Of a stretch of DNA of 64,000 bases, positions 1 to 64,000 are shown one piece after another. Under the pieces are notes generated by a model, which saw only the letters and a list, made by a program, of their open reading frames with translations, was not told the origin of the DNA and did no database searches. Position numbers and translations under genes: made by a program. Within the stretch, counting starts at the first letter, position 1. The number at the start of each line of letters is the position of its first letter. This DNA is from Mesostigma viride (taxonomy: Eukaryota; Streptophyta; Mesostigmatophyceae; Mesostigmatales; Mesostigmataceae): the NCBI GenBank assembly GCA_009746045.1, contig RPFO01000120.1:62001-126000 (forward strand). Direction: 5' to 3'.

Positions 1-868
1 GCCCTGGCCCTGGCTCTTGCCTTGCCCTTGGCCACCCTTGTTCTGCTGACCACCCTGGTGACCACCAGCCTGCTGCTGACCCTTGCCTTTGGATCCCTGC
101 TGCTGGCCCTTGCCACCCTGGTTACCATTCTGCCTGCGCCTGTTAGCCCTCTGACGCCTACTAGGTCTCCCTGAGCACCCTGCCCAGGGGCGTCACCATG
201 GACCTGATGAGCGGAGGCTGAAGGGGCACCAGTCACCTGGATTGCCTTGCAAGCAGCATTGTCAGATGGACGGATATTGAAAATAACCTTTTGCAAGGCT
301 GGCCACGTCCCATCTGTCTGATCAGCAAACATCCTAGCTGCATTTCTCCCATCCACACTCAGCCCCATGCGATCCAGGAAGTAATCTGCCACTGCTCTAT
401 CAGTCAGATTGAAGCCATGCTTGGCCCCCTTCTCCCTGATGCGTGTGAGCCGCTGCAGCTCCTCAGCTATTGTGCCCTTGATCTCAAAGGTATCATAGCT
501 GAGCTTATAGTGATTAGTGAGGTTGAGTACCTTATCAGAAAACTCCTGACGTAGGCCCTCTAGGAACTGAGACCAAGTCAGCTTGTCCTTGACAGCCTGC
601 CTAGCCTTGTCCCTCACCCGCTCACTTGAATCCCTATTAGTCGTGGATGTGTGGAATACCTGCACAAGGTTGACAGTGGGATCTACAGAGCATGAAACTA
701 GCTCCATATCCTCCAACCACTTGTCTAGCTCTTCCTGTCCCACAGGAGGCTTGAGAGGCTTCTGGCCATTCATCACAGCCACAGCACTCATATGAGGTCT
801 AGTCCCAGGCAAAGCACGAGGGTCACTGCCAATGACAGCAGCTCCTACTGGTGCTAATGGCGCAGGAA
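1..868 (-). pseudogene. Gag capsid-like fragment of LTR element E
   Basis: The minus strand is open from about 868 to the window edge and reads as a helical Gag-like domain. The C-terminal part of the domain (around 430-260) has the pattern AHGF-N-x-D...L-x-x-GL, shared with the Gag of element D (49357-50073) and more weakly with B and A. Below about 180 the frame that makes sense is the -1 frame, a Gly/Gln/Lys-rich tail (GGKGQQQGSKGKG and similar) like the tail preceding the zinc knuckle in D. The first frame also stays open, so the shift is inferred from composition. The element continues past the left edge. This is Gag of the AGTT-type clade. Whether the shift is a mutation or recoding cannot be decided here. 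Confidence 0.6.
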
Positions 869-1384
869 CATAGCTGCAGGAACACCAGACGGAGGCACAC
901 ATGGTCTCTTACCAGGTGCTTGCCGTTCAGCATCATTCTGGCCCTCCCCCGTCAGCACCACGCCGTCGGTTGGCCACCCTGCACGCTCCTCCCCTTGTGC
1001 CACCTCTTTCCTCTTCCGGTTGGACGCCCTCCTGCCATTGACGCCCTCTGCCGTTGGGATTGCCTGTCCCTCTGGCACGACGTTGGCGGGGCCTCCCGTG
1101 TCTGCCCTTGCCTCACCCCCGCCATCCCCCGCTCCCGCCCCGCTCCCGCTGCCGCCCCGCGCGTGTTACGAAGCATTATAGAATACCACAGAAAACACAC
1201 GCAGATATGGCGCTGGAACCCACTCAGGCTCACGCACTTACTCCAGACGAGGCCGCCTCCTGGCTTGCACTCGCCTGCCCCTCCTCACGGTCTGGACGCT
1301 GCTCAACACCCTCAGCAACCGATGTGGCTGCTGCTGCCTCTGCGACAATCTGGAGGTCTGGGTTAAACTCTCCCAGCACGCAGG

Positions 1385-2529
1385 TCACAGGTCGCCCGTC
1401 TTCCTTGCGTTCGACTGGATGTTGTGTCTCGCCTGGGTTGCGATGCCAAGCAAGATGCGCAACCACCGCTTACCGCCGCCGACAAGCTCGTTCTGCTCGC
1501 CTCGGCCGTAACGGTCGTACTCGTGAGTCACCTCACGAGGGATATGCAGATCAGCTCTCTGCCTTGCCTCGTAGGTCTCGGTAGTGCCGTCGCCCTCGTT
1601 TATCTGCTGGGCTGAGCGCTTGACGGAGCCCTCTGGCTTGTCAGTCCACTCAAAATGGACGTCTTCAGGCGTCTTCTCGACCCCTGCGACAATCTCCACC
1701 TCCGGACCCCACGCAGTGGTGGTTTCCGGCCTCGGTGTATCAAGCCTGGAGTACACTCCGAAAGGCTGCGTGGTAATATAGAACCTGTCTGCGTACCCTC
1801 TCGACTCTTGCAAAAGGACAGCAACAAGATTCTCAATGGTTTGGGCAAATACCTCCGCCGTGCTCCAAGGATTTACCGTCTCCCGAGCACGCGCGTTCCG
1901 GATGATGTCGGCGTCTGGTACCCCCTCTCCTAGCACTGCTGTCGCCACCCAGTGGTTGAACAGTCTGGTGCTGCCGAGCGCTGTTGCCACGATCTGGCTA
2001 AGCGCCTCCCTGGCTAGGTCGAGACCGGCAAGCGTGATATGGGCGCCCTGATAAGCGACCTCCACACGATTAGCAGTTTCAGCTAGCGCGTCCGAATGCG
2101 CACCAACTCTTCCACCGCCACTCGCCCCGTCTCACCTGGAGAAATCACGACGCGAGCCCGTTGTATAATCGGGTCCGCCGCCGCTGGCCTGCTGCCTCCC
2201 CCACTCACCGCCACCCACCCCTCTTCTGCCAAGTGCCTCGCTACGTAGGCCGCTTGCACGAATGTTGGAGCGTTTGCTTGGTTACGGTAGGGGAAAAACG
2301 CTTGCGCGTCTCTCTGCTCGTTCGCCTCACCAGCACCGTGGCTGCTTGACGATGAACCAGACATGAAAGCGTGGAAGCAATAGTACGATTTGCGCAGCAA
2401 CTCGTCAGCAGAGCTTGTGAGCTCCTGGTCCTTGCCGGCTGGAATGACCCTAGGCTGCTGGCTAGCAACCTTTATCCTCACACCAGGCCTACGACCCTCG
2501 ATAGGCTCGCCACTCGTCGTGACGACCAA
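1385..2529 (-). pseudogene. 5' ORF of LTR element E, frameshifted
   Basis: Two minus-strand ORFs, 2529-2083 and 2065-1385, join if one frameshift near 2085 is allowed: the first ends EELVRIRTR while the sense frame continues with a helical Ala-rich segment leading into VAYQGAHITLAG. The joined product is about 380 residues, acidic, with no motif that I recognise. It precedes the Gag-like domain at 868-1, just as the 48478-49190 ORF precedes Gag in element D. The stretch 1384-869 between the two is a low-complexity, hydrophilic linker with several short ORFs. A spliced junction instead of a frameshift is possible. Confidence 0.45.
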
Positions 2530-3490
2530 GGTTCGTGTGTGAAGACGCTCGTTGCCTCGTTGAGCCTCGAGCTATATGCAACCTCGTTCCATCCTTGTTC
2601 CTCGGTCATGAGCAACGCTGGGCAACGCTACATTGCCAGAGCCTCGTATCGCTGCCTTGCATCCTCGTTGCAGGCAGCATACAGGAATCTCTGGCTATCC
2701 TGTGTCTAGGACAGCACAGGACCTGCCACAGTCCTGCAAGGACTTACATCCTTGCAGACCTGCTGGCTGGTTACTGGCTTCTACTAGCCACAGTACCGTT
2801 GAGCCCTCAGTACACTGTGTCCCAGTCACGTGAGAGTCCAGGCTAAGCCTGTGCAGGCACGGCCTGCCACGTGTCCTGTCCACTATGCCCTGAGTGTGCC
2901 CCGCCCTCGCCCACCGGTCCGCAGTACTTCGGGACTTGATAACTTTCTAGTCCCTTGTCTGTTCTAGGCGGTTGACACGGCGTTGGAAAGGTCTCCTCAA
3001 CCTGCATCCATCTAGCACATTGGTGCCCCAATATGCTAACTCATATGGCATTCATCTATGTAACCTTTTGCCTCTTGCTGTTGGTTGCTTTGCTTTTATG
3101 CGCTTTATTTCATTTCCTTGGTGGGATTAGCCTGTGGAAGGCGGCCTCCCTCCTGCATCCTGTGTCGGCAGACATACTGACAGGCAGGATGAAGTGCAGG
3201 CAGAGGGGCAGGTGAACAGGGCTCCGTTTATATTTGCACACATGCTTGCCGATGGTACGCTATAGTTTGCGTGTATCTTTGCATGGTCATGTTTTGGCAT
3301 GCAGGCCTGGACAGATATGTTCAAATATGGTCGCATGCGTGCATGCACGCATGCATGAATGGGTTTACGCATGTTGCCAGCCACATAGGTAGGCACGTGG
3401 GAACGCTCGCAAGCTGACGACACTACCAGGTCAGGCTGGTCTGGACCTGGAAGACACACAGGAGGCAGGCAGCCTTGGATGGTGTGGTGG
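2530..3490. other. non-coding stretch, possible E leader or LTR
   Basis: No supported gene. The part nearest element E (2530-3030) has the length and position of a leader or LTR for the minus-strand element, but I found no AGTT..AACT pair bounding it. From 3290 to 3400 it becomes rich in GCATGC-type alternating purine/pyrimidine tracts, leading into the microsatellite block. Confidence 0.4.
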
Positions 3491-3491
3491 T

Positions 3492-3987
3492 GGGGGGGGG
3501 AGGGAGGGAGGGAGGGAGGGAGGGAGGGAGGGAGGGAGGGAGGGAGGGAGGGAGGGAGGGAGGGAGGGAGGGAGGGAGGGAGGGAGGGAGGGAGGGAGGG
3601 AGGGAGGGAGGGAGGAGGGAGGGAGGGAGGGAGGGAGGGAGGAGGGAGGAGAGGAGGGAGGGAGGAGAGGGAGGGAGGGAGGGAGGGAGGGAGGGAGGGA
3701 GGGAGGGAGGGAGGAGAGGGAGGGAGGGAGGGAGGGAGGGAGGGAGGGAGGGAGGGAGGGAGGTCCGAGGGAGGGAGGGAGGGAGGGAGGGAGGGAGGGA
3801 GGGAGGGAGGGAGGGAGGGAGGGAGGGAGGGAGGGAGGGAGGGAGGGAGGGAGGGAGGGAGGGAGGGAGGGAGGGAGGGAGGGAGGGAGGGAGGGAGGGA
3901 GGGAGGGAGGGAGGGAGGGAGGGAGGGAGGGAGGGAGGGAGGGAGGGAGGGAGGGAGGGAGGGAGGGAGGAAGGGAAGAAGGGAGGG
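3492..3987 (+). repeat. (GGGA)n microsatellite, about 0.5 kb
   Basis: Nearly uninterrupted GGGA repeats with a few AGG or AGAGG interruptions and one GTCC interruption near 3764. The long ORFs on both strands here (Gly-Arg-Glu or Leu-Pro-Pro-Ser repeats) are products of the tetranucleotide period, not genes. Each G3 run is separated by a single A, so the plus strand has very high G-quadruplex potential. Confidence 0.97.
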
Positions 3988-3998
3988 CATGACTGCGT

Positions 3999-4360
<362 letters not shown>

Positions 4361-4361
4361 A

Positions 4362-4498
4362 TGGGTGGGTGGGTGGGGGTGGGTGGGTGGTGGGTGGGTG
4401 GGTGGGTGGGTGGGTGGGTGGGTGGGTGGGTGGGTGGGTGGGTGGGTGGGTGGGTGGGTGGGTGGGTGGGTGGGTGGGTGGGTGGGTGGGTGGGTGGG
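4362..4498 (+). repeat. (GGGT)n microsatellite
   Basis: GGGT tetranucleotide repeat, the third member of a 1-kb compound G-rich block. G3 runs with one-base loops again predict G-quadruplexes on the plus strand. The stretch 4500-4720 after it is AT-richer and holds nothing recognisable. Confidence 0.97.
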
Positions 4499-4719
4499 GA
4501 AGGTGTGCTTTTTATTATGATGATTATTATAGCTAAGTTACGTGTGTGTTGTTGATGTACATGTTGACGTTGTATCATGGGCGTGTGCCCTAAGTCTGCC
4601 TTCCTGCAATATCACATAATATATCATCTAGATGTGTTGTTGGGAACCTGACTATATATCCCAAATTAACTGGAATGGTTGACATTCAACTATGGGATGA
4701 ACCCCACGAAAAACAATTA

Positions 4720-6004
4720 CTAGGAACTGCCATTTTTGTGCTATGTTTGCTAGCATCTGTCACCTATTTGTCATGCAAACAGTCTGAATTTCTTGTGGGC
4801 AGTTAACATAGATGTTTTTATGAGCTGTGCAAATTTCTAGGCTTGACTGAGTTCATTGATATAGGCACCCATGTGTTGGAAACCTTGGAAAACCAAGAAA
4901 AACTGCATTTGGGGGGGGGGTTCGCTACCATCAGTCACCATTTTGTCATCCAACCAGCCTGCAACTTTGTGGGCATGCTGCATGGGATGTGTTTAGAACA
5001 TGTGCAAAGTTCCAGCTCCAACTGAGCTCTATTGGTGTCATTATGTATGCATATGTGTGATAAAACCCTTGGAAAACCAAGAAAAACTGCATTCTTGGGG
5101 TATTTATGCTAGCATTTGTCACCTATTTGTCATCCAACCAGCCTGCAACTTTGTGGGCATGCTGCATGGGATGTGTTTAGAACATGTGCAAAGTTCCAGC
5201 TCCAACTGAGTTCATTTGGAGTCATTATGTATGCATATGTGTGACAAAACCTTTGGAAAATTACCAAGAAAAAATGCATTTTGGGGGTATTTATGCTAGC
5301 ATTTGTCACCTATTTGTCATCCAACCAGCCTGCAACTTTGTGGGCATGCTGCATGGGATGTGTTTAGAACATGTGCAAAGTTCCAGCTCCAACTGAGCTC
5401 TATTGGAGTCATTATGTATGCATATGTGTGATAAAACCCTTGAAAAACCATGAAAAACTGCATTTTGGGGGTATTTATGCTAGCATTTGTCACCTATTTG
5501 TCATCCAACCAGCCTGCAACTTTGTGGGCGTGCTTCATGGGATGTGTTTAGAACATGTGCAAAGTTCCAGCTCCAAATGAGCTCTATTGGAGTCATTATG
5601 TATGCATATGTGTGATAAAACCCTTGAAAAACCATGAAAAACTGCATTTGGGGGGTATTTATGCTACCATCAGTCACCTATTTGTCATCCAACCAGCCTG
5701 CAACTTTGTGGGCACGCTGCATGGGATGTCTTTAAAACATGTGCAAAGTTCCAGCTCCAACTGAGTTCATTTGGAGTCATTATGTATGCATATGTGTGAT
5801 AAAACCCTTGAAAAACCATGAAAAACTGCATTTTGGGGGTATTTATGCTAGCATTTGTCACCTATTTGTCATCCAACCAGCCTGAAACTTTGTGGGCATG
5901 CTGCATGGAATGTGTTTAGAACATGTGCAAAGTCCCAGGCCCAACTGAGTTCATTTGGAGTCTTTATATATGCATACATGCCAGAAAGTGCTGAAAATAC
6001 GGTA
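4720..6004 (+). repeat. 184-bp satellite array, about six units
   Basis: The motif CATGTGCAAAGTTCC recurs at 4999, 5183, 5370, 5554, 5738 and 5922, giving periods of 184, 187, 184, 184 and 184 bp. A more diverged unit lies at 4720-4900. Each unit contains a short ORF of about 69 codons that repeats with the unit; this is shared ancestry and not evidence of coding. The array is cut by the dimeric element at 6005, and a related TGCTAGCAAATGTCACC segment resumes at 7968, so the dimer inserted into or beside the array. Confidence 0.93.
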
Positions 6005-7965
6005 TTCATGTCCCACGTAGCTCCCACAAAAACCAGCATCTTCATTAAAACAATAAGTGGAAGCATACATGTGACACTAATTGACATGCCCGGAGGCACG
6101 CCGTTCAAGGCCCTTCATGAAGTACGTTGCCCTAGAGGCAACCAAGACACGGGTGGGTGGGTGGGGAGCAAAGAAAGAGGCCGACAAAACCAGCCAGAGC
6201 GGCTTTTAGTCGCAAAACCTCCCTTATCCCTAGCTAACTGACGTCATTAAACCCTTATGTTTAGTGGATGCTAGTAAGACGCTAACCGTACAGACCGGGG
6301 GTAGAATATCCCGAATCTGCACGGCTAGTATTAAATAATGCGTAGGTTGTTCTTTTCAGGGGCACTGCACCTCACGCCCCGTTCCGCCCGGGTATAATCA
6401 ACCCAAGCGCGGAACGCACATTTTATTTAATTCATTTTTCAACCATGCACTATATTGCATCTACTAATCACAAAAGCTCTAGCCAAACAGCTACGAGTAA
6501 ACACTACGACCTATAAGCCGCTCATCCAGCGGCCTCTTGTTCCCGCATTCACGTATAGAAGAAACTCCGTTCAAAGAACCCCGATTCATGTCCCACGTAG
6601 CTCCCACAAAAACCAGCATCTTCATTAAAACAATAAGTGGAAGCATACATGTGACACTAATTGACATGCCCGGAGGCACGCCGTTCAAGGCCCTTCATGA
6701 AGTACGTTGCCCAATCACCCCCGCCCTGGCTTTCCCTTGAAGCCGCACTCCACCTTGCTCGTTGTCACAAGTGACCGCCCTGCCGCAAAACGGGAGCCCC
6801 CCCACATCGGGAGGCGTGTGCCCGGCGGCTGTGGATGCATGGCCAGGCCCAAAAAGGCCCAGCGCATTTGCACTGCGATTGCGCACGGCCAGCCTATCAT
6901 GACCCCTCTCGGGGCCCCGAGTCGGTACCGCTATGGCCGTCTCCCCATAGACCCGGGGTGCTTCGAGAAAAAACGTGGACCTAGCCCAGGCCCCGCCAGC
7001 CCGGATGCCCGAGGCCACAGCCCCAGGCACCTGGCTGAACGAGAGTCCGTTCAGCCAAGACCGCATTCCCCCCGAGGTTTCTATGCGTGGGGAAAAATTT
7101 CTAGCTTAGGCGCTTTTCCCATCGCCGTCCCCAGCCCCAACCACCCCCCCTCGGCGGAAGGCAATTGCAAAGTTTGCTGGCCAGCAGCAATTTCCGAAGA
7201 AAAAGCCGCAGGCCGCGGACCGAGACACGGGTCGCCAGTGCCAGCCATCCGGCTCCAACCCGGGGTGCAAGCATCCCCAGGTACGGAGCACCAGCTCGCG
7301 CACTGGGCCGACCAAGCGACAGTTGAGCACCTGTCACGGCATCCGGCCCACCAAAGACCCCAAGCTGGGGAAAAGGTGCGGACCGGAGGTAATCATTTTC
7401 TTTTCTTTTAGTTAACCGAGCGAGGAACTACGCCTGGCCGGTTAACAACTGGAAGTCTCACCACTGGCCAAGTGGCCAGTGCAACCAGTGCTTTTGGGAT
7501 TTTGCTCCGCAGCACCCATAGCTGCGGCTGCCGCCGCAACGACAACGAGCAAAGAAAGAGGCCGACAAAACCAGCCAGAGCGGCTTTTAGTCGCAAAACC
7601 TCCCTTATCCCTAGCTAACTGACGTCATTAAACCCTTATGTTTAGTGGATGCTAGTAAGACGCTAACCGTACAGACCGGGGGTAGAATATCCCGAATCTG
7701 CACGGCTAGTATTAAATAATGCGTAGGTTGTTCTTTTCAGGGGCACTGCACCTCACGCCCCGTTCCGCCCGGGTATAATCAACCCAAGCGCGGAACGCAC
7801 ATTTTATTTAATTCATTTTTCAACCATGCACTATATTGCATCTACTAATCACAAAAGCTCTAGCCAAACAGCTACGAGTAAACACTACGACCTATAAGCC
7901 GCTCATCCAGCGGCCTCTTGTTCCCGCATTCACGTATAGAAGAAACTCCGTTCAAAGAACCCCGA
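6005..7965 (+). mobile_element. dimeric repeat element, copy 1 (short unit + long unit)
   Basis: Two tandem units, 6005-6584 and 6585-7965, begin with the same ~128-bp block (block a) and end with the same ~420-bp block (block b, ending AACCCCGA). The middle is 34 bp in the first unit and about 835 bp in the second, so the first looks like an internally deleted version of the second. The same dimer recurs at 39248-41209 with one visible single-base difference. Block b has a hairpin (GCCGCT, loop CATCC, AGCGGC) about 45-60 bp from its end. There is no clear target duplication and no transposase. The class is unknown: not an LTR pair in the usual sense, and it lacks TC..CTRR Helitron ends. Confidence 0.75.
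6008..6241 (+). CDS. short ORF with ubiquitin-like start (uncertain)
   Basis: The ORF opens at the ATG three bases into block a and reads MSHVAPTKTSIFIKTISG... then VTL-x-x-x-P-x-x-T, which resembles the first two strands and turn of ubiquitin (IFVKTLTGKTITLEV..P..T): I, F, K, T, G, T, L, P and T agree over about 26 residues. After block a the reading frame diverges: the short unit runs on to about 78 codons, while in the long unit it stops after about 47. The rest of the beta-grasp fold and any Gly-Gly end are absent. It may be a captured fragment of a ubiquitin-like gene, or chance. Confidence 0.25.
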   Translation: MSHVAPTKTSIFIKTISGSIHVTLIDMPGGTPFKALHEVRCPRGNQDTGGWVGSKERGRQNQPERLLVAKPPLSLAN

Positions 7966-8819
7966 TTTTTTGCTAGCAAATGTCACCATGTTACCATGCT
8001 GCATACTCCCCAAATTTTTTTTTACCACATGGCATCATAAGATATCTGATAAGGAACCTTGGTGCCAAATTTGAGGTCAAACAGACCATTATTCCTTCTC
8101 CAAATAATTTCCAGGGGAAGAAAATGGGTTTTCGGATTAATGTGTGTGTCAAGACATGTCACGGTGGCACGGTGGCACGGTGGCACGGTGGCACGGTGGC
8201 ACGGTGGCACGGTGGCACGGTGGCACGGTGGCACGGTGGCACGGTGGCACAGTGGCATCCCACGTTGGGCAGTGCTTGTGGGCAATATAACATTAGTATT
8301 GGACGTTATGTTACCTCGTGACACCATACAAAATCATAAAATGGTAGTTTTATGGTGCAACGGTGCAACGGTGCAACGGTGCAACGGTGCAACGGTGCAA
8401 CGGTGCAACGGTGCAACGGTGGCACAGTGGCACCCCACTTTAGGCAGTGCTTGTGGACATTATAACATTAGTATTGGACGTTATGTTACCTCATGACACC
8501 ATACAAAATCATAAAATGGTAGTTTTATGGTGCAACGGTGCAACGGTGCAACGGTGCAACGGTGGCACAGTGGCACCCCACTTTAGGCAGTGCTTGTGGA
8601 CATTATAACATTAGTATTGGACGTTATGTTACCTCGTGACACCATACAAAATCATAAAATGGTAGTTTTATGGTGCAACGGTGCAACGGTGCAACGGTGT
8701 CAAAACATGATGTCAGAGACACTTACCTCCTATAGCTTTGGACCTAAGGGAGGTACAAAATAACAAAGTTGAAAAAAAGTCAAATTGTACTAGTGCTGGA
8801 GTACAATTCCAGGTGTGCT
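7966..8819. mobile_element. right terminal part of TIR element T5
   Basis: The copia integrase X1 is broken at a TA dinucleotide (8820-8821). Reading inward from the break, the sequence AGCACACCTGG, then AATTGTACTCCAGCACTAG, matches the left terminus of T4 (ATTTGTACTACAGCACTAG at about 35095-35113). T5 is therefore a relative of T4, and both have octamer arrays beside the terminus. No left terminus was found between 1 and 8160, so T5 probably extends beyond the window and encloses everything to its left. Confidence 0.65.
8161..8700 (+). repeat. octamer minisatellite in higher-order units (GGTGGCAC, GGTGCAAC)
   Basis: About eleven copies of the 8-bp unit GGTGGCAC (8161-8255) are followed by three higher-order units, each made of a unique segment (CAGTGCTTGTGG..., then an ATAACATTAGTATTGGACG region) plus a variable number of GGTGCAAC octamers. 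Spacing of the unique segment is 175 and then 143 bp, a difference of four octamers. These arrays sit just inside the right end of element T5. Confidence 0.93.
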
Positions 8820-8821
8820 TA

Positions 8822-9162
8822 GGGCCCAGAACTCCTTGCCGAGGCCAGCATGCGCCAGCATGCTCCTGGTCATGCTAACTGCGACGCCCCAGAATCGCTC
8901 CGCCACGCCGTTCTGCTCCGGCGTATAGGGGGGCGAGAACTCTTGCCGCACGCCATACTCGGCGCAGACGGCGCGCCAGCCCTGGCCAGTGAAAACCGCG
9001 TCTTGGTCGGAGCGAAGCTCCACAGGCGCCGTGGCCGCGGACGCCCTGAACGGCTTGATCTCCGTGGCCAGGAAGTGACGCAGGCTCCCAACGGCAGCGT
9101 CCTTCGTCTTCAAGAAGTAAACCCAGTGAAAACGAGTGGCTTCATCCGTGATGCCCAGGACA
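8822..9162 (-). pseudogene. copia integrase core fragment, X1
   Basis: Minus-strand reading gives the classic Ty1/copia integrase core: LGITDEATRFHWVYFL, the second catalytic Asp in ELRSDQDAVFTG, and the catalytic Glu in EQNGVAERFWG. The sequence is close to the plus-strand copy at 61430-61760. It is broken on the left by T5 at GKEFWAL and on the right by the CACTA element at 9165, with the N-terminal part continuing at 14199. The remainder of this copy (rest of integrase, RT, RNase H, 3' LTR) must lie left of T5, outside the window. Confidence 0.9.
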
Positions 9163-9164
9163 TA

Positions 9165-9510
9165 CACTAGGAACTCAGTTCTGATATTGCTGATAAAATC
9201 CTATAAAATTTTGATAAAAATAGGTGAATTCCTATAAAATTCTGATAAATTATGATGAAATTATGATGAAATTATGATAAAATTCTGATAAAACGTCTGA
9301 TATTTTCCTATAATTTTATCAGATTTTATCTAGGATGTACATTTTATCAAGTCTAGGTCAACTTGATAAAATGGCACCTAGGTAAAATCTGATAAAATGG
9401 CACCTAGGTAAAATCTGATAAAATGGCGCCTAGGTAAAATCTGATAAAATGGCGCCTATGAAAAATCTGATAAAATGGCGCCTAGGTAAAATCTGATAAA
9501 ATGGCGCAAC
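9165..9510. repeat. subterminal repeats of CACTA 1, left
   Basis: Dense CTGATAAAAT-type motifs, ending in about six direct copies of a 26-bp unit containing ATAAAATGGCGCCTAGGT (roughly 9365-9510). The right end carries the same decamer in the opposite orientation. Confidence 0.85.
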
Positions 9511-9656
9511 TGATCGAATACGAACACAAACTGTATTGATACACACACAAGGAACGGTGCACTCAAGCATGGCTGTGGGTGGTGTGCAAAATAGACACCC
9601 ACAATCATCTCACAAATGCAATATAAAATCTGTTGACCGAGAAGTACAACGGGGCT

Positions 9657-9906
9657 CAACAGTCCTCGTCATCAAAGTCATCATCCTCATCATCACTGAA
9701 ACCATCACTAGGGCTGTCCCCGCCACCATTGCTGAAATAACTGGATGACTCTCTAGAAACAATCACAGGATACTGTCGAGTGCTACGGCAATGTGACCAA
9801 GGCTCAGAGCCTACAAAATCTGCATCCGCATGTGGCCTCTCGCCGTGTTGGACTGACGGATGTGCCCGGCCCGTCGGGCCCGACTGTGTTAGGTATATTG
9901 CCTGCA
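9657..9906 (-). CDS. terminal exon with acidic tail, CACTA 1
   Basis: On the minus strand a good 3' splice site (TTACATGCAG) at about 9907-9916 is followed by an open frame that ends in a Ser/Asp-rich tail, SDDEDDDFDDEDC and stop at 9657-9659. The right arm of the element carries a diverged inverted copy of the splice region (TTGCATGCAG near 13751). A comparable acidic C-terminus closes the ORF at 63239 in CACTA 3, in the same position relative to the left terminus. This may be the end of the transposase or accessory gene of the family. Function unknown. Confidence 0.4.
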
Positions 9907-11010
9907 TGTAAGACAAAAATACATCATCCAGCAAAGCACGCATCGGTACACACAAAAATTAGTTAGTGAGATGAACGCTACGCACTGGACGTGCCAACAA
10001 CTTTGCATGACTTCAGTTCACTTGTATGTAAGGATGCGGGCGAGATCGCAGCAGTTGCGTGGCTATCTATGAGTACCGGCCTAGTTTTAGGACAAAGAAG
10101 GTGAGATACATGGCCAAGAGAGAGACAGGGGTGCTCGAGAAAAAAATTGGCCAGTGATGTTCACCTAAATTGTATCTACATGCCTCACAAGTTGTAGGGA
10201 ACTGCACACCCAGGAATCCTGGAGTTGCAAAGTTTCCCTAACATGCCAAGAGGCCTCACAATCTACTTCATTGCAATCTCTACATGGTTAATACGGCAAT
10301 AAGAAAGAAACGCCTGATTAGTGCCAGGAAAAAGCAAGGCCAATCAACCAACAATATGCCCCGTTACAGGTAGGATGAAATCTAACGAGGCTGAAGGCTC
10401 TACGTCTGCAGTTGACACTAGCAGAAGTCGTTCAGGGTGGGGTGTGGGAGGGAGGGCATGACAAAAAGCTGTGATCTGAGCAAAAAGGATAAATATGCAA
10501 AGATGCTACCCATGCAAGGAAGCGAGATATAATCCAGCAATGCCACGAATGTTAACCAAGGCTACTGGATTGCAAAGAAGGTTCTACCGACAGCGAAGGA
10601 ATTGGTACGAATAAAGCCAACTATTTGTAGCTGAGAGCATCACCAGCGCCGGGGCTACAAAAAAATCGTGCACGGAAGCTGGAAGAACAAGGCCAATGGT
10701 GGCTGACACGCACAGCACGTTGATAATTGGAGGAATGAGCACTACATAAAGAATGACCACTGTTGCTCACCATCACGAATTCGCCGCGCTGGACAGGCGA
10801 CCAAGAGCTTTTCGCTGCACATGCGATGGGGCCGCGTGCAAGTCCAACGGTATCAGGCATCACAAGTACACGCGCAAAATTGACACCACAATGGCAACAC
10901 AGATGCACATGTGTTCCAGCGTAAGGAACTGCTTGATTCAGGACTGCATACGTTTCTCCCTCCATTGCTACCTCCGTGTACAAGCTCAGCATACATCGAC
11001 AGTGCACCTA
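9900..11010. repeat. left arm of internal inverted repeat, CACTA 1
   Basis: Segments at 9900-10020, 10160-10230 and 10650-10960 match, inverted and in mirror order, segments at 13640-13780, 13290-13370 and 12570-12860. By eye the arms are roughly 75-80% identical with indels. ORFs in the arms, such as 11007-10621, are not recognisable. Confidence 0.7.
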
Positions 11011-12539
11011 CATACATACTGATACGCCGCGTTTGCTACAGTCTACAGAAATCACCTCATCTCGCGGACCTGCAGCGTCTGCTATCGCACTCTGAGTGGT
11101 GGCACTCATAGAACTCGGTTGCCCCATTGCTCTAGCTAGCGTGTAAGTGCCCTCACTGCCCGGCCCTAACCCCAGCACTACTGACTGTCAACATGGATTT
11201 GCCTGCGCACAAAACCTTCGTACCTTCACGTTTTACCTTCCGTTGCCATGGGCAGGTTTCGGCGCAAAATTTGAATTTGGGGCATGGGTACTGGACCTTG
11301 TAGCGAAAGATTGGTGTCCAATTGATTCCATTCCCAACTCCCAAGCTGTGGGCCGCCGTCGACCGCAGTCTGAACGGTACGGCGAGGAGGTACGAGGCCA
11401 CGCCAGCAGCAAGCGGTCCCAGCCAAGCGATACTAGAGAGTCATGGAATTTTATGATCCATTGGTTACTACTCGTGTAGAAAGGCGTCGTCTCCTGTCGG
11501 ATGACTGGCAAAAATTCACCTGAATGACGACAGGAAGTGGGCAGTATGTGGCGATATCAAATTGTAGTAGACAAGTTTCTCGCAAACGTGTGTGGTAAGA
11601 ATTGCATTGTTCAGCGCTGTAGGAACTGATCTTTAGTAGACGGCCTCGCATGGGCATAAACTGACTGACTGATCACTGATGACTGACAGACGGCCGCGAA
11701 TGTGTGGACAATTTTAATAGGCGACGGCGACGACCGTACCGTTCTCTCATCTCTGCACACGCCGGTTGCCCGACAGAGCTCAGCAGAAAATTGCGAGTTT
11801 GCGCCTTCTCAAATTTTGCGAGCCATGCTCCCTGTGGTTGCGCGGGTGTTACCGTTGAAGTTCAACGACGAAAGTGAAAGACCTTGGACCTTGCACACTG
11901 CTCTCAGCTCTGCCATACGCACAGATGGTGGCCGGGAAGGCTGGAACGGAGCTGCGATCGGCTCGCTGCCAAGGCGGGATTATGCGACTTTTCCAGCAAT
12001 GTCGACATTGTAGGAACGACGTATTGATAGGAATAGGAGCATAGACTCACGGATGACCGTCGAGATTTATGTAGCAATTAGGTCGCCATTTTTTTGTGAA
12101 ATTAGTAGCCAGCTCAGACAGGGCCAGAAGTAGCCATCGGGGGACAAACACAGGCATGGTCTAGAAATAAGGTTTAATCGATCTGTTCGCTCAGTGGTAG
12201 GCACAGCCCAAATCGGACATCCAGAAGCTGCCAACTCTTCACCATTTGAGGTGAGCAAGTAATTCTTGGTCTGAAATACTGACAGCTTTGCATCGACTTT
12301 AACATGCCGTACGCACCAAGTGGCATTTTCATGCATCCCCCTAGGGCCTAGGCTGCCATGGGCCGCTCAGTTCCATGCCAAGTTAGCCATGCTTTCATGA
12401 AGTGCTGCAGCAGTTTCATATATAGATGGTCCAAGTGTACAATGCGAACCAAATATGGTTCAATGTTCGTGAAGGGCACCAATATGATCATGTATGACAC
12501 CGTCTGCTCTTGCGTCACTTTCCTTGTTTTAACAAACTT

Positions 12540-13780
<1,241 letters not shown>

Positions 13781-13844
13781 TGGCCAGGCGCGCGTCTTGC
13801 ACGCCATGGGCCCATGCATGGTGCTTGAGTGGACCTGGCTGGGT

Positions 13845-14196
13845 TTTATCAGATTTCTGCGCCGTTTTATCATACTCATTTTATCAGAATCTGTATTTTT
13901 CATCCAATTCTATCAGATTTTATCAGACTCTGTATTTTTTATCCGATTCTATCAGATTTTATCAGACTAGATATATTTTTATCTATTTTTTCAGAATTTT
14001 ATCAGATTTTATCAGAGATTATCTACACTTTGTGTTTTTTAATCAGAATATCAGATTTTCTCTACAAATTTTGTCAGAATTTTATCATCTACCATCAGAA
14101 TTTTATCTATTTTTTCAGAATTTTCTGATAAAATTATCTACACTCTGATAAATTCTGATGAAATTAGGTAATTTTATCAGAACCGAGTTCCTAGTG
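13845..14196. repeat. subterminal repeats of CACTA 1, right
   Basis: At least fifteen TTTTATCAGA or TATCAGATTT motifs in inverted orientation relative to the left end, running up to the terminal GAGTTCCTAGTG. Confidence 0.85.
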
Positions 14197-14198
14197 TA

Positions 14199-15059
14199 CC
14201 GCCAGTCCCCCAACACGGCAGGGGTCCGCATGGGACCTAGCAGGTCGCAGTGCAGGCGACGGCGAGGGGTCGCGCAGCGTGGCGTCGTGCTGGGGGGAAA
14301 GCTGCTCCGCCGCAAGTGACCGGCAGGGCAGGAAGGACACGTGGGAGCCTTGGGACCGTGGGTCACCATGTTTGAGGCGGGGTCGGCGGCTAGCCGAGCA
14401 ATACGATCCGCGCCAGCGTGTCCGAGGCGCAGGTGCCACTGCATCAGGTCCACGGGGGCGGCTGATGTGGCGAGGGCATGGGGCGCCACCCCGCGGAGCA
14501 AGTAAATGCCGTCACACTCCACGAGGGGGAACGTGCGGGTCCCCAAAGTGAGGCGCAGGTGCTTAAAGTCCACATCATGGCCGGCTTTAAAGAGCTGGCT
14601 CACCGAGAGTAGGCGGGCCTGAAGGCCTGGGACATACAAAGCTGGGCCGAGGTGCACGTCCGGGGTGCCGAGCCGGAGAAGCAGAGGGCCCCTGCCGCCC
14701 GCATGCAGATTGCCGCCCGAGCCGGTGATGTGCAGCTAGCCGGAAGGCGGGATCAAATCCATCGCCAAAGTCCGCCCGGTGAGGCGTCATATGGTACGTG
14801 GCACCCGTGTCAACCACCCACTCTGGGGCACACCTAGCCGTGGCCGTTGCGGCCGTGTGAAGCACAGCAGGAGCGGTGGTTGAGGAACCAGCCGTCGAGT
14901 CCGAGGAGGTGCTGGGGCGGGGTGCCGAGAGTCGACTGCCCGAGCGGGACGGGAAAGGCGCAAGGCCGTGCACTGGACGAAGCGAGGCCTGCCCGTGAGG
15001 CTGCACACCGTCGCGCAGGGAAGCACCTAAAGGGTTGGCGCGCAGGGATTCAAGCACAC
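14199..15059 (-). pseudogene. copia protease and pre-integrase region, X1
   Basis: Reading leftward: a Pro/Ser-rich linker, the protease active site WVVDTGATYHMTP (near 14800), the LYVPGLQARLLSVSQLF strand-helix typical of copia protease ends, then the integrase HHCC zinc motif WHLRLGHAG...CPSC (about 14450-14300), ending where CACTA 1 cuts in. Between DPAF and the GNLHAGG loop the frame shifts by one (near 14745); the same shift exists in X2. Upstream the frame joins the Gag of X1 across LTR element B. Confidence 0.9.
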
Positions 15060-15064
15060 AAAGG

Positions 15065-15521
15065 AGTTAGATGAGATGCTTAGGCTGACACACGGATTTC
15101 CGGCCTGCGCGCCGCGTATTGCCTACCGCGGCTGAGCGGGACACCTTAGTACTGTACGGCAGGGCGTACGGTACTGAGGTGTCATGTGGACTGACGTGCA
15201 GTTAGTGCCAGACTGTTCCTAGGTGCTAGATCGACCCGCCAGGTCCGGTGTAGCCGGGCCTGACGGGCCGAGTCTTAGCTGGTTGCTAGTGACGTGGTCG
15301 CATGGCATTGCAGTGTCCAGTTGTCCACTGGCAGGTGCTGCAGTGAGCACTGCCATAGGCATATAGGCGTAGCACTGGGGAGTGCCGCAACACCCGAGTT
15401 TGCCCAGACGTTCCATTCTGAGCCCTCAGCTTCCATCACTCTCATTGTATTATTGATAATACAACAATCGTTTCCTCTCAGCTCTCAGCAGTTGTCAGTC
15501 GTCGTTAGACTCGATCCAACT
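15065..15521 (+). repeat. probable 5' LTR of element B
   Basis: The start AGTTAG is fixed by the target duplication. The end is inferred at CCAACT (15521), which matches the last six bases of the element at 25659; the next bases are TGGACTGAAA, a possible primer site beginning with TGG. No second copy exists to confirm the length of about 457 bp. Confidence 0.5.
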
Positions 15522-15561
15522 TGGACTGAAATTTTTTTTATTTTTTCAGAAAAACAAAAAT

Positions 15562-15803
15562 ATGGCTTCCAATAACGGCAACGACAACAACAAGAAGGGG
15601 AAGGCGCCTGCCAGGCGCACCTCACCCCGACTCTCGCCGGAGGGCACGCCCTCCGCCAACGATGCGGCGAGGGTGACGCCCAACGTCACCTTCCGCACGG
15701 TGGTCGCCGACCACCCCAGGCGTCGGACCCCGCAGGTGGGGCCCGGCGCCCGGGGGATGGCGAGCGGTCGTCCGTTTGCCACTGGCGGCTCGTCCGCCAT
15801 GGC
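15562..15803 (+). CDS. N-terminus of Gag-integrase ORF, element B (5' piece)
   Basis: ATG at 15562 opens a basic, Ser/Pro-rich N-terminus (MASNNGNDNNKKGKAPARR...). The frame reaches the ATGGC at 15799-15803 in phase, where element A begins. The same ATGGC resumes at 21964 in the same frame, so the original start of the B polyprotein is here and not at 21964. The 15 codons read past 15803 belong to the LTR of A. Confidence 0.85.
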
Positions 15804-16148
15804 AGTTAAAGCCCGACCGGCTCAGCTATGGCGGTCGGTCACGTTGAGCTTGGGATAAGGTGAACACAGATAACTACCGTCGGAGCTGGCCCACCACTGG
15901 TTTATGTCTTAGCCAGCAAACCCTATCCGGTTAGCCGTAACCGTGGGACAAGCTAGCTGTCCGTACCGACCCGGATAAGGCCCCGGACTGGGGCCTAGGT
16001 GGCGCCGGCCCTAGGCGCCGCCCTTAGACCGGTCGCCCGCATCGGACCGCCGGATTATAGCCGGCGGCTGAGCGGACGCTAGCGGAAGGCGTGCGGACGG
16101 ACATGGGGAACTCAGAGCCAGATCCTAGGGCTCTAGAGTTACTCAACT
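15804..16148 (-). repeat. 3' LTR of element A
   Basis: 345 bp, AGTTAAAGCCC...ACTCAACT on the plus strand. Termini are AGTT/AACT, not TG/CA. The region 16149-16526 between it and the second ORF is non-coding 3' sequence; no clear polypurine tract was seen on the minus strand. Confidence 0.93.
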
Positions 16149-16526
16149 CCGACATACTCTTTTGTTCTTTGATTAATTATCAAAATAATTACATCAAATG
16201 CAGACCATACAAAACCCTCTAAGGTAGGGAACTCAAGGGGGCCTCAAGGCCGTCAAAATCACCACGGTATCGACCCGCGCCCTTGTGATCACACATGAAT
16301 AGTGATGTAATAAGTAGCGAGAAAAAAACAACTATGCCACCAGACAAAAGGTGACCCATTTATTAGGACCAGTGACCCGCCGACGGGCCCAAGGCACCGT
16401 CCAACGTGGCTAGGGTATGGTCAGGACAAGCAAAAAAAACTACCACCATGATATTCGTGAATGCTAGCAACACAGGGTGAGTTATGGCTGTATTCATAAA
16501 GCGCCCGAGCCGTAACCCTGTGTGGC

Positions 16527-18845
16527 TCACGGGTGTTGCATCGTCATGCGCTTGCGCAACACTGCGTACTGCGGGGCAGCCTCCCGCGCCTCCTTGGTGA
16601 GTGCATCCGCGGGATTGAGTTCATCCGCGATGTGCTGGAGACGCGTGACGCAGGAGGCCGCCTCAGCGAGTACGAGGTAATCAACGTCCTGTGACCGCGC
16701 ATAGGGATTGTCAAGGAAGGCCAAACAACTTTGTGAGTCAGTGTGCACCGTGCTAGTCCAGTGAAGAGTGAACCCACACGAGCCAAATACCCAACCCAGC
16801 AAGTACCGCAGCCACATGCCATGTGAGATAGCTGAAACAATGCCCCGGCATTCAGCCGTGTTGGGGCTAGTGGCAATGCGGCTGTGCAAGCGCGAGTACC
16901 AATCTAACAACATGCCAGGCTGTCCCTCATTGCTAATAAAGAACAGTGCCCCCATGCGGGCCCGCACTTGGCTGACTGTGCGCGTCTCTAGATTAGCATC
17001 CGTCACTATCTCGAGGTGCACCGGCTGTGAGCAATCGAGCCCACGAAGCACAATGCCGGGCGTCATGGCCAGCTGCCGCCGAACATGAATGGACCCTAGT
17101 CCTTCCAGCACATCATCGGGCAGGCGAGCGAGCACCGCCAAATCAGGTGCCACCGTGTCCGCCAACCACCCGAGCTTGCCCTTAACCGAGGGCCCATGGG
17201 TTGCCAACAGCGGGGACGGGAGGTCGGCCAGCAGGTCAACCACATAGTTGCGGCTATCCTGCATGTGCATGACCCATTCGCCAGAACGCGAATCCCGCTG
17301 CAACGTAGACTGCACGCCGCAAAACACCACGGGTTTACCCTCCTCATGATCCACCGCCCTGCCCAGGGGAAACTTAGCCGCCACTGCAGCAAGAAACTGG
17401 GTAGCAAAGGTGCGAGGTGCCACCAGCTTGAAGTCATCGCCATGCCACACGAAGAGGGCTGGCTCGCCAGGGACGCCGGTGGGGACCACAAAGAAGTTAG
17501 GATCCGCGCGATGGTACGTGGCCCCTAAGCTCTGCAAGACCTCCTCCGCGGAAATGCGGAAGATGATGGGAGAGCTCTGCAGCCCCTCCACCCCTGTCAA
17601 CAGCTCGATATACTCGCTGCCAATGGTGCCATCCTGCCAGACCACCGGGACCTTCACCACGTAGCGGGTGCCTTGCCATGTTTGCTGCGCGACCCCAGCG
17701 TCGCTGTGGAGGAATGCCCGCTGAAAGTCACCGCACCACATCCCGTAGTCCTTGCCCGCGTTCCGCTTGCCCAAGTAGATGACCGTCAGTAGCCGATGCG
17801 AAACATGGTTGAGCCCAGGGGTATAAAGATCCTTGGCGTCCAGCGGGGAGGACCCCTTCGTCTCCGTGACCACGGGCCTTACCCGGAACACCACCGAAGA
17901 GTTGGTCTCGTCCGGCTTGTAGGTGAGCACGAACTTCAACCGCAACCGCGTGGCCCCGGCTGGCACACTCTCCAATCCTCGGTAGACCTCGCGCTCTCGC
18001 CACTGCTCCTTGGCTCGAATGAACGCGTCGCGCCACAAAGCAAACTTGAGAGGATCTTGACAGTCCAGGACAAGTTGCTCCCACGTCACAGGGCTATCCG
18101 CCGCCAGTGAGTGTGAGTGGAGGCCGAAGCTGCGCGGGTGCCAATCCTGAGGCTGAATGATGGACTGGACGAGCGGCGGTGTGGAAAACGCCGCCATCGG
18201 TAAGCGCCGCACGACGCCGGGCTGCCCGACCACCACCCCCAATGGAGCGTGGTACTCGCGAAGCGGGATGCTGCCCACCCCCGCGACTGACAGCAAGTCA
18301 GCGGACACTGAGAACCCCGGGTATGATACGAAAGGTTCGCCCAGCAAGGCCACATCCTCGTAGCCATCCACGACGTGAAACGGCGTGTCAATGCCCAACA
18401 CCGGCAGCACCACCATCCCGGTAACTTGATATGCCGAAGTGCCTGCAAAGTCGGTCACCGATTTGTACGGCGACTCTAGCACTGGATACAGGGTGGCTGC
18501 CCGACGAGAGATAATAGACACGGATGCTTGCGTGTCCACAGCCACCAGCTGCCACGGTCTACACGTAGGAAACAAGGCTGACTTAACCGGCCTGACCCCC
18601 TGTGAGAGAGTTTTGACCTGAGCCACCCCTGATGCAGCTTTCGCTTTAAGCGCCTGAGCACGCCACAAGGCCGTGACCGTTGAAGCCAGGTCCCTAGGTG
18701 GGCGAGGCGCATGGGCAGGACCCTGACCCTCCGGCGAGGCCACGCTAGGCGGGCCTCCCACATTATCCGTGGCTAGCACAGGAGGTGAGTCACTACGTGC
18801 ACTAGGTCCCGTCAAACCCACCCCATCCTCATCCCACCCATCCAC
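16527..18845 (-). CDS. protease-RT-RNase H polyprotein, element A
   Basis: About 772 residues. Order: a short linker; a retropepsin-like domain near residues 115-215 with VAVDTQASVSII and the closing ALLGEPF (DTG replaced by DTQ); a copia-type RT with the first Asp in CGDFQRAFLHSD (~375) and HGDD in place of YVDD (~470); RNase H with TDAN, TAECRG and HTDSQS; and the copia signature NPADALTK near the end. There is no AUG at the upstream edge of the frame: the first candidate is a GTG inside the overlap with the Gag-integrase ORF, so translation is probably by -1 frameshifting. It copies element RNA in virus-like particles. All catalytic acidic residues that I can identify are present. Confidence 0.9.
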   Translation of the reverse strand: MDGWDEDGVGLTGPSARSDSPPVLATDNVGGPPSVASPEGQGPAHAPRPPRDLASTVTALWRAQALKAKAASGVAQVKTLSQGVRPVKSALFPTCRPWQLVAVDTQASVSIISRRAATLYPVLESPYKSVTDFAGTSAYQVTGMVVLPVLGIDTPFHVVDGYEDVALLGEPFVSYPGFSVSADLLSVAGVGSIPLREYHAPLGVVVGQPGVVRRLPMAAFSTPPLVQSIIQPQDWHPRSFGLHSHSLAADSPVTWEQLVLDCQDPLKFALWRDAFIRAKEQWREREVYRGLESVPAGATRLRLKFVLTYKPDETNSSVVFRVRPVVTETKGSSPLDAKDLYTPGLNHVSHRLLTVIYLGKRNAGKDYGMWCGDFQRAFLHSDAGVAQQTWQGTRYVVKVPVVWQDGTIGSEYIELLTGVEGLQSSPIIFRISAEEVLQSLGATYHRADPNFFVVPTGVPGEPALFVWHGDDFKLVAPRTFATQFLAAVAAKFPLGRAVDHEEGKPVVFCGVQSTLQRDSRSGEWVMHMQDSRNYVVDLLADLPSPLLATHGPSVKGKLGWLADTVAPDLAVLARLPDDVLEGLGSIHVRRQLAMTPGIVLRGLDCSQPVHLEIVTDANLETRTVSQVRARMGALFFISNEGQPGMLLDWYSRLHSRIATSPNTAECRGIVSAISHGMWLRYLLGWVFGSCGFTLHWTSTVHTDSQSCLAFLDNPYARSQDVDYLVLAEAASCVTRLQHIADELNPADALTKEAREAAPQYAVLRKRMTMQHP

Positions 18846-21595
18846 GGGGTCATATTGGGGCCCAGGGGAGGGGGGGGTGTAGCTGTGTCTGCCCCTGGGA
18901 GCGACCCGTGGGGTACCACCTCAGATGCTACGACAGGCGCATTATCCTTCACTACCCACCCCAGTGCCCTGTTGGCTGCCAGCTCACTCTCCATGCTATC
19001 CCCTTGCTTATAGCCTGCCACCGATGCCCATGGTACCCTATACACCCGATCATTCCACTCTATGTCTATGACCCGCAGCGGCCAGTCTAACTTTGTGATG
19101 GCCCCAGGCCCCTGCATGGTGCCCCGTTTGCCGCTGGGCGAGCTCTCCTTGTGGAACATGACCAACTGCCCGACCTCAAAAGCGCTAGACAAATCAGGCA
19201 GCGTGGCATCCTTGAGCCGCAGCTTGGCGGCGGTATCCTGTAGATGCTGTTGGTATGCCTCTACTACCTCGGGTGAGTAGGTGCCCGCTGACAGCCCCCG
19301 AGGCGTGACTAGCCCAAAGCCCTTGACATCAAGCACGTGCCTATGGTTGCACACATGCATGAGCTCCTTGCACCACGCCGTCTTGACCGCGTAGGATTTG
19401 CCATGTGGGTTATCCTGTCGCTTGGCTGCCACAGTCTTGACATAGCTTACAGTGCGATCTATCATGCCCATATTGCCGTGATCCTCACGCCCCACGATGA
19501 CCACGGCCTCCATCCCCGGCAAACCTTGCACACAGCGGAACTGCTGGTCTAGCATGAGCTCCACTACGGGATGAAAGAAAGCCAGGCTGATCTTGATAGC
19601 CCTGTGCAGGTCAGCCTCAAACATGTGAGGCAGCGGCTCAATGTAGGTGGCCTTGCTGAACCTATCCTTGACTATGAAATAGGTGTCCCCCCCTTCCATG
19701 TGCATGACATCCCCCACAAGGTACCCTCGCTCCAAGGGTGGAGTCTTGGCATGCCGCCTACGCGACTTCTTCCTGATCTTGATGCAGGCAGGACACTGAG
19801 CACGCACATTCTTCAGCTCGTTGTATAAAGGTGCCCCCAACATGTGTGCCCCCTCTACCTCGGCTTGGGCCTCATGCCCGTATGCACGGTGCATCTGGTA
19901 TGCTAACAGTTTCAGGGTGACAGCCTGAGGTGCAGTGGCATTGTCAGGATTCTCAACAGGTGGGGTGACTACTGGGGTAGTGACATTGGCTAACTGGGCA
20001 GCTTCAGAGGCTGCACGAAAGGCCGCCCGTGTGAGCACCTTGCCAATGTGAAGATCCACACTAGGGTGGTGTGTACCGAGAACATCTGCCCGCCCAGCAT
20101 TCTCTTGCACTGTCACAACATTCCTCATAGGCCCAACCGCCCCAGTATCTAGCTGGGGTGCTGCAGTAGTGCTTGGTCGCTCGGCGTTGTACACACCCGA
20201 CCTAGAAGACACCACATTGCTTAGGTCACGCATTGTAGACCCGTGCTCAGGAAGCACGTGATCCTGGCGCGACAGAGCCAGAGCAGCATCAACGGATTGC
20301 GTGAGCACATCACGGAATGAGACAGAGGATGCAGTCACGTTGCTTTTAGGAACGACGTCAGGCTCTACGACGGCCCGGTTCAGCGTGACGCATTGAGCAA
20401 AAGAAGGGGTATCGAGCGTGCTCTCACCTGACTTTCGTGCTGCCCGTCGCTCTGCCCACTCCTCGCGTGTGCCGTGGACGACGATGCGCTTGGCCTTGCA
20501 CGCCTCCACGCTGTGACCACGCAGAACGTCGTGGCACTTGCGGCAAAGGTTGTCCTCGAGCTCCAGGTCCGGGCGAACTCGGCAGTCATCCCGGACATGG
20601 CGACGTCCGAAGCAGCGCTCACAGCGTTGCTTGCGGTCAGTAGACGCCCCCTGCTGCCGCTTGGCCGGGGGATGATCACCCTGCTTGGCGTCGCCACCAT
20701 GCCCGCGCTTGCGCCCTCGCTGGCCCCCGTTGTTGCCGTGGCCGACGACCTTTTTCAGGATGGCCGTAAGCTCCGACCGCGTAATTGGAGCCTCTGCGCC
20801 TGAAGAAGAAGACGCGCCGGCATCCACCTTGCGCAGGGATGGCAGAGCAGCCGAGGCAGCCGGCTTGGACTGCGCACTCTTGAAGCATGAGATCAAATAC
20901 AGCATGCCCTCGTCGAAACTGACGGCACTCTTCTTTTTGAGTTCCGTCGCTATGGTCAGATGCACATCCGACGACAGGTCGCATTTCTTGAGAAATCGAT
21001 TGCACAGGAAAATGGGCTTGAGAGTATCTAGCAGCTTGTGCTTGTGCACGAAGACCTGGAAATCACGTGCAGCCCCGGGCAAATTTGCCTTATTAACTGC
21101 ATAGCCCTCGAAGTCGTTGAAGGCTTGCTCGTCGGCCTCTTCCTTAGACCGCGACAAGTGGGCATCTAGACCGTTGTAAAAAACTTCCCAGGTTTGTTTG
21201 TTGTCGTCCGCAATGCGAACTAGATTGGCAATGTTTGGGTGCTTTGTTGTACTGCAGAATACTGCACGGAACTTGCCAATCAGCTCCGAATCTTTGTCTG
21301 CGCGTCCATCGCGCAGACGCTTGAGAGCAGCTAGAAAATCTGCTGCGTCGTCCGCCGTATAGTCGGCAGGTAGATCCGCGGGCACCTCCGTTTGCTTGAG
21401 AGGGCCGCGATTCAGTGCATCGTCAGCAGCAAGCATCAGGTGCTTGAACTGCTTGGCCAGTTCAGGTTGCGCCACGAGGGTTTGCATCAACCTCGTGGCC
21501 TCGTCCGCACTAAAGCGTGGCAGGACGGTCCCTGCGGCCTCGCCACTTGGCGTATCTGTGTGTTCGCCCGTGCGGCTCCGTGTACCGGAAGCCAT
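18812..21595 (-). CDS. Gag-integrase polyprotein, element A
   Basis: 927 residues from ATG at 21595. Residues ~1-250 are helical Gag. Two zinc knuckles follow near 325-365: CERCFGRRHVRDDC (CX2CX4HX4C) and a CX2CX6HX4C relative. Integrase begins near 560: HRAYGH...CPAC zinc motif, first Asp in VGDVMHMEGG, second Asp in MLDQQF. At the expected catalytic Glu the sequence is GMIDRTV, where element B has GIIERAI and D has GAIERAI. A C-terminal SH3-like segment ends with WASVAG. No protease lies between Gag and integrase, unlike Ty1/copia. Glu-to-Asp at the third catalytic position may weaken or abolish integration despite the young LTRs. Confidence 0.9.
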   Translation of the reverse strand: MASGTRSRTGEHTDTPSGEAAGTVLPRFSADEATRLMQTLVAQPELAKQFKHLMLAADDALNRGPLKQTEVPADLPADYTADDAADFLAALKRLRDGRADKDSELIGKFRAVFCSTTKHPNIANLVRIADDNKQTWEVFYNGLDAHLSRSKEEADEQAFNDFEGYAVNKANLPGAARDFQVFVHKHKLLDTLKPIFLCNRFLKKCDLSSDVHLTIATELKKKSAVSFDEGMLYLISCFKSAQSKPAASAALPSLRKVDAGASSSSGAEAPITRSELTAILKKVVGHGNNGGQRGRKRGHGGDAKQGDHPPAKRQQGASTDRKQRCERCFGRRHVRDDCRVRPDLELEDNLCRKCHDVLRGHSVEACKAKRIVVHGTREEWAERRAARKSGESTLDTPSFAQCVTLNRAVVEPDVVPKSNVTASSVSFRDVLTQSVDAALALSRQDHVLPEHGSTMRDLSNVVSSRSGVYNAERPSTTAAPQLDTGAVGPMRNVVTVQENAGRADVLGTHHPSVDLHIGKVLTRAAFRAASEAAQLANVTTPVVTPPVENPDNATAPQAVTLKLLAYQMHRAYGHEAQAEVEGAHMLGAPLYNELKNVRAQCPACIKIRKKSRRRHAKTPPLERGYLVGDVMHMEGGDTYFIVKDRFSKATYIEPLPHMFEADLHRAIKISLAFFHPVVELMLDQQFRCVQGLPGMEAVVIVGREDHGNMGMIDRTVSYVKTVAAKRQDNPHGKSYAVKTAWCKELMHVCNHRHVLDVKGFGLVTPRGLSAGTYSPEVVEAYQQHLQDTAAKLRLKDATLPDLSSAFEVGQLVMFHKESSPSGKRGTMQGPGAITKLDWPLRVIDIEWNDRVYRVPWASVAGYKQGDSMESELAANRALGWVVKDNAPVVASEVVPHGSLPGADTATPPPPLGPNMTPWMGGMRMGWV
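18869..18877 (-). promoter_or_regulatory. candidate -1 frameshift site (C8T), element A
   Basis: In the Gag-integrase frame the codons are ACA CCC CCC CCT CCC. C_CCC_CCT fits the X_XXY_YYZ slippery pattern, and the -1 frame stays open from here through GTG GAT GGG into the protease-RT ORF. The zero frame terminates 54-60 bp downstream at 18812-18814. Downstream GC-rich sequence (CTGGGCCCC) could form structure. Inferred from sequence only. Confidence 0.55.
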
Positions 21596-21614
21596 CGGGA
21601 TTTTTATGAATACA

Positions 21615-21963
21615 AGTTAAAGCCCGACCGGCTCAGCTATGGCGGTCGGTCACGTTGAGCTTGGGATAAGGTGAACACAGATAACTACCGTCGGAGCTGG
21701 CCCACCACTGGTTTATGTCTTAGCCAGCAAACCCTATCCGGTTAGCCGTAACCGTGGGACAAGCTAGCTGTCCGTACCGACCCGGATAAGGCCCCGGACT
21801 GGGGCCTAGGTGGCGCCGGCCCTAGGCGCCGCCCTTAGACCGGTCGCCCGCATCGGACCGCCGGATTATAGCCGGCGGCTGAGCGGACGCTATGTAGCGG
21901 AAGGCGTGCGGACGGACATGGGGAACTCAGAGCCAGATCCTAGGGCTCTAGAGTTACTCAACT
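21615..21963 (-). repeat. 5' LTR of element A
   Basis: 349 bp, near-identical to 15804-16148. On the minus strand it ends TTTAACT and is followed by TGTATTCATAAAAATCCC before the ORF start at 21595, so there is no initiator-Met-like primer site; priming must use another tRNA or mechanism. Confidence 0.93.
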
Positions 21964-24390
21964 ATGGCACCCGGGGGGCAGGTCCCCCGGGCACGTAATT
22001 CCCCCGTCGCAGGTGATGGGGGTCGTGAGCGGAGTGACTCCTCGGAAGAGGACGGGGAGGTGCCGCCTGCGAGGCCACGGCCTTCGCTAGAGATTTCGTC
22101 ACAGACGCCAGCGACGTCTGGTAATCTTTCGGTGGGCCGACAGATGGCCACCATGGACATCGACCGTTATGGCGCGCATGTTCCACCGCCTGTCCCGTTC
22201 GGGCGTTTACCGTATCTTCTCCCCATCGGGGAGGATGACATCCCAGCGTTCATTTCGGTGAACGGCTGGATCATTCGGCAGCGTTTCCAGCTGACCGTCG
22301 ATGAGCCGACGAATGCGATGGAGGTTCATCGGACGCAGACGACGATAGAAGGTCGTTTGCGGATGCAGTGCCCCATGATCCAGGTGGCCGTTTGGATGTG
22401 GTGTTTCGCCAATCGGCCGAGGCATAACCCCAGCACTGTGGATCAGTGGGCGTCCAGGCAGCGCCAGAGAGATGCGCTGCGTGTGGTCGCCAAGCAGGAG
22501 ATCACGCTGACTCCGTTGCCACCGTGGCCCCAAGTCACGCCAGTTGGCTGGGGCCCGGATAGGCGCGAGGCGGCTGCGATGCCGCCTGCGACGGAGCGCG
22601 GGGCGGCAGACGCCCCTAACACGCCTATGGGTGGTGAAACCACCCAGGACCCTCTGGCAGGTCAGAGGGTCCAACCTCAGCAGCGGGCTCCCCCGCCCAG
22701 CGTGGGGGGCCAGGTGGCTGAGGAGTCCACCGGGGTTGCAGGGACCCCGGCGGCGACGCCAGCTCCCGGGGTCGCAGGGACCCCGGCAGCGACGCCGGCG
22801 CCTCCGGCGCTGGCGGGGGATGCAGCCCCCATGGAGGGTGTCACTGGCACCTCCAGCGGCTCTGGGGGGCAGGCACCCTCTAGTCGCAACAGGGACAAGG
22901 CCCTGGCTGGGCCGGAGGGGCCTCAGGGTCCCACCTTGGCAGGGCAGCAGCCGGCACGGCTGGACGGCGATCTGGAAGGTCGGGACTTCATCACCCTGAG
23001 TGATGAGTCTGTGTGGCGGGCCATTCAGGCTGCCACAGCCTCCTTCCGTGGGCTGGCCGACAGGAGCCAGCAGATGCACGTCGCGGAGGCGGGCAGCCTG
23101 GTGTGTGCGATTATCACGCACATCCTGGGCTTGCCCAACCTCCACGCAGACACACGCAGGGTGTGTGACGACTTGCTGCCTGCCTTGCAGGCCCTCCTCT
23201 CAGGGAGGAGGGTGCAGGGCAACAGGGTGGGCCTGGTGCGCCTCATAGAGCTCCTGCACAATGCCATCATGAAAGGGGCTGGTAGGTGGTTGCCTACCTG
23301 GCTGCATCATGACTTTACTAACCCTACTGACGATGACGTGTCTCTCTCTCCCACCTTCCATGACTGGGAGGAGGCCCGCAGCAGGAGGCGGGAAGTCACA
23401 CATACTCACACCCCAACCCAGCCCACCCCTATGTTGCCTACCCATCCTACACAGCCCATGTTTGCCTCTCCTGCTCAGCTCACTCAGATAGCACTTCCCT
23501 CTCAGCATGTAGCTCCTGTGAATGCTGCAGCAGCAACACCATCTTCTCCCTCTCCCCCTGCATCCCCCTCTAGGTGGCCCACTTACAATGAAAACCGTCC
23601 TGTGGATAGGACGCCTGTGTCCTGTGTCAGGGGGCTGCCTGAGGGGTATACTAGGGAGCAGGGGAATCATGCACTTCTCTCTCTTCAGCTGGCTAGGGAG
23701 GAACTGAATGTCAAGAATTGGTTTGGATCTCTCATGCAGGGGGATTTCTACCATCAGTCCTCCTCTCAGATTCAGAATCTCATCCTTGTCTTCCAGCGTA
23801 GGTATCCCAAGTGGCAGGACACGCAGGCTAGGGCAGTTTGGGAGGCCTTCATGAAGGAGCTAACTGACCTCCTCTCCACCCCCTCATCTGTGGACACATA
23901 TGGGGCATTCAGGTGGGTAGAGGAATACAGGGTCACCTCCGTAGACTATGTGGCGGAAACCAAGAAATATGAGCTAGCCATCAAAGCACGTCCTGATGTC
24001 CAGCAGCTAGATCACAAGTTCTTGCTGCGTTCTTTCCTTGAGAAACTCAAACTTGACAAAAACACCTACGCTATGCTTGCAACAGGAATGGCAAAGTACT
24101 GGGAGGACATGAAGGAGGCATTGGATTATATCAAGCTGGCCCTGGCCCCACTCAGCCAGGGGGCCATGGGTACCTCTGTAAAGAGGGTCAGGGGGGAGGA
24201 TAGGGAGGAGGAGGACAGGGAGAGGGAAGACAGGAGCAAGAGACCTGTAACCATGGCAGAGGTGAAGTCCCTGCTGGGACAGATGCTTAAGGGCAAGGGC
24301 AAGGGCAAGGGCAAGGGCAAGGGCAAGGGCAGGGGCTGGGGCAAGGGCAAGGGTAAGGGGCAGTCTCCTTCAAAGGGGGGCAGCTCCAGC

Positions 24391-24458
<68 letters not shown>

Positions 24459-25725
24459 AAACAAAAACAATAACAACAACAAGCAGGCAAAGGAGGACAA
24501 GTCTTCTCTGCGGTGCACCCGCTGTGGCATGAAGTACCATGAACGGCCTACCTGCCACAAGAACGAGGACGAGCTGGGGCATCTGGACGTCCTGTGCCAC
24601 AAGTGCCACGGGCCGCCCCACGGTGACCCCAAGGACTGCAAGCGGCCTCCTTACGGCAAGAAGTGTGAGTCTCCCTCTCATGCTGGCTTGAGTGTGCCTG
24701 CTTCACCTCTTTCATCTGCATGCCCCACTGTCAGAGCAGTGAGCAGTTCTGGAAAGGTGCTACAGCTGGTTACAGAAGATTATGTCTCTAAACCAACCTT
24801 CACATCTATGGTTCCCAAGGTGTGCAGAGTGTCCCCCTCAGAGGATGCTCATATCAGTCTACAGGAGCTTGCTTTGCAGTTGCACTTCCTTTATGGGCAT
24901 GAAGTGAGTGCAGAGGTGGTGACAGCAGCAATAGGGGGGGCAGCACTCAGACGTGCATGCCAGGTGGTCAGATCCCACTGCCAGCATTGTCAGTTCAATG
25001 CACCCAAACCCCCTAAGTGGCATGTAGCTACCCCACCTAAGTGCAAGGGCAGGGTGGTAGGAGATGTCTTTCATATAAAAGGACAATCTTACTTGGCACT
25101 TAAAGACGCATGGTCACGGTACACAACCATTGAACCATTACCTGGCATGGACAAAACACAGTTGCTCAGGGCTCTCTTGATTGCTCAGGCCAGGTACTAC
25201 CCTGTGGAGGCATTGTTACTGGATCAACAGTTCACGTGCCTTGCCAATGAACCAGGGTGTGAGGCTATTGATCTGGCTGGGCTAGAAGATCATGAGAGGC
25301 AAGGCATTATTGAAAGGGCCATCAGGTCCATTAAAACCCTTGTAGCCAAGGAAGATGGCAATCTGCTGGCTGACAGTGGGTCATATGCTGACAGAGCTCT
25401 GTGGTCCACCAGGCTGTGCCAAGTCCTCAACAGGAGGCCACTCATGAAAACCCCACAAGGGGTGATCATTACACCAGATGGATTGCATGCAGGCATTTAT
25501 CCACCTGAGGTACTAGCCCTATACAATGCACAGCGAGCACATACAGCTAGCAGGTTAGCTGTCAAGGATGCAAAGCATCCACGTCCCACCTTCAGAGAAG
25601 GGGACCAGGTCCTATTCTACAAGGAGTCGGGACTAGGCAAGGTGGGTACCTGGCCAACTAAAGGGCCTCGACCCACGTGGAACGCGTACGTCGTCTCCAA
25701 GGGAGGCAGGCCTGCGTCGGTGTGA
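21964..25725 (+). CDS. Gag-integrase polyprotein, element B (main piece)
   Basis: The piece has 1253 codons; the true start is at 15562 and the last genuine codon is at about 25659. Order: a Pro/Ala-rich N-terminus; a helical segment near residue 340-450 (ALQALLSG...LIELL...WLPTWL) related to the 5' ORF of D; a capsid-like domain (~560-720); Gly-Lys repeats from (GGCAAG)n; an Asn tract from (AAC)n; two zinc knuckles (CTRCGMKYHERPTC and CHKCHGPPHGDPKDC); and integrase with HFLYGHE...CQHC, VGDVFHIKG, LLLDQQF and GIIERAI, so the DDE triad is complete. The C-terminal domain stops at the element end, with the last 22 codons coming from antisense X1 Gag. No protease or RT. Confidence 0.88.
24291..24483 (+). 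repeat. coding (GGCAAG)n and (AAC)n tracts in element B Gag
   Basis: The tracts encode alternating Gly-Lys (24291-24357) and poly-Asn with scattered Lys (24391-24483) just before the zinc knuckles. D has a shorter Asn/Lys tract at the same place (about 50380-50415), so low-complexity basic/Asn linkers are a family trait. Confidence 0.9.
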
Positions 25726-25949
25726 TGGGCGTGCCCGGCGCCGTCACCGCGGAGGTGAGCAGGGCGCTGGGCGGGATGGGCAGTCCAGCAGGTGGCGGCG
25801 TCATGTCCAGGCTTGGCGCAGACGGAGCAGGGCGGCCCGCGACCACGCCCAACCCCTGCGCCACCACCGCGACCACCACCGCGCCCGCCGCGCCCCCCGC
25901 TGCTGCCGCCATGGCCGTGGCCGTTGCCGTGGGCGCGGCCGTTGCCGTG

Positions 25950-25981
<32 letters not shown>

Positions 25982-27004
25982 ATGCCGTTGCCGCTTCCGG
26001 TGCCGTTGCTGTTGCCGTTGCCGTTGCCGCGGGCACCGCCATTCCGTGAGCCACGCCCCCGGCCAGGGGTATGGTACGCGTGGTTGGAGGCAGAGCCAGA
26101 ATCTGCAGGGGACGGGAGGCCACCCGTCAGCAGATCTTCAACTTCCATCAGGCGCTGCCGCAGGACCGGAACAGTCTCGACCTCGTCAAGACGGAGGGAG
26201 ATTAGCGCGGGCCGGTACTCGGCGCACAGACCGCTGAGGACGCTGGCAATAAAGGCAGTGACTGGGAACGTAATGCCTGCAGCCTGGAGCTTGGCGTACA
26301 GCAGTTCCGAGCGGTTCACATACGGCTCCACAGTCTCGCGAGCAGTTTGACGAAGTTGGGCCATTTGTTTCCACAAGTCCAGACGCATGGACTTGGTGAG
26401 CTTGCCATGCTCATAGACCTGGATGAGCTTGATGATGGCCAGACTGCCCATGCAGGCGACGATCCAGGGGGAGCGTCTGCATCAAGGCACGCGCAGGCCC
26501 ATCGACGACGGCCAACAAGGCAACGTAAAGGAGCCGATCCAGTTGCACGTTCTGGACAACACCTGCCAGCACTCCAAGGAGGCCAGCATAAAGGGCAACA
26601 AGGCCCAATAAATGGTCCTTAAAAAGGGATCCACAGCGTCCAATCTGAGCCGGTAAAAACCTTAACCCCACGAACATCCTTCAAAAGCTCCTTGCAAGCC
26701 ACAAAGGAGGCTCGGGCGGGCCCCCCCCCGCCGTACCGCGGCTCAAACCACCACCGTCAACTGCCGGATTCTCACCGTCGGGAGCACCGAGGGCGGCGTA
26801 TTCGTCACCACCTGGCGGGTGCAAAGCCAGGGCAGCCAGCCCAGCTGCTGCGTCAAAAAATACTTCGCCTGGGAGACCCGAGTCGGTAAGAGTTACGGAT
26901 GATGCAGTCAAAGCGGCCAAACCGGCAGCGTCGTCGGCATCAAAATCGTTACTGCCAGCAGCGCGACCCGCGGAAGCGACTTGGCTACGAGTGCCGGAAG
27001 CCAT
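25665..27004 (-). pseudogene. copia Gag of X1
   Basis: The start codon is at 27004 (MASGTRSQVASAGRA...). The N-terminal 90 codons end in a G9 run (C9 at 26721-26729 on plus), after which the sense frame shifts: KDHLLGLVALYAG..., then the Gag/UBN2-like helices KLTKSMRLDLWKQMAQL...VNRSELLYAKLQ. A further frame break near 26450 separates these. The C-terminus has Gly-Asn or Arg-Gln repeats from (GGCAAC)n and the zinc knuckle CSVCAKPGHDAATC. LTR element B interrupts just after the sequence YAFHVGRGPL; the protease continues at 15059. Confidence 0.88.
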
Positions 27005-27250
27005 TCCAGCAAAAAAACAGCACAGAACTCCGAAAAAAAGGTAACGTTGACCAAGAGATTCCGGCCAGGAATCGAACCAAGCACCTATTGTATTATGCGC
27101 CAGACGGGAATCAAACCTCCGCCTACGCTGTCGTCATGCAAATCTAGCCGAAATACACAAATCTAAAGTCAACCGCAAGCAGAGCCTCGGGAAACGACTT
27201 TTACCAGCGGTAAGCAGGTCGAAAGGCGTGCGAACCGCACTCCGATGCCA
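27005..27250 (-). promoter_or_regulatory. X1 leader with primer-binding site
   Basis: Between the LTR and ATG. The minus strand begins TGGCATCGGAGTGCGG, close to the initiator-Met complementary primer site TGGTATCAGAGC of copia elements. Further in are two tRNA T-arm-like motifs (GGTTTGATTCC and GGTTCGATTCC), also present in X2. Confidence 0.75.
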
Positions 27251-27416
27251 TGTTAGGAGTGAGAAAACAATGTTTGCCACAAAGTTTTACTTTATTTCAC
27301 TCAGATAAAAATAAGTCTCAGTCGGCAGCTGGCCGGCTGCTAGTTCCACCACAGGAGTGTGTGAGGTGTGAGGTACTGAGAGAGCAAACCAGGTGCGTAG
27401 CTTCGCCTTTTAAACA
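27251..27416 (-). repeat. 5' LTR of copia X1
   Basis: 166 bp, TGTTTAAAAGG...CCTAACA on the minus strand: canonical TG..CA with a 4-bp terminal inversion. It is matched by 27701-27866 in X2. A TATA-like AATAAAG lies in the 3' half. Confidence 0.8.
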
Positions 27417-27700
27417 ATTCCAGGCTCAGCTACTGGGTAGCAGTTATGATCTTCCTACAACGTGGCCACACCAAACCGGGTCTTTTCTGACTGTGTGGCA
27501 GTTACAATCATAACGTGATCTCAAGCCAACCATTCACAACCAAAGTTCAAGGTCAGTCACAGAATGACTGGGTCACTCATGGAACAGAACTTAAACATGC
27601 GGCACATGATGCCCGTCCATGCAGTCCAGAGCTAGCACTAAACTATAAGTACTAGTTTCAGGCAGGTGTGTCGATACTTCTGACAGCTATCTCCTTTTGG
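27417..27700. other. 284-bp spacer between head-to-head copia copies
   Basis: Not assigned to any element seen here. It may be the only remnant of pre-insertion DNA in the window. No ORF, RNA or repeat recognised. Confidence 0.5.
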
Positions 27701-27866
27701 AGGTTAAAAGGCGAAGCTACACACCTGGTTTGCTCTCTCAGTACCTCACACCCCACACACTCCTGTGGTGGAACTAGCAGCCGGCCAGCTGCCGACTGAG
27801 ACTTATTTTTATCTGAGTGAAATAAAGTAAAACTTTGTGGCAAACATTGTTTTCTCACTCCTAACA
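27701..27866 (+). repeat. 5' LTR of copia X2
   Basis: Nearly identical to the X1 LTR from TTAAAAGG onward. The first bases read AGGTT instead of TGTTT, so the terminus has mutated. It ends CTAACA before the primer site. Confidence 0.8.
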
Positions 27867-27882
27867 TGGCATCGGAGTGCGG
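27867..27882 (+). promoter_or_regulatory. primer-binding site, X2
   Basis: TGGCATCGGAGTGCGG directly after the LTR; similar to TGGTATCAGAGC used by copia elements primed with initiator Met-tRNA. Confidence 0.7.
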
Positions 27883-28112
27883 TTCGCACGCCTTTCGACC
27901 TGCTTACCGCTGGTAAAAGTCGTTTCCCGAGGCTCTGCTTGCGGTTGACTTTAGATTTGTGTATTTCGGCTAGATTTGCATGACGACAGCGTAGGCGGAG
28001 GTTTGATTCCCGTCTGGCGCATAATACAATAGGTGCTTGGTTCGATTCCTGGCCGGAATCTCTTGGTCAACGTTACCTTTTTTTCGGAGTTCTGTGCTGT
28101 TTTTTTGCTGGA

Positions 28113-28230
28113 ATGGCTTCCGGCACTCGTAGCCAAGTCGCTTCCGCGGGTCGCGCTGCTGGCAGTAACGATTTTGATGCCGACGACGCTGCCGGTTTGG
28201 CCGCTTTGACTGCATCATCCGTAACTCTTA
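28113..28230 (+). pseudogene. Gag N-terminus of X2 (piece 1)
   Basis: Starts ATGGCTTCCGGCACTCG, identical in frame to X1. The leader 27883-28112 precedes it. The frame is cut after GTAACTCTTA by element T3 and resumes at 34491. Confidence 0.88.
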
Positions 28231-28337
28231 GAGGGGATTCATAAGTGTTTGCTCAATTTCATAAATTTTACTCAATTTTTCCACATGTGATTAAATCCTT
28301 ATATTTGTCAATAAAGCAGGGGTCATCCAGCCTTCAG

Positions 28338-29376
28338 ACCATGAAAATAGACCACCCACAAAAATTGGGCTCATTCTGAGCTCAAATGGTGACATGTGAC
28401 AGCATACGTGTGCAGTTTTTCGTCATTTTCCCCCTTTTCTTACATGAAACAAATATGAATAGTGAACAAATGAACTCATATCAGGCTGGATTCTTGCAGG
28501 CAGCATTTATACCATGAAAATAGACCACCCACAAAAATTGGGCTCATTCTGAGCTCAAATGGTGACATGTGACAGCATACATGTGCAGTTTTTCGTCATT
28601 TTCCCCCTTTTCTTACATGAAACAAATATGAACAGTGGACAAATTAATGAACTCGTATCAGGCTGGGTTCTTGCAGGCAGCATCTAGACCATGAAAATAG
28701 ACCACCCACAAAAATTGGGCTCATTCTGAGCTCAAATGGTGACATTTGACCGCATACATGTGCAGTTTTTCGTCATTTTCCCCCTTTTCTTACATGAAAC
28801 AAATATGAATAGTGAACAAATGAACTCATATCAGGCTGGATTCTTGCAGGCAGCATTTATACCATGAAAATAGACCACCCACGAAAATTGGGCTCATTCT
28901 GAGCTCAAATGGTGACATGTGACAGCATACATGTGCAGTTTTTCGTCATTTTCCCCCTTTTCTTACATGAAACAAATATGAACAGTGGACAAATTAATGA
29001 ACTCGTATCAGGCTGGGTTCTTGCAGGCAGCATCTAGACCATGAAAATAGACCACCCACAAAAATTGGGCTCATTCTGAGCTCAAATGGTGACATGTGAC
29101 AGCATACATGTGCAGTTTTTCGTCATTTTCCCCCTTTTCTTACATGAAACAAATATGAATAGTGAACAAATGAACTCATATCAGGCTGGATTCTTGCAGG
29201 CAGCATCTAGACCATGAAAATAGACCACCCACAAAAATTGGGCTCATTCTGAGCTCAAATGGTGACATTTGACCGCATACATGTGCAGTTTTTCGTCATT
29301 TTCCCCCTTTTCTTACATGAAACAAATATGAACAGTGAACAAATGAACTCATTTCAGGCTGGATTCTTGCAGGCAG
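28338..29376 (+). repeat. 173/177-bp satellite, left arm of T3
   Basis: ACCATGAAAATAGACC occurs at 28338, 28511, 28688, 28861, 29038 and 29211: periods alternate 173, 177, 173, 177, 173. The 4-bp difference is AATTAATGA against AATGA, so the true repeat is a ~350-bp dimer. Confidence 0.95.
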
Positions 29377-30301
29377 CTCGGTTCTAAAACTGGTTACGAT
29401 TTGTAGTTACGAGTAAAACTGGTAACTAGAAATAGGTACCAGTACCATCCAAATTAATTAAGCATGGATACCATTTGTAATAACTCACACATTTTAACAT
29501 ATCCATGGGTACGGCATGGAAACATGTTCATGTATGATGTGTTCAAGAGTAGCAATGCTTAACATCCATGAAATATGCTCATTGTATAATGGTTTACGAT
29601 TTATGAATGCAGGGGGGTCGCTACGCGAGTGACCAACAAGCACTCAAGTCAACAATATGCCCAGAAAGAAGGCAGGGCCAGGTAAAGTAAAGGCTGGTCC
29701 TGAAAATGCACCCAGGGTGCCCACAACATGTCTACGTTACACCCTCGCTATCCTAGACCCTGCAGCCTGCCGGGGGGGGGCACAAAATGTAACTGGCAGC
29801 CAGGGACCATGGTGCAGGCCAAATAGCAGGTGTAAAGCTAGCTCAAAGCTAGCTCAGTCCAAAGAATGAAATAATAAGAAGCAAATACTTGGCAAGGTTA
29901 GGTCCATGATCGTTATTGGAGGCTTGGCTGCCACCACGGTGCTCGACAATGATGCTGAAGCCTTCAATTATATATAAAGCAGATACTGCAAAGAGGCACA
30001 AATAGCAATACAAGCACAATGTAAGCATGACAAGCTCAAGTTTCCAAGCCAGTCTAGCTCACTTGGACATGAGTTAAAGCGTTGGAAACATATGGGCAAC
30101 ATCCCAGCAGGCCTTGAAAAAGTTTTCAGCAACAAGGCAGTATATGTGTTAAATCAAACTACCACATTGCAATTCTAAGCACAGTGACTTCTGCTTGCTG
30201 CTGTTTTGACGACACAAGGCCGTTTACCTTTTCAGTGACAACACGGGAAAAGAAAGCATTACCCAGCAAACTTCCTTTAAGTTCCCCGGACATAGGCGTA
30301 A

Positions 30302-30946
30302 TCACAACCACGACGTTGGGCATCGAAAAGAACCGGAATCATAAAGTCTGCGGGAGTTATAAGCTACGATACTCTTGACACGCTTATTTAGAACGACGCG
30401 GTTGCGGATGACATCCGGAACCTTGTTCTTGACGTGCGCCCAGGCCGCCAGCTGCGCGGAACAGCTCAAGAAATATATATTAAAGGACGGTGACGCCCGG
30501 GAAGCACCCAGCCTTGCGGCAAAAGTAAAATATGGCTCGCGCTCGCCGTGGTTTTCGCCAGGCGTGACTGCGATATCACGACGAAAAAATGGAGACTCTT
30601 TGACCCATCTAACTGCCCAGGTCCCTCTGTTGCCCGGGTCGCCCATTAGCCCAGAAGCGTACCATAACCCATACTCGCGATATCCGCAGCTACTGGGCGG
30701 AAAAAGAAATTGTAAAACCGAACAGCATACTGACCTATCATGCCATCTACGTAGCTTCCAGAATTTCTTCACCGTTGCCAAAATCCGTTCATGAACAATA
30801 TTTTCGACGTACACAAAGCACCTGCACGTCAATCTCCCCTGACATTGGTTATCTGCCCCATCTTCATGATCTAACACGCAAACACCTAAAGTATTTGCAT
30901 AACACAGGCGTTTTGCCCTCTGGTTCTCAGTTTCACTCATTGCCAT
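30302..30946 (-). CDS. hypothetical ORF in T3 core
   Basis: 214 codons, basic and Cys/Trp-containing, beginning MAMSETENQRAKRL. No motif recognised and no DDE signature. It is the longest ORF in the unique core (29485-32036) and could be an exon of a degenerate transposase or accessory gene, or chance. The rest of the core, 29485-30300, holds only short ORFs. Confidence 0.25.
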   Translation of the reverse strand: MAMSETENQRAKRLCYANTLGVCVLDHEDGADNQCQGRLTCRCFVYVENIVHERILATVKKFWKLRRWHDRSVCCSVLQFLFPPSSCGYREYGLWYASGLMGDPGNRGTWAVRWVKESPFFRRDIAVTPGENHGEREPYFTFAARLGASRASPSFNIYFLSCSAQLAAWAHVKNKVPDVIRNRVVLNKRVKSIVAYNSRRLYDSGSFRCPTSWL

Positions 30947-31184
30947 ATCATATTATGCAGGCACGTTTTGGTAAACAATCGCCGGCGACGTTGGTTTTGT
31001 TCGTGCGCGCACAAAGTAATTACCGGTAGTGCTTGGCAGGCTGTACGCACCTGCAGCCGCGCGCGCGCAAAGACGACGGTCACTGTGCTTTGTTCATTCA
31101 AATGCCATTTGCATGCGAGGCTCGGACAACACCGCGGACTGTTTGAATCAGAATTTTTTCACTTTTGGATGGTCCTTCGTTTCT

Positions 31185-31840
31185 CGCATGTTCAGCCCAG
31201 TTCAGGTTGTACGGTCAGTGTTGGGGGTCGGTGCATGGGTTCTCAATGGAATTCTCAATGGAATGCCGCAACAGCCCATTTTCATTGAGAATGCAAGTCC
31301 TTTTCGCATGTTCAGCCCAGTTCAGGCTGTACGGTCAGTGTTGGGGGTCGGTGAATGGGTTCTCAATGGAATTCTCAATGGAATGCCGCAACAGCCAATT
31401 TTCATTGAGAATGCAAGACCTTTTTGCATGTTCAGCCCAGTTCAGGCTGTACGGTCAGTGTTGGGGGTCGGTGAATGGGTTCTCAATGGAATTCTCAATG
31501 GAATGCCGCAACAGCCCATTTTCATTGAGAATGCAAGTCCTTTTCGCATGTTCAGCCCAGTTCAGGCTGTACGGTCAGTGTTGGGGGTCGGTGAATGAGT
31601 TCTCAATGGAATTCTCAATGGAATGCCGCAACAGCCCATTTTCATTGAGAATGCAAGTCCTTTTCGCATGTTCAGCCCAATTCAGGCTGTACGGTCAGTG
31701 TTGGGGGTCGGTGAATGAGTTCTGAATGGAATTCTCAATGGAATGCCGTTACAGCCCATTTTCATTGAGAATGCAAGACCTTTTCGTATGTTCTGGCTGT
31801 ACGGTCAGTGTTGGGGGTCGGTGAATGAATTCTGCATGAA
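31185..31840 (+). repeat. 120-bp tandem repeat, 40-codon period, T3 core
   Basis: Five and a half near-perfect units of exactly 120 bp, starting at each GTTCAGCCCAGTTCAGG. Because 120 is divisible by three, two plus-strand frames are open through the array (repeats MFSPVQAVRSVLGVGEW... and ACSAQFRLYGQC...). Substitutions between units are few and not clearly synonymous, so coding is unproven. Confidence 0.9.
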
Positions 31841-32139
31841 TGGAACTTTCATACGCCGCGCTGAGTCGGTGGAAGATCGAGCCACAAAAGAGGCAGGAGA
31901 GGCATCATTGGGAGAGGCGTGCCAACCCCGAGCGAGACGATGGTGAATTCGATCAAATTGGCTGATTGCAATAATTTTGCGGAGCTAGAATAATCGCTCG
32001 CGAGAGCTGCCATGGGCGGTCGTGAAGGTTCAGACTATTACAAATGGTATCCATGCTTAATTAATTTGGATGGTACTGGTACCTATTTCTAGTTACCAGT
32101 TTTACTCGTAACTACAAATCGTAACCAGTTTTAGAACCG

Positions 32140-34410
32140 AGCTGCCTGCAAGAATCCAGCCTGAAATGAGTTCATTTGTTCACTGTTCATATTTGTTTCA
32201 TGTAAGAAAAGGGGGAAAATGACGAAAAACTGCACATGTATGCGGTCAAATGTCACCATTTGAGCTCAGAATGAGCCCAATTTTTGTGGGTGGTCTATTT
32301 TCATGGTCTAGATGCTGCCTGCAAGAATCCAGCCTGATATGAGTTCATTTGTTCACTATTCATATTTGTTTCATGTAAGAAAAGGGGGAAAATGACGAAA
32401 AACTGCACATGTATGCGGTCACATGTCACCATTTGAGCTCAGAATGAGCCCAATTTTTGTGGGTGGTCTATTTTCATGGTCTAGATGCTGCCTGCAAGAA
32501 CCCAGCCTGATATGAGTTCATTTGTTCACTGTTCATATTTGTTTCATGTAAGAAAAGGGGGAAAATGACGAAAAACTGCACATGTATGCTGTCACATGTC
32601 ACCATTTGAGCTCAGAATGAGCCCAATTTTTGTGGGTGGTCTATTTTCATGGTCTAGATGCTGCCTGCAAGTTTCCAGCCTGATACGAGTTCATTTGTCC
32701 ACTGTTCATATTTGTTTCATGTAAGAAAAGGGGGAAAATGACGAAAAACTGCACATGTATGCTGTCACATGTCACCATTTGAGCTCAGAATGAGCCCAAT
32801 TTTTGTGGGTGGTCTATTTTCATGGTCTAGATGCTGCCTGCAAGAACCCAGCCTGATACGAGTTCATTTGTCCACTGTTCATATTTGTTTCATGTAAGAA
32901 AAGGGGGAAATGACGAAAAACTGCACATGTATGCTGTCACATGTCACCATTTGAGCTCAGAATGAGCCCAATTTTTGTGGGTGGTCTATTTTCATGGTAT
33001 AAATGCTGCCTGCAAGAATCCAGCCTGATATGAGTTCATTTGTTCACTATTCATATTTGTTTCATGTAAGAAAAGGGGGAAAATGACGAAAAACTGCACA
33101 TGTATGCGGTCAAATGTCACCATTTGAGCTCAGAATGAGCCCAATTTTTGTGGGTGGTCTATTTTCATGGTCTAGATGCTGCCTGCAAGAACCCAGCCTG
33201 ATATGAGTTCATTTGTTCACTGTTCATATTTGTTTCATGTAAGAAAAGGGGGAAAATGACGAAAAACTGCACATGTATGCTGTCACATGTCACCATTTGA
33301 GCTCAGAATGAGCCCAATTTTCGTGGGTGGTCTATTTTCATGGTATAAATGCTGCCTGCAAGAATCCAGCCTGATATGAGTTCATTTGTTCACTATTCAT
33401 ATTTGTTTCATGTAAGAAAAGGGGGAAAATGACGAAAAACTGCACATGTATGCGGTCAAATGTCACCATTTGAGCTCAGAATGAGCCCAATTTTTGTGGG
33501 TGGTCTATTTTCATGGTCTAGATGCTGCCTGCAAGAACCCAGCCTGATATGAGTTCATTTGTTCACTGTTCATATTTGTTTCATGTAAGAAAAGGGGGAA
33601 AATGACGAAAAACTGCACATGTATGCTGTCACATGTCACCATTTGAGCTCAGAATGAGCCCAATTTTCGTGGGTGGTCTATTTTCATGGTCTAATGCTGC
33701 CTGCAAGAATCCAGCCTGATATGAGTTCATTTGTTCACTATTCATATTTGTTTCATGTAAGAAAAGGGGGAAAATGACGAAAAACTGCACATGTATGCTG
33801 TCACATGTCACCATTTGAGCTCAGAATGAGCCCAATTTTCGTGGGTGGTCTATTTTCATGGTATAAATGCTGCCTGCAAGAATCCAGCCTGATATGAGTT
33901 CGTTTGTCCACTATTCATATTTGTTGCATGTAAGAAAAGGGGGAAAATGACGAAAAACTGCACATGTATGCTGTCACATGTCACCATTTGAGCTCAGAAT
34001 GAGCCCAATTTTTGTGGGTGGTCTATTTTCATGGTCTACATGCTGCCTGCAAGAATCCAGCCTGATATGAGTTCATTTGTCCACTATTCATATTTGTTGC
34101 ATGTAAGAAAAGGGGGAAAATGACGAAAAACTGCACATGTATGCTGTCACATGTCACCATTTGAGCTCAGAATGAGCCCAATTTTTGTGGGTGGTCTATT
34201 TTCATGGTCTACATGCTGCCTGCAACAGTCCAGCCTGAAATGAGTTCATTTGTCCACTATTTATATTTGTTTCATGTAAGAAAAGGGGGAAAATGACGAA
34301 AAACTGCACATGTATGCTGTCACATGTCACCATTTGAGCTCAGAATGAGCCCAATTTTCGTGGGTGGTCTATTTTCATGGTCTACATGCTGCCTGCAACA
34401 GTCCAGCTTT
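32140..34410 (-). repeat. 173/177-bp satellite, right arm of T3
   Basis: About thirteen units of the same satellite in inverted orientation, with minor variants (single-base differences, a 2-bp deletion at one GTCTAGATG/GTCTAATG site). The copy number differs from the left arm. Confidence 0.95.
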
Positions 34411-34490
34411 AGGTACCCTCAGATCTGAAAGATTTTATTTTTACTCATTTGAAGACTTGTGAAATTGAGCAAACACCTATGAATCCCCTC

Positions 34491-35078
34491 TTACCGACTC
34501 GGGTCTCCCAGGCGAAGTATTTTTTGACGCAGCAGCTGGGCTGGCTGCCCTGGCTTTGCACCCGCCAGGTGGTGACGAATACGCCGCCCTCGGTGCTCCC
34601 GACGGTGAGAATCCGGCAGTTGACGGTGGTGGTTTGAGCCGCGGTACGGCGGGGGGGGGCCCGCCCGAGCCTCCTTTGTGGCTTGCAAGGAGCTTTTGAA
34701 GGATGTTCGTGGGGTTAAGGTTTTTACCGGCTCAGATTGGACGCTGTGGATCCCTTTTAAGGACCATTTATTGGGCCTTGTTGCCCTTTATGCTGGCCTC
34801 CTTGGAGTGCTGGCAGGTGTTGTCCAGAACGTGCAACTGGATCGGCTCCTTTACGTTGCCTTGTTGGCCGTCGTCGATGGGCCTGCGCGTGCCTTGATGC
34901 AGACGCTCCCCCTGAATCGTCGCCTGGGCAGTCTGGCCATCACCAAGCTCATCCAGGTCTATGAGCATGGCAAGCTCACCAAGTCCATGCGTCTGGACTT
35001 GTGGAAGCAAATGGCCCAACTTCGTCAAACTGCTCGCGAGACTGTGGAGCCGTATGTGAACCGCTCGGAACTGCTGTA
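34491..35078 (+). pseudogene. Gag of X2 (piece 2)
   Basis: Continues the Gag frame after T3. It carries a G9 run at 34651-34659 with the same frame break as X1, then FVACKELLKDVRG...KDHLLGLVALYAG... and KLTKSMRLDLWKQMAQL to NRSELL, where T4 inserts at TA. Here the helical region is open without the second frame break of X1. Confidence 0.88.
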
Positions 35079-35199
35079 GTCCTAGCCTAAGATGGATTTG
35101 TACTACAGCACTAGTACAAATTGTTTTTTTTTCAACATTGTTATTTAATGCCTCTCATAGGTCCAAAGCATGGAGGTCAGTGTCCCAACATGTGGTGAC

Positions 35200-35580
35200 A
35201 CCGTGACACCGTGACACCGTGACACCGTGACACCGTGACATCACAACACTAGCATTTCACAGTTAATTGTATGATGTCACATGGTAATGTGACGTTCAGC
35301 ACTGGTATCATGATGTCCACATGTAAGCTAAAGCGCTGCCCAACATGACGTGACACCGTGACATCATGACACCGTGACATCGTGACACCGTGACACCGTG
35401 ACATCACAACACTAGCTAGCATTTCACAGTTTGTATGATGTCACAAGGTAATGTGATGTACAGCACTGATATCATGATGTCCACATGTAAGCTGAAGCGC
35501 TGCCCAACATGACGTGACACCGCACGACATCATGACACCGTGACATCGTGACACCGTGACATCGTGACACCGTGACATTG
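35200..35580 (-). repeat. octamer array, left end of T4
   Basis: GACACCGT repeats (complement of GGTGTCAC) in three clusters, separated by a unique segment containing GATGTCCACATGTAAGCT. Variants GACATCGT and GACATCAT are interspersed. Confidence 0.92.
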
Positions 35581-35690
35581 AATCTTGCTATGTATGGAGA
35601 TATCGTTTTTCACTTCTCTAACTTGAGTAATGCAAGCACAAGGCAACATAATTAGTTTTGAACCCCTGAAAAGAAAGAACCTTACATGCC

Positions 35691-36821
35691 CTACGTCTCA
35701 GAACACTGTTGCATCATGCATGACACCAGGACACGGTGACAAAGTGGCATGGCACAAGATACAACTGCATTTGACACCAAATATTGATAAGATACAATGT
35801 TGCCCAAATCACCGTCGTGCAGGTCACGCATTATGTCCTCCTCTGCATGTGTGCAGACGTCACCGATGCAAAACGTTGTCACCTTCTGGGTGCTACCAGA
35901 GCTAGCTGCCGTGAACGCAACGCACAGCTGAGGCCAGTCTGTCTTGGTCTCTAGCTTGACGTTGCCAAACTTGTCATTAAGCAGCTTGGGGAAGTCGTGC
36001 GCTGGTGTGATGTCGCCCTCGTCAACAGAAACCTGCGGCACCCCATCAATGCACCTGGCGGTGCTGGGAACGCCTTTCCCCAAGTCCAACATCCGAACGA
36101 CAGCCGGCTTGGAAGCCGTAGGAGCTCTGGAAGGGATGCTCGAGCTGGCTCCCTGCATGTGCACCCCCAAATATCCCAGGTATTTCACCAGACGCCTCCG
36201 AGGCACTGCGTCCGATGATGCCTGGTGCAAAACAATAGCATTTATAGCACGCAAAACAAGAAAGCAAAACAAGAAAGTTACGTATTTTCTCCGACACCAA
36301 ACGTCATCGTACCCTCCATGCAGCAGCCTCGTGCAAGCTGAATTGCATAGAAGCTGCAACTACGATTCTATTCATGAAAGCATACAGGCAGGCAGTCGAC
36401 ATCCCAAGCAGGATAACCCCCCTATAAACAACAACCCCTCGCGGGGGGCGCGTGAAAACGGCAAGAGCAAAGCGGAGCCCGCCGCCTTTGGGCGGGCGGA
36501 GCGGAGCGGAGAATTTTTTTTGGAAAATGGGGCAAACCATGGGGGTTTTCTTACGGAATTTACCTGCGATCTTCCTTGCGATGCAGTTTTGCCTGGTCGC
36601 TCGCGCTCCCCCTCCGAACCGCCATCAGAGGCTGCATTCATTCTATTAAGCTCATTCAGCGCGCCCCGGACGTACACGGTTGATTTCTTATCTTTTGGTT
36701 GTTCATCTGCCTTCCCGTCTACAGCAGCGCCATCATCGGCTGTCTCGGCATGCTCTGCACGTTCATCCGAGCCATACTGTTCATGGATTTCTGCCGGCGG
36801 CTGCTGTTCGCCGCTAGCCAT
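35691..36821 (-). CDS. two-exon gene of T4, function unknown
   Basis: Exon 1 (36821-36564) starts MASGEQQPPAEIHEQYG and is acidic, 86 codons. A GT donor (CAG|GTAAAT) at 36563 and an acceptor (TTGCACCAG) at 36222 remove a 342-nt phase-0 intron that contains stops in the relevant frame. Exon 2 (36221 to 35691 or an earlier splice) continues ASSDAVPRRRLVKYLGYLG and later TTFCIGDVCTHAEED. About 260 residues in total. No domain recognised. It is divergently arranged with the gene at 37375. Splicing is predicted from consensus only. Confidence 0.45.
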
Positions 36822-37374
36822 CGCAGCTATATCCTATCAAACTCCGCTGTCCTAAAAACACGAACAAACACGAGGGCACGCAAATTATCTACGTCGTGCG
36901 TCCAGAAGTACTTGTCGAGCTTAATCTGTATATTATTTTGCGTTCAAGTTCTCCGGACCTCGTGACATCGGGTGCATGCCTTCGTTCCCGAGGTCGATGT
37001 CCCGAGGTCCCGAGAACTTGCGGCCCAAATTTAGGTGGTGTCCCGAGGTCCCGACACCTGATTGGCCCGTTGAGATTCGCTCAGAATCAAGAGCAATCAA
37101 TGCGGACCACGAGTAGCTCGGACCTCGTGACACCACCTCGGGCCAGGCGGGTGCACTTGCACGCCGATATATCGACAACGATGGAAGATTGCATCGGTAA
37201 AATGTATTAGCCGGGTAATAACAACTCGGGCAGACCGGGCTGCAGTTGGAGCCCGTTTTGCCATGTTTAGATTCCACCCCACTGGCGTGGGGACCTACGT
37301 TTGCCATCTGCACACGTAGAAAAGGGGGCGGAAGTGTTATTTAATTTGCACGGGTGCCCAGTGGACATCATAGC
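36822..37374. promoter_or_regulatory. shared bidirectional promoter region of T4 genes
   Basis: The 553-bp gap between divergent start codons contains at least five copies of CGAGGTCC/GGACCTCG (about 36955, 36990, 37003, 37044 and 37120), including an inverted pair CAAGTTCTC...GAGAACTTG (36944-37020) and the palindromic GGTGTC..GACACC around 37037-37058. This suggests binding sites for a factor controlling both genes. Function inferred from symmetry. Confidence 0.45.
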
Positions 37375-39210
37375 CATGGCGAGGTCCACAGTTGTCATGG
37401 ACCCCGGCCCAGGGGCGCTGGGTTGGCAGATTTTGGCAGCGTTTGTCTTGCTGCTAATCCTGGGATACGTCGTTTTAACCACCATGGCGAGGCGGGGCGT
37501 CCGGTTGTCTGCTGCTGCCGTGTTCAGGACAATCTTCAAAGCAGTGGCGACAATCATGGAAGTCCATGTTGAGCGTTTTCGCACAAAGGTTATGGGTGAA
37601 TGTTCCCGCTGTCGAAAGCTGAAGGATGCCATTTTGTTTTACCGGACCACTGACCGGGCCAGGTGGGAGGCCAGTAAGGAGAAGTTAGCTGATCACACTG
37701 ATTTCTTTAATGGGGAGCGGATGGCTTATCTGCAGCGAAGGTTCGAAGGCGGAGGCCTTAACGGATGTGCCCGCCCATTGGTGGATCGAGGCCTCTTGGG
37801 CCGAACGGGGAGGCCTGCGACATGGTCAGCGTCAACTCGAGGCGCGCGAGTGATGGCAAACAGCTTTTTGGCGCGCTGGTCATGGAGGCAGCCAAGGCAC
37901 TCAAGGGCAGCCCGGGTCTCGCTGCTTTCGCCGATTGGGATGGCGATCACGCAATCCGCTCTCACTGCTCTAAACTCAGTCGGCAGTTTCCAGACGTCAT
38001 GACGGAGGAAAAGCAAGCAGAGCTCAACGACGAGATCCGCGGCTTTCCCACTGACCCAGCGCAAGTAGAAGAGTGCGCGTCGGTGTTTGACGTCATGATC
38101 CAGAAGCTGACAGAGTGCAGGGAGCAGCAAAAGGACAAGCCCCTCCCTTTCCGTCTCCATTCTGCAGGGGATCAGGCGATCATGCGGGCTACCCGTGCCC
38201 TGGAAGCGCCGCTGCATCCAATTGTCACCCACGCTGGCGACCGCCGGCACGAAGTGCATGCTGCCATTCAGCGGGCGCGACGCGCGGCTGAGCAGCTGCC
38301 TGCCGCCCCTGCCCACCCTGCCGCCCTGGCCGCCCCTGCCGCCTCTACCGCTTCTGCCGCACATGCCACGCCTGTTGTGGTCGCCTCCAATCTGCCTGCA
38401 GATGCCAGCGGTGGTGCCCGGACTACTGCGACCTCGGACCGGATTTTTACGGTAAATCCCGGCATCATCTCCCACGGCGATCTGCTTATCGGCAAGAGGC
38501 CTGCAGTAACGTGCGGGGATGGCATGCCGTGGCCAGAAGAGATTCTGGTAAAAGTCACGGATGCATCTACAGTGCGTGCATGCGGGACTCTGACAGTTTC
38601 TGTGTATTATTCACCCTCCTGGGAAGGGCAGTTTAGCAAGCTCGTACTCGCCGGTGGTGGGCCGGGCCTGGTAGTGCCGGCGTCAGATATCATTGTTCAA
38701 CACTGGACAGTTGGTGCAACAGGGCAGGCTGTCCACACTCCCACGCTTACAGCAACACGGAAACTGTCTGGTGCAACCCTCCAGGCTTTGCGAGACCATC
38801 CACATGTGCACTTTGCCGGATTTAAAACACAGCAAGCTGCCGCCGCGACATCCAAAGCTGCATGTGCGGCATACTTTGCTGAGCACGGTCTGCAGGCGCT
38901 AGAAGGGAGGAGGCTTTGTGCGTTGTGGGGTGCTTCCAAGACCCGTTTTCATGGGTGGGTCGTAGGAGTGGATGAGAGTGATGGGAAGGTGAAGATTGAG
39001 ACAATGTGGTCTGACGGCAAGGGGGCTTCATACACCTCCTTGGAGGAAGTATTGAGTTTCATATGCGGGTGCCCGCATGCGGCTCGTGCCTTTGGCCGTG
39101 CAAAGTTTTTTCAGGATGACACCGCAGGCGGTGTCGGGACGGAGCGGGATGTGCCGCCCGATGCTTCTACTAGTGAGAGTAGTGATGATGAAAGTGATGA
39201 GGATGAGTGA
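37375..39210 (+). CDS. membrane-anchored, Tudor-like protein of T4, one frameshift
   Basis: A first frame from ATG 37375 has a hydrophobic segment (ILAAFVLLLILGYVVL, residues ~20-36) and a Cys pair CSRCRKLKD. A second frame (37765-39210, sense from about 37800) continues with helices, a Pro/Ala linker (~38290-38400), and a C-terminal module RLCALWGASKTRFHGWVVGV...WSDGKG resembling Tudor/SH3-type folds. It ends in an acidic tail SESSDDESDEDE. The frame change near 37760-37800 may be an indel or a missed intron. About 600 residues in total. The function is not known; acidic tails also end ORFs in two CACTA elements here. Confidence 0.45.
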
Positions 39211-39247
39211 GGGGGCGTGGGACTGATATTAAGTTAGACAATTATAT

Positions 39248-41209
39248 TTCATGTCCCACGTAGCTCCCACAAAAACCAGCATCTTCATTAAAACAATAAG
39301 TGGAAGCATACATGTGACACTAATTGACATGCCCGGAGGCACGCCGTTCAAGGCCCTTCATGAAGTACGTTGCCCTAGAGGCAACCAAGACACGGGTGGG
39401 TGGGTGGGGAGCAAAGAAAGAGGCCGACAAAACCAGCCAGAGCGGCTTTTAGTCGCAAAACCTCCCTTATCCCTAGCTAACTGACGTCATTAAACCCTTA
39501 TGTTTAGTGGATGCTAGTAAGACGCTAACCGTACAGACCGGGGGTAGAATATCCCGAATCTGCACGGCTAGTATTAAATAATGCGTAGGTTGTTCTTTTC
39601 AGGGGCACTGCACCTCACGCCCCGTTCCGCCCGGGTATAATCAACCCAAGCGCGGAACGCACATTTTATTTAATTCATTTTTCAACCATGCACTATATTG
39701 CATCTACTAATCACAAAAGCTCTAGCCAAACAGCTACGAGTAAACACTACGACCTATAAGCCGCTCATCCAGCGGCCTCTTGTTCCCGCATTCACGTATA
39801 GAAGAAACTCCGTTCAAAGAACCCCGATTCATGTCCCACGTAGCTCCCACAAAAACCAGCATCTTCATTAAAACAATAAGTGGAAGCATACATGTGACAC
39901 TAATTGACATGCCCGGAGGCACGCCGTTCAAGGCCCTTCATGAAGTACGTTGCCCAATCACCCCCGCCCTGGCTTTCCCTTGAAGCCGCACTCCACCTTG
40001 CTCGTTGTCACAAGTGACCGCCCTGCCGCAAAACGGGAGCCCCCCCACATCGGGAGGCGTGTGCCCGGCGGCTGTGGATGCATGGCCAGGCCCAAAAAGG
40101 CCCAGCGCATTTGCACTGCGATTGCGCACGGCCAGCCTATCATGACCCCTCTCGGGGCCCCGAGTCGGTACCGCTATGGCCGTCTCCCCATAGACCCGGG
40201 GTGCTTCGAGAAAAAACGTGGACCTAGCCCAGGCCCCGCCAGCCCGGATGCCCGAGGCCACAGCCCCAGGCACCTGGCTGAACGAGAGTCCGTTCAGCCA
40301 AGACCGCATTCCCCCCGAGGTTTCTATGCGTGGGGAAAAAATTTCTAGCTTAGGCGCTTTTCCCATCGCCGTCCCCAGCCCCAACCACCCCCCCTCGGCG
40401 GAAGGCAATTGCAAAGTTTGCTGGCCAGCAGCAATTTCCGAAGAAAAAGCCGCAGGCCGCGGACCGAGACACGGGTCGCCAGTGCCAGCCATCCGGCTCC
40501 AACCCGGGGTGCAAGCATCCCCAGGTACGGAGCACCAGCTCGCGCACTGGGCCGACCAAGCGACAGTTGAGCACCTGTCACGGCATCCGGCCCACCAAAG
40601 ACCCCAAGCTGGGGAAAAGGTGCGGACCGGAGGTAATCATTTTCTTTTCTTTTAGTTAACCGAGCGAGGAACTACGCCTGGCCGGTTAACAACTGGAAGT
40701 CTCACCACTGGCCAAGTGGCCAGTGCAACCAGTGCTTTTGGGATTTTGCTCCGCAGCACCCATAGCTGCGGCTGCCGCCGCAACGACAACGAGCAAAGAA
40801 AGAGGCCGACAAAACCAGCCAGAGCGGCTTTTAGTCGCAAAACCTCCCTTATCCCTAGCTAACTGACGTCATTAAACCCTTATGTTTAGTGGATGCTAGT
40901 AAGACGCTAACCGTACAGACCGGGGGTAGAATATCCCGAATCTGCACGGCTAGTATTAAATAATGCGTAGGTTGTTCTTTTCAGGGGCACTGCACCTCAC
41001 GCCCCGTTCCGCCCGGGTATAATCAACCCAAGCGCGGAACGCACATTTTATTTAATTCATTTTTCAACCATGCACTATATTGCATCTACTAATCACAAAA
41101 GCTCTAGCCAAACAGCTACGAGTAAACACTACGACCTATAAGCCGCTCATCCAGCGGCCTCTTGTTCCCGCATTCACGTATAGAAGAAACTCCGTTCAAA
41201 GAACCCCGA
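39248..41209 (+). mobile_element. dimeric repeat element, copy 2
   Basis: Units 39248-39827 and 39828-41209 have the same short+long structure as 6005-7965. The only difference that I noticed is one extra A in the GGGGAAAAAATTT run near 40340. The 5' flank is AATTATA and the 3' flank CTGTCC; there is no target duplication. The single-base difference breaks the 234-codon ORF that crosses the long unit in copy 1, so that ORF is probably not a gene. Confidence 0.75.
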
Positions 41210-41624
41210 CTGTCCATGTGACAGTGTGCAAGGGTGCATAACAATCAGTGCATCATTGGCTGGTTATCGCGAGGTCATGTTTTGCCTGGCATGGTCCCTC
41301 TAATGATGACTCTATGTCATAAATGTCCCTCACTATAACGACTCAATGAGAATGTGTTATAATTTTTCATTTTAAGTTAGACATGTATGATGTCAATGAG
41401 GCACCCATGAATATACTTAGTTGTCTCTTTTATACAGTCACATGATGTGTTCCCACGTACCATGCTGAAATAAATTATGTGCATGCTTAAATATTGTCAA
41501 GGCAAGCAGCAATTAATAAACGCTTAGCTGCAATTTGTGAATGCTTACATGTGTATAGTTAGACAACTACAATGTCAATACAATTCTGCAAAGATGTGTC
41601 TTTACATGCAATATGAGGCGCCAT

Positions 41625-41690
41625 GGTGGTGTCACGGTGTCACGGTGTCACGGAGTCACGGTGTCACGGAGTCACGGTGTCCAGGTCATC
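41625..41690 (+). repeat. octamer cluster, T4 interior
   Basis: GGTGTCAC octamers with GGAGTCAC variants, in a unit of the same higher-order repeat as 43740-44515. It is separated from them only by the LINE-like insertion, so the two were one array. The preceding stretch 41210-41620 holds no gene that I can see. Confidence 0.9.
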
Positions 41691-42156
41691 TAGGGCAACC
41701 TTAATTAATTAATTAATTAATTAATTATCAACATCACTCCGTTGGGAGTAGATGTAGCACATAGCCCTGAGAAGGGGCATATGGCTTTTAATACATTCTA
41801 GGCTACTTCATGCAAGGGTGGGAATGTAAGCTACCCCTGCTCTAGGTGCACCAGGGCACCCGCACCCTCATCATGGTCTATCACGCTATGCCCGGGTAAG
41901 GGGGGAGCATGCCTGTGAGGGGGAAGATCATCATGGCTATACGAAAACTAGAGCGTGGCATCTCAGCAGAGAGCAGCTCTCTGCATGGGCACAGCATTAC
42001 TAAATAAAACTAGGCATCGTCTGGAGTGTGGCTCATCATAGGCACACATGTACATGATTACATAAAGCGCGTGGCTTAGCTGGAATAGGGCCTCTAGGAG
42101 GCGTACATGTACATGGCCACGGTCTATCTATTCTACACTACTACTGCTGTATTCCC

Positions 42157-42968
42157 CTAAGCTGGGGCGTCTGGAGTCGCTGGGGCCGCGGGGGTCGCCT
42201 GCCAGGGCTTGTGGCCGACGTAGATGGCCGCCCCCTTCCAGTACACCGGCTGCCCCGCCTTGGTCTGCCGGAGCTGGAGGTAGGTCGGCCATAGCTCCCG
42301 TCGCCGTTGTTGCTGCGCCAGGGTCAAGTCGTCACCAAGGGTGAAGAGAGTCTTCTCGAGCCGCTTGCGGCGTCTGAGAAAGGAAATCTTCAATGTCCGC
42401 CGGGGTCTTAAAGGTGAGAAGGAGCGGGGGCGGCCCGGCCTTACCCCGCGCGCGGGGAAGGCGGTGGGCGGCCAGCTCGATCTCACCAGTAAGGCCCATG
42501 CGATCAAGGATTTCTCTCTCAAAAGCACGCGCAAGCGTCTCGGAATTCTCACCTTCCTCCATCTTGAGGTTCTTGACAATGACGTTGAGGCTGCGCTTGG
42601 CGAGCTCGGCCTCCTCGCGGAGGTCAAGCGTCTGCCGTTGGAGCTGGGCTGCGACGGCGGAGGTGGTGGAGGTGGTGTGTTGCTTAAGCAGGTCCGCCCA
42701 GGTGGTGATGGGAGGAGCATCGCCGGCCAGGCCAGCCGGGGCTGGCGTGGCGGCAATGTCCTTCACCGCCTGGGCGGTGAGGCCTGCGGTGTTCTGCAGA
42801 ACCTCGATAGCGATGGCGTTGTCGCTGGTCGATGTCGCGGAGCTGGGCGGTGATGGAGTCGGAGGGGGGGGGGGGGAGGAGGCGAGGAGGGTGGCGGTGG
42901 CGGCGGCGGTGGCGGTGGGGATTTTGGGGAGCTCAGCAGCCATCTTACGGCCCATGACTTCCATTTCG
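42157..42968 (-). pseudogene. LINE ORF1-like RNA-binding protein
   Basis: Starts at an ATG near 42968 (MEVMGRKMAAELPK). There is a Pro-rich N-terminus, a helical/coiled segment (LQRQTLDLREEAELAKRSL), an RRM-like core (NVIVKNLKMEEGE ... AHRLPRARG ... LLLTFKTPADIEDFL) and, after one frameshift near 42370, a C-terminal domain GDDLTLAQQQRRRELWPTYL...AAIYVG. This order matches the L1 ORF1 / transposase_22 type nucleic-acid chaperone. Such proteins coat LINE RNA. No RT follows. Confidence 0.7.
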
Positions 42969-42981
42969 CAAGAAAGGGGCG

Positions 42982-43482
42982 TCACATGCTGTGAGAGAGG
43001 CGGAGGAGGGCGAATTCGGTCAAGGGGACGGGTTGCCAGAGGTCCGCGGAACAGCGTTGAAGGATGGAAAAGAGGGCGGCAAGCTGAAGGCGCGGTCGCG
43101 ACCAGCCAGACAGGTCAGCTGAGCGGAGCTGAAACTGGCCGTCAGACTGGCTGCGGAAACATTTGTGGCGTTGGAGGCGTTGGCACAGGTCAAGAAGGGA
43201 GGCATACGACCCATAAAACAGGAGCTCCAGCATCCGGATGTGTGGCCTGTCGAAATAGCCAGGTCTGCGGACGTCGAAGGTGGAAAATAACTCGTCAACG
43301 TCAAAGTCGGTCTCAGACCAGCTAGGTTCGGTGGGGCGGCTGCGTTTGGGCTCGGGCGAGGCTGAAGGCGAAGCACTGAAGCCCGGGAGGGTGCTGGACG
43401 ACCACCAGTGCGCGACTAGTGTCATCGCTGCCTGCCGGGCCTGAGGGCGAGGCTGCAGCCGGAGCTGCAGGCGTATTTTCAT
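42982..43482 (-). CDS. upstream ORF in the LINE-like element
   Basis: 166 codons ending with a TGA at 42984-42982, immediately before the ORF1-like frame. Contains FDVDELFSTFDVRRPGYFDRP and several Leu/Cys-rich helices. Not recognised. It could be an N-terminal part of ORF1 in another frame, or a separate small ORF. Confidence 0.3.
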   Translation of the reverse strand: MKIRLQLRLQPRPQARQAAMTLVAHWWSSSTLPGFSASPSASPEPKRSRPTEPSWSETDFDVDELFSTFDVRRPGYFDRPHIRMLELLFYGSYASLLDLCQRLQRHKCFRSQSDGQFQLRSADLSGWSRPRLQLAALFSILQRCSADLWQPVPLTEFALLRLSHSM

Positions 43483-43739
43483 TGCCGAGCGCAGCCGTCA
43501 GGCTGCGTTGCGTCGATAAGCGTTTGCTAATCGTATATTGCGTAATAGCGTCGGAAAATTATATCAGCATGTGCGTCTTAGAAAGACGAAGCGATTGTGA
43601 TATTCACGACTAAATTCGGTGCTCAAACGTGAAAGTTATGAGCTCCGCCGTCAGCCATGGCTACCTCGTGGCTCGTGGCTCGCGGGGCAACCTTGTCATT
43701 ATCAAATAGACATATAATCCCCATTACTTAATCGCTAAA

Positions 43740-44515
43740 TGTGCAAAGATGTGTGTTTACATGCAATATGAGGCGCCATGGTGGTGTCACGGTGTCACGG
43801 TGTCACGGTGTCACGGTGTCACGGTGTCACGGTGTCACGTTGTCCAGGTCATCTAGGGCAACCTTGTCATCATCAAATAGACATATAATCCCCATTACTT
43901 AATCACTAAATGTGCAAAGATGTGTGTTTACATGCAATATGAGGCGCCATGGTGGTGTCACGGTGTCACGGTGTCACGGTGTCACGGTGTCACGGTGTCA
44001 CGGTGTCACGTTGTCCAGGTCATCTAGGGCAACCTTGTCATCATCAAATAGACATATAATCCCCATTACTTAATCACTAAATGTGCAAAGATGTGTGTTT
44101 ACATGCAATATGAGGCGCCATGGTGGTGGTGTCACGGTGTCACGGTGTCACGGTGTCACGTTGTCCAGGTCATCCAGGGCAACCTTGTCATCATCAAATA
44201 GACATATAATCCCCATTACTTAATCACTAAATGTGCAAAGATGTGTGTTTACATGCAATATGAGGCGCCATGGTGGTGTCACGGTGTCACGGTGTCACGG
44301 TGTCACGGTGTCACGGTGTCACGGTGTCACGGTGTCACGGTGTCCAGGTCATCTAGGGCAACCTTGTCATCATCAAATAGACATATAATCCCCATTACTT
44401 AATCACTAAATGTGCAAAGATGTGTGTTTACATGCAATATGAGGCGCCATGGTGGTGGTGTCACGGTGTCACGGTGTCACGGTGTCACGGTGTCACGTAC
44501 GGTGTCACAGGTCCT
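43740..44515 (+). repeat. octamer higher-order array, right end of T4
   Basis: Five units, each a ~110-bp unique segment (CAAATAGACATATAATCCCC...GAGGCGCCATGG) followed by 4-9 GGTGTCAC octamers. Starts of GAGGCGCC at 43770, 43941, 44112, 44262 and 44441 give periods of 171, 171, 150 and 179 bp, set mainly by octamer number. Confidence 0.95.
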
Positions 44516-44629
44516 ATGAACTTCCCCTTCCTCAAAGACTTTAGTTGAGATGTTAGATGCATAGAAATGCAACTTTGAAAAATGAAGTACAAATGGCGTG
44601 CTCTAGTACAAATCCATATTAGGTTAGGG

Positions 44630-44946
44630 TACGCCAAGCTCCAGGCTGCAGGCATTACGTTCCCAGTCGCTGCCTTTATTGCCAGCGTCCTCAGCGGTCT
44701 GCGCGCCGAGTACCGGCCCGCGCTAATCTCCCTCCGTCTTGACGAGGTCGAGACTGTTCCGGTCCTGCGGCAGCGCCTGATGGAAGTTGAAGATCTGCTG
44801 ACGGGTGGCCTCCCGTCCCCTGCAGATTCTGGCTCTGCCTCCAACCACGCGTACCATACCCCTGGCCGGGGGCGTGGCCCACGGAATGGCGGTGCCCGCG
44901 GCAACGGCAACGGCAACAGCAACGGCACCGGAAGCGGCAACGGCAT

Positions 44947-44978
<32 letters not shown>

Positions 44979-45147
44979 CACGGCAACGGCCGCGCCCACG
45001 GCAATGGCCACGGCAACGGCCACGGCCATGGCGGCAGCAGCGGGGGGCGCGGCGGGCGCGGTGGTGGTCGCGGTGGTGGCGCAGGGGTCGGGCGTGGTCG
45101 CGGGCCGCCCTGCTCCGTCTGCGCCAAGCCTGGATATGACGCCGCCA
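44630..45147 (+). pseudogene. Gag of X2 (piece 3) with altered zinc knuckle
   Basis: Continues YAKLQAAGITFPVAAF...LRQRLMEVEDLL, then the (GGCAAC)n tract, then CSVCAKPGYDAAT. The zinc-binding His of X1 (GHD) is Tyr here (GYD). CACTA 2 interrupts at CA just before the last Cys. Confidence 0.88.
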
Positions 45148-45159
45148 CACTAGGAAGAG

Positions 45160-45460
45160 GGGGTTGAGAAATTTCTCACTTTTTTCTCAGTTTTTCTCAA
45201 TTTGGGCGTTTTTCTGAGAATTTTCTCAGCAAATTGAGAAGAACTGAGAAAAATCTCAGTTTTTCTCAGGACGATTGAGAAGAACTGAGAAAATTCTCAG
45301 ATTGGTCTCAGTTTTTGAGAAAATTTTCACGAAACCTGAGAAATGGCCTGAGAAGTGCTGAGAAGAATTGAGAATCATTCTCAATTTTCTCAAACAAGTC
45401 CAAGGCCACAACTGAGAAAACCGCAAGAACTGAGAAAGCAGAGAAAACCACAAGGACTGA
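45160..45460. repeat. subterminal TGAGAA repeats of CACTA 2, left
   Basis: Many TTCTCAG and CTGAGAA motifs in both orientations; the partner array is at 60165-60430. The motif differs from the CTGATAAAAT of CACTA 1 although the terminal CACTAGGAA is shared. Confidence 0.88.
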
Positions 45461-45575
45461 GAACGAGGAGATTCACACACTTGATACAAACGCATCACAT
45501 TGCAAGCGGTGAGCATGGTAGAGATGGAATGTGAAAAATATAGGGTTATCATACAATATAGCCAATGTACCATCC

Positions 45576-45880
45576 AAGCCACGAGCCACGAGGTAGCCAT
45601 GGCTGACAACGGAGCTCATAACTTTCACGTTTGGGCACCCAATTCGGCTGTGAATATCACAATCACTTCGTCTTTCTAAGACGCACACGCTGATATACTT
45701 TTCCGAAGCTATTGCGCAATATATGACGAGCAAACGCTCCTCGACGCAACGCAGCCTGGCAGCTGCGCTAAGCCCTGAAAGTACGTCTGCAGCTCCGGCT
45801 GCAGCCTAGCCCTCAGGTCCGGAAAGAAGTGGCGACACTAGTCGCGCACTGGTGGTCGCCCAGATCCCTCATTTGATGCC
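45576..45880 (+). repeat. 5' fragment of the LINE-like element, second copy
   Basis: AGCCACGAGCCACGAGG onward matches, inverted, the 5' end of the element at 43684-43400 (shared GAAGC/GACGC blocks and GCAGCTCCGGCTGCAGCC). Similarity stops near 45880. It retains the 5' end and lacks the 3' end, the reverse of usual LINE truncation. Confidence 0.75.
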
Positions 45881-46439
45881 CAGCACGTTGAACGCGTTGT
45901 GTCGGCACAGCGATCCCCCCTGCATTCAAACAGAGGCACACCGATAACCAAGAAAAGCGTATGCAAATGTGTAGCCTTGTTCCTTGAAATTATGGCTGGC
46001 TTACGCAAAGAGCGACTGTAAGATGACCTGTACAGTGGGGCCGGAAACAGCTTGCTTGATCAGGGCGTGTTTTTCGAGCTTCACTGGCCGGGAGTGTCTA
46101 GTGGTGAGAACGATTTCTGCGATCGCTTTCCCACCATTTACGAGGAAATACCCGCAAATGAAAAACCACTGAAACGGTCTAGCTAGTCAGTCATTACATT
46201 AGCCATATGCCATGCATGTTTCCAAGAACTGCACACGGTCCAAATGCAAAAATCCGGAGGACACGACTTCATTGCTTCATTGTCGTCAGAAAGCAACAAA
46301 CGTGAAAACGCTAGCTGCCCAAATCTGAGATTCCGCGGAGCACAGAAAGTAAGAAAGCCTAGAAGCTACCAGCAAGGAATCGAACATAGGACGTCATTGC
46401 TTCATATTTGTATGCACAAGAATAAATAAGTAACATGCA

Positions 46440-46560
46440 TTAAGGGCCCGCCTGCATAAAGGGCCTGCAGTCTGATGCGGGCTCAACGGCAGCACCGCCA
46501 TAGCAGATAAGGGCCCCCAGTCTGATGCGGGCCCCACAGCACCACCGCCATAGCAGAGCT
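46440..46560 (+). repeat. two ~60-bp tandem units
   Basis: The motif AGTCTGATGCGGGC, then CACCGCCATAGCAGA, is repeated twice. Around it, 45880-47210 contains inverted similarity blocks (for example 45965-46080 against 46870-46990, both with AGCTGTTTCCGGCCCCAC in one orientation) but no gene that I can support. Confidence 0.75.
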
Positions 46561-47214
46561 CAAAGGGGTCGTGGTGCGCATGAAACGTAAGTATTTGTCG
46601 GTAGGTGCCGTTGGGGTCAAATTGGGTGCCGCCAAAATCGGGCCGAACTGAGGCCGTCGATGAGTGCCATCATGCGGCTTGGGTCATTTCTGTTGGAGAA
46701 CTTCAATGCAAACCACTGGTCGCCCGCGTCGGGAACCGGCCCAACGGCTCTTCCGCAACAGAAAATTACGCGGCATACTGCAGAAGTCGTCGGATCGTTA
46801 CATTTCGACGGTCAAGATTTCAAGATGAGGCTTGCGTTCAATTTGCCGCAGTTTGCCGCCCAGAGAAAGTAGTCGTTGGACTCGTTCCCCACGAGAAACA
46901 CAATCAAGCATTGAAGCTGTTTCCGGCCCCACCGTCTAGGTCATCTCGTCGCTCTACACGTCAGCCAGCCATAATTTCAATGCACAAGGCTACACATTTC
47001 CATCTCCATTCATATTCATAATCCTGCACGACTCGAAAACGCGGACAAGATAACGGCAGGCTCGAGCTACCATGGTCCGGATTCTCCCGATTTCTGGCCT
47101 GCGCTGGTTGTCTCCTTGATATTGGCGACTCCCTCCGGTAAGAGGTTTTTCGCAGTTTGGCTGTTTCGAAACGTTAATTAAGTGAGATGCCTTCGGATCT
47201 GGAGACTCACACAG

Positions 47215-47461
47215 CCGCGAAATCATGCCAAAGGTCCTATGTTCGATCCCTTGCTGGTAGCTTCTGAGCTTTCTTATTTTCTGTGTTCCGCGGAATCTCA
47301 GATTTGGGCCGCTATCGTTTCAGTTCACGTTTATTGCTTTCTGATCCGACGACAATGTCGTGGCTTGCTCGTGTGACATCTGGTGCATGGTGTTGTTCAT
47401 GTGTATGGGTTGCTCTGCCATAAGAGTGAGTGTTGGGTCATGAATCGTGTTCTACACATTC
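47215..47461 (+). repeat. 246-bp tandem unit, copy left of element D
   Basis: Begins near GAAATCATGCC and ends ..TTCTACACATTC. It matches the three units at 58464-59213. Contains a B-box-like GTTCGATCC. A partial inverted relative lies at 46255-46400. Confidence 0.85.
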
Positions 47462-47537
47462 AGTTAAGTAATGCAATACGCATTACTTTTGCATACTTGC
47501 AAGTATGCAAAAGTAATGCGTATTGCATTACTTAACT
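47462..47537. repeat. 76-bp perfect palindrome
   Basis: Two inverted 38-bp halves, AGTTAAGTAATGCAATACGC...TTTTGCATACTTG and its exact complement, with no spacer. The same half recurs once at 47792-47829. The outer ends are AGTT and AACT, like LTR termini of this clade. Confidence 0.95.
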
Positions 47538-47791
47538 AAAATTGGGCCGCGTGGGGAAATCCGGCGTTCCGCACACACCGCTCGTTACCGAGGTGACTCG
47601 ATTAATTACGACTCGGCTATTCCCAGCCTCACGCCGTAATTCCTATTTCGACTTGGCCTACCCGGCCTCCGCCAAACATAGAAATCCACAAATATTTCGA
47701 CTCGGCCTCCCAGGCCTACCCGCCGCAAATATTTCCGTGCCTCCGAGAGGATTCGAACCCGGTACCCCAGGAGCGAACGCCAAATTATCTT
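47538..47791 (-). repeat. SINE-like segment with tRNA T-arm
   Basis: On the minus strand it begins with TGGCGTTCGCTCCTGGGG, then ACCGGGTTCGAATCC, which has a perfect B box (GGTTCGAATCC) and T-arm form. An A box is not clear. It lies between palindrome halves in the 5' LTR of D. Possibly a SINE or a tRNA-derived fragment. Confidence 0.4.
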
Positions 47792-48477
47792 AGTTAAGTA
47801 ATGCAATACGCATTACTTTTGCATACTTGGGATTAACGTTAGATGGGAAAGGATTTACGTTAGATGGATAGAGATTGTTACGCTCTTTCCAACGGCACCT
47901 TGAACGCCTCATTTGGTTACGGGACGTAAAAGTTATGACGTTTCCTAGGCTGTGCCGACAGTACCCGGCGCGCCACTGTGGGCGCGTACGGACACAGGAT
48001 GTACAAGTGTCACTTTGATAGTCCGCAGGACGTTGACAGGACTTGTACAGGACTTGATGGTCAATTGATAGGTAGGCGCTGTAGCGCGCCAGGACCTATG
48101 AGACAATTGATGCTGACTAGTGTACGGATAGGTCCACAGGACTAGCCGTATGGACAATTGATAGATCTGCGCGCCAAAGGCGTGCCAGAGTCTGTGTAAT
48201 CAATTGATTGACAGTTCAGCTGTGACAGTGCAGCTGAATACTTGGACGCGTCCCTAGTAAGCTATATGAGTGACTTGGTCACACCGGGACGCTAGTTCTT
48301 GCGTGCACGTTCTCTTGGCACTGCGACCCTGTCGTCTGTGCTGCGTGCAGTCTTGGAAGTGACGTGACTTACGTCTGTGTTTCCTGATTGTTAATAAAGG
48401 CAACTTCCTGCAAGAACCATGGCGGAATTCGTGGCATTCTTACCCTCACAACTCGTATTACACGCTCTGTCAAAAAG

Positions 48478-49190
48478 ATGCCAAATTCGGAAGAATTTCG
48501 GATTCCGGACGATGAGGAAATAGCCGCTCCGCCGGCTGGTTCTTCGTCAAGACCGACTGTGCCGTCGTGGCAACAATTGCTCGACGAAGTTACAGTTCGC
48601 TCGACGAGCTTCATCGTCAGCAGCGTGCAGCTCACGCATTGCTCGGGGATAACCCCGAGGACCCCGATTTGCCAGCACTGGTGCCGGCAATCCGCAACCT
48701 GTTGGACCAGATTCGAAACATTTTATCGACATTTACGGTCCAGGTGCGGGGAGGTTTGCGGTCGGTGACCGAAGTCACGACTGCCATTGAGGAGTTGGAC
48801 AACGTCCTCTCTTCACTCACCGGTTACCAGAGAAACCTGCAAAACTGGGCATCGCTTCGCACGGGGGGCGCGCCGGCGGTGTCAACAAATTTGTTTCAGG
48901 ATCTCGCGCTGTTATCGCTGCTCACTCGCGGCGTACGCAGTCGCGAGCGCCAGGTTTTAATTAACCTGGTGGCATTTCTCGCCTCTGTGCGAGAGTGGAT
49001 TCCCGCGGGGTGGGAATTATTGACGATCTTTACACATCCTCTGCGCCTCGTCGCGCGTCGGCGCGTCGCAACTTACGCGGCGGGGAGCACGCCGGTTTTA
49101 ATTCATACCGGTGCAGGTCCGGAGCTGGATATGGAGGATCGTGAGTTCGTATACACGTACTGCGACTTCAGGGGCCTTGACTACTAGTCG
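48478..49190 (+). pseudogene. 5' ORF of element D
   Basis: ATG at 48478 (MPNSEEFRIPDDEE) starts a frame that shifts near 48590 into the frame ending at 49187 (helical, LDELHRQQRAAHALLGD...). The segment DLALLSLLTRG...LINLVAFL...WIPAGW resembles ALQALLSGRR...LIELL...WLPTWL in the N-terminal half of B Gag, so B carries in one polyprotein what D has as a separate ORF. The 49191-49356 gap is a short non-coding spacer. Confidence 0.55.
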
Positions 49191-49356
49191 GCCTAATTTT
49201 CTTCTGCAGTACTTGTCGACATTTTTTTTGTCGAATTTCGGCGGCAATTCGCGGGGCGGCAGCGACACCGGCGCAGGCGGCAGAGGCGACACAAAAATTT
49301 TGTACATATTTTCTGCTGCTTCGTTAAGGTGTTCTTTGAATAGCTGGTAGTGCAGG

Positions 49357-50073
49357 ATGGCTGAGGGACGCCGTAGCAAGGGTCCAGCCAGTGGGAATAA
49401 TAATGGGGGTGCTGGTAGTGGAACCGCTCACGTAGATGACGTGGGGCTTACCGGAGAGATTACCAACCTTCCTCACAATAATAATAATGCACAAGCTATT
49501 CATGGCTTTGATCTTACCACACAGGGTCTTTTAATTGTCAATCAGTTGCAGCCTGTAACCTCAGACTCCAAGCCTAAGCAGGCTGAAGAGTTTGTGGAGG
49601 GATTGGAAGGGTTCCCTAGCTTGTACGGTGGTACAAATTACTATCAAATCTGGATAGGCAGTAGCACTTTTGGCAAGTGTACTGACCAGATTAAGGACCT
49701 AACCAGGGAGTGCAAAAAGGCCAATAAGGCCTGGGCACTGTACGTGGCTGAGCTGAAGGAGCTGCTGGAGGATCAGAGGAAGAAGGTGGGGATCCATTGG
49801 CAGGACAAGTACCAAGGGTGGGAGGTCAAGGGGGACCTGATCCAGAACTTTCTCAACTATTGTAAGATGGTTGAGGAGGGCAGGGCTCACGGCTTTAATG
49901 TCGCTGATAACATAGCCCTAACCAACTGGCTCAAGGTTTCTGGGCTGGATAAGGCGACACGTGGCTCCTTAAAAGTCATGTGTGCCCCACACTCTACCCT
50001 GAAGGCCTACAAGGTCATAATAAACAAGCACTCGAGGCAGAGGAGCTGTTTGAGGGTGGAGTGCCAGCAGTGA
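49357..50073 (+). CDS. Gag of element D
   Basis: ATG at 49357. Gly/Asn-rich N-terminus, then a helical capsid-like domain ending AHGFNVADNIALTNWLKVSGL. The last ~20 codons (SRQRSCLRVECQQ) look out of frame: the -1 frame, open from 49980, gives ALEAEELFEGGVPAVKATQ and then the basic zinc-knuckle region. Fragment E shows a -1 change at the corresponding place. Confidence 0.75.
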   Translation: MAEGRRSKGPASGNNNGGAGSGTAHVDDVGLTGEITNLPHNNNNAQAIHGFDLTTQGLLIVNQLQPVTSDSKPKQAEEFVEGLEGFPSLYGGTNYYQIWIGSSTFGKCTDQIKDLTRECKKANKAWALYVAELKELLEDQRKKVGIHWQDKYQGWEVKGDLIQNFLNYCKMVEEGRAHGFNVADNIALTNWLKVSGLDKATRGSLKVMCAPHSTLKAYKVIINKHSRQRSCLRVECQQ

Positions 50074-50471
50074 AGGCTACCCAGGCAGGCGGGCGTACCC
50101 AGGGTGGCTCCAAGACGTCTGAGGCTGACCGAAGCCAAGGAGGGCGTAGGGGCAACCATCACAAGCGCAAGGGAGATCATTCACCTGATTCTGACAGGAG
50201 GTCACACTCCAAGTCGGTGTTCAGGCGGGTGGGTGGTCAGCCCAAGCAGGGCAACGCGTCTGACAATGGGGGCAGTGGCCAGGGCAAGTCCAAGATACAA
50301 TGCTACCTGTGCAAGGGGTGGGGGCACATCAAGAAGGAGTGTCCCAGCTTCAAGAAGTCCCAGGGCCAGGGCAGCAACAAGAATAACAACAACAACAAGA
50401 AGAACAACAACAAGTCCCAGGCAGGCCAGCCTTCAAAGGGCAGTCAGCAAGAAGACAACAAGGAGCAGTGA
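49980..50471 (+). CDS. nucleocapsid-like region of element D, ends at in-frame TGA
   Basis: Basic linker, zinc knuckle CYLCKGWGHIKKEC (CX2CX4HX4C) near 50308-50350, then an Asn/Lys tract. The frame stops at TGA 50469-50471 in the context CAG TGA CTG, and the same frame continues open on the far side into integrase. TGA followed by C is a leaky context, so either readthrough or a nonsense mutation. Confidence 0.7.
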   Translation: MCPTLYPEGLQGHNKQALEAEELFEGGVPAVKATQAGGRTQGGSKTSEADRSQGGRRGNHHKRKGDHSPDSDRRSHSKSVFRRVGGQPKQGNASDNGGSGQGKSKIQCYLCKGWGHIKKECPSFKKSQGQGSNKNNNNNKKNNNKSQAGQPSKGSQQEDNKEQ

Positions 50472-51188
50472 CTGTCTGAGGCAACCCCTACACACCTTAA
50501 TTCACCCAAGGGGGAGGCCAGGTGCTCCAATGCAGATTTTATATCTGGGCAACAAGAGGGTGATCTCCAGGTTCAGTGTGGCCCCAGGTCACCTGGAGAG
50601 GTACAGGTTCCTATGAAGACGTCCTTGACAGCTGATGCAGCTGTAAGTATGTCTGACCCTATGCATCCTCGTGCTGGGCACGAGGGTGGACCTCTCATTT
50701 TGAGAGAAACCAATGTACAACCACAGAGGGGTGTGAAGGCCTCTGGTGGTATGCATGTGGTCCCTGCTGGCGGTCCAGGTGTTGGGCATGAGCAGGGTGA
50801 CTCAGGCTCTGAGTCAGAACAGGATGGAAGTCAGCATGGTGATGCTGGACAACCTGACAGCACAGTCCTGACTGTGCCAGGGACTGCTTCCTCTGTGTAC
50901 CAGGAGTTGGGTGCCCGAATCCACAACATGTTTGGGCATGCCACTTCTCTGTCAAACAACTTTGCCTTCCGTATGGGCAGGGCACCCCTTCTTAAGGCGT
51001 GTCAGCAAGCTGCCTCACGGTGTAAGTGCCAGTTGTCCTCCAACAAGCCCAGGAAATCACATGCCAAAGCTCTACCTCAGAGCATTGGTGATCTGCAGTG
51101 TGATATCCAACACATCAGGGGCATGCAACTGTTGGTGTGCGTGGACAGGTACACGAAATACAAGGTGCTGAGCATTTACCTTCTATGA
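50472..51188 (+). pseudogene. linker and integrase N-terminus, element D
   Basis: Same frame as the zinc knuckle. After a Ser/Gly-rich linker it reaches the integrase zinc domain (ARIHNMFGHATS...CKC) and the first catalytic Asp in DLQCDIQHIRG, then VCVDRYTKYKVLS. Ends at TGA 51188 because of a frameshift; the sense continues in the frame of 51137-53872 (PSMKNRYLLAAL). Confidence 0.7.
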
Positions 51189-53697
51189 AGAACAGGTACT
51201 TGCTGGCTGCCCTGCAGAATGTAAGAGCCAAGTTTCCTACCACAAGGATCCAGGTGGACATGCAGTTTCAGCATCTCAAGGGTGATCCTACCCTTCCTGA
51301 GTTGCTGGTTACACCTAGGGAGGCTCATGGGCAGCAGGGTGCTATCGAGAGGGCAATCCAGGAGGTCAAGAAATTGATCATCTCTGAAGACTGGGTACCC
51401 TTGTCTGCACCTGCACTTGTCAGGAGTGCATGGCTGAGGAACGTGGAGCAGCAGCTGAACAGCAGGGTTAACTTCTACTATGATGGAGTTGCTGTCAGCC
51501 CAATGGGTCTATATCATGGCCTGTGCCCACCACATGTGCTGGAGGGCTGGAAACATGCTGCACATGTCACCTTTGCCAAGCTGAGGGAGAAGGACCGGGG
51601 TTGGAAGATGCTGGAGCCACAAGTGGGTCAGAAGGTCCTAGCTTGGAAGGAACCTAGCCTTTATGGCAAACGTGGTAGCTGGAGTCCTGGGGTGGTTACC
51701 CAGGTTGATGAAGCTAGCCACGCATGCTTGGTCAGCATGGAGGACGAACCAAAGCATGTACACCGGCTGAGTTGGTCATATGTCAAGCCTAACCTGATGA
51801 ATGAGGGCAGTCAGGCACAAGGCTCACAGGATCTGCAGGATTTTCAGGTCCCAGGTGACATCACTGACGCAACGACCACATCTGTTGCAGGGGAATCTGT
51901 CAGCCCTGGCCAGGTTGCAGAGGTACTTGTTGAACAGGCTGCAAGGTCAACAGCTGGGGAGTCAACTGTCAAGCCCAAGGCACTAACCAAGCCCAGGGGG
52001 ACAAGTTTGGCTGGATTGATTGGGGCTCTACAAAGGGCCAAGAAGCAGCCCAAGGTAGCCAAGCTCAGGTGGCATGGCAATCTGGGGCTGGACACTGCCT
52101 TAGAGGTAGACACTAATTCTCAGGTCTCCATTATTGGGACCAGGGCTGCAGCAGGGTACAGCATGTCTGAACCCAGCTATCAGTTTGTGTCTGACTTCAG
52201 TGGCGGGGTACACGTGAAGGTACTGGGTGAGGTATTCATTCCTATCCTTGGACAGGACACTGCTTTTTGTGTCTTGGAGGGCTATCAAGGACCTGCTCTT
52301 CTGGGGCAGAATTTCCTATGCCAGGATGGGGTAGTGATCACGTCCTCTCTCCTGACTAAGGAAGGGGCTGGTCAGGTCCCACTGATTAATTTCAGGACCA
52401 CTCACCTATCACGTGCAGTAACCAGGACGGTTAAGCGTGTGCAAGTGTGCCAGGGGCAGGAGCCCTTGGTTGATGACCTCATACTGCCAGCTGCTAGTCA
52501 TCCAAGCAGTTTGGGCATTGGTCCTCACTCACTTGCTGGACACAGCCCTATCAACTACCAAGGCCTGGTGAAGCTCATGTCCTCTCCCATTATGTGTCCC
52601 CAGGTCACACTGGGTCTCATTAAATCTGGGGAGGACTGGATCTCCAAGAAATGCGTGGAACCTGTCAATGACCTGCCTCCTGCACGACGTCTACTCAAGC
52701 TCAAGTTTGTCATCAAGATGAAGGAGGTGGACGGGGTCAAGGTACCACATGTCAGGCCAGTGCTGAATGAGTTCAAGGGTACTGGTGAGTGCACTGCTGA
52801 GGAGTTGTATACCCCTGGCATGCTGCATGATACTTGGAGGCTGCTGCTGTGTGTCTTTCTAGGCCTTCTCAACAAGGGCTTGGACTATGGCTCAGTGGTG
52901 ATAGACTTCAAGAGGGCATTTCTGGAGGGTGATGCAGATGTGGCACAGGAAAAGTGGGAGGGCAAGACGCCTTTCTATGTTAGGGTGCCTGCTGTATGGA
53001 AAAGGGACATCCACACGGAGTTCCTTAAAATCCTCAAGGGCCTGGAGGGCCTGAGGTCAAGTCCAATAATCTGGAGGGAGACTCTCAACCGTTTCCTGAA
53101 GGAGCATTGCAACTTGAAGGTCTCTCCTGTAGACCCCTGTCTGTTTCTGGGGCAATGGGAAGGCCTGCCAGTGTATGCTTCGCTGCACGGGGATGACCTA
53201 CATCTGATAGCTCCCACGTCGTGGCTTAAGGAGCTGATCACCATCATTAAGTCCAAGTTTCCTCTGGGTAGGGAGCAATGGCAGGTGGAGAATGAGCCTC
53301 TGCTGTTTGTGGGCATGGAGGCCACACTGGTGAAGAAGGGAGGGGAGTGGCGTATGCTGCTGGTGGGGGGCAATGACTATCAAGAGACCCTCATTAGCAA
53401 GCTTCCTCCAACCATCACACAGGCACTGTGTCCCATGGTGAGGGGCATGGTTGCTTGGGTGGCAGGCATTTCCAGGCCAGACCTTATGGTCATAGCCAGG
53501 TTGCCTGATGACATGCTGGTGGAGCTAGGGTCTGCCAAGGTGGCTGATCAGGTCAGGGCTTCATCTGGCATTCTGTTGTCTGCAGTGGATTTATCACAAC
53601 CCATTTGCATGGAGCTGTATGTGGATAGCTCAATGGACAGCAGGCAGGTCTCCAAGGTCAGGGGCAGGGCTGCAGGGCTCTTTGTGCTCAGACAGGA
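51137..53697 (+). pseudogene. integrase C-terminus-protease-RT-RNase H, element D
   Basis: Order: integrase second Asp in RIQVDMQFQHL and Glu in GAIERAIQEV; SH3-like segment GKRGSWSPGVV; retropepsin-like domain ALEVDTNSQVSIIG...ALLGQNFL (about 52105-52320); RT with VIDFKRAFLEGD and SLHGDDLHLIAP; RNase H start LYVDSSMDS. At 53698 a MITE interrupts after VLRQ; the frame resumes at 54288. The order integrase-protease-RT agrees with element A. Confidence 0.88.
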
Positions 53698-54284
53698 CAC
53701 TACATTTCGCCACCGCGGAAACCCAATTTATGCGAGAATGTGGTTCCGTCAATACGGCGGGGGTTACAAATTCAATTTCGAAGTTCGGCACCGTCGGATA
53801 CCAGTAAAGCAACACTTGTTATCTAGAATCGCGCCATTTGGCATCAATTGGCCAGTTCTGAAAATTCGATGAAATCTCTAGTCCTTGGTCGAATATTTCC
53901 CTCCGATTTGGATGACGAAAATTGAGTACGAATTTCTTAGTACAGTCCACCGTTTAGTTCAGTTCAGTTTATTCCCACGCCGCTTGCTGACCTGACGGAG
54001 GCCAAATTCGTACTGAACACTATCGCAAGTCCGGTCGATACTAAAAATTGCTACTTCCGAGATGTCTGACGGAATTCCTGCTAGGTCCATGCTTTGGTAC
54101 TGGACGGATGCTGAAATTCACTGCGATTCTGTCCGAATGAGGAAAATTGTCAGAAATCTACTCTCGATACGAACGTAACGAGAATTTCAAGTATCTGACG
54201 CTCGGAGAGCTGCCACCGTTTTCCCCTACTTGACCGAACCACATTCCCCGCTAAAAAAGGTGTCCTAGGCGGCGAAATGTAGTG
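53698..54284. mobile_element. CACTA-type MITE 1 in RNase H of element D
   Basis: 587 bp, ends CACTACATTTCGCC and GGCGAAATGTAGTG, with 3-bp duplication GGA (53695-53697, 54285-54287). No coding capacity. Excision restores the RNase H frame. Confidence 0.93.
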
Positions 54285-54687
54285 GGAAGGCCTGGGGAGT
54301 TTGGTGAGCTGGTTTAGTCGCCTGCACAAACGGGTGGCTGTCAGCAGTGATGTGGCAGAATGCAGGGCTATTTGTGAAGGCATTCACACAAGCCTTTATC
54401 TGAAGGAGTTGCTTCATCAGATGACTTCTAACACTCCTTGGCCACTTCAGGTTACCACTCTTCTAAAAACAGACTCCATGGGGATGGTGCAGTTTGTGCA
54501 CAGGCAGATGGCCAGAAGTAGGGACTTGGATTATCTCCTTCTTAAGGAGTTGTCCTCCTTGGCCAATATTGAGCATATCCCTGGGGTTGACAATCCTGCT
54601 GATGCTTTGACCAAGCTAGTGCAGAAGGCAGCAGTGCAATACAAGGTTCTTCAGTCTCTGATGGACCCATCTCAGCAAGCTGTCTAA
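54285..54687 (+). pseudogene. RNase H C-terminus, element D
   Basis: LVSWFSRLHKRVAVSSDVAE carries the RNase H Glu, TDSMGMVQF the later Asp, and IPGVDNPADALTKL the copia-type closing motif, ending at TAA 54685-54687. The aligned part of element A is WYSRLHSRIATSPNTAE and NPADALTK. Confidence 0.88.
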
Positions 54688-54994
54688 GCTGGTGCATGGT
54701 TATAGGGCATTGGAGAGCAGATTGTGTGGTAGTGTCAGCATTGTGACTGGCATAATACCTGTATTTTAGTCTGTACTAAGGCTCATGGACCATGGTACAC
54801 TCACTCTGATTTTAATCAGGATACAGCCAGGTTTTGGCTGGGGTTCATGCTGTTGACTACACAACGTTGACAGGTCCATTACAGACCATGTATTCTATTT
54901 TAAAAGAAATGTATATTTGTACATACTTCTCACAATGGTCTGGGAACCTTTATTCTGGGGTTTATAGGGCGGGGTTCGATTTCCCTGGTATTAT

Positions 54995-55473
54995 CACTAC
55001 AATACGCTTCCGCGGACACCTTTTTCAGCGGGGAAAGTGCCCCCGGGCTTCCGGGGCAAATTCAGCAAGCGCTGCGGAACTTAGATACTAAAATTTCGTT
55101 TTTGGTTCGTACCGTACAGCCAATCATTTTGTGCCCGGATCAAATTGTGATCTGGGCACTGAACACAAAAATTTCAGCGGAACGTACGAAAAACCAACGC
55201 AACTACAGAAAATTTTCAGTGACGAAACTGTAGTACCGTGTACCAAGCAAAGTATAGTAGGACTTCGCTAAAATCACGTTCGGAATTTTTCCCCGCAAGA
55301 TTCCCCCGCAAGATTCCCCCGCACGATTCCCCCCGCTAGGTTCAGGCTCCAGTCGATGCTCGCCAAATGGCGCAAAAAAAGAAACATATGTTAAAATCAA
55401 CGGTGCAAATCCTCGTTACCGCTCGGGTAACATTCTCACTCATTTCGCGTCTCCTACGAACCGTATTGTAGTG
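54995..55473. mobile_element. CACTA-type MITE 2 in 3' region of element D
   Basis: 479 bp, ends CACTACAATACG.. and ..CGTATTGTAGTG, with AT on both sides (2-bp duplication or a decayed 3-bp one). Contains three CCCGCAAGATTCC-type direct repeats near 55300. The stretch 54690-54994 before it and 55474-55766 after it hold no gene. Confidence 0.85.
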
Positions 55474-55770
55474 ATGTTTCTACAAGCTGGCCTGTTCAGG
55501 TGTTTGCCTGTTCAGACTTCCCTAGTTCCCCAGGGCAGGATTTAATTGTTGCCTATGTGTTTCATTTTGTCATTTGTTTGCTGTGGCAGTTTACCATCTG
55601 GCAAGTAGACGGGCGCCGTAAGACGGGCGCCAATAGACCCCTGTTGAGAGAATGACAGGCAAACTATTGTAATACGCCTTACTTTGTCAAGTGGTATTTT
55701 AATTGTCATGGATTTATTGTACTTATATTGAATATGTACTGGGTTTTATGGGATTAGTATCTGGGATTAA

Positions 55771-57488
55771 CTCGTCGTCTGTCCCTGGTCCTCTACGGAG
55801 GACTGAGTTGAACTCAGTCCTCTCTAGAGGACCGAGTTTTTGGGTTTCGTAGAAAATTCGCCCCGGTCAGAATGTTTGACAAAAAAATTCTCTCAAAATT
55901 TATTCAAATACTACGTGAAAAGATCTTTCTTGGACATATTTTTGGGATTTTTTTGGATTTGGTATGCGCGGCTAACTGTACGGTCAAAGTACAGGTGGTA
56001 AGGGTACTTTTCCACGTGAAACGCGAGTTCCGGAAATGCACGACCTAGCCATGGCGGCTCGCGCCCATGCATGCAGTTTACGTTTGCGGACGAGTTAGCC
56101 GTCCAAACTCAGTAAATAGATTTAAAATGCCCTAAAGATGATATAAATCAATTTTTAGCTCGCGGGGATGCGATTTACCCAGTGTCGGCACTGTTCTTGC
56201 TGGAAAAAACTGCGATAAGGCAGGTCGACGGAATTGATTACTGCGCTTGCTTTCCGGCGCAATTTCAATGGCTGATAGGTTTCTTTCTACATGTTAACAT
56301 GAGTTGCATTAGAATATATTGAGTGACAGTATAGATTTGATGATCTCGACCATTCTGTCACGTCATGGTCTATGTGCCGCAAAGTGCCACTTTTGCGGGC
56401 ACCGCCTGGGCCAAGGTAACGCCAGCCGTGCCAGGTAAAGCCGGATAATCGTTGCCTCTTCGTTCCTTGATGTTCGTACATGAGTTTAAGCTTGCGAGGC
56501 GTTGTCAGGTTCAAGTCTTGATGCTCTTTCTTGACCGTTGCCTGCCCCTCTCTAAAACCCCCTTTTCAGATGATGTTAGCAGGCATTTGCCTTAACCCAG
56601 TGTAGTTGTGCAGGGTTTTAGGAGCTGTGCAGGTTTAAACACCTTCATAGATGTTAGTTATTCTTTTGCTACGTTCATACTGCATGATTGTGTGGCCACG
56701 GGCTGCGTCAAGGGTGCATTCAAGCTTTTACGGGTGAGTGAAAAGTCTTGGTGACAAACCACTGCCATCATGTGCCAGCAACTATGTTGGCCACATCATG
56801 GCAAGGCAAAACAGTTATAGCCATATCTATTGTTGTTTGAAACAATGGAAATATGCTTAACCTACCCATTATATTGGTGGTTGACACTTATAACATAACC
56901 CTTTGTTGGTAGGTATCCAAGCCCATTCCCTACATGCATGCATAGGCTCTCACTACATGATAAGGTATGATATACCTGAAGTATGATGATGCAAGTGTGT
57001 TGTCCTGTAATGCTTGAAGGGAAATGAGTTGATTGGGATGGTTGGTGGCCACGGTGATGTAGTATGACCGCACTTACATGCTAGCAAAGTTAGCAAAAGC
57101 CCCATTCCTCTCCTGAGGACTGAGAGTTTTTTAATTGTTTCAGGCAGTTGCAGTGGCCAAATGGAGCCCAGTTTTTTGCCACGCTTCAAGAACTATGTTG
57201 TTTACATGCCTATATTTTTTCTTCATGCACCAGGATTTGATTAAATTTTTCCCACTCGTTCTTATCCCGAAAAATGCAAATTCGCGAGGGGCGCCCAACG
57301 TCCGTGTAATTTTCAGGTGTTCGGGTCAAGTTTTCACATATGCAGTATTTTTGCCAACAAAATGATATCTAGTACACCCCAGATCCACATCAAAACATTT
57401 GGGATGGACCCCCCACCTAGTCGCTACACGCGGTTGAAAATTGTCAACTCAGTCCTCCTGTGAGGACTGAGTTGGGACAGACGACGAG
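55771..57488. mobile_element. TTAA-flanked TIR element, piggyBac-like by target
   Basis: Ends CTCGTCGTCTGTCCC and its exact complement, flanked by TTAA on both sides (55767-55770, 57489-57492). Each end continues with an AACTCAGTCCTC/GAGGACTGAGTT block; the left one forms a 23-bp hairpin. TTAA is the piggyBac target, but the TIR start is not the usual CCY and no transposase is recognisable. Interior ORFs are short. Confidence 0.75.
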
Positions 57489-57841
57489 TTAATGTAACTC
57501 ACCGCCAGAAGGTCATTGTACTGGAGGCTCTACCGAGGTGATGGGATTAATTCCTGGAGAAGACCTCATAGAATTAACCTGTATGTATTTAATTTTGTGT
57601 GCTTCTAATATCTGGTGGTACTCTGTAATGCCACTTCCATAGGTTTTTATCCATTTCTCATGGAATGGTTTTCCCTGTGGCAGATCTGTTTCTTTTCCAG
57701 TTCCTTAAAAGAAAGGGCTGGGGGAATGGCAATGGCCATTAAAGACATCTGTTCAAGCTTCAAGCTGGAGTGAAGGACATTTCAAGCTACTTCAAGGGTC
57801 CCTGGCAGGGGATGTGATCCCTAAAGAAAAGAAGGGATTGG

Positions 57842-58458
57842 AGTTAACGTAAAGGATTTACGTTAGATGGATAGAGATTGTTACGCTCTTTCCAACGGCA
57901 CCTTGAACGCCTCATTTGGTTACGGGACGTAAAAGTTATGACGTTTCCTAGGCTGTGCCGACAGTACCCGGCGCGCCACTGTGGGCGCGTACGGACACAG
58001 GATGTACAAGTGTCACTTTGATAGTCCGCAGGACGTTGACAGGACTTGTACAGGACTTGATAGTCAATTGATAGGTAGGCGTGCTGTAGCGCGCCAGGAC
58101 CTATGAGACAATTGATGCTGACTAGTGTACGGATAGGTCCACAGGACTAGCCGTATGGACAATTGATAGATCTGCGCGCCAAAGGCGTGCCAGAGTCTGT
58201 GTAATCAATTGATTGACAGTTCAGCTGTGACAGTGCAGCTGAATACTTGGACGCGTCCCTAGTAAGCTATATGAGTGACTTGGTCACACCGGGACGCTAG
58301 TTCTTGCGTGCACGTTCTCTTGGCACTGCGACCCTGTCGTCTGTGCTGCGTGCAGTCTTGGAAGTGACATGACTTACGTCTGTGTTTCCTGATTGTTAAT
58401 AAAGGCAACTTCCTGCAAGAACCATGGCGGAATTCGTGGCATTCTTACCCTCACAACT
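57842..58458 (+). repeat. 3' LTR of element D
   Basis: Starts AGTTAACG after a polypurine tract (57822-57841) and ends CTCACAACT. Contains a TATA-like CTATATGAG and an AATAAA-type signal (TTAATAAAGG) near the end, as in the 5' copy. 57493-57821 is non-coding 3' sequence. Confidence 0.92.
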
Positions 58459-58463
58459 CATTC

Positions 58464-59213
58464 GCTGCATGAAATCATGCCTAAGGTCCTATGTTCGATC
58501 CCTTGCTGGTAGCTTTTGAGCTTTCTTATTTTCTGTGTTCCGCGGAATCTCAGATTTGGGCCGCTATCGTTTTCACGTTTATTGCTTTCTGATCCGACGA
58601 CAATGTCGTGGCTTGCTCGTGTGACATCTGGTGCATGGTGTGATTCATGTGTATGGGCTGCTTTGCCATAAGAGTGAGTGTTGGGTCATAAATCGTGTTC
58701 TACACATTTGCTGCATGAAATCATGCCTAAGGTCCTATGTTCGATCCCTTGCTGGTAGCTTCTGAGCCTTCTTATTTTCTGTGTGCCGCGGAATCTCAGA
58801 TTCGGGCCGCTATCGTTTTCACGTTTGTTGCTTTATGATCCGACGACCATGTTGTGGCTTGCTCGTGTGACATCTGGTGCATGGTGTGATTCATGTGTAT
58901 GGGCTGCTTTGCCATAAAAGTGAGTATTGGGTCATAAATCGTGTTCTACACATTTGCTGCATGAAATCATGCCTAAGGTCCTACTATGTTCGATCCCTTG
59001 CTGGTAGCTTCTGAGCCTTCTTATTTTCTGTGTGCCGCGGAATCTCAGATTCGGGCCGCTATCGTTTTCACGTTTGTTGCTTTATGATCCGACGACCATG
59101 TTGTGGCTTGCTCGTGTGACATCTGGTGCATGGTGTGATTCATGTGTATGGGCTGCTTTGCCATAAAAGTGAGTATTGGGTCATAAATCGTGTTCTACAC
59201 ATTTGCTGCATGG
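58464..59213 (+). repeat. three 246-bp tandem units right of element D
   Basis: GCTGCATGAAATCATGCC at 58464, 58710 and 58956; a further GCTGCATG at 59205 gives the end. Periods 246, 246 and 249 bp. With 47215-47461 they form one four-unit array split by D. Confidence 0.92.
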
Positions 59214-59608
59214 ACGGTTAGGTGCTGGTGAGCTCTTCCTTGTAGAATGGTGAGGTCAAGGATCTGATATCTTTTTTTTTTCTTGCATATTGTGTCGCGG
59301 GTTGCTTGGATTCTTGCAAGCACCAATAGAATGAAATGGGAGCGGCCAGCATGATGCCCTAGCAAGCGACCAGCTTTGTTAACCAGCTGTCATCGTATTT
59401 GATGAAAGGCAATGACAGATGTGTCATAAAGCCATAACAGTGTTGTATAGTATTCATTAAATGATCAATGGTTACAATTTCAGAACCGCCGCTGAATGGT
59501 CAGTATGAATCAATGGGTTATTGACGGCTTTATAAATCTAGTACAGTCACCTAGCCTTATGCTATTTCATGCATGTTCTGGTTGCACAACGGATTCTTTT
59601 TTTTGCAG

Positions 59609-59936
59609 AAGTACAGGACACCGGCAATGCGTCAAGCGACTCATTAAGGTATGTTTTGAGATGTGGATTTTAAATGCATGTTCATCTTGTGATGTGCACC
59701 ACAGTGCTGGTCTGGCCGTTTAACGCCACCATGTAGTCAGACCTAGGTGGATGTCGTGCCGGTATTTTTTCAAGTTGTGGCTTCTGTGACTGCACATAAA
59801 ATGCTTTCTTATGTATGGTGCTGATTTTCCATTCCTGTGTTCTGCTTTTGTTTTGCATTCTTTTCAGTTTGTGGCGCATACAAACGGCACCGACATCTTC
59901 AATTTGGGGCATCAAGCTATGCAAGCGGCCTTGTGA
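59609..59936 (+). CDS. two candidate terminal exons of a CACTA 2 gene
   Basis: Exon 59609-59648 lies between TTTTTTTTGCAG and GTATGT; the next acceptor CATTCTTTTCAG opens exon 59868-59936, which ends in TGA. In phase the exons read STGHRQCVKRLIK and FVAHTNGTDIFNLGHQAMQAAL. The upstream exons are not identified (59214-59608 has no clear ORF). Possibly the end of a transposase gene; splice prediction only. Confidence 0.35.
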
Positions 59937-60164
59937 AAGACAGCCATGGCAACATAGTTGTAGCCATCTTCTTTGAAAAATTTCCAGCAAGCTAGAGAAT
60001 TAGACGAGTTTATGGCAGGGCCATGTCAAGAAATACATGCACAAAAGGACGGCTTTCATACGTAAATAAATTATTTTTTAATAAAAAAAACCTGTTGCCT
60101 TGATTGCCTTGCTGAAATTATGTTGGCAGTGCTTGCTGCTATCATAATCTGTTTTTCACTCTCT

Positions 60165-60430
60165 CGTGGTTTTTCATTTTTCTCAGTTCTTGTGATTTCT
60201 CACTTTTCTCAGTCCGAGTGAAGTCTCACTTTTCTCAGATTTTCAAATTCTCAATTTCTTCTCAGCTCTTCTCAATTTTTCTCACCCCCTTTTCTCAGGT
60301 GATTCTCAGTTTTTCTCAGCTCTTCTCAGTTACTTCTCAGCTCTTCTCAGTTACTTCTCAGTTTTTCTCGGCTCTTCTCAGGTTTTTCTCAATTTTTCTC
60401 AGGGTTTCTCAGTTTTCTCAATCCTGACTT
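60165..60430. repeat. subterminal TTCTCAG repeats of CACTA 2, right
   Basis: More than fifteen TTCTCAG/TTCTCAA motifs up to the terminal CTTCCTAGTG. The stretch 59937-60164 before it is AT-rich without a gene. Confidence 0.88.
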
Positions 60431-60437
60431 CCTAGTG

Positions 60438-62217
60438 CACCTGCTGGACTGCCCATCCCGCCCAGCGCCCCGCTCACCTCCGCGGTGACGGCGCCGGGCA
60501 CGCCCATCACACCGACGCAGGCCTGCCTCCCTTGGAGACGACGTACGCGTTCCACGTGGGTCGAGGCCCTTTGTGTGCTTCCCTGCGCGCCAACCCTTTA
60601 GGTGCTTCCCTGCGCGACGGTGTGCAGCCTCACGGGCAGGCCTCGCTTCGTCCAGTGCACGGCCTTGCGCCTTCCCCGTCCCGCTCGGGCAGTCGACTCT
60701 CGGCACCCCGCCCCAGCACCTCCTCGGACTCGACGGCTGGTTCCTCAACCACCGCTCCTGCTGTGCTTCACACGGCCGCAACGGCCACGGCTAGGTGTGC
60801 CCCGGAGTGGGTGGTTGACACGGGTGCCACGTACCATATGACGCCTCACCGGGCGGACTTTGGCGATGGATTTGATCCCGCCTTCCGGCTAGCTGCGCAT
60901 CACCGGCTCGGGCGGCAATCTGCATGCGGGCGGCAGGGGCCCTCTGCTTCTCCGGCTCGGCACCCCGGACGTGCACCTCGGCCCAGCTTTGTATGTCCCA
61001 GGCCTTCAGGCCCGCCTACTCTCGGTGAGCCAGCCGGCCATGATGTGGACTTTAAGCACCTGCGCCTCACTTTGGGGACCCGCACGTTCCCCCTCGTGGA
61101 GTGTGACGGCATTTACTTGCTCCGCGGGGACCGTGGCGCCCCATGCCCTCGCCACATCAGCCGCCCCCGTGCATGGACCTGATGCAGTGGCACCTGCGCC
61201 TCGGACACGCTGGCGCGGATCGTATTGCTCGGCTAGCCGCCGACCCCGCCTCAAACATGGTGACCCACGGTCCCAAGGCTCCCACGTGTCCTTCCTGCCC
61301 TGCCGGTCACTTGCGGCGGAGCAGCTTTCCCCCCAGCACGACGCCACGCTGCGCGACCCTTCGCCATCGCCTGCACTGCGACCTGCTAGCTAGGTCCCAT
61401 GCGGACCCCTGCCGTGTTGGGGGACTGGCGGTATGTCCTGGGCATCACGGATGAAGCCACTCGTTTTCACTGGGTTTACTTCTTGAAGACGAAGGACGCT
61501 GCCGTTGGGAGCCTGCGTCACTTCCTGGCCACGGAGATCAAGCCGTTCCGGGCGTCCGCGGCCACGGCGCCTGTGGAGCTTTGCTCCGACCAAGACGCGG
61601 TTTTCACTGGCCAGGGCTGGCGCGCCGTCTGCGCCGAGTATGGCGTGCGGCAAGAGTTCTCGTCCCCCTATACGCCGGAGCAGAACGGCGTGGCGGAGCG
61701 ATTCTGGGGCGTCGCAGTTAGCATGACCAGGAGCATGCTGGCGCATGCTGGCCTCGGCAAGGAGTTCTGGGCTCTAGCCTTTGCATGCGCCATCTACATC
61801 ATCAACAGGCTGCCCTGCCGCAGCAACCCGGAGCACGCAACGCCCTACTTCCTCATGTATGGGCGCCCCGCGGATTTATCCGGCATGCGTGTCTTTGGCT
61901 GCCCCTCCCACGTCTTGGTTGAGGGGGCAGCCCGTGAGAAGTTTGATTCTCGCGCTGAGGATGGCCTCTTCGTGGGATACAAGCTTGACTCCCCGGCCTA
62001 CCTCGTGTGGGTGCCCGACAAGGCGACGGGCGGCGGGCGTGTCATCGAGCGCAAGCACGTGCAGTTCGACGAGACGTGGCGCAACCGGGCCCCGCAGGCT
62101 GCGCAGTGGCTCCCGGCGGCCCCCTTTGCGGAGGCTGACCTCTTTCCCGCCGACATGCTGACTCCTGCCCCTTTGCAGTTACCCTCTGCCTGTGCCGCGG
62201 ACTCTGGGGGGTAGGCA
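60438..62217 (+). pseudogene. copia protease-integrase of X2
   Basis: Continues Gag after CACTA 2. Protease WVVDTGATYHMTP near 60810; a one-base frame change near 60890 shared with X1; a 14-bp deletion after LLSVSQ relative to X1 and other small indels; zinc motif WHLRLGHAG...CPSC; integrase core open from 61399 with FHWVYFL, SDQDAVFTG, EQNGVAERF and the copia hallmark GCPSHVLV / DGLFVGY / KHVQFDE. Translation stops at TAG 62212-62214. RT and RNase H are not in the window. Confidence 0.92.
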
Positions 62218-62729
62218 ACGCCCTCCACTGCCTTGCCAGCAGGCCGTGAGGACAGCTATGTCAGCATATCGGGGGGACTCCTGAGCGTTTCGTTCTCCCC
62301 CCGGCCGCCGCTGCGGCCATCCAGGCACTTGTGCGGAACGGCCCTGCTCCGACGGCTCCGGCTCCTACCTCGGCCCCGACATCTTACCTCACCGTGTCAG
62401 ATGCTCGATCGACAGCATGCCCCTCTGTTGCGCGGGCAGGCCTCTGGCCACTCGCGTTCTGCGGCGTCATATGAACACGCCGGGGCGGGGATGCCTCTGC
62501 CGCATTTGAGTACCTCAGTTGACCTGGAGAGCACGGCTGACAGCACCGGCTATTCTCCTCCGGCGTCCCCTGGTGCCTCTGCAGGTCTCGTCCCCGTGTG
62601 GGGTTCCCGTGGTGCTGCCTTGTGCATGTGGCGACCTTTCTCATGGCAGTAACACCCCCGCTCCCCCTGGTTTCGGGGGCGATGATGTATTGGATGACAC
62701 GCTTTCTTCCTGGCCGGATCAACCTGTCA
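62218..62729 (+). pseudogene. integrase-RT linker of X2
   Basis: Pro/Ser/Ala-rich sequence with short ORFs (62233-62652), matching the disordered spacer usually found between copia integrase and RT. It is cut by CACTA 3 after AACCTGTCA. Confidence 0.5.
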
Positions 62730-64000
62730 CACTAGGAACTCAGATTCTGAGAATTTTCTCAAAACCCTCAATTTTCTCACCTTTTGTGAGAATTTTTTGA
62801 GAAAATTGAGAAAAATCTCAATTTTTTTCCGCAAACGCTAGGCAAAAAATCTCACCAGGGTGAGATTTTGGTGAGAAAAAGGGGGTTTTGGTGAGATTGG
62901 GGTGAGAAAAAACCCTAAAGTGAGAAAAAAGGTGAGAATGGGTGAGAAAAAGTCCGAAAAATTGAGAAAATTGAGAAAATTGAGAAGTTTCTCACCAACA
63001 CGAGAAAAATCACTAACACGAGAAAAATCACAAGTCAACGTGGTGAGAAATTTCTCACCAAGAGTGTAACACGAGAAAAATCATGAGCTTTATTTCATTA
63101 AGTCCTTAACGTGAAAAAAAACTCAACACCACTTTGATATGCATTATAGGGTGCACAAAGGTGCAATCAATATAGGGTTGTCATACAATATAAAACAGCA
63201 CATCATTCCATAAACAATGCTGTCATGCCCAAATTAAATCAATAGTCATCTTCTTCAGAACTGCTGTCCGAGGGGTTGCTTGCATCAACATCATCTTCTG
63301 ATGACATAGTGTCATCCCCACTAGTGTCGCAATAGTTCACAGCTTTACGCTGCCTTCCACTGGCCCTCTTTGCCATAGGGACCTCCTCAATTACAACGGT
63401 GGGCTGGCTAGGTCCAGCATCTGTGGGAGCACCACGCTTGCGGCTGCGCCCTCGAGCAGGTGCCTTGCCAGCGCGGCGCACCACGTCGCCATCACCTAGG
63501 TCTGCCGCTGCCACCTTCTTCTTCTTGGACCCCTTCTTCTTGCCTTTCTTCTTGCCACTAGGCGGTGGCGGTGGCATCGGCTCACCCTCCTCAATCACTT
63601 CAAACTGCGGCATGGTGGGGAAATCTGCTGCCACGCTGTGATACACATGGTTACTGAGGGCAGATTGCGCCTGATGTGCCATGCTCCATGGCAGTTTGGC
63701 AGGGATTACCACCATTTCGGGAGCATAGCATTCATCGACGACATACCCAACTGAGCTCACTGCACCTGGCAACACAAGGCACGACGACCTGGGGGCCTGT
63801 GCGCTGCTGATGACCACCAACCTCTCGTGGGGCAGGTGAGCGACATGAAGGCGATCAAAAAGCTCCACCTTCAACAACAGCTGCCATTCCCAGCCCCCTC
63901 GTGGGTACTCTAACCTGGCCTTCAGAATGTGTGTAATGAAACCAAAGTCTACACCGCCCGGGCCATGCACCGCAACTCCCGCATTCTTGTGCCGCTTTCC
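62730..64000. mobile_element. CACTA-type transposon 3, left end
   Basis: Begins CACTAGGAACTCAGATTCTG in the copia linker, with subterminal GGTGAGAAA and TTGAGAAAA repeats to about 63080. An ATATAGGGTTGTCATACAATATA segment (63168-63190) is shared with CACTA 2 (45539-45561), so these two are closer relatives. The right end is outside the window. Confidence 0.85.
63239..63970 (-). CDS. acidic-tailed nuclear-type protein of CACTA 3 (partial)
   Basis: At least 243 codons, possibly continuing beyond the window. An N-terminal folded part (GGWEWQLLLKVELFDRLHVAHLPHERLVVISS), then PMPPPPPSGKKKGKKKGSKKKK (a strong nuclear-localisation type stretch), a second basic patch RGRSRKRGAP, and an acidic C-terminus ending SSSEEDDY. 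It lies at the same distance from the left terminus as the acidic exon of CACTA 1. It may be an accessory or transposase protein of this CACTA lineage; no catalytic motif is visible. Confidence 0.5.
   Translation of the reverse strand: MHGPGGVDFGFITHILKARLEYPRGGWEWQLLLKVELFDRLHVAHLPHERLVVISSAQAPRSSCLVLPGAVSSVGYVVDECYAPEMVVIPAKLPWSMAHQAQSALSNHVYHSVAADFPTMPQFEVIEEGEPMPPPPPSGKKKGKKKGSKKKKVAAADLGDGDVVRRAGKAPARGRSRKRGAPTDAGPSQPTVVIEEVPMAKRASGRQRKAVNYCDTSGDDTMSSEDDVDASNPSDSSSEEDDY

Follow-up and report, generated by a model that had tools for sequence, protein, structure and literature searches.

The window, a stretch of 64,000 nucleotides from the single-celled green alga Mesostigma viride (contig RPFO01000120.1, positions 62,001 to 126,000), carries three LTR retrotransposons, called A, B and D, whose features are collected in Table 1. 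B begins with AGTT and ends with AACT. The RNase H-like part of A gave no match in the profile scan; it carries NPADALTK, which we take to be a motif of the RNase H (RH) end. No target-site duplication (TSD) was found around the window copy of D, nor around another copy of A (L053). Compared with L054, a second copy of D, the window copy contains additional DNA at 53697-54285, 54994-55474 and 55770-57489. Two copia pieces also lie in the window, at 61327-62118 and 9212-8817, and share 56-57% identity with an integrase stretch from one of the genome's canonical copia elements.

Table 1. Elements A, B and D in the window and their parts (positions are those of the window).
Feature	Position	Strand	Remarks
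Element A, complete	15804..21963	-	nested in element B; ends AGTT..AACT; TSD ATGGC
A 5' LTR	21615..21963	-	98.85% (~98.9%) identity to A 3' LTR
A 3' LTR	15804..16148	-	pair of A 5' LTR
A ORF1, 927 aa	18812..21595	-	Gag - zinc knuckles - integrase (IN)
A zinc knuckles, CX2CX4HX4C and CX2CX6HX4C	20498..20623	-	motifs at ORF1 positions 325 and 351
A integrase	18986..19903	-	H..H..CPAC, D, D, Asp, then C-terminal domain; domain ends approximate
A slippery heptamers in the ORF1/ORF2 overlap	18857..18875	-	CCCCCCT and GGGCCCC, two, in frame for a -1 shift; putative frameshift site
A ORF2, 772 aa	16527..18845	-	protease (PR) - RT - RNase H motifs
A PR core	18297..18560	-	ORF2 residues 96-183; DTQAS ... 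ALLGEPF
A RT	17166..17963	-	HGDD motif (ORF2 residue 468); approximate limits
A RNase H-like C-terminal part	16581..17018	-	NPADALTK; from sequence and alignment; ends approximate
Element B, truncated copy	15065..25659	+	A inserted at 15804-21963; flanked on either side by the 5-bp TSD AAAGG
B frame, Gag - zinc knuckles - integrase	21964..25725	+	1253 residues; match to most relatives extending this far stops at 1231
B integrase	24880..25656	+	GIIER, Glu retained; rve E-value 0.0065
Element D, damaged copy	47848..58459	+	LTR matches 47848-48454 and 57851-58459, 99.3%
D Gag region	49351..50471	+	TGA at end, frame broken; zinc knuckle ~50301-50342
D integrase	50920..51811	+	frame break near 51165-51188
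D PR core	52085..52348	+	DTNSQ ... ALLGQNF
D RT	52640..53440	+	RVT_2 E-value 2.9e-6, 27.5 bits, below the 31.6 cut-off; ends approximate
D RNase H-like end	54283..54687	+	NPADALTK; separated from RT by an insert

The initial annotation had proposed that IN precedes both PR and RT in A and D, and this was borne out when copies of A, B and D, together with two further families, E and F, were taken from the same Mesostigma genome (440 Mb). In the window copy of A, the order IN-PR-RT-RH is spread over two overlapping frames. In family D, it lies in an unbroken frame of 1208 aa (copy L054) and in family E in one of 1249 aa (copies L051 and L052), in each case directly behind an in-frame TGA that closes Gag. 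In family F, the open frame covers the order from the IN tail onwards. B had been described as a Gag-IN fusion without protease. The fusion is correct; the lack of a protease is true of the window copy only, because this copy ends behind IN. Two relatives of B do continue into PR: L059 (minus strand) reads on into RT, and L060 up to RNase H, with IN-PR-RT-RH inside a frame listed at 2112 aa. Thus, in all five families, PR is located between IN and RT, at the place where the DTQAS/DTNSQ motif had been noticed. Near-identical copies are numerous: every match scored for A ORF2 (58 of 58, the window copy counted) is 100% identical, and the long frames of D and E are present in 36 of 50 and 13 of 71 matches, respectively.

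An LTR pair and a short TSD, which are required of LTR retrotransposons, were found for the window copy of A and for L051 of family E, each TSD being of 5 bp. The ends of L051 are AGTT..AACT, as in window A, so that neither copy has TG..CA ends. The nesting of A in B and the inserts in D could suggest that the assembly mimics such an order through nested or chimeric elements. This can be practically dismissed, since the same order occurs in unbroken frames, in many copies and at different places, and since L051, with its unbroken frame, has LTRs and a TSD. Because several high-copy families have the order in uninterrupted frames, neither nesting nor the stitching together of frames can account for it, and A, B and D are confirmed to belong to a clade of LTR retrotransposons with the order Gag - zinc knuckle - IN - PR - RT - RNase H. 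Integrase ahead of protease is an order absent from the well-known families of LTR elements. In the same genome, copia proper has the protease before the integrase, as had been stated: both canonical elements scanned (L056 and L058) carry Pol_BBD, the copia-type protease, ahead of rve, in the order PR-IN-RT.

A profile built from the PR segments of four families retrieves the fifth with E-values of 1e-30 to 7e-40 (for 12 sequences searched). This, together with the recurrence of the motif at one position throughout the five families, shows that the motif is not there by chance. The PR core is conserved about as strongly as RT (mean pairwise identity of 0.44 and 0.42, respectively, and of 0.24-0.33 for the linkers). 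When a profile of three PR segments was compared with the PDB, 8 of 8 matches at E<=10 were HIV-type proteases, and with five segments 8 of 9 were; the best E-values (0.012 and 0.3, respectively) each sum two weak matches in double proteases. Structure models of the segment, which are of low to middling confidence and give modest Z scores, found retropepsins in 49 of 50 and 50 of 50 of the rows listed, with the Asp of the clade at the position of HIV Asp25, as judged from the range starts. Checked in the two ways proposed by the initial annotation, profile search and structure prediction, the segment therefore has its best, though weakly scoring, matches among retropepsins; we regard it as retropepsin-like, and its catalytic activity as putative. 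A profile of the copia protease of this genome matched neither proteases nor the clade PR, showing that the retropepsin match of the clade is not generic to the method. That the segment might instead be some small beta domain of other origin, in which the DT motif is fortuitous, would fit with the absence of any Pfam match at E<=10, with the insignificant matches printed for single-copy PR searches of the PDB, and with the modest quality of the models. We hold it to be very unlikely, for profiles and models alike point to retropepsins, with the register correct, and the copia control does not.

The Asp-Thr of the motif is invariant in the five families, and the Gly that should follow is replaced in all five by Gln, Asn or Met. 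To our knowledge, this Gly of DTG is nearly fixed in active retropepsins, so the domain might be a dead protease, whose retropepsin fold would persist for the sake of dimerisation or spacing, with processing left to another protease or not taking place. Several observations make this improbable, namely the invariant Asp and Thr, a conservation of the core comparable to that of RT, the many identical copies of families A and D and the motif DSAAS of a local copia element, which likewise lacks this Gly. In addition, a second protease, between Gag and IN, was the finding that could have overturned the proposed order, and the PR profile detected none ahead of IN in any of the four families in which the Gag-IN part was searched (A, B, D and E). 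Two candidates picked out in the spacers of these families were rejected. In A ORF1, the stretch that follows a lone DTG at residue 483 shows no retropepsin pattern by eye, the PR profile gave no match there, and no counterpart of this DTG was seen in the spacers of B and E; a DSG in the D spacer (Pol residue 110) also gave no PR match.

The profile of the clade integrase gave seven matches in the PDB, all named integrase or Pol polyprotein (best E-value 0.1). The third residue of its catalytic triad is Glu in B and D, as in retroviral integrases, and Asp in A and E. At E<=10, neither gag_pre-integrs nor SH3_retrovirus matched any of the four families A, B, D and E; the two control copia elements match both domains, gag_pre-integrs slightly below its cut-off. 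The RT had been placed near copia from its signatures, a claim that holds loosely. RVT_2 was detected above the cut-off in a relative of B (37.7 bits) and below it in D (~27 bits), with no match in A (E<=1), E or F (E<=10); RVT_1 matched neither A (E<=1) nor B, D, E or F (E<=10). A PDB search with a profile of the whole A ORF2 yielded no RT, only matches taken for chance, and single-sequence PDB searches gave nothing useful. The clade RT shares 19-25% identity with three local copia elements and, in an unrooted tree with these three, splits off at 100/100. From its sequence, then, the RT appears to lie near copia, loosely and at a distance. The PR, the IN tail and the LTR ends of the clade are not of the copia type, either as found in this genome or as described.

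How, then, could the protease have come to lie behind the integrase? It might be the original copia protease, shifted by an internal rearrangement. Such a move within one element requires no donor, and the RT of the B relative is indeed copia-like. We consider it rather unlikely, in view of the retroviral-type LLG pattern seen by eye near the end of the clade PR, of the HIV-type matches and of the failure of the local copia PR profile to match either proteases or the clade PR. Pol_BBD was not found in the clade proteins scanned (E<=10). A direct alignment of the clade and copia proteases with hhalign gave a probability of 1%, out of register. Since the clade PR seems closer to retroviral or Ddi1 retropepsins than to the copia protease, the likeliest origin is that the upstream copia protease was lost and another retropepsin gained downstream of IN. 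Altogether, we think it highly probable that A, B and D form part of a clade of LTR retrotransposons whose RT is distantly copia-like and in which Pol has the order IN-PR-RT-RH and not PR-IN-RT-RH.

These elements presumably spread by copy and paste in the usual way. IN would be the first Pol domain behind the nucleocapsid, and PR, between IN and RT, would cut in both directions. The route to Pol probably differs among families. D and E would read through the in-frame UGA behind Gag. B may use a single long frame, seen complete at one place. In A, Gag and IN share one frame and PR-RT-RH would be reached by a -1 frameshift, in which case the integrase of A would be made at the level of Gag. A more tentative picture, possible rather than probable, is that of a separate, deep Gag-IN-PR-RT-RH lineage, in which the copia-type PR was replaced by a retroviral-type retropepsin behind IN that works without the Gly of DTG, in which some families integrate AG..CT ends with a D,D,D triad, and in which the families have each found a different solution for the Gag-Pol ratio. 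A retropepsin family without the Gly of DTG, and integrases whose Glu is replaced by Asp, would serve as useful natural tests of the requirements of such active sites.

In searches of 5.8 billion proteins, the ~8000 candidates scored each time included two matches of A ORF2, both of them Mesvir1 proteins, and none of A ORF1; a search of IMG/VR for relatives also returned none. The order of the Pol domains is one of the characters that separate the LTR superfamilies. In the open-access literature searched, no report of IN before PR was found by title or abstract opening. A high-copy clade in which this new order is stable points to a Pol whose domains can change places and remain functional. 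It also suggests that elements with an unexpected order may be missed by the design of surveys; a large plant survey is reported to have discarded such elements as probable mispredictions (Neumann et al. 2019, PMC6317226).

The clade resembles Ty1/copia in its LTRs, its 5-bp TSD, its IN before RT, its RNase H in last position, its RVT_2-type RT (above the cut-off in a B relative) and its zinc knuckle Gag; 5 bp is the typical length of the TSD in Ty1/copia. It differs in that PR lies behind IN and not ahead of it, in the lack of matches to Pol_BBD, gag_pre-integrs and SH3_retrovirus, and in LTR ends of the form AGTT..AACT. In Ty3/gypsy, IN comes after RNase H, whereas in the clade it precedes both PR and RT, and RVT_1 is not found. 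Retroviral and Ddi1-type retropepsins are the best structural and profile matches of the clade PR, with the Asp in register, but the clade has Gln, Asn or Met in place of the DTG glycine. Among algal copia-like elements, the CoDi elements of diatoms include two diatom-specific lineages, and PR, IN, RT, RH is stated there as the expected order (PMC2806351). A relocation of IN within Pol is known from the Gmr1 gypsy-like elements (Goodwin and Poulter 2002, cited in PMC2774666); the remark there concerns gypsy elements with a copia-like IN order, not IN before PR. Troyka is likewise an LTR lineage with non-standard LTR ends, but has the standard gypsy order, a 3-bp TSD and CG..CG ends (PMC12440569).

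The Pol of this retrotransposon clade (families A, B, D, E and F) reads integrase (IN), protease (PR), reverse transcriptase (RT) and RNase H (RH), and the clade's domain order, frames, LTRs, copy numbers and, in some copies, TSDs have been established. Indeed, the claim of the initial annotation that IN lies ahead of PR, RT and RNase H is borne out by unbroken IN-PR-RT-RH frames in two E copies (L051 and L052), a D copy (L054) and a B relative (L060) of the same genome. In both E copies, a Gag with two zinc knuckles is followed by an in-frame TGA and a single frame encoding all of Pol, with LTRs on both sides; the right end of L052 is provisional. L054 carries a TGA, then a 1208-aa frame for the four domains; its Gag ahead of Pol is broken further up. 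In L060, IN continues into PR-RT-RH in one frame, which by position is that of the Gag and IN matches in the B search. At another place, L059, the minus strand carries a B copy with IN, PR and part of RT. The plus strand there belongs to a fifth family, F, whose code starts in the tail of IN, continues with PR and reaches RNase H. Counter to this picture, ORF1 is broken in an A copy, L053. TSDs were looked for in L053 and in the window's D, and none was seen.

Element B had been described as Gag fused to IN without PR. This is true of the window copy but not of its relatives L060 and L059, which read into PR; the window copy is devoid of protease because it ends at the point where the relatives continue. 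No 3' LTR was found for it, and on the right it stops immediately after the integrase-coding sequence; it looks as though almost the entire 3' half with the LTR had been lost.

Features of the clade's elements and other repeats (window positions unless a copy is named)
Feature	Position	Strand	Remarks
Element A	15804-21963	minus	LTRs 98.9% identical, ends AGTT..AACT, not TG..CA; 5-bp TSD ATGGC
A ORF1	18812-21595	minus	Gag, two zinc knuckles, IN
A ORF2	16527-18845	minus	772 aa; PR, RT, RNase H motifs
A IN	18986-19903		Asp for expected DDE Glu; multi-copy family
Element B	15065-25659	plus	TSD AAAGG at both flanks; begins AGTT, terminates CCAACT; A nested within
D, Gag/Pol junction	50469-50471		single in-frame TGA, then C
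L051 (E)	1151-7348		LTRs AGTTG..CAACT (AGTT..AACT, not TG..CA); 5-bp TSD ACGCT
L051, Gag/Pol junction	2828-2830		single in-frame TGA, then C
L051, E-family code with IN	2831-6577		Asp for expected DDE Glu; multi-copy family
L054 (D), Gag/Pol junction	2214-2216		single in-frame TGA, then C
L059	~2500	minus	B-family code diverges from L060 within RT, adjoining end of plus-strand F-family Pol
Duplicated stretch	6005-7965; 39248-41209		1.96 kb, 99.95% identical; internal direct repeats ~420 bp
Inverted repeat	26887-27413; 27704-28230		near-perfect, 527 nt; centre 290 nt
Satellite arrays	28328-29500; 32035-34581	opposite orientation	~173-nt units; arms listed 95-100% complementary

The genome (440 Mb, 2243 contigs) was searched with A ORF2, P0009 (the family E protein), D and B; the copy counts are lower bounds, because the best candidates alone were scored. 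A ORF2 gave at least 58 matches, the window's own among them; identity is 100% across the 772 aa in 58 of 58, each within a frame of 797 aa. For P0009 there are at least 71 matches, with a 1249-aa frame in 13 of the 71 and the remainder shorter or with stops; for D at least 50, 36 of the 50 retaining the 1208-aa frame. The B matches (at least 48) show 79-96% identity, apart from the window's own, and many contain stops; the longest open frame among those scored, 2112 aa, occurs at one place. The Mesostigma viride genome paper gives LTR elements as the largest repeat fraction, 27.9% (PMC6947507).

A Pfam scan of seven window proteins at E<=1 yielded RVT_2 for D (2.9e-6, under the cut-off), a weak rve and one match taken for chance for B, and no match for the other five. 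The proteins are therefore very divergent. Among the candidates scored in a protein database search, A ORF2 matched two Mesvir1 models only (100% identity over 81% of the query; 46% over 87%), a label that probably denotes Mesostigma viride. At E<=10, an IN profile of A, B and D retrieved seven PDB sequences, each of which bears the name integrase or Pol polyprotein; the best E is 0.1. B IN matches rve at 0.0065, under the cut-off. The Glu position of the triad is occupied by Glu in B and D, and by Asp in A and E.

Copia proper, as had been claimed, has protease before integrase: two canonical elements of this genome (L056 and L058) gave Pol_BBD, gag_pre-integrs, rve, SH3_retrovirus and RVT_2, in that order. 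Pol_BBD, gag_pre-integrs and SH3_retrovirus were absent from the clade proteins scanned against Pfam, among which only the B relative had RVT_2 above the cut-off. In an unrooted tree of eight RT segments (283 aa for copia2, a copia element, and 445 aa for the others), the five clade families form a group apart from three copia elements (support 100/100); RT identity is 33-61% within the clade versus 19-25% between clade and copia. Since the tree is unrooted and contains no outside references, it shows a separate group, not the clade's place.

In D and E, Pol would be reached by read-through of the TGA. The ORF1/ORF2 overlap of A holds two -1 slippery heptamers, CCCCCCT and GGGCCCC, of three in ORF1 as a whole (class counted: last base not G); in codon shuffles, such a tail had at least one heptamer in 7% and at least two in 0.55%. 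PR-RT-RH of A may be reached by a -1 shift at either heptamer. In A and B, IN therefore shares the frame of Gag. The downstream PR may have taken the place of the upstream copia PR.

No report of IN before PR was found in the open-access literature searched. A remark on the Gmr1 gypsy-like elements concerns a copia-like IN order, not IN before PR (PMC2774666); Troyka is described as an LTR lineage with standard gypsy order, a 3-bp TSD and CG..CG ends (PMC12440569); and a plant survey gives the copia order, elements with unexpected order having been removed (PMC6317226). Diatom copia elements are reported with the order PR, IN, RT, RH (PMC2806351), whereas the order in the clade is IN-PR-RT-RH.
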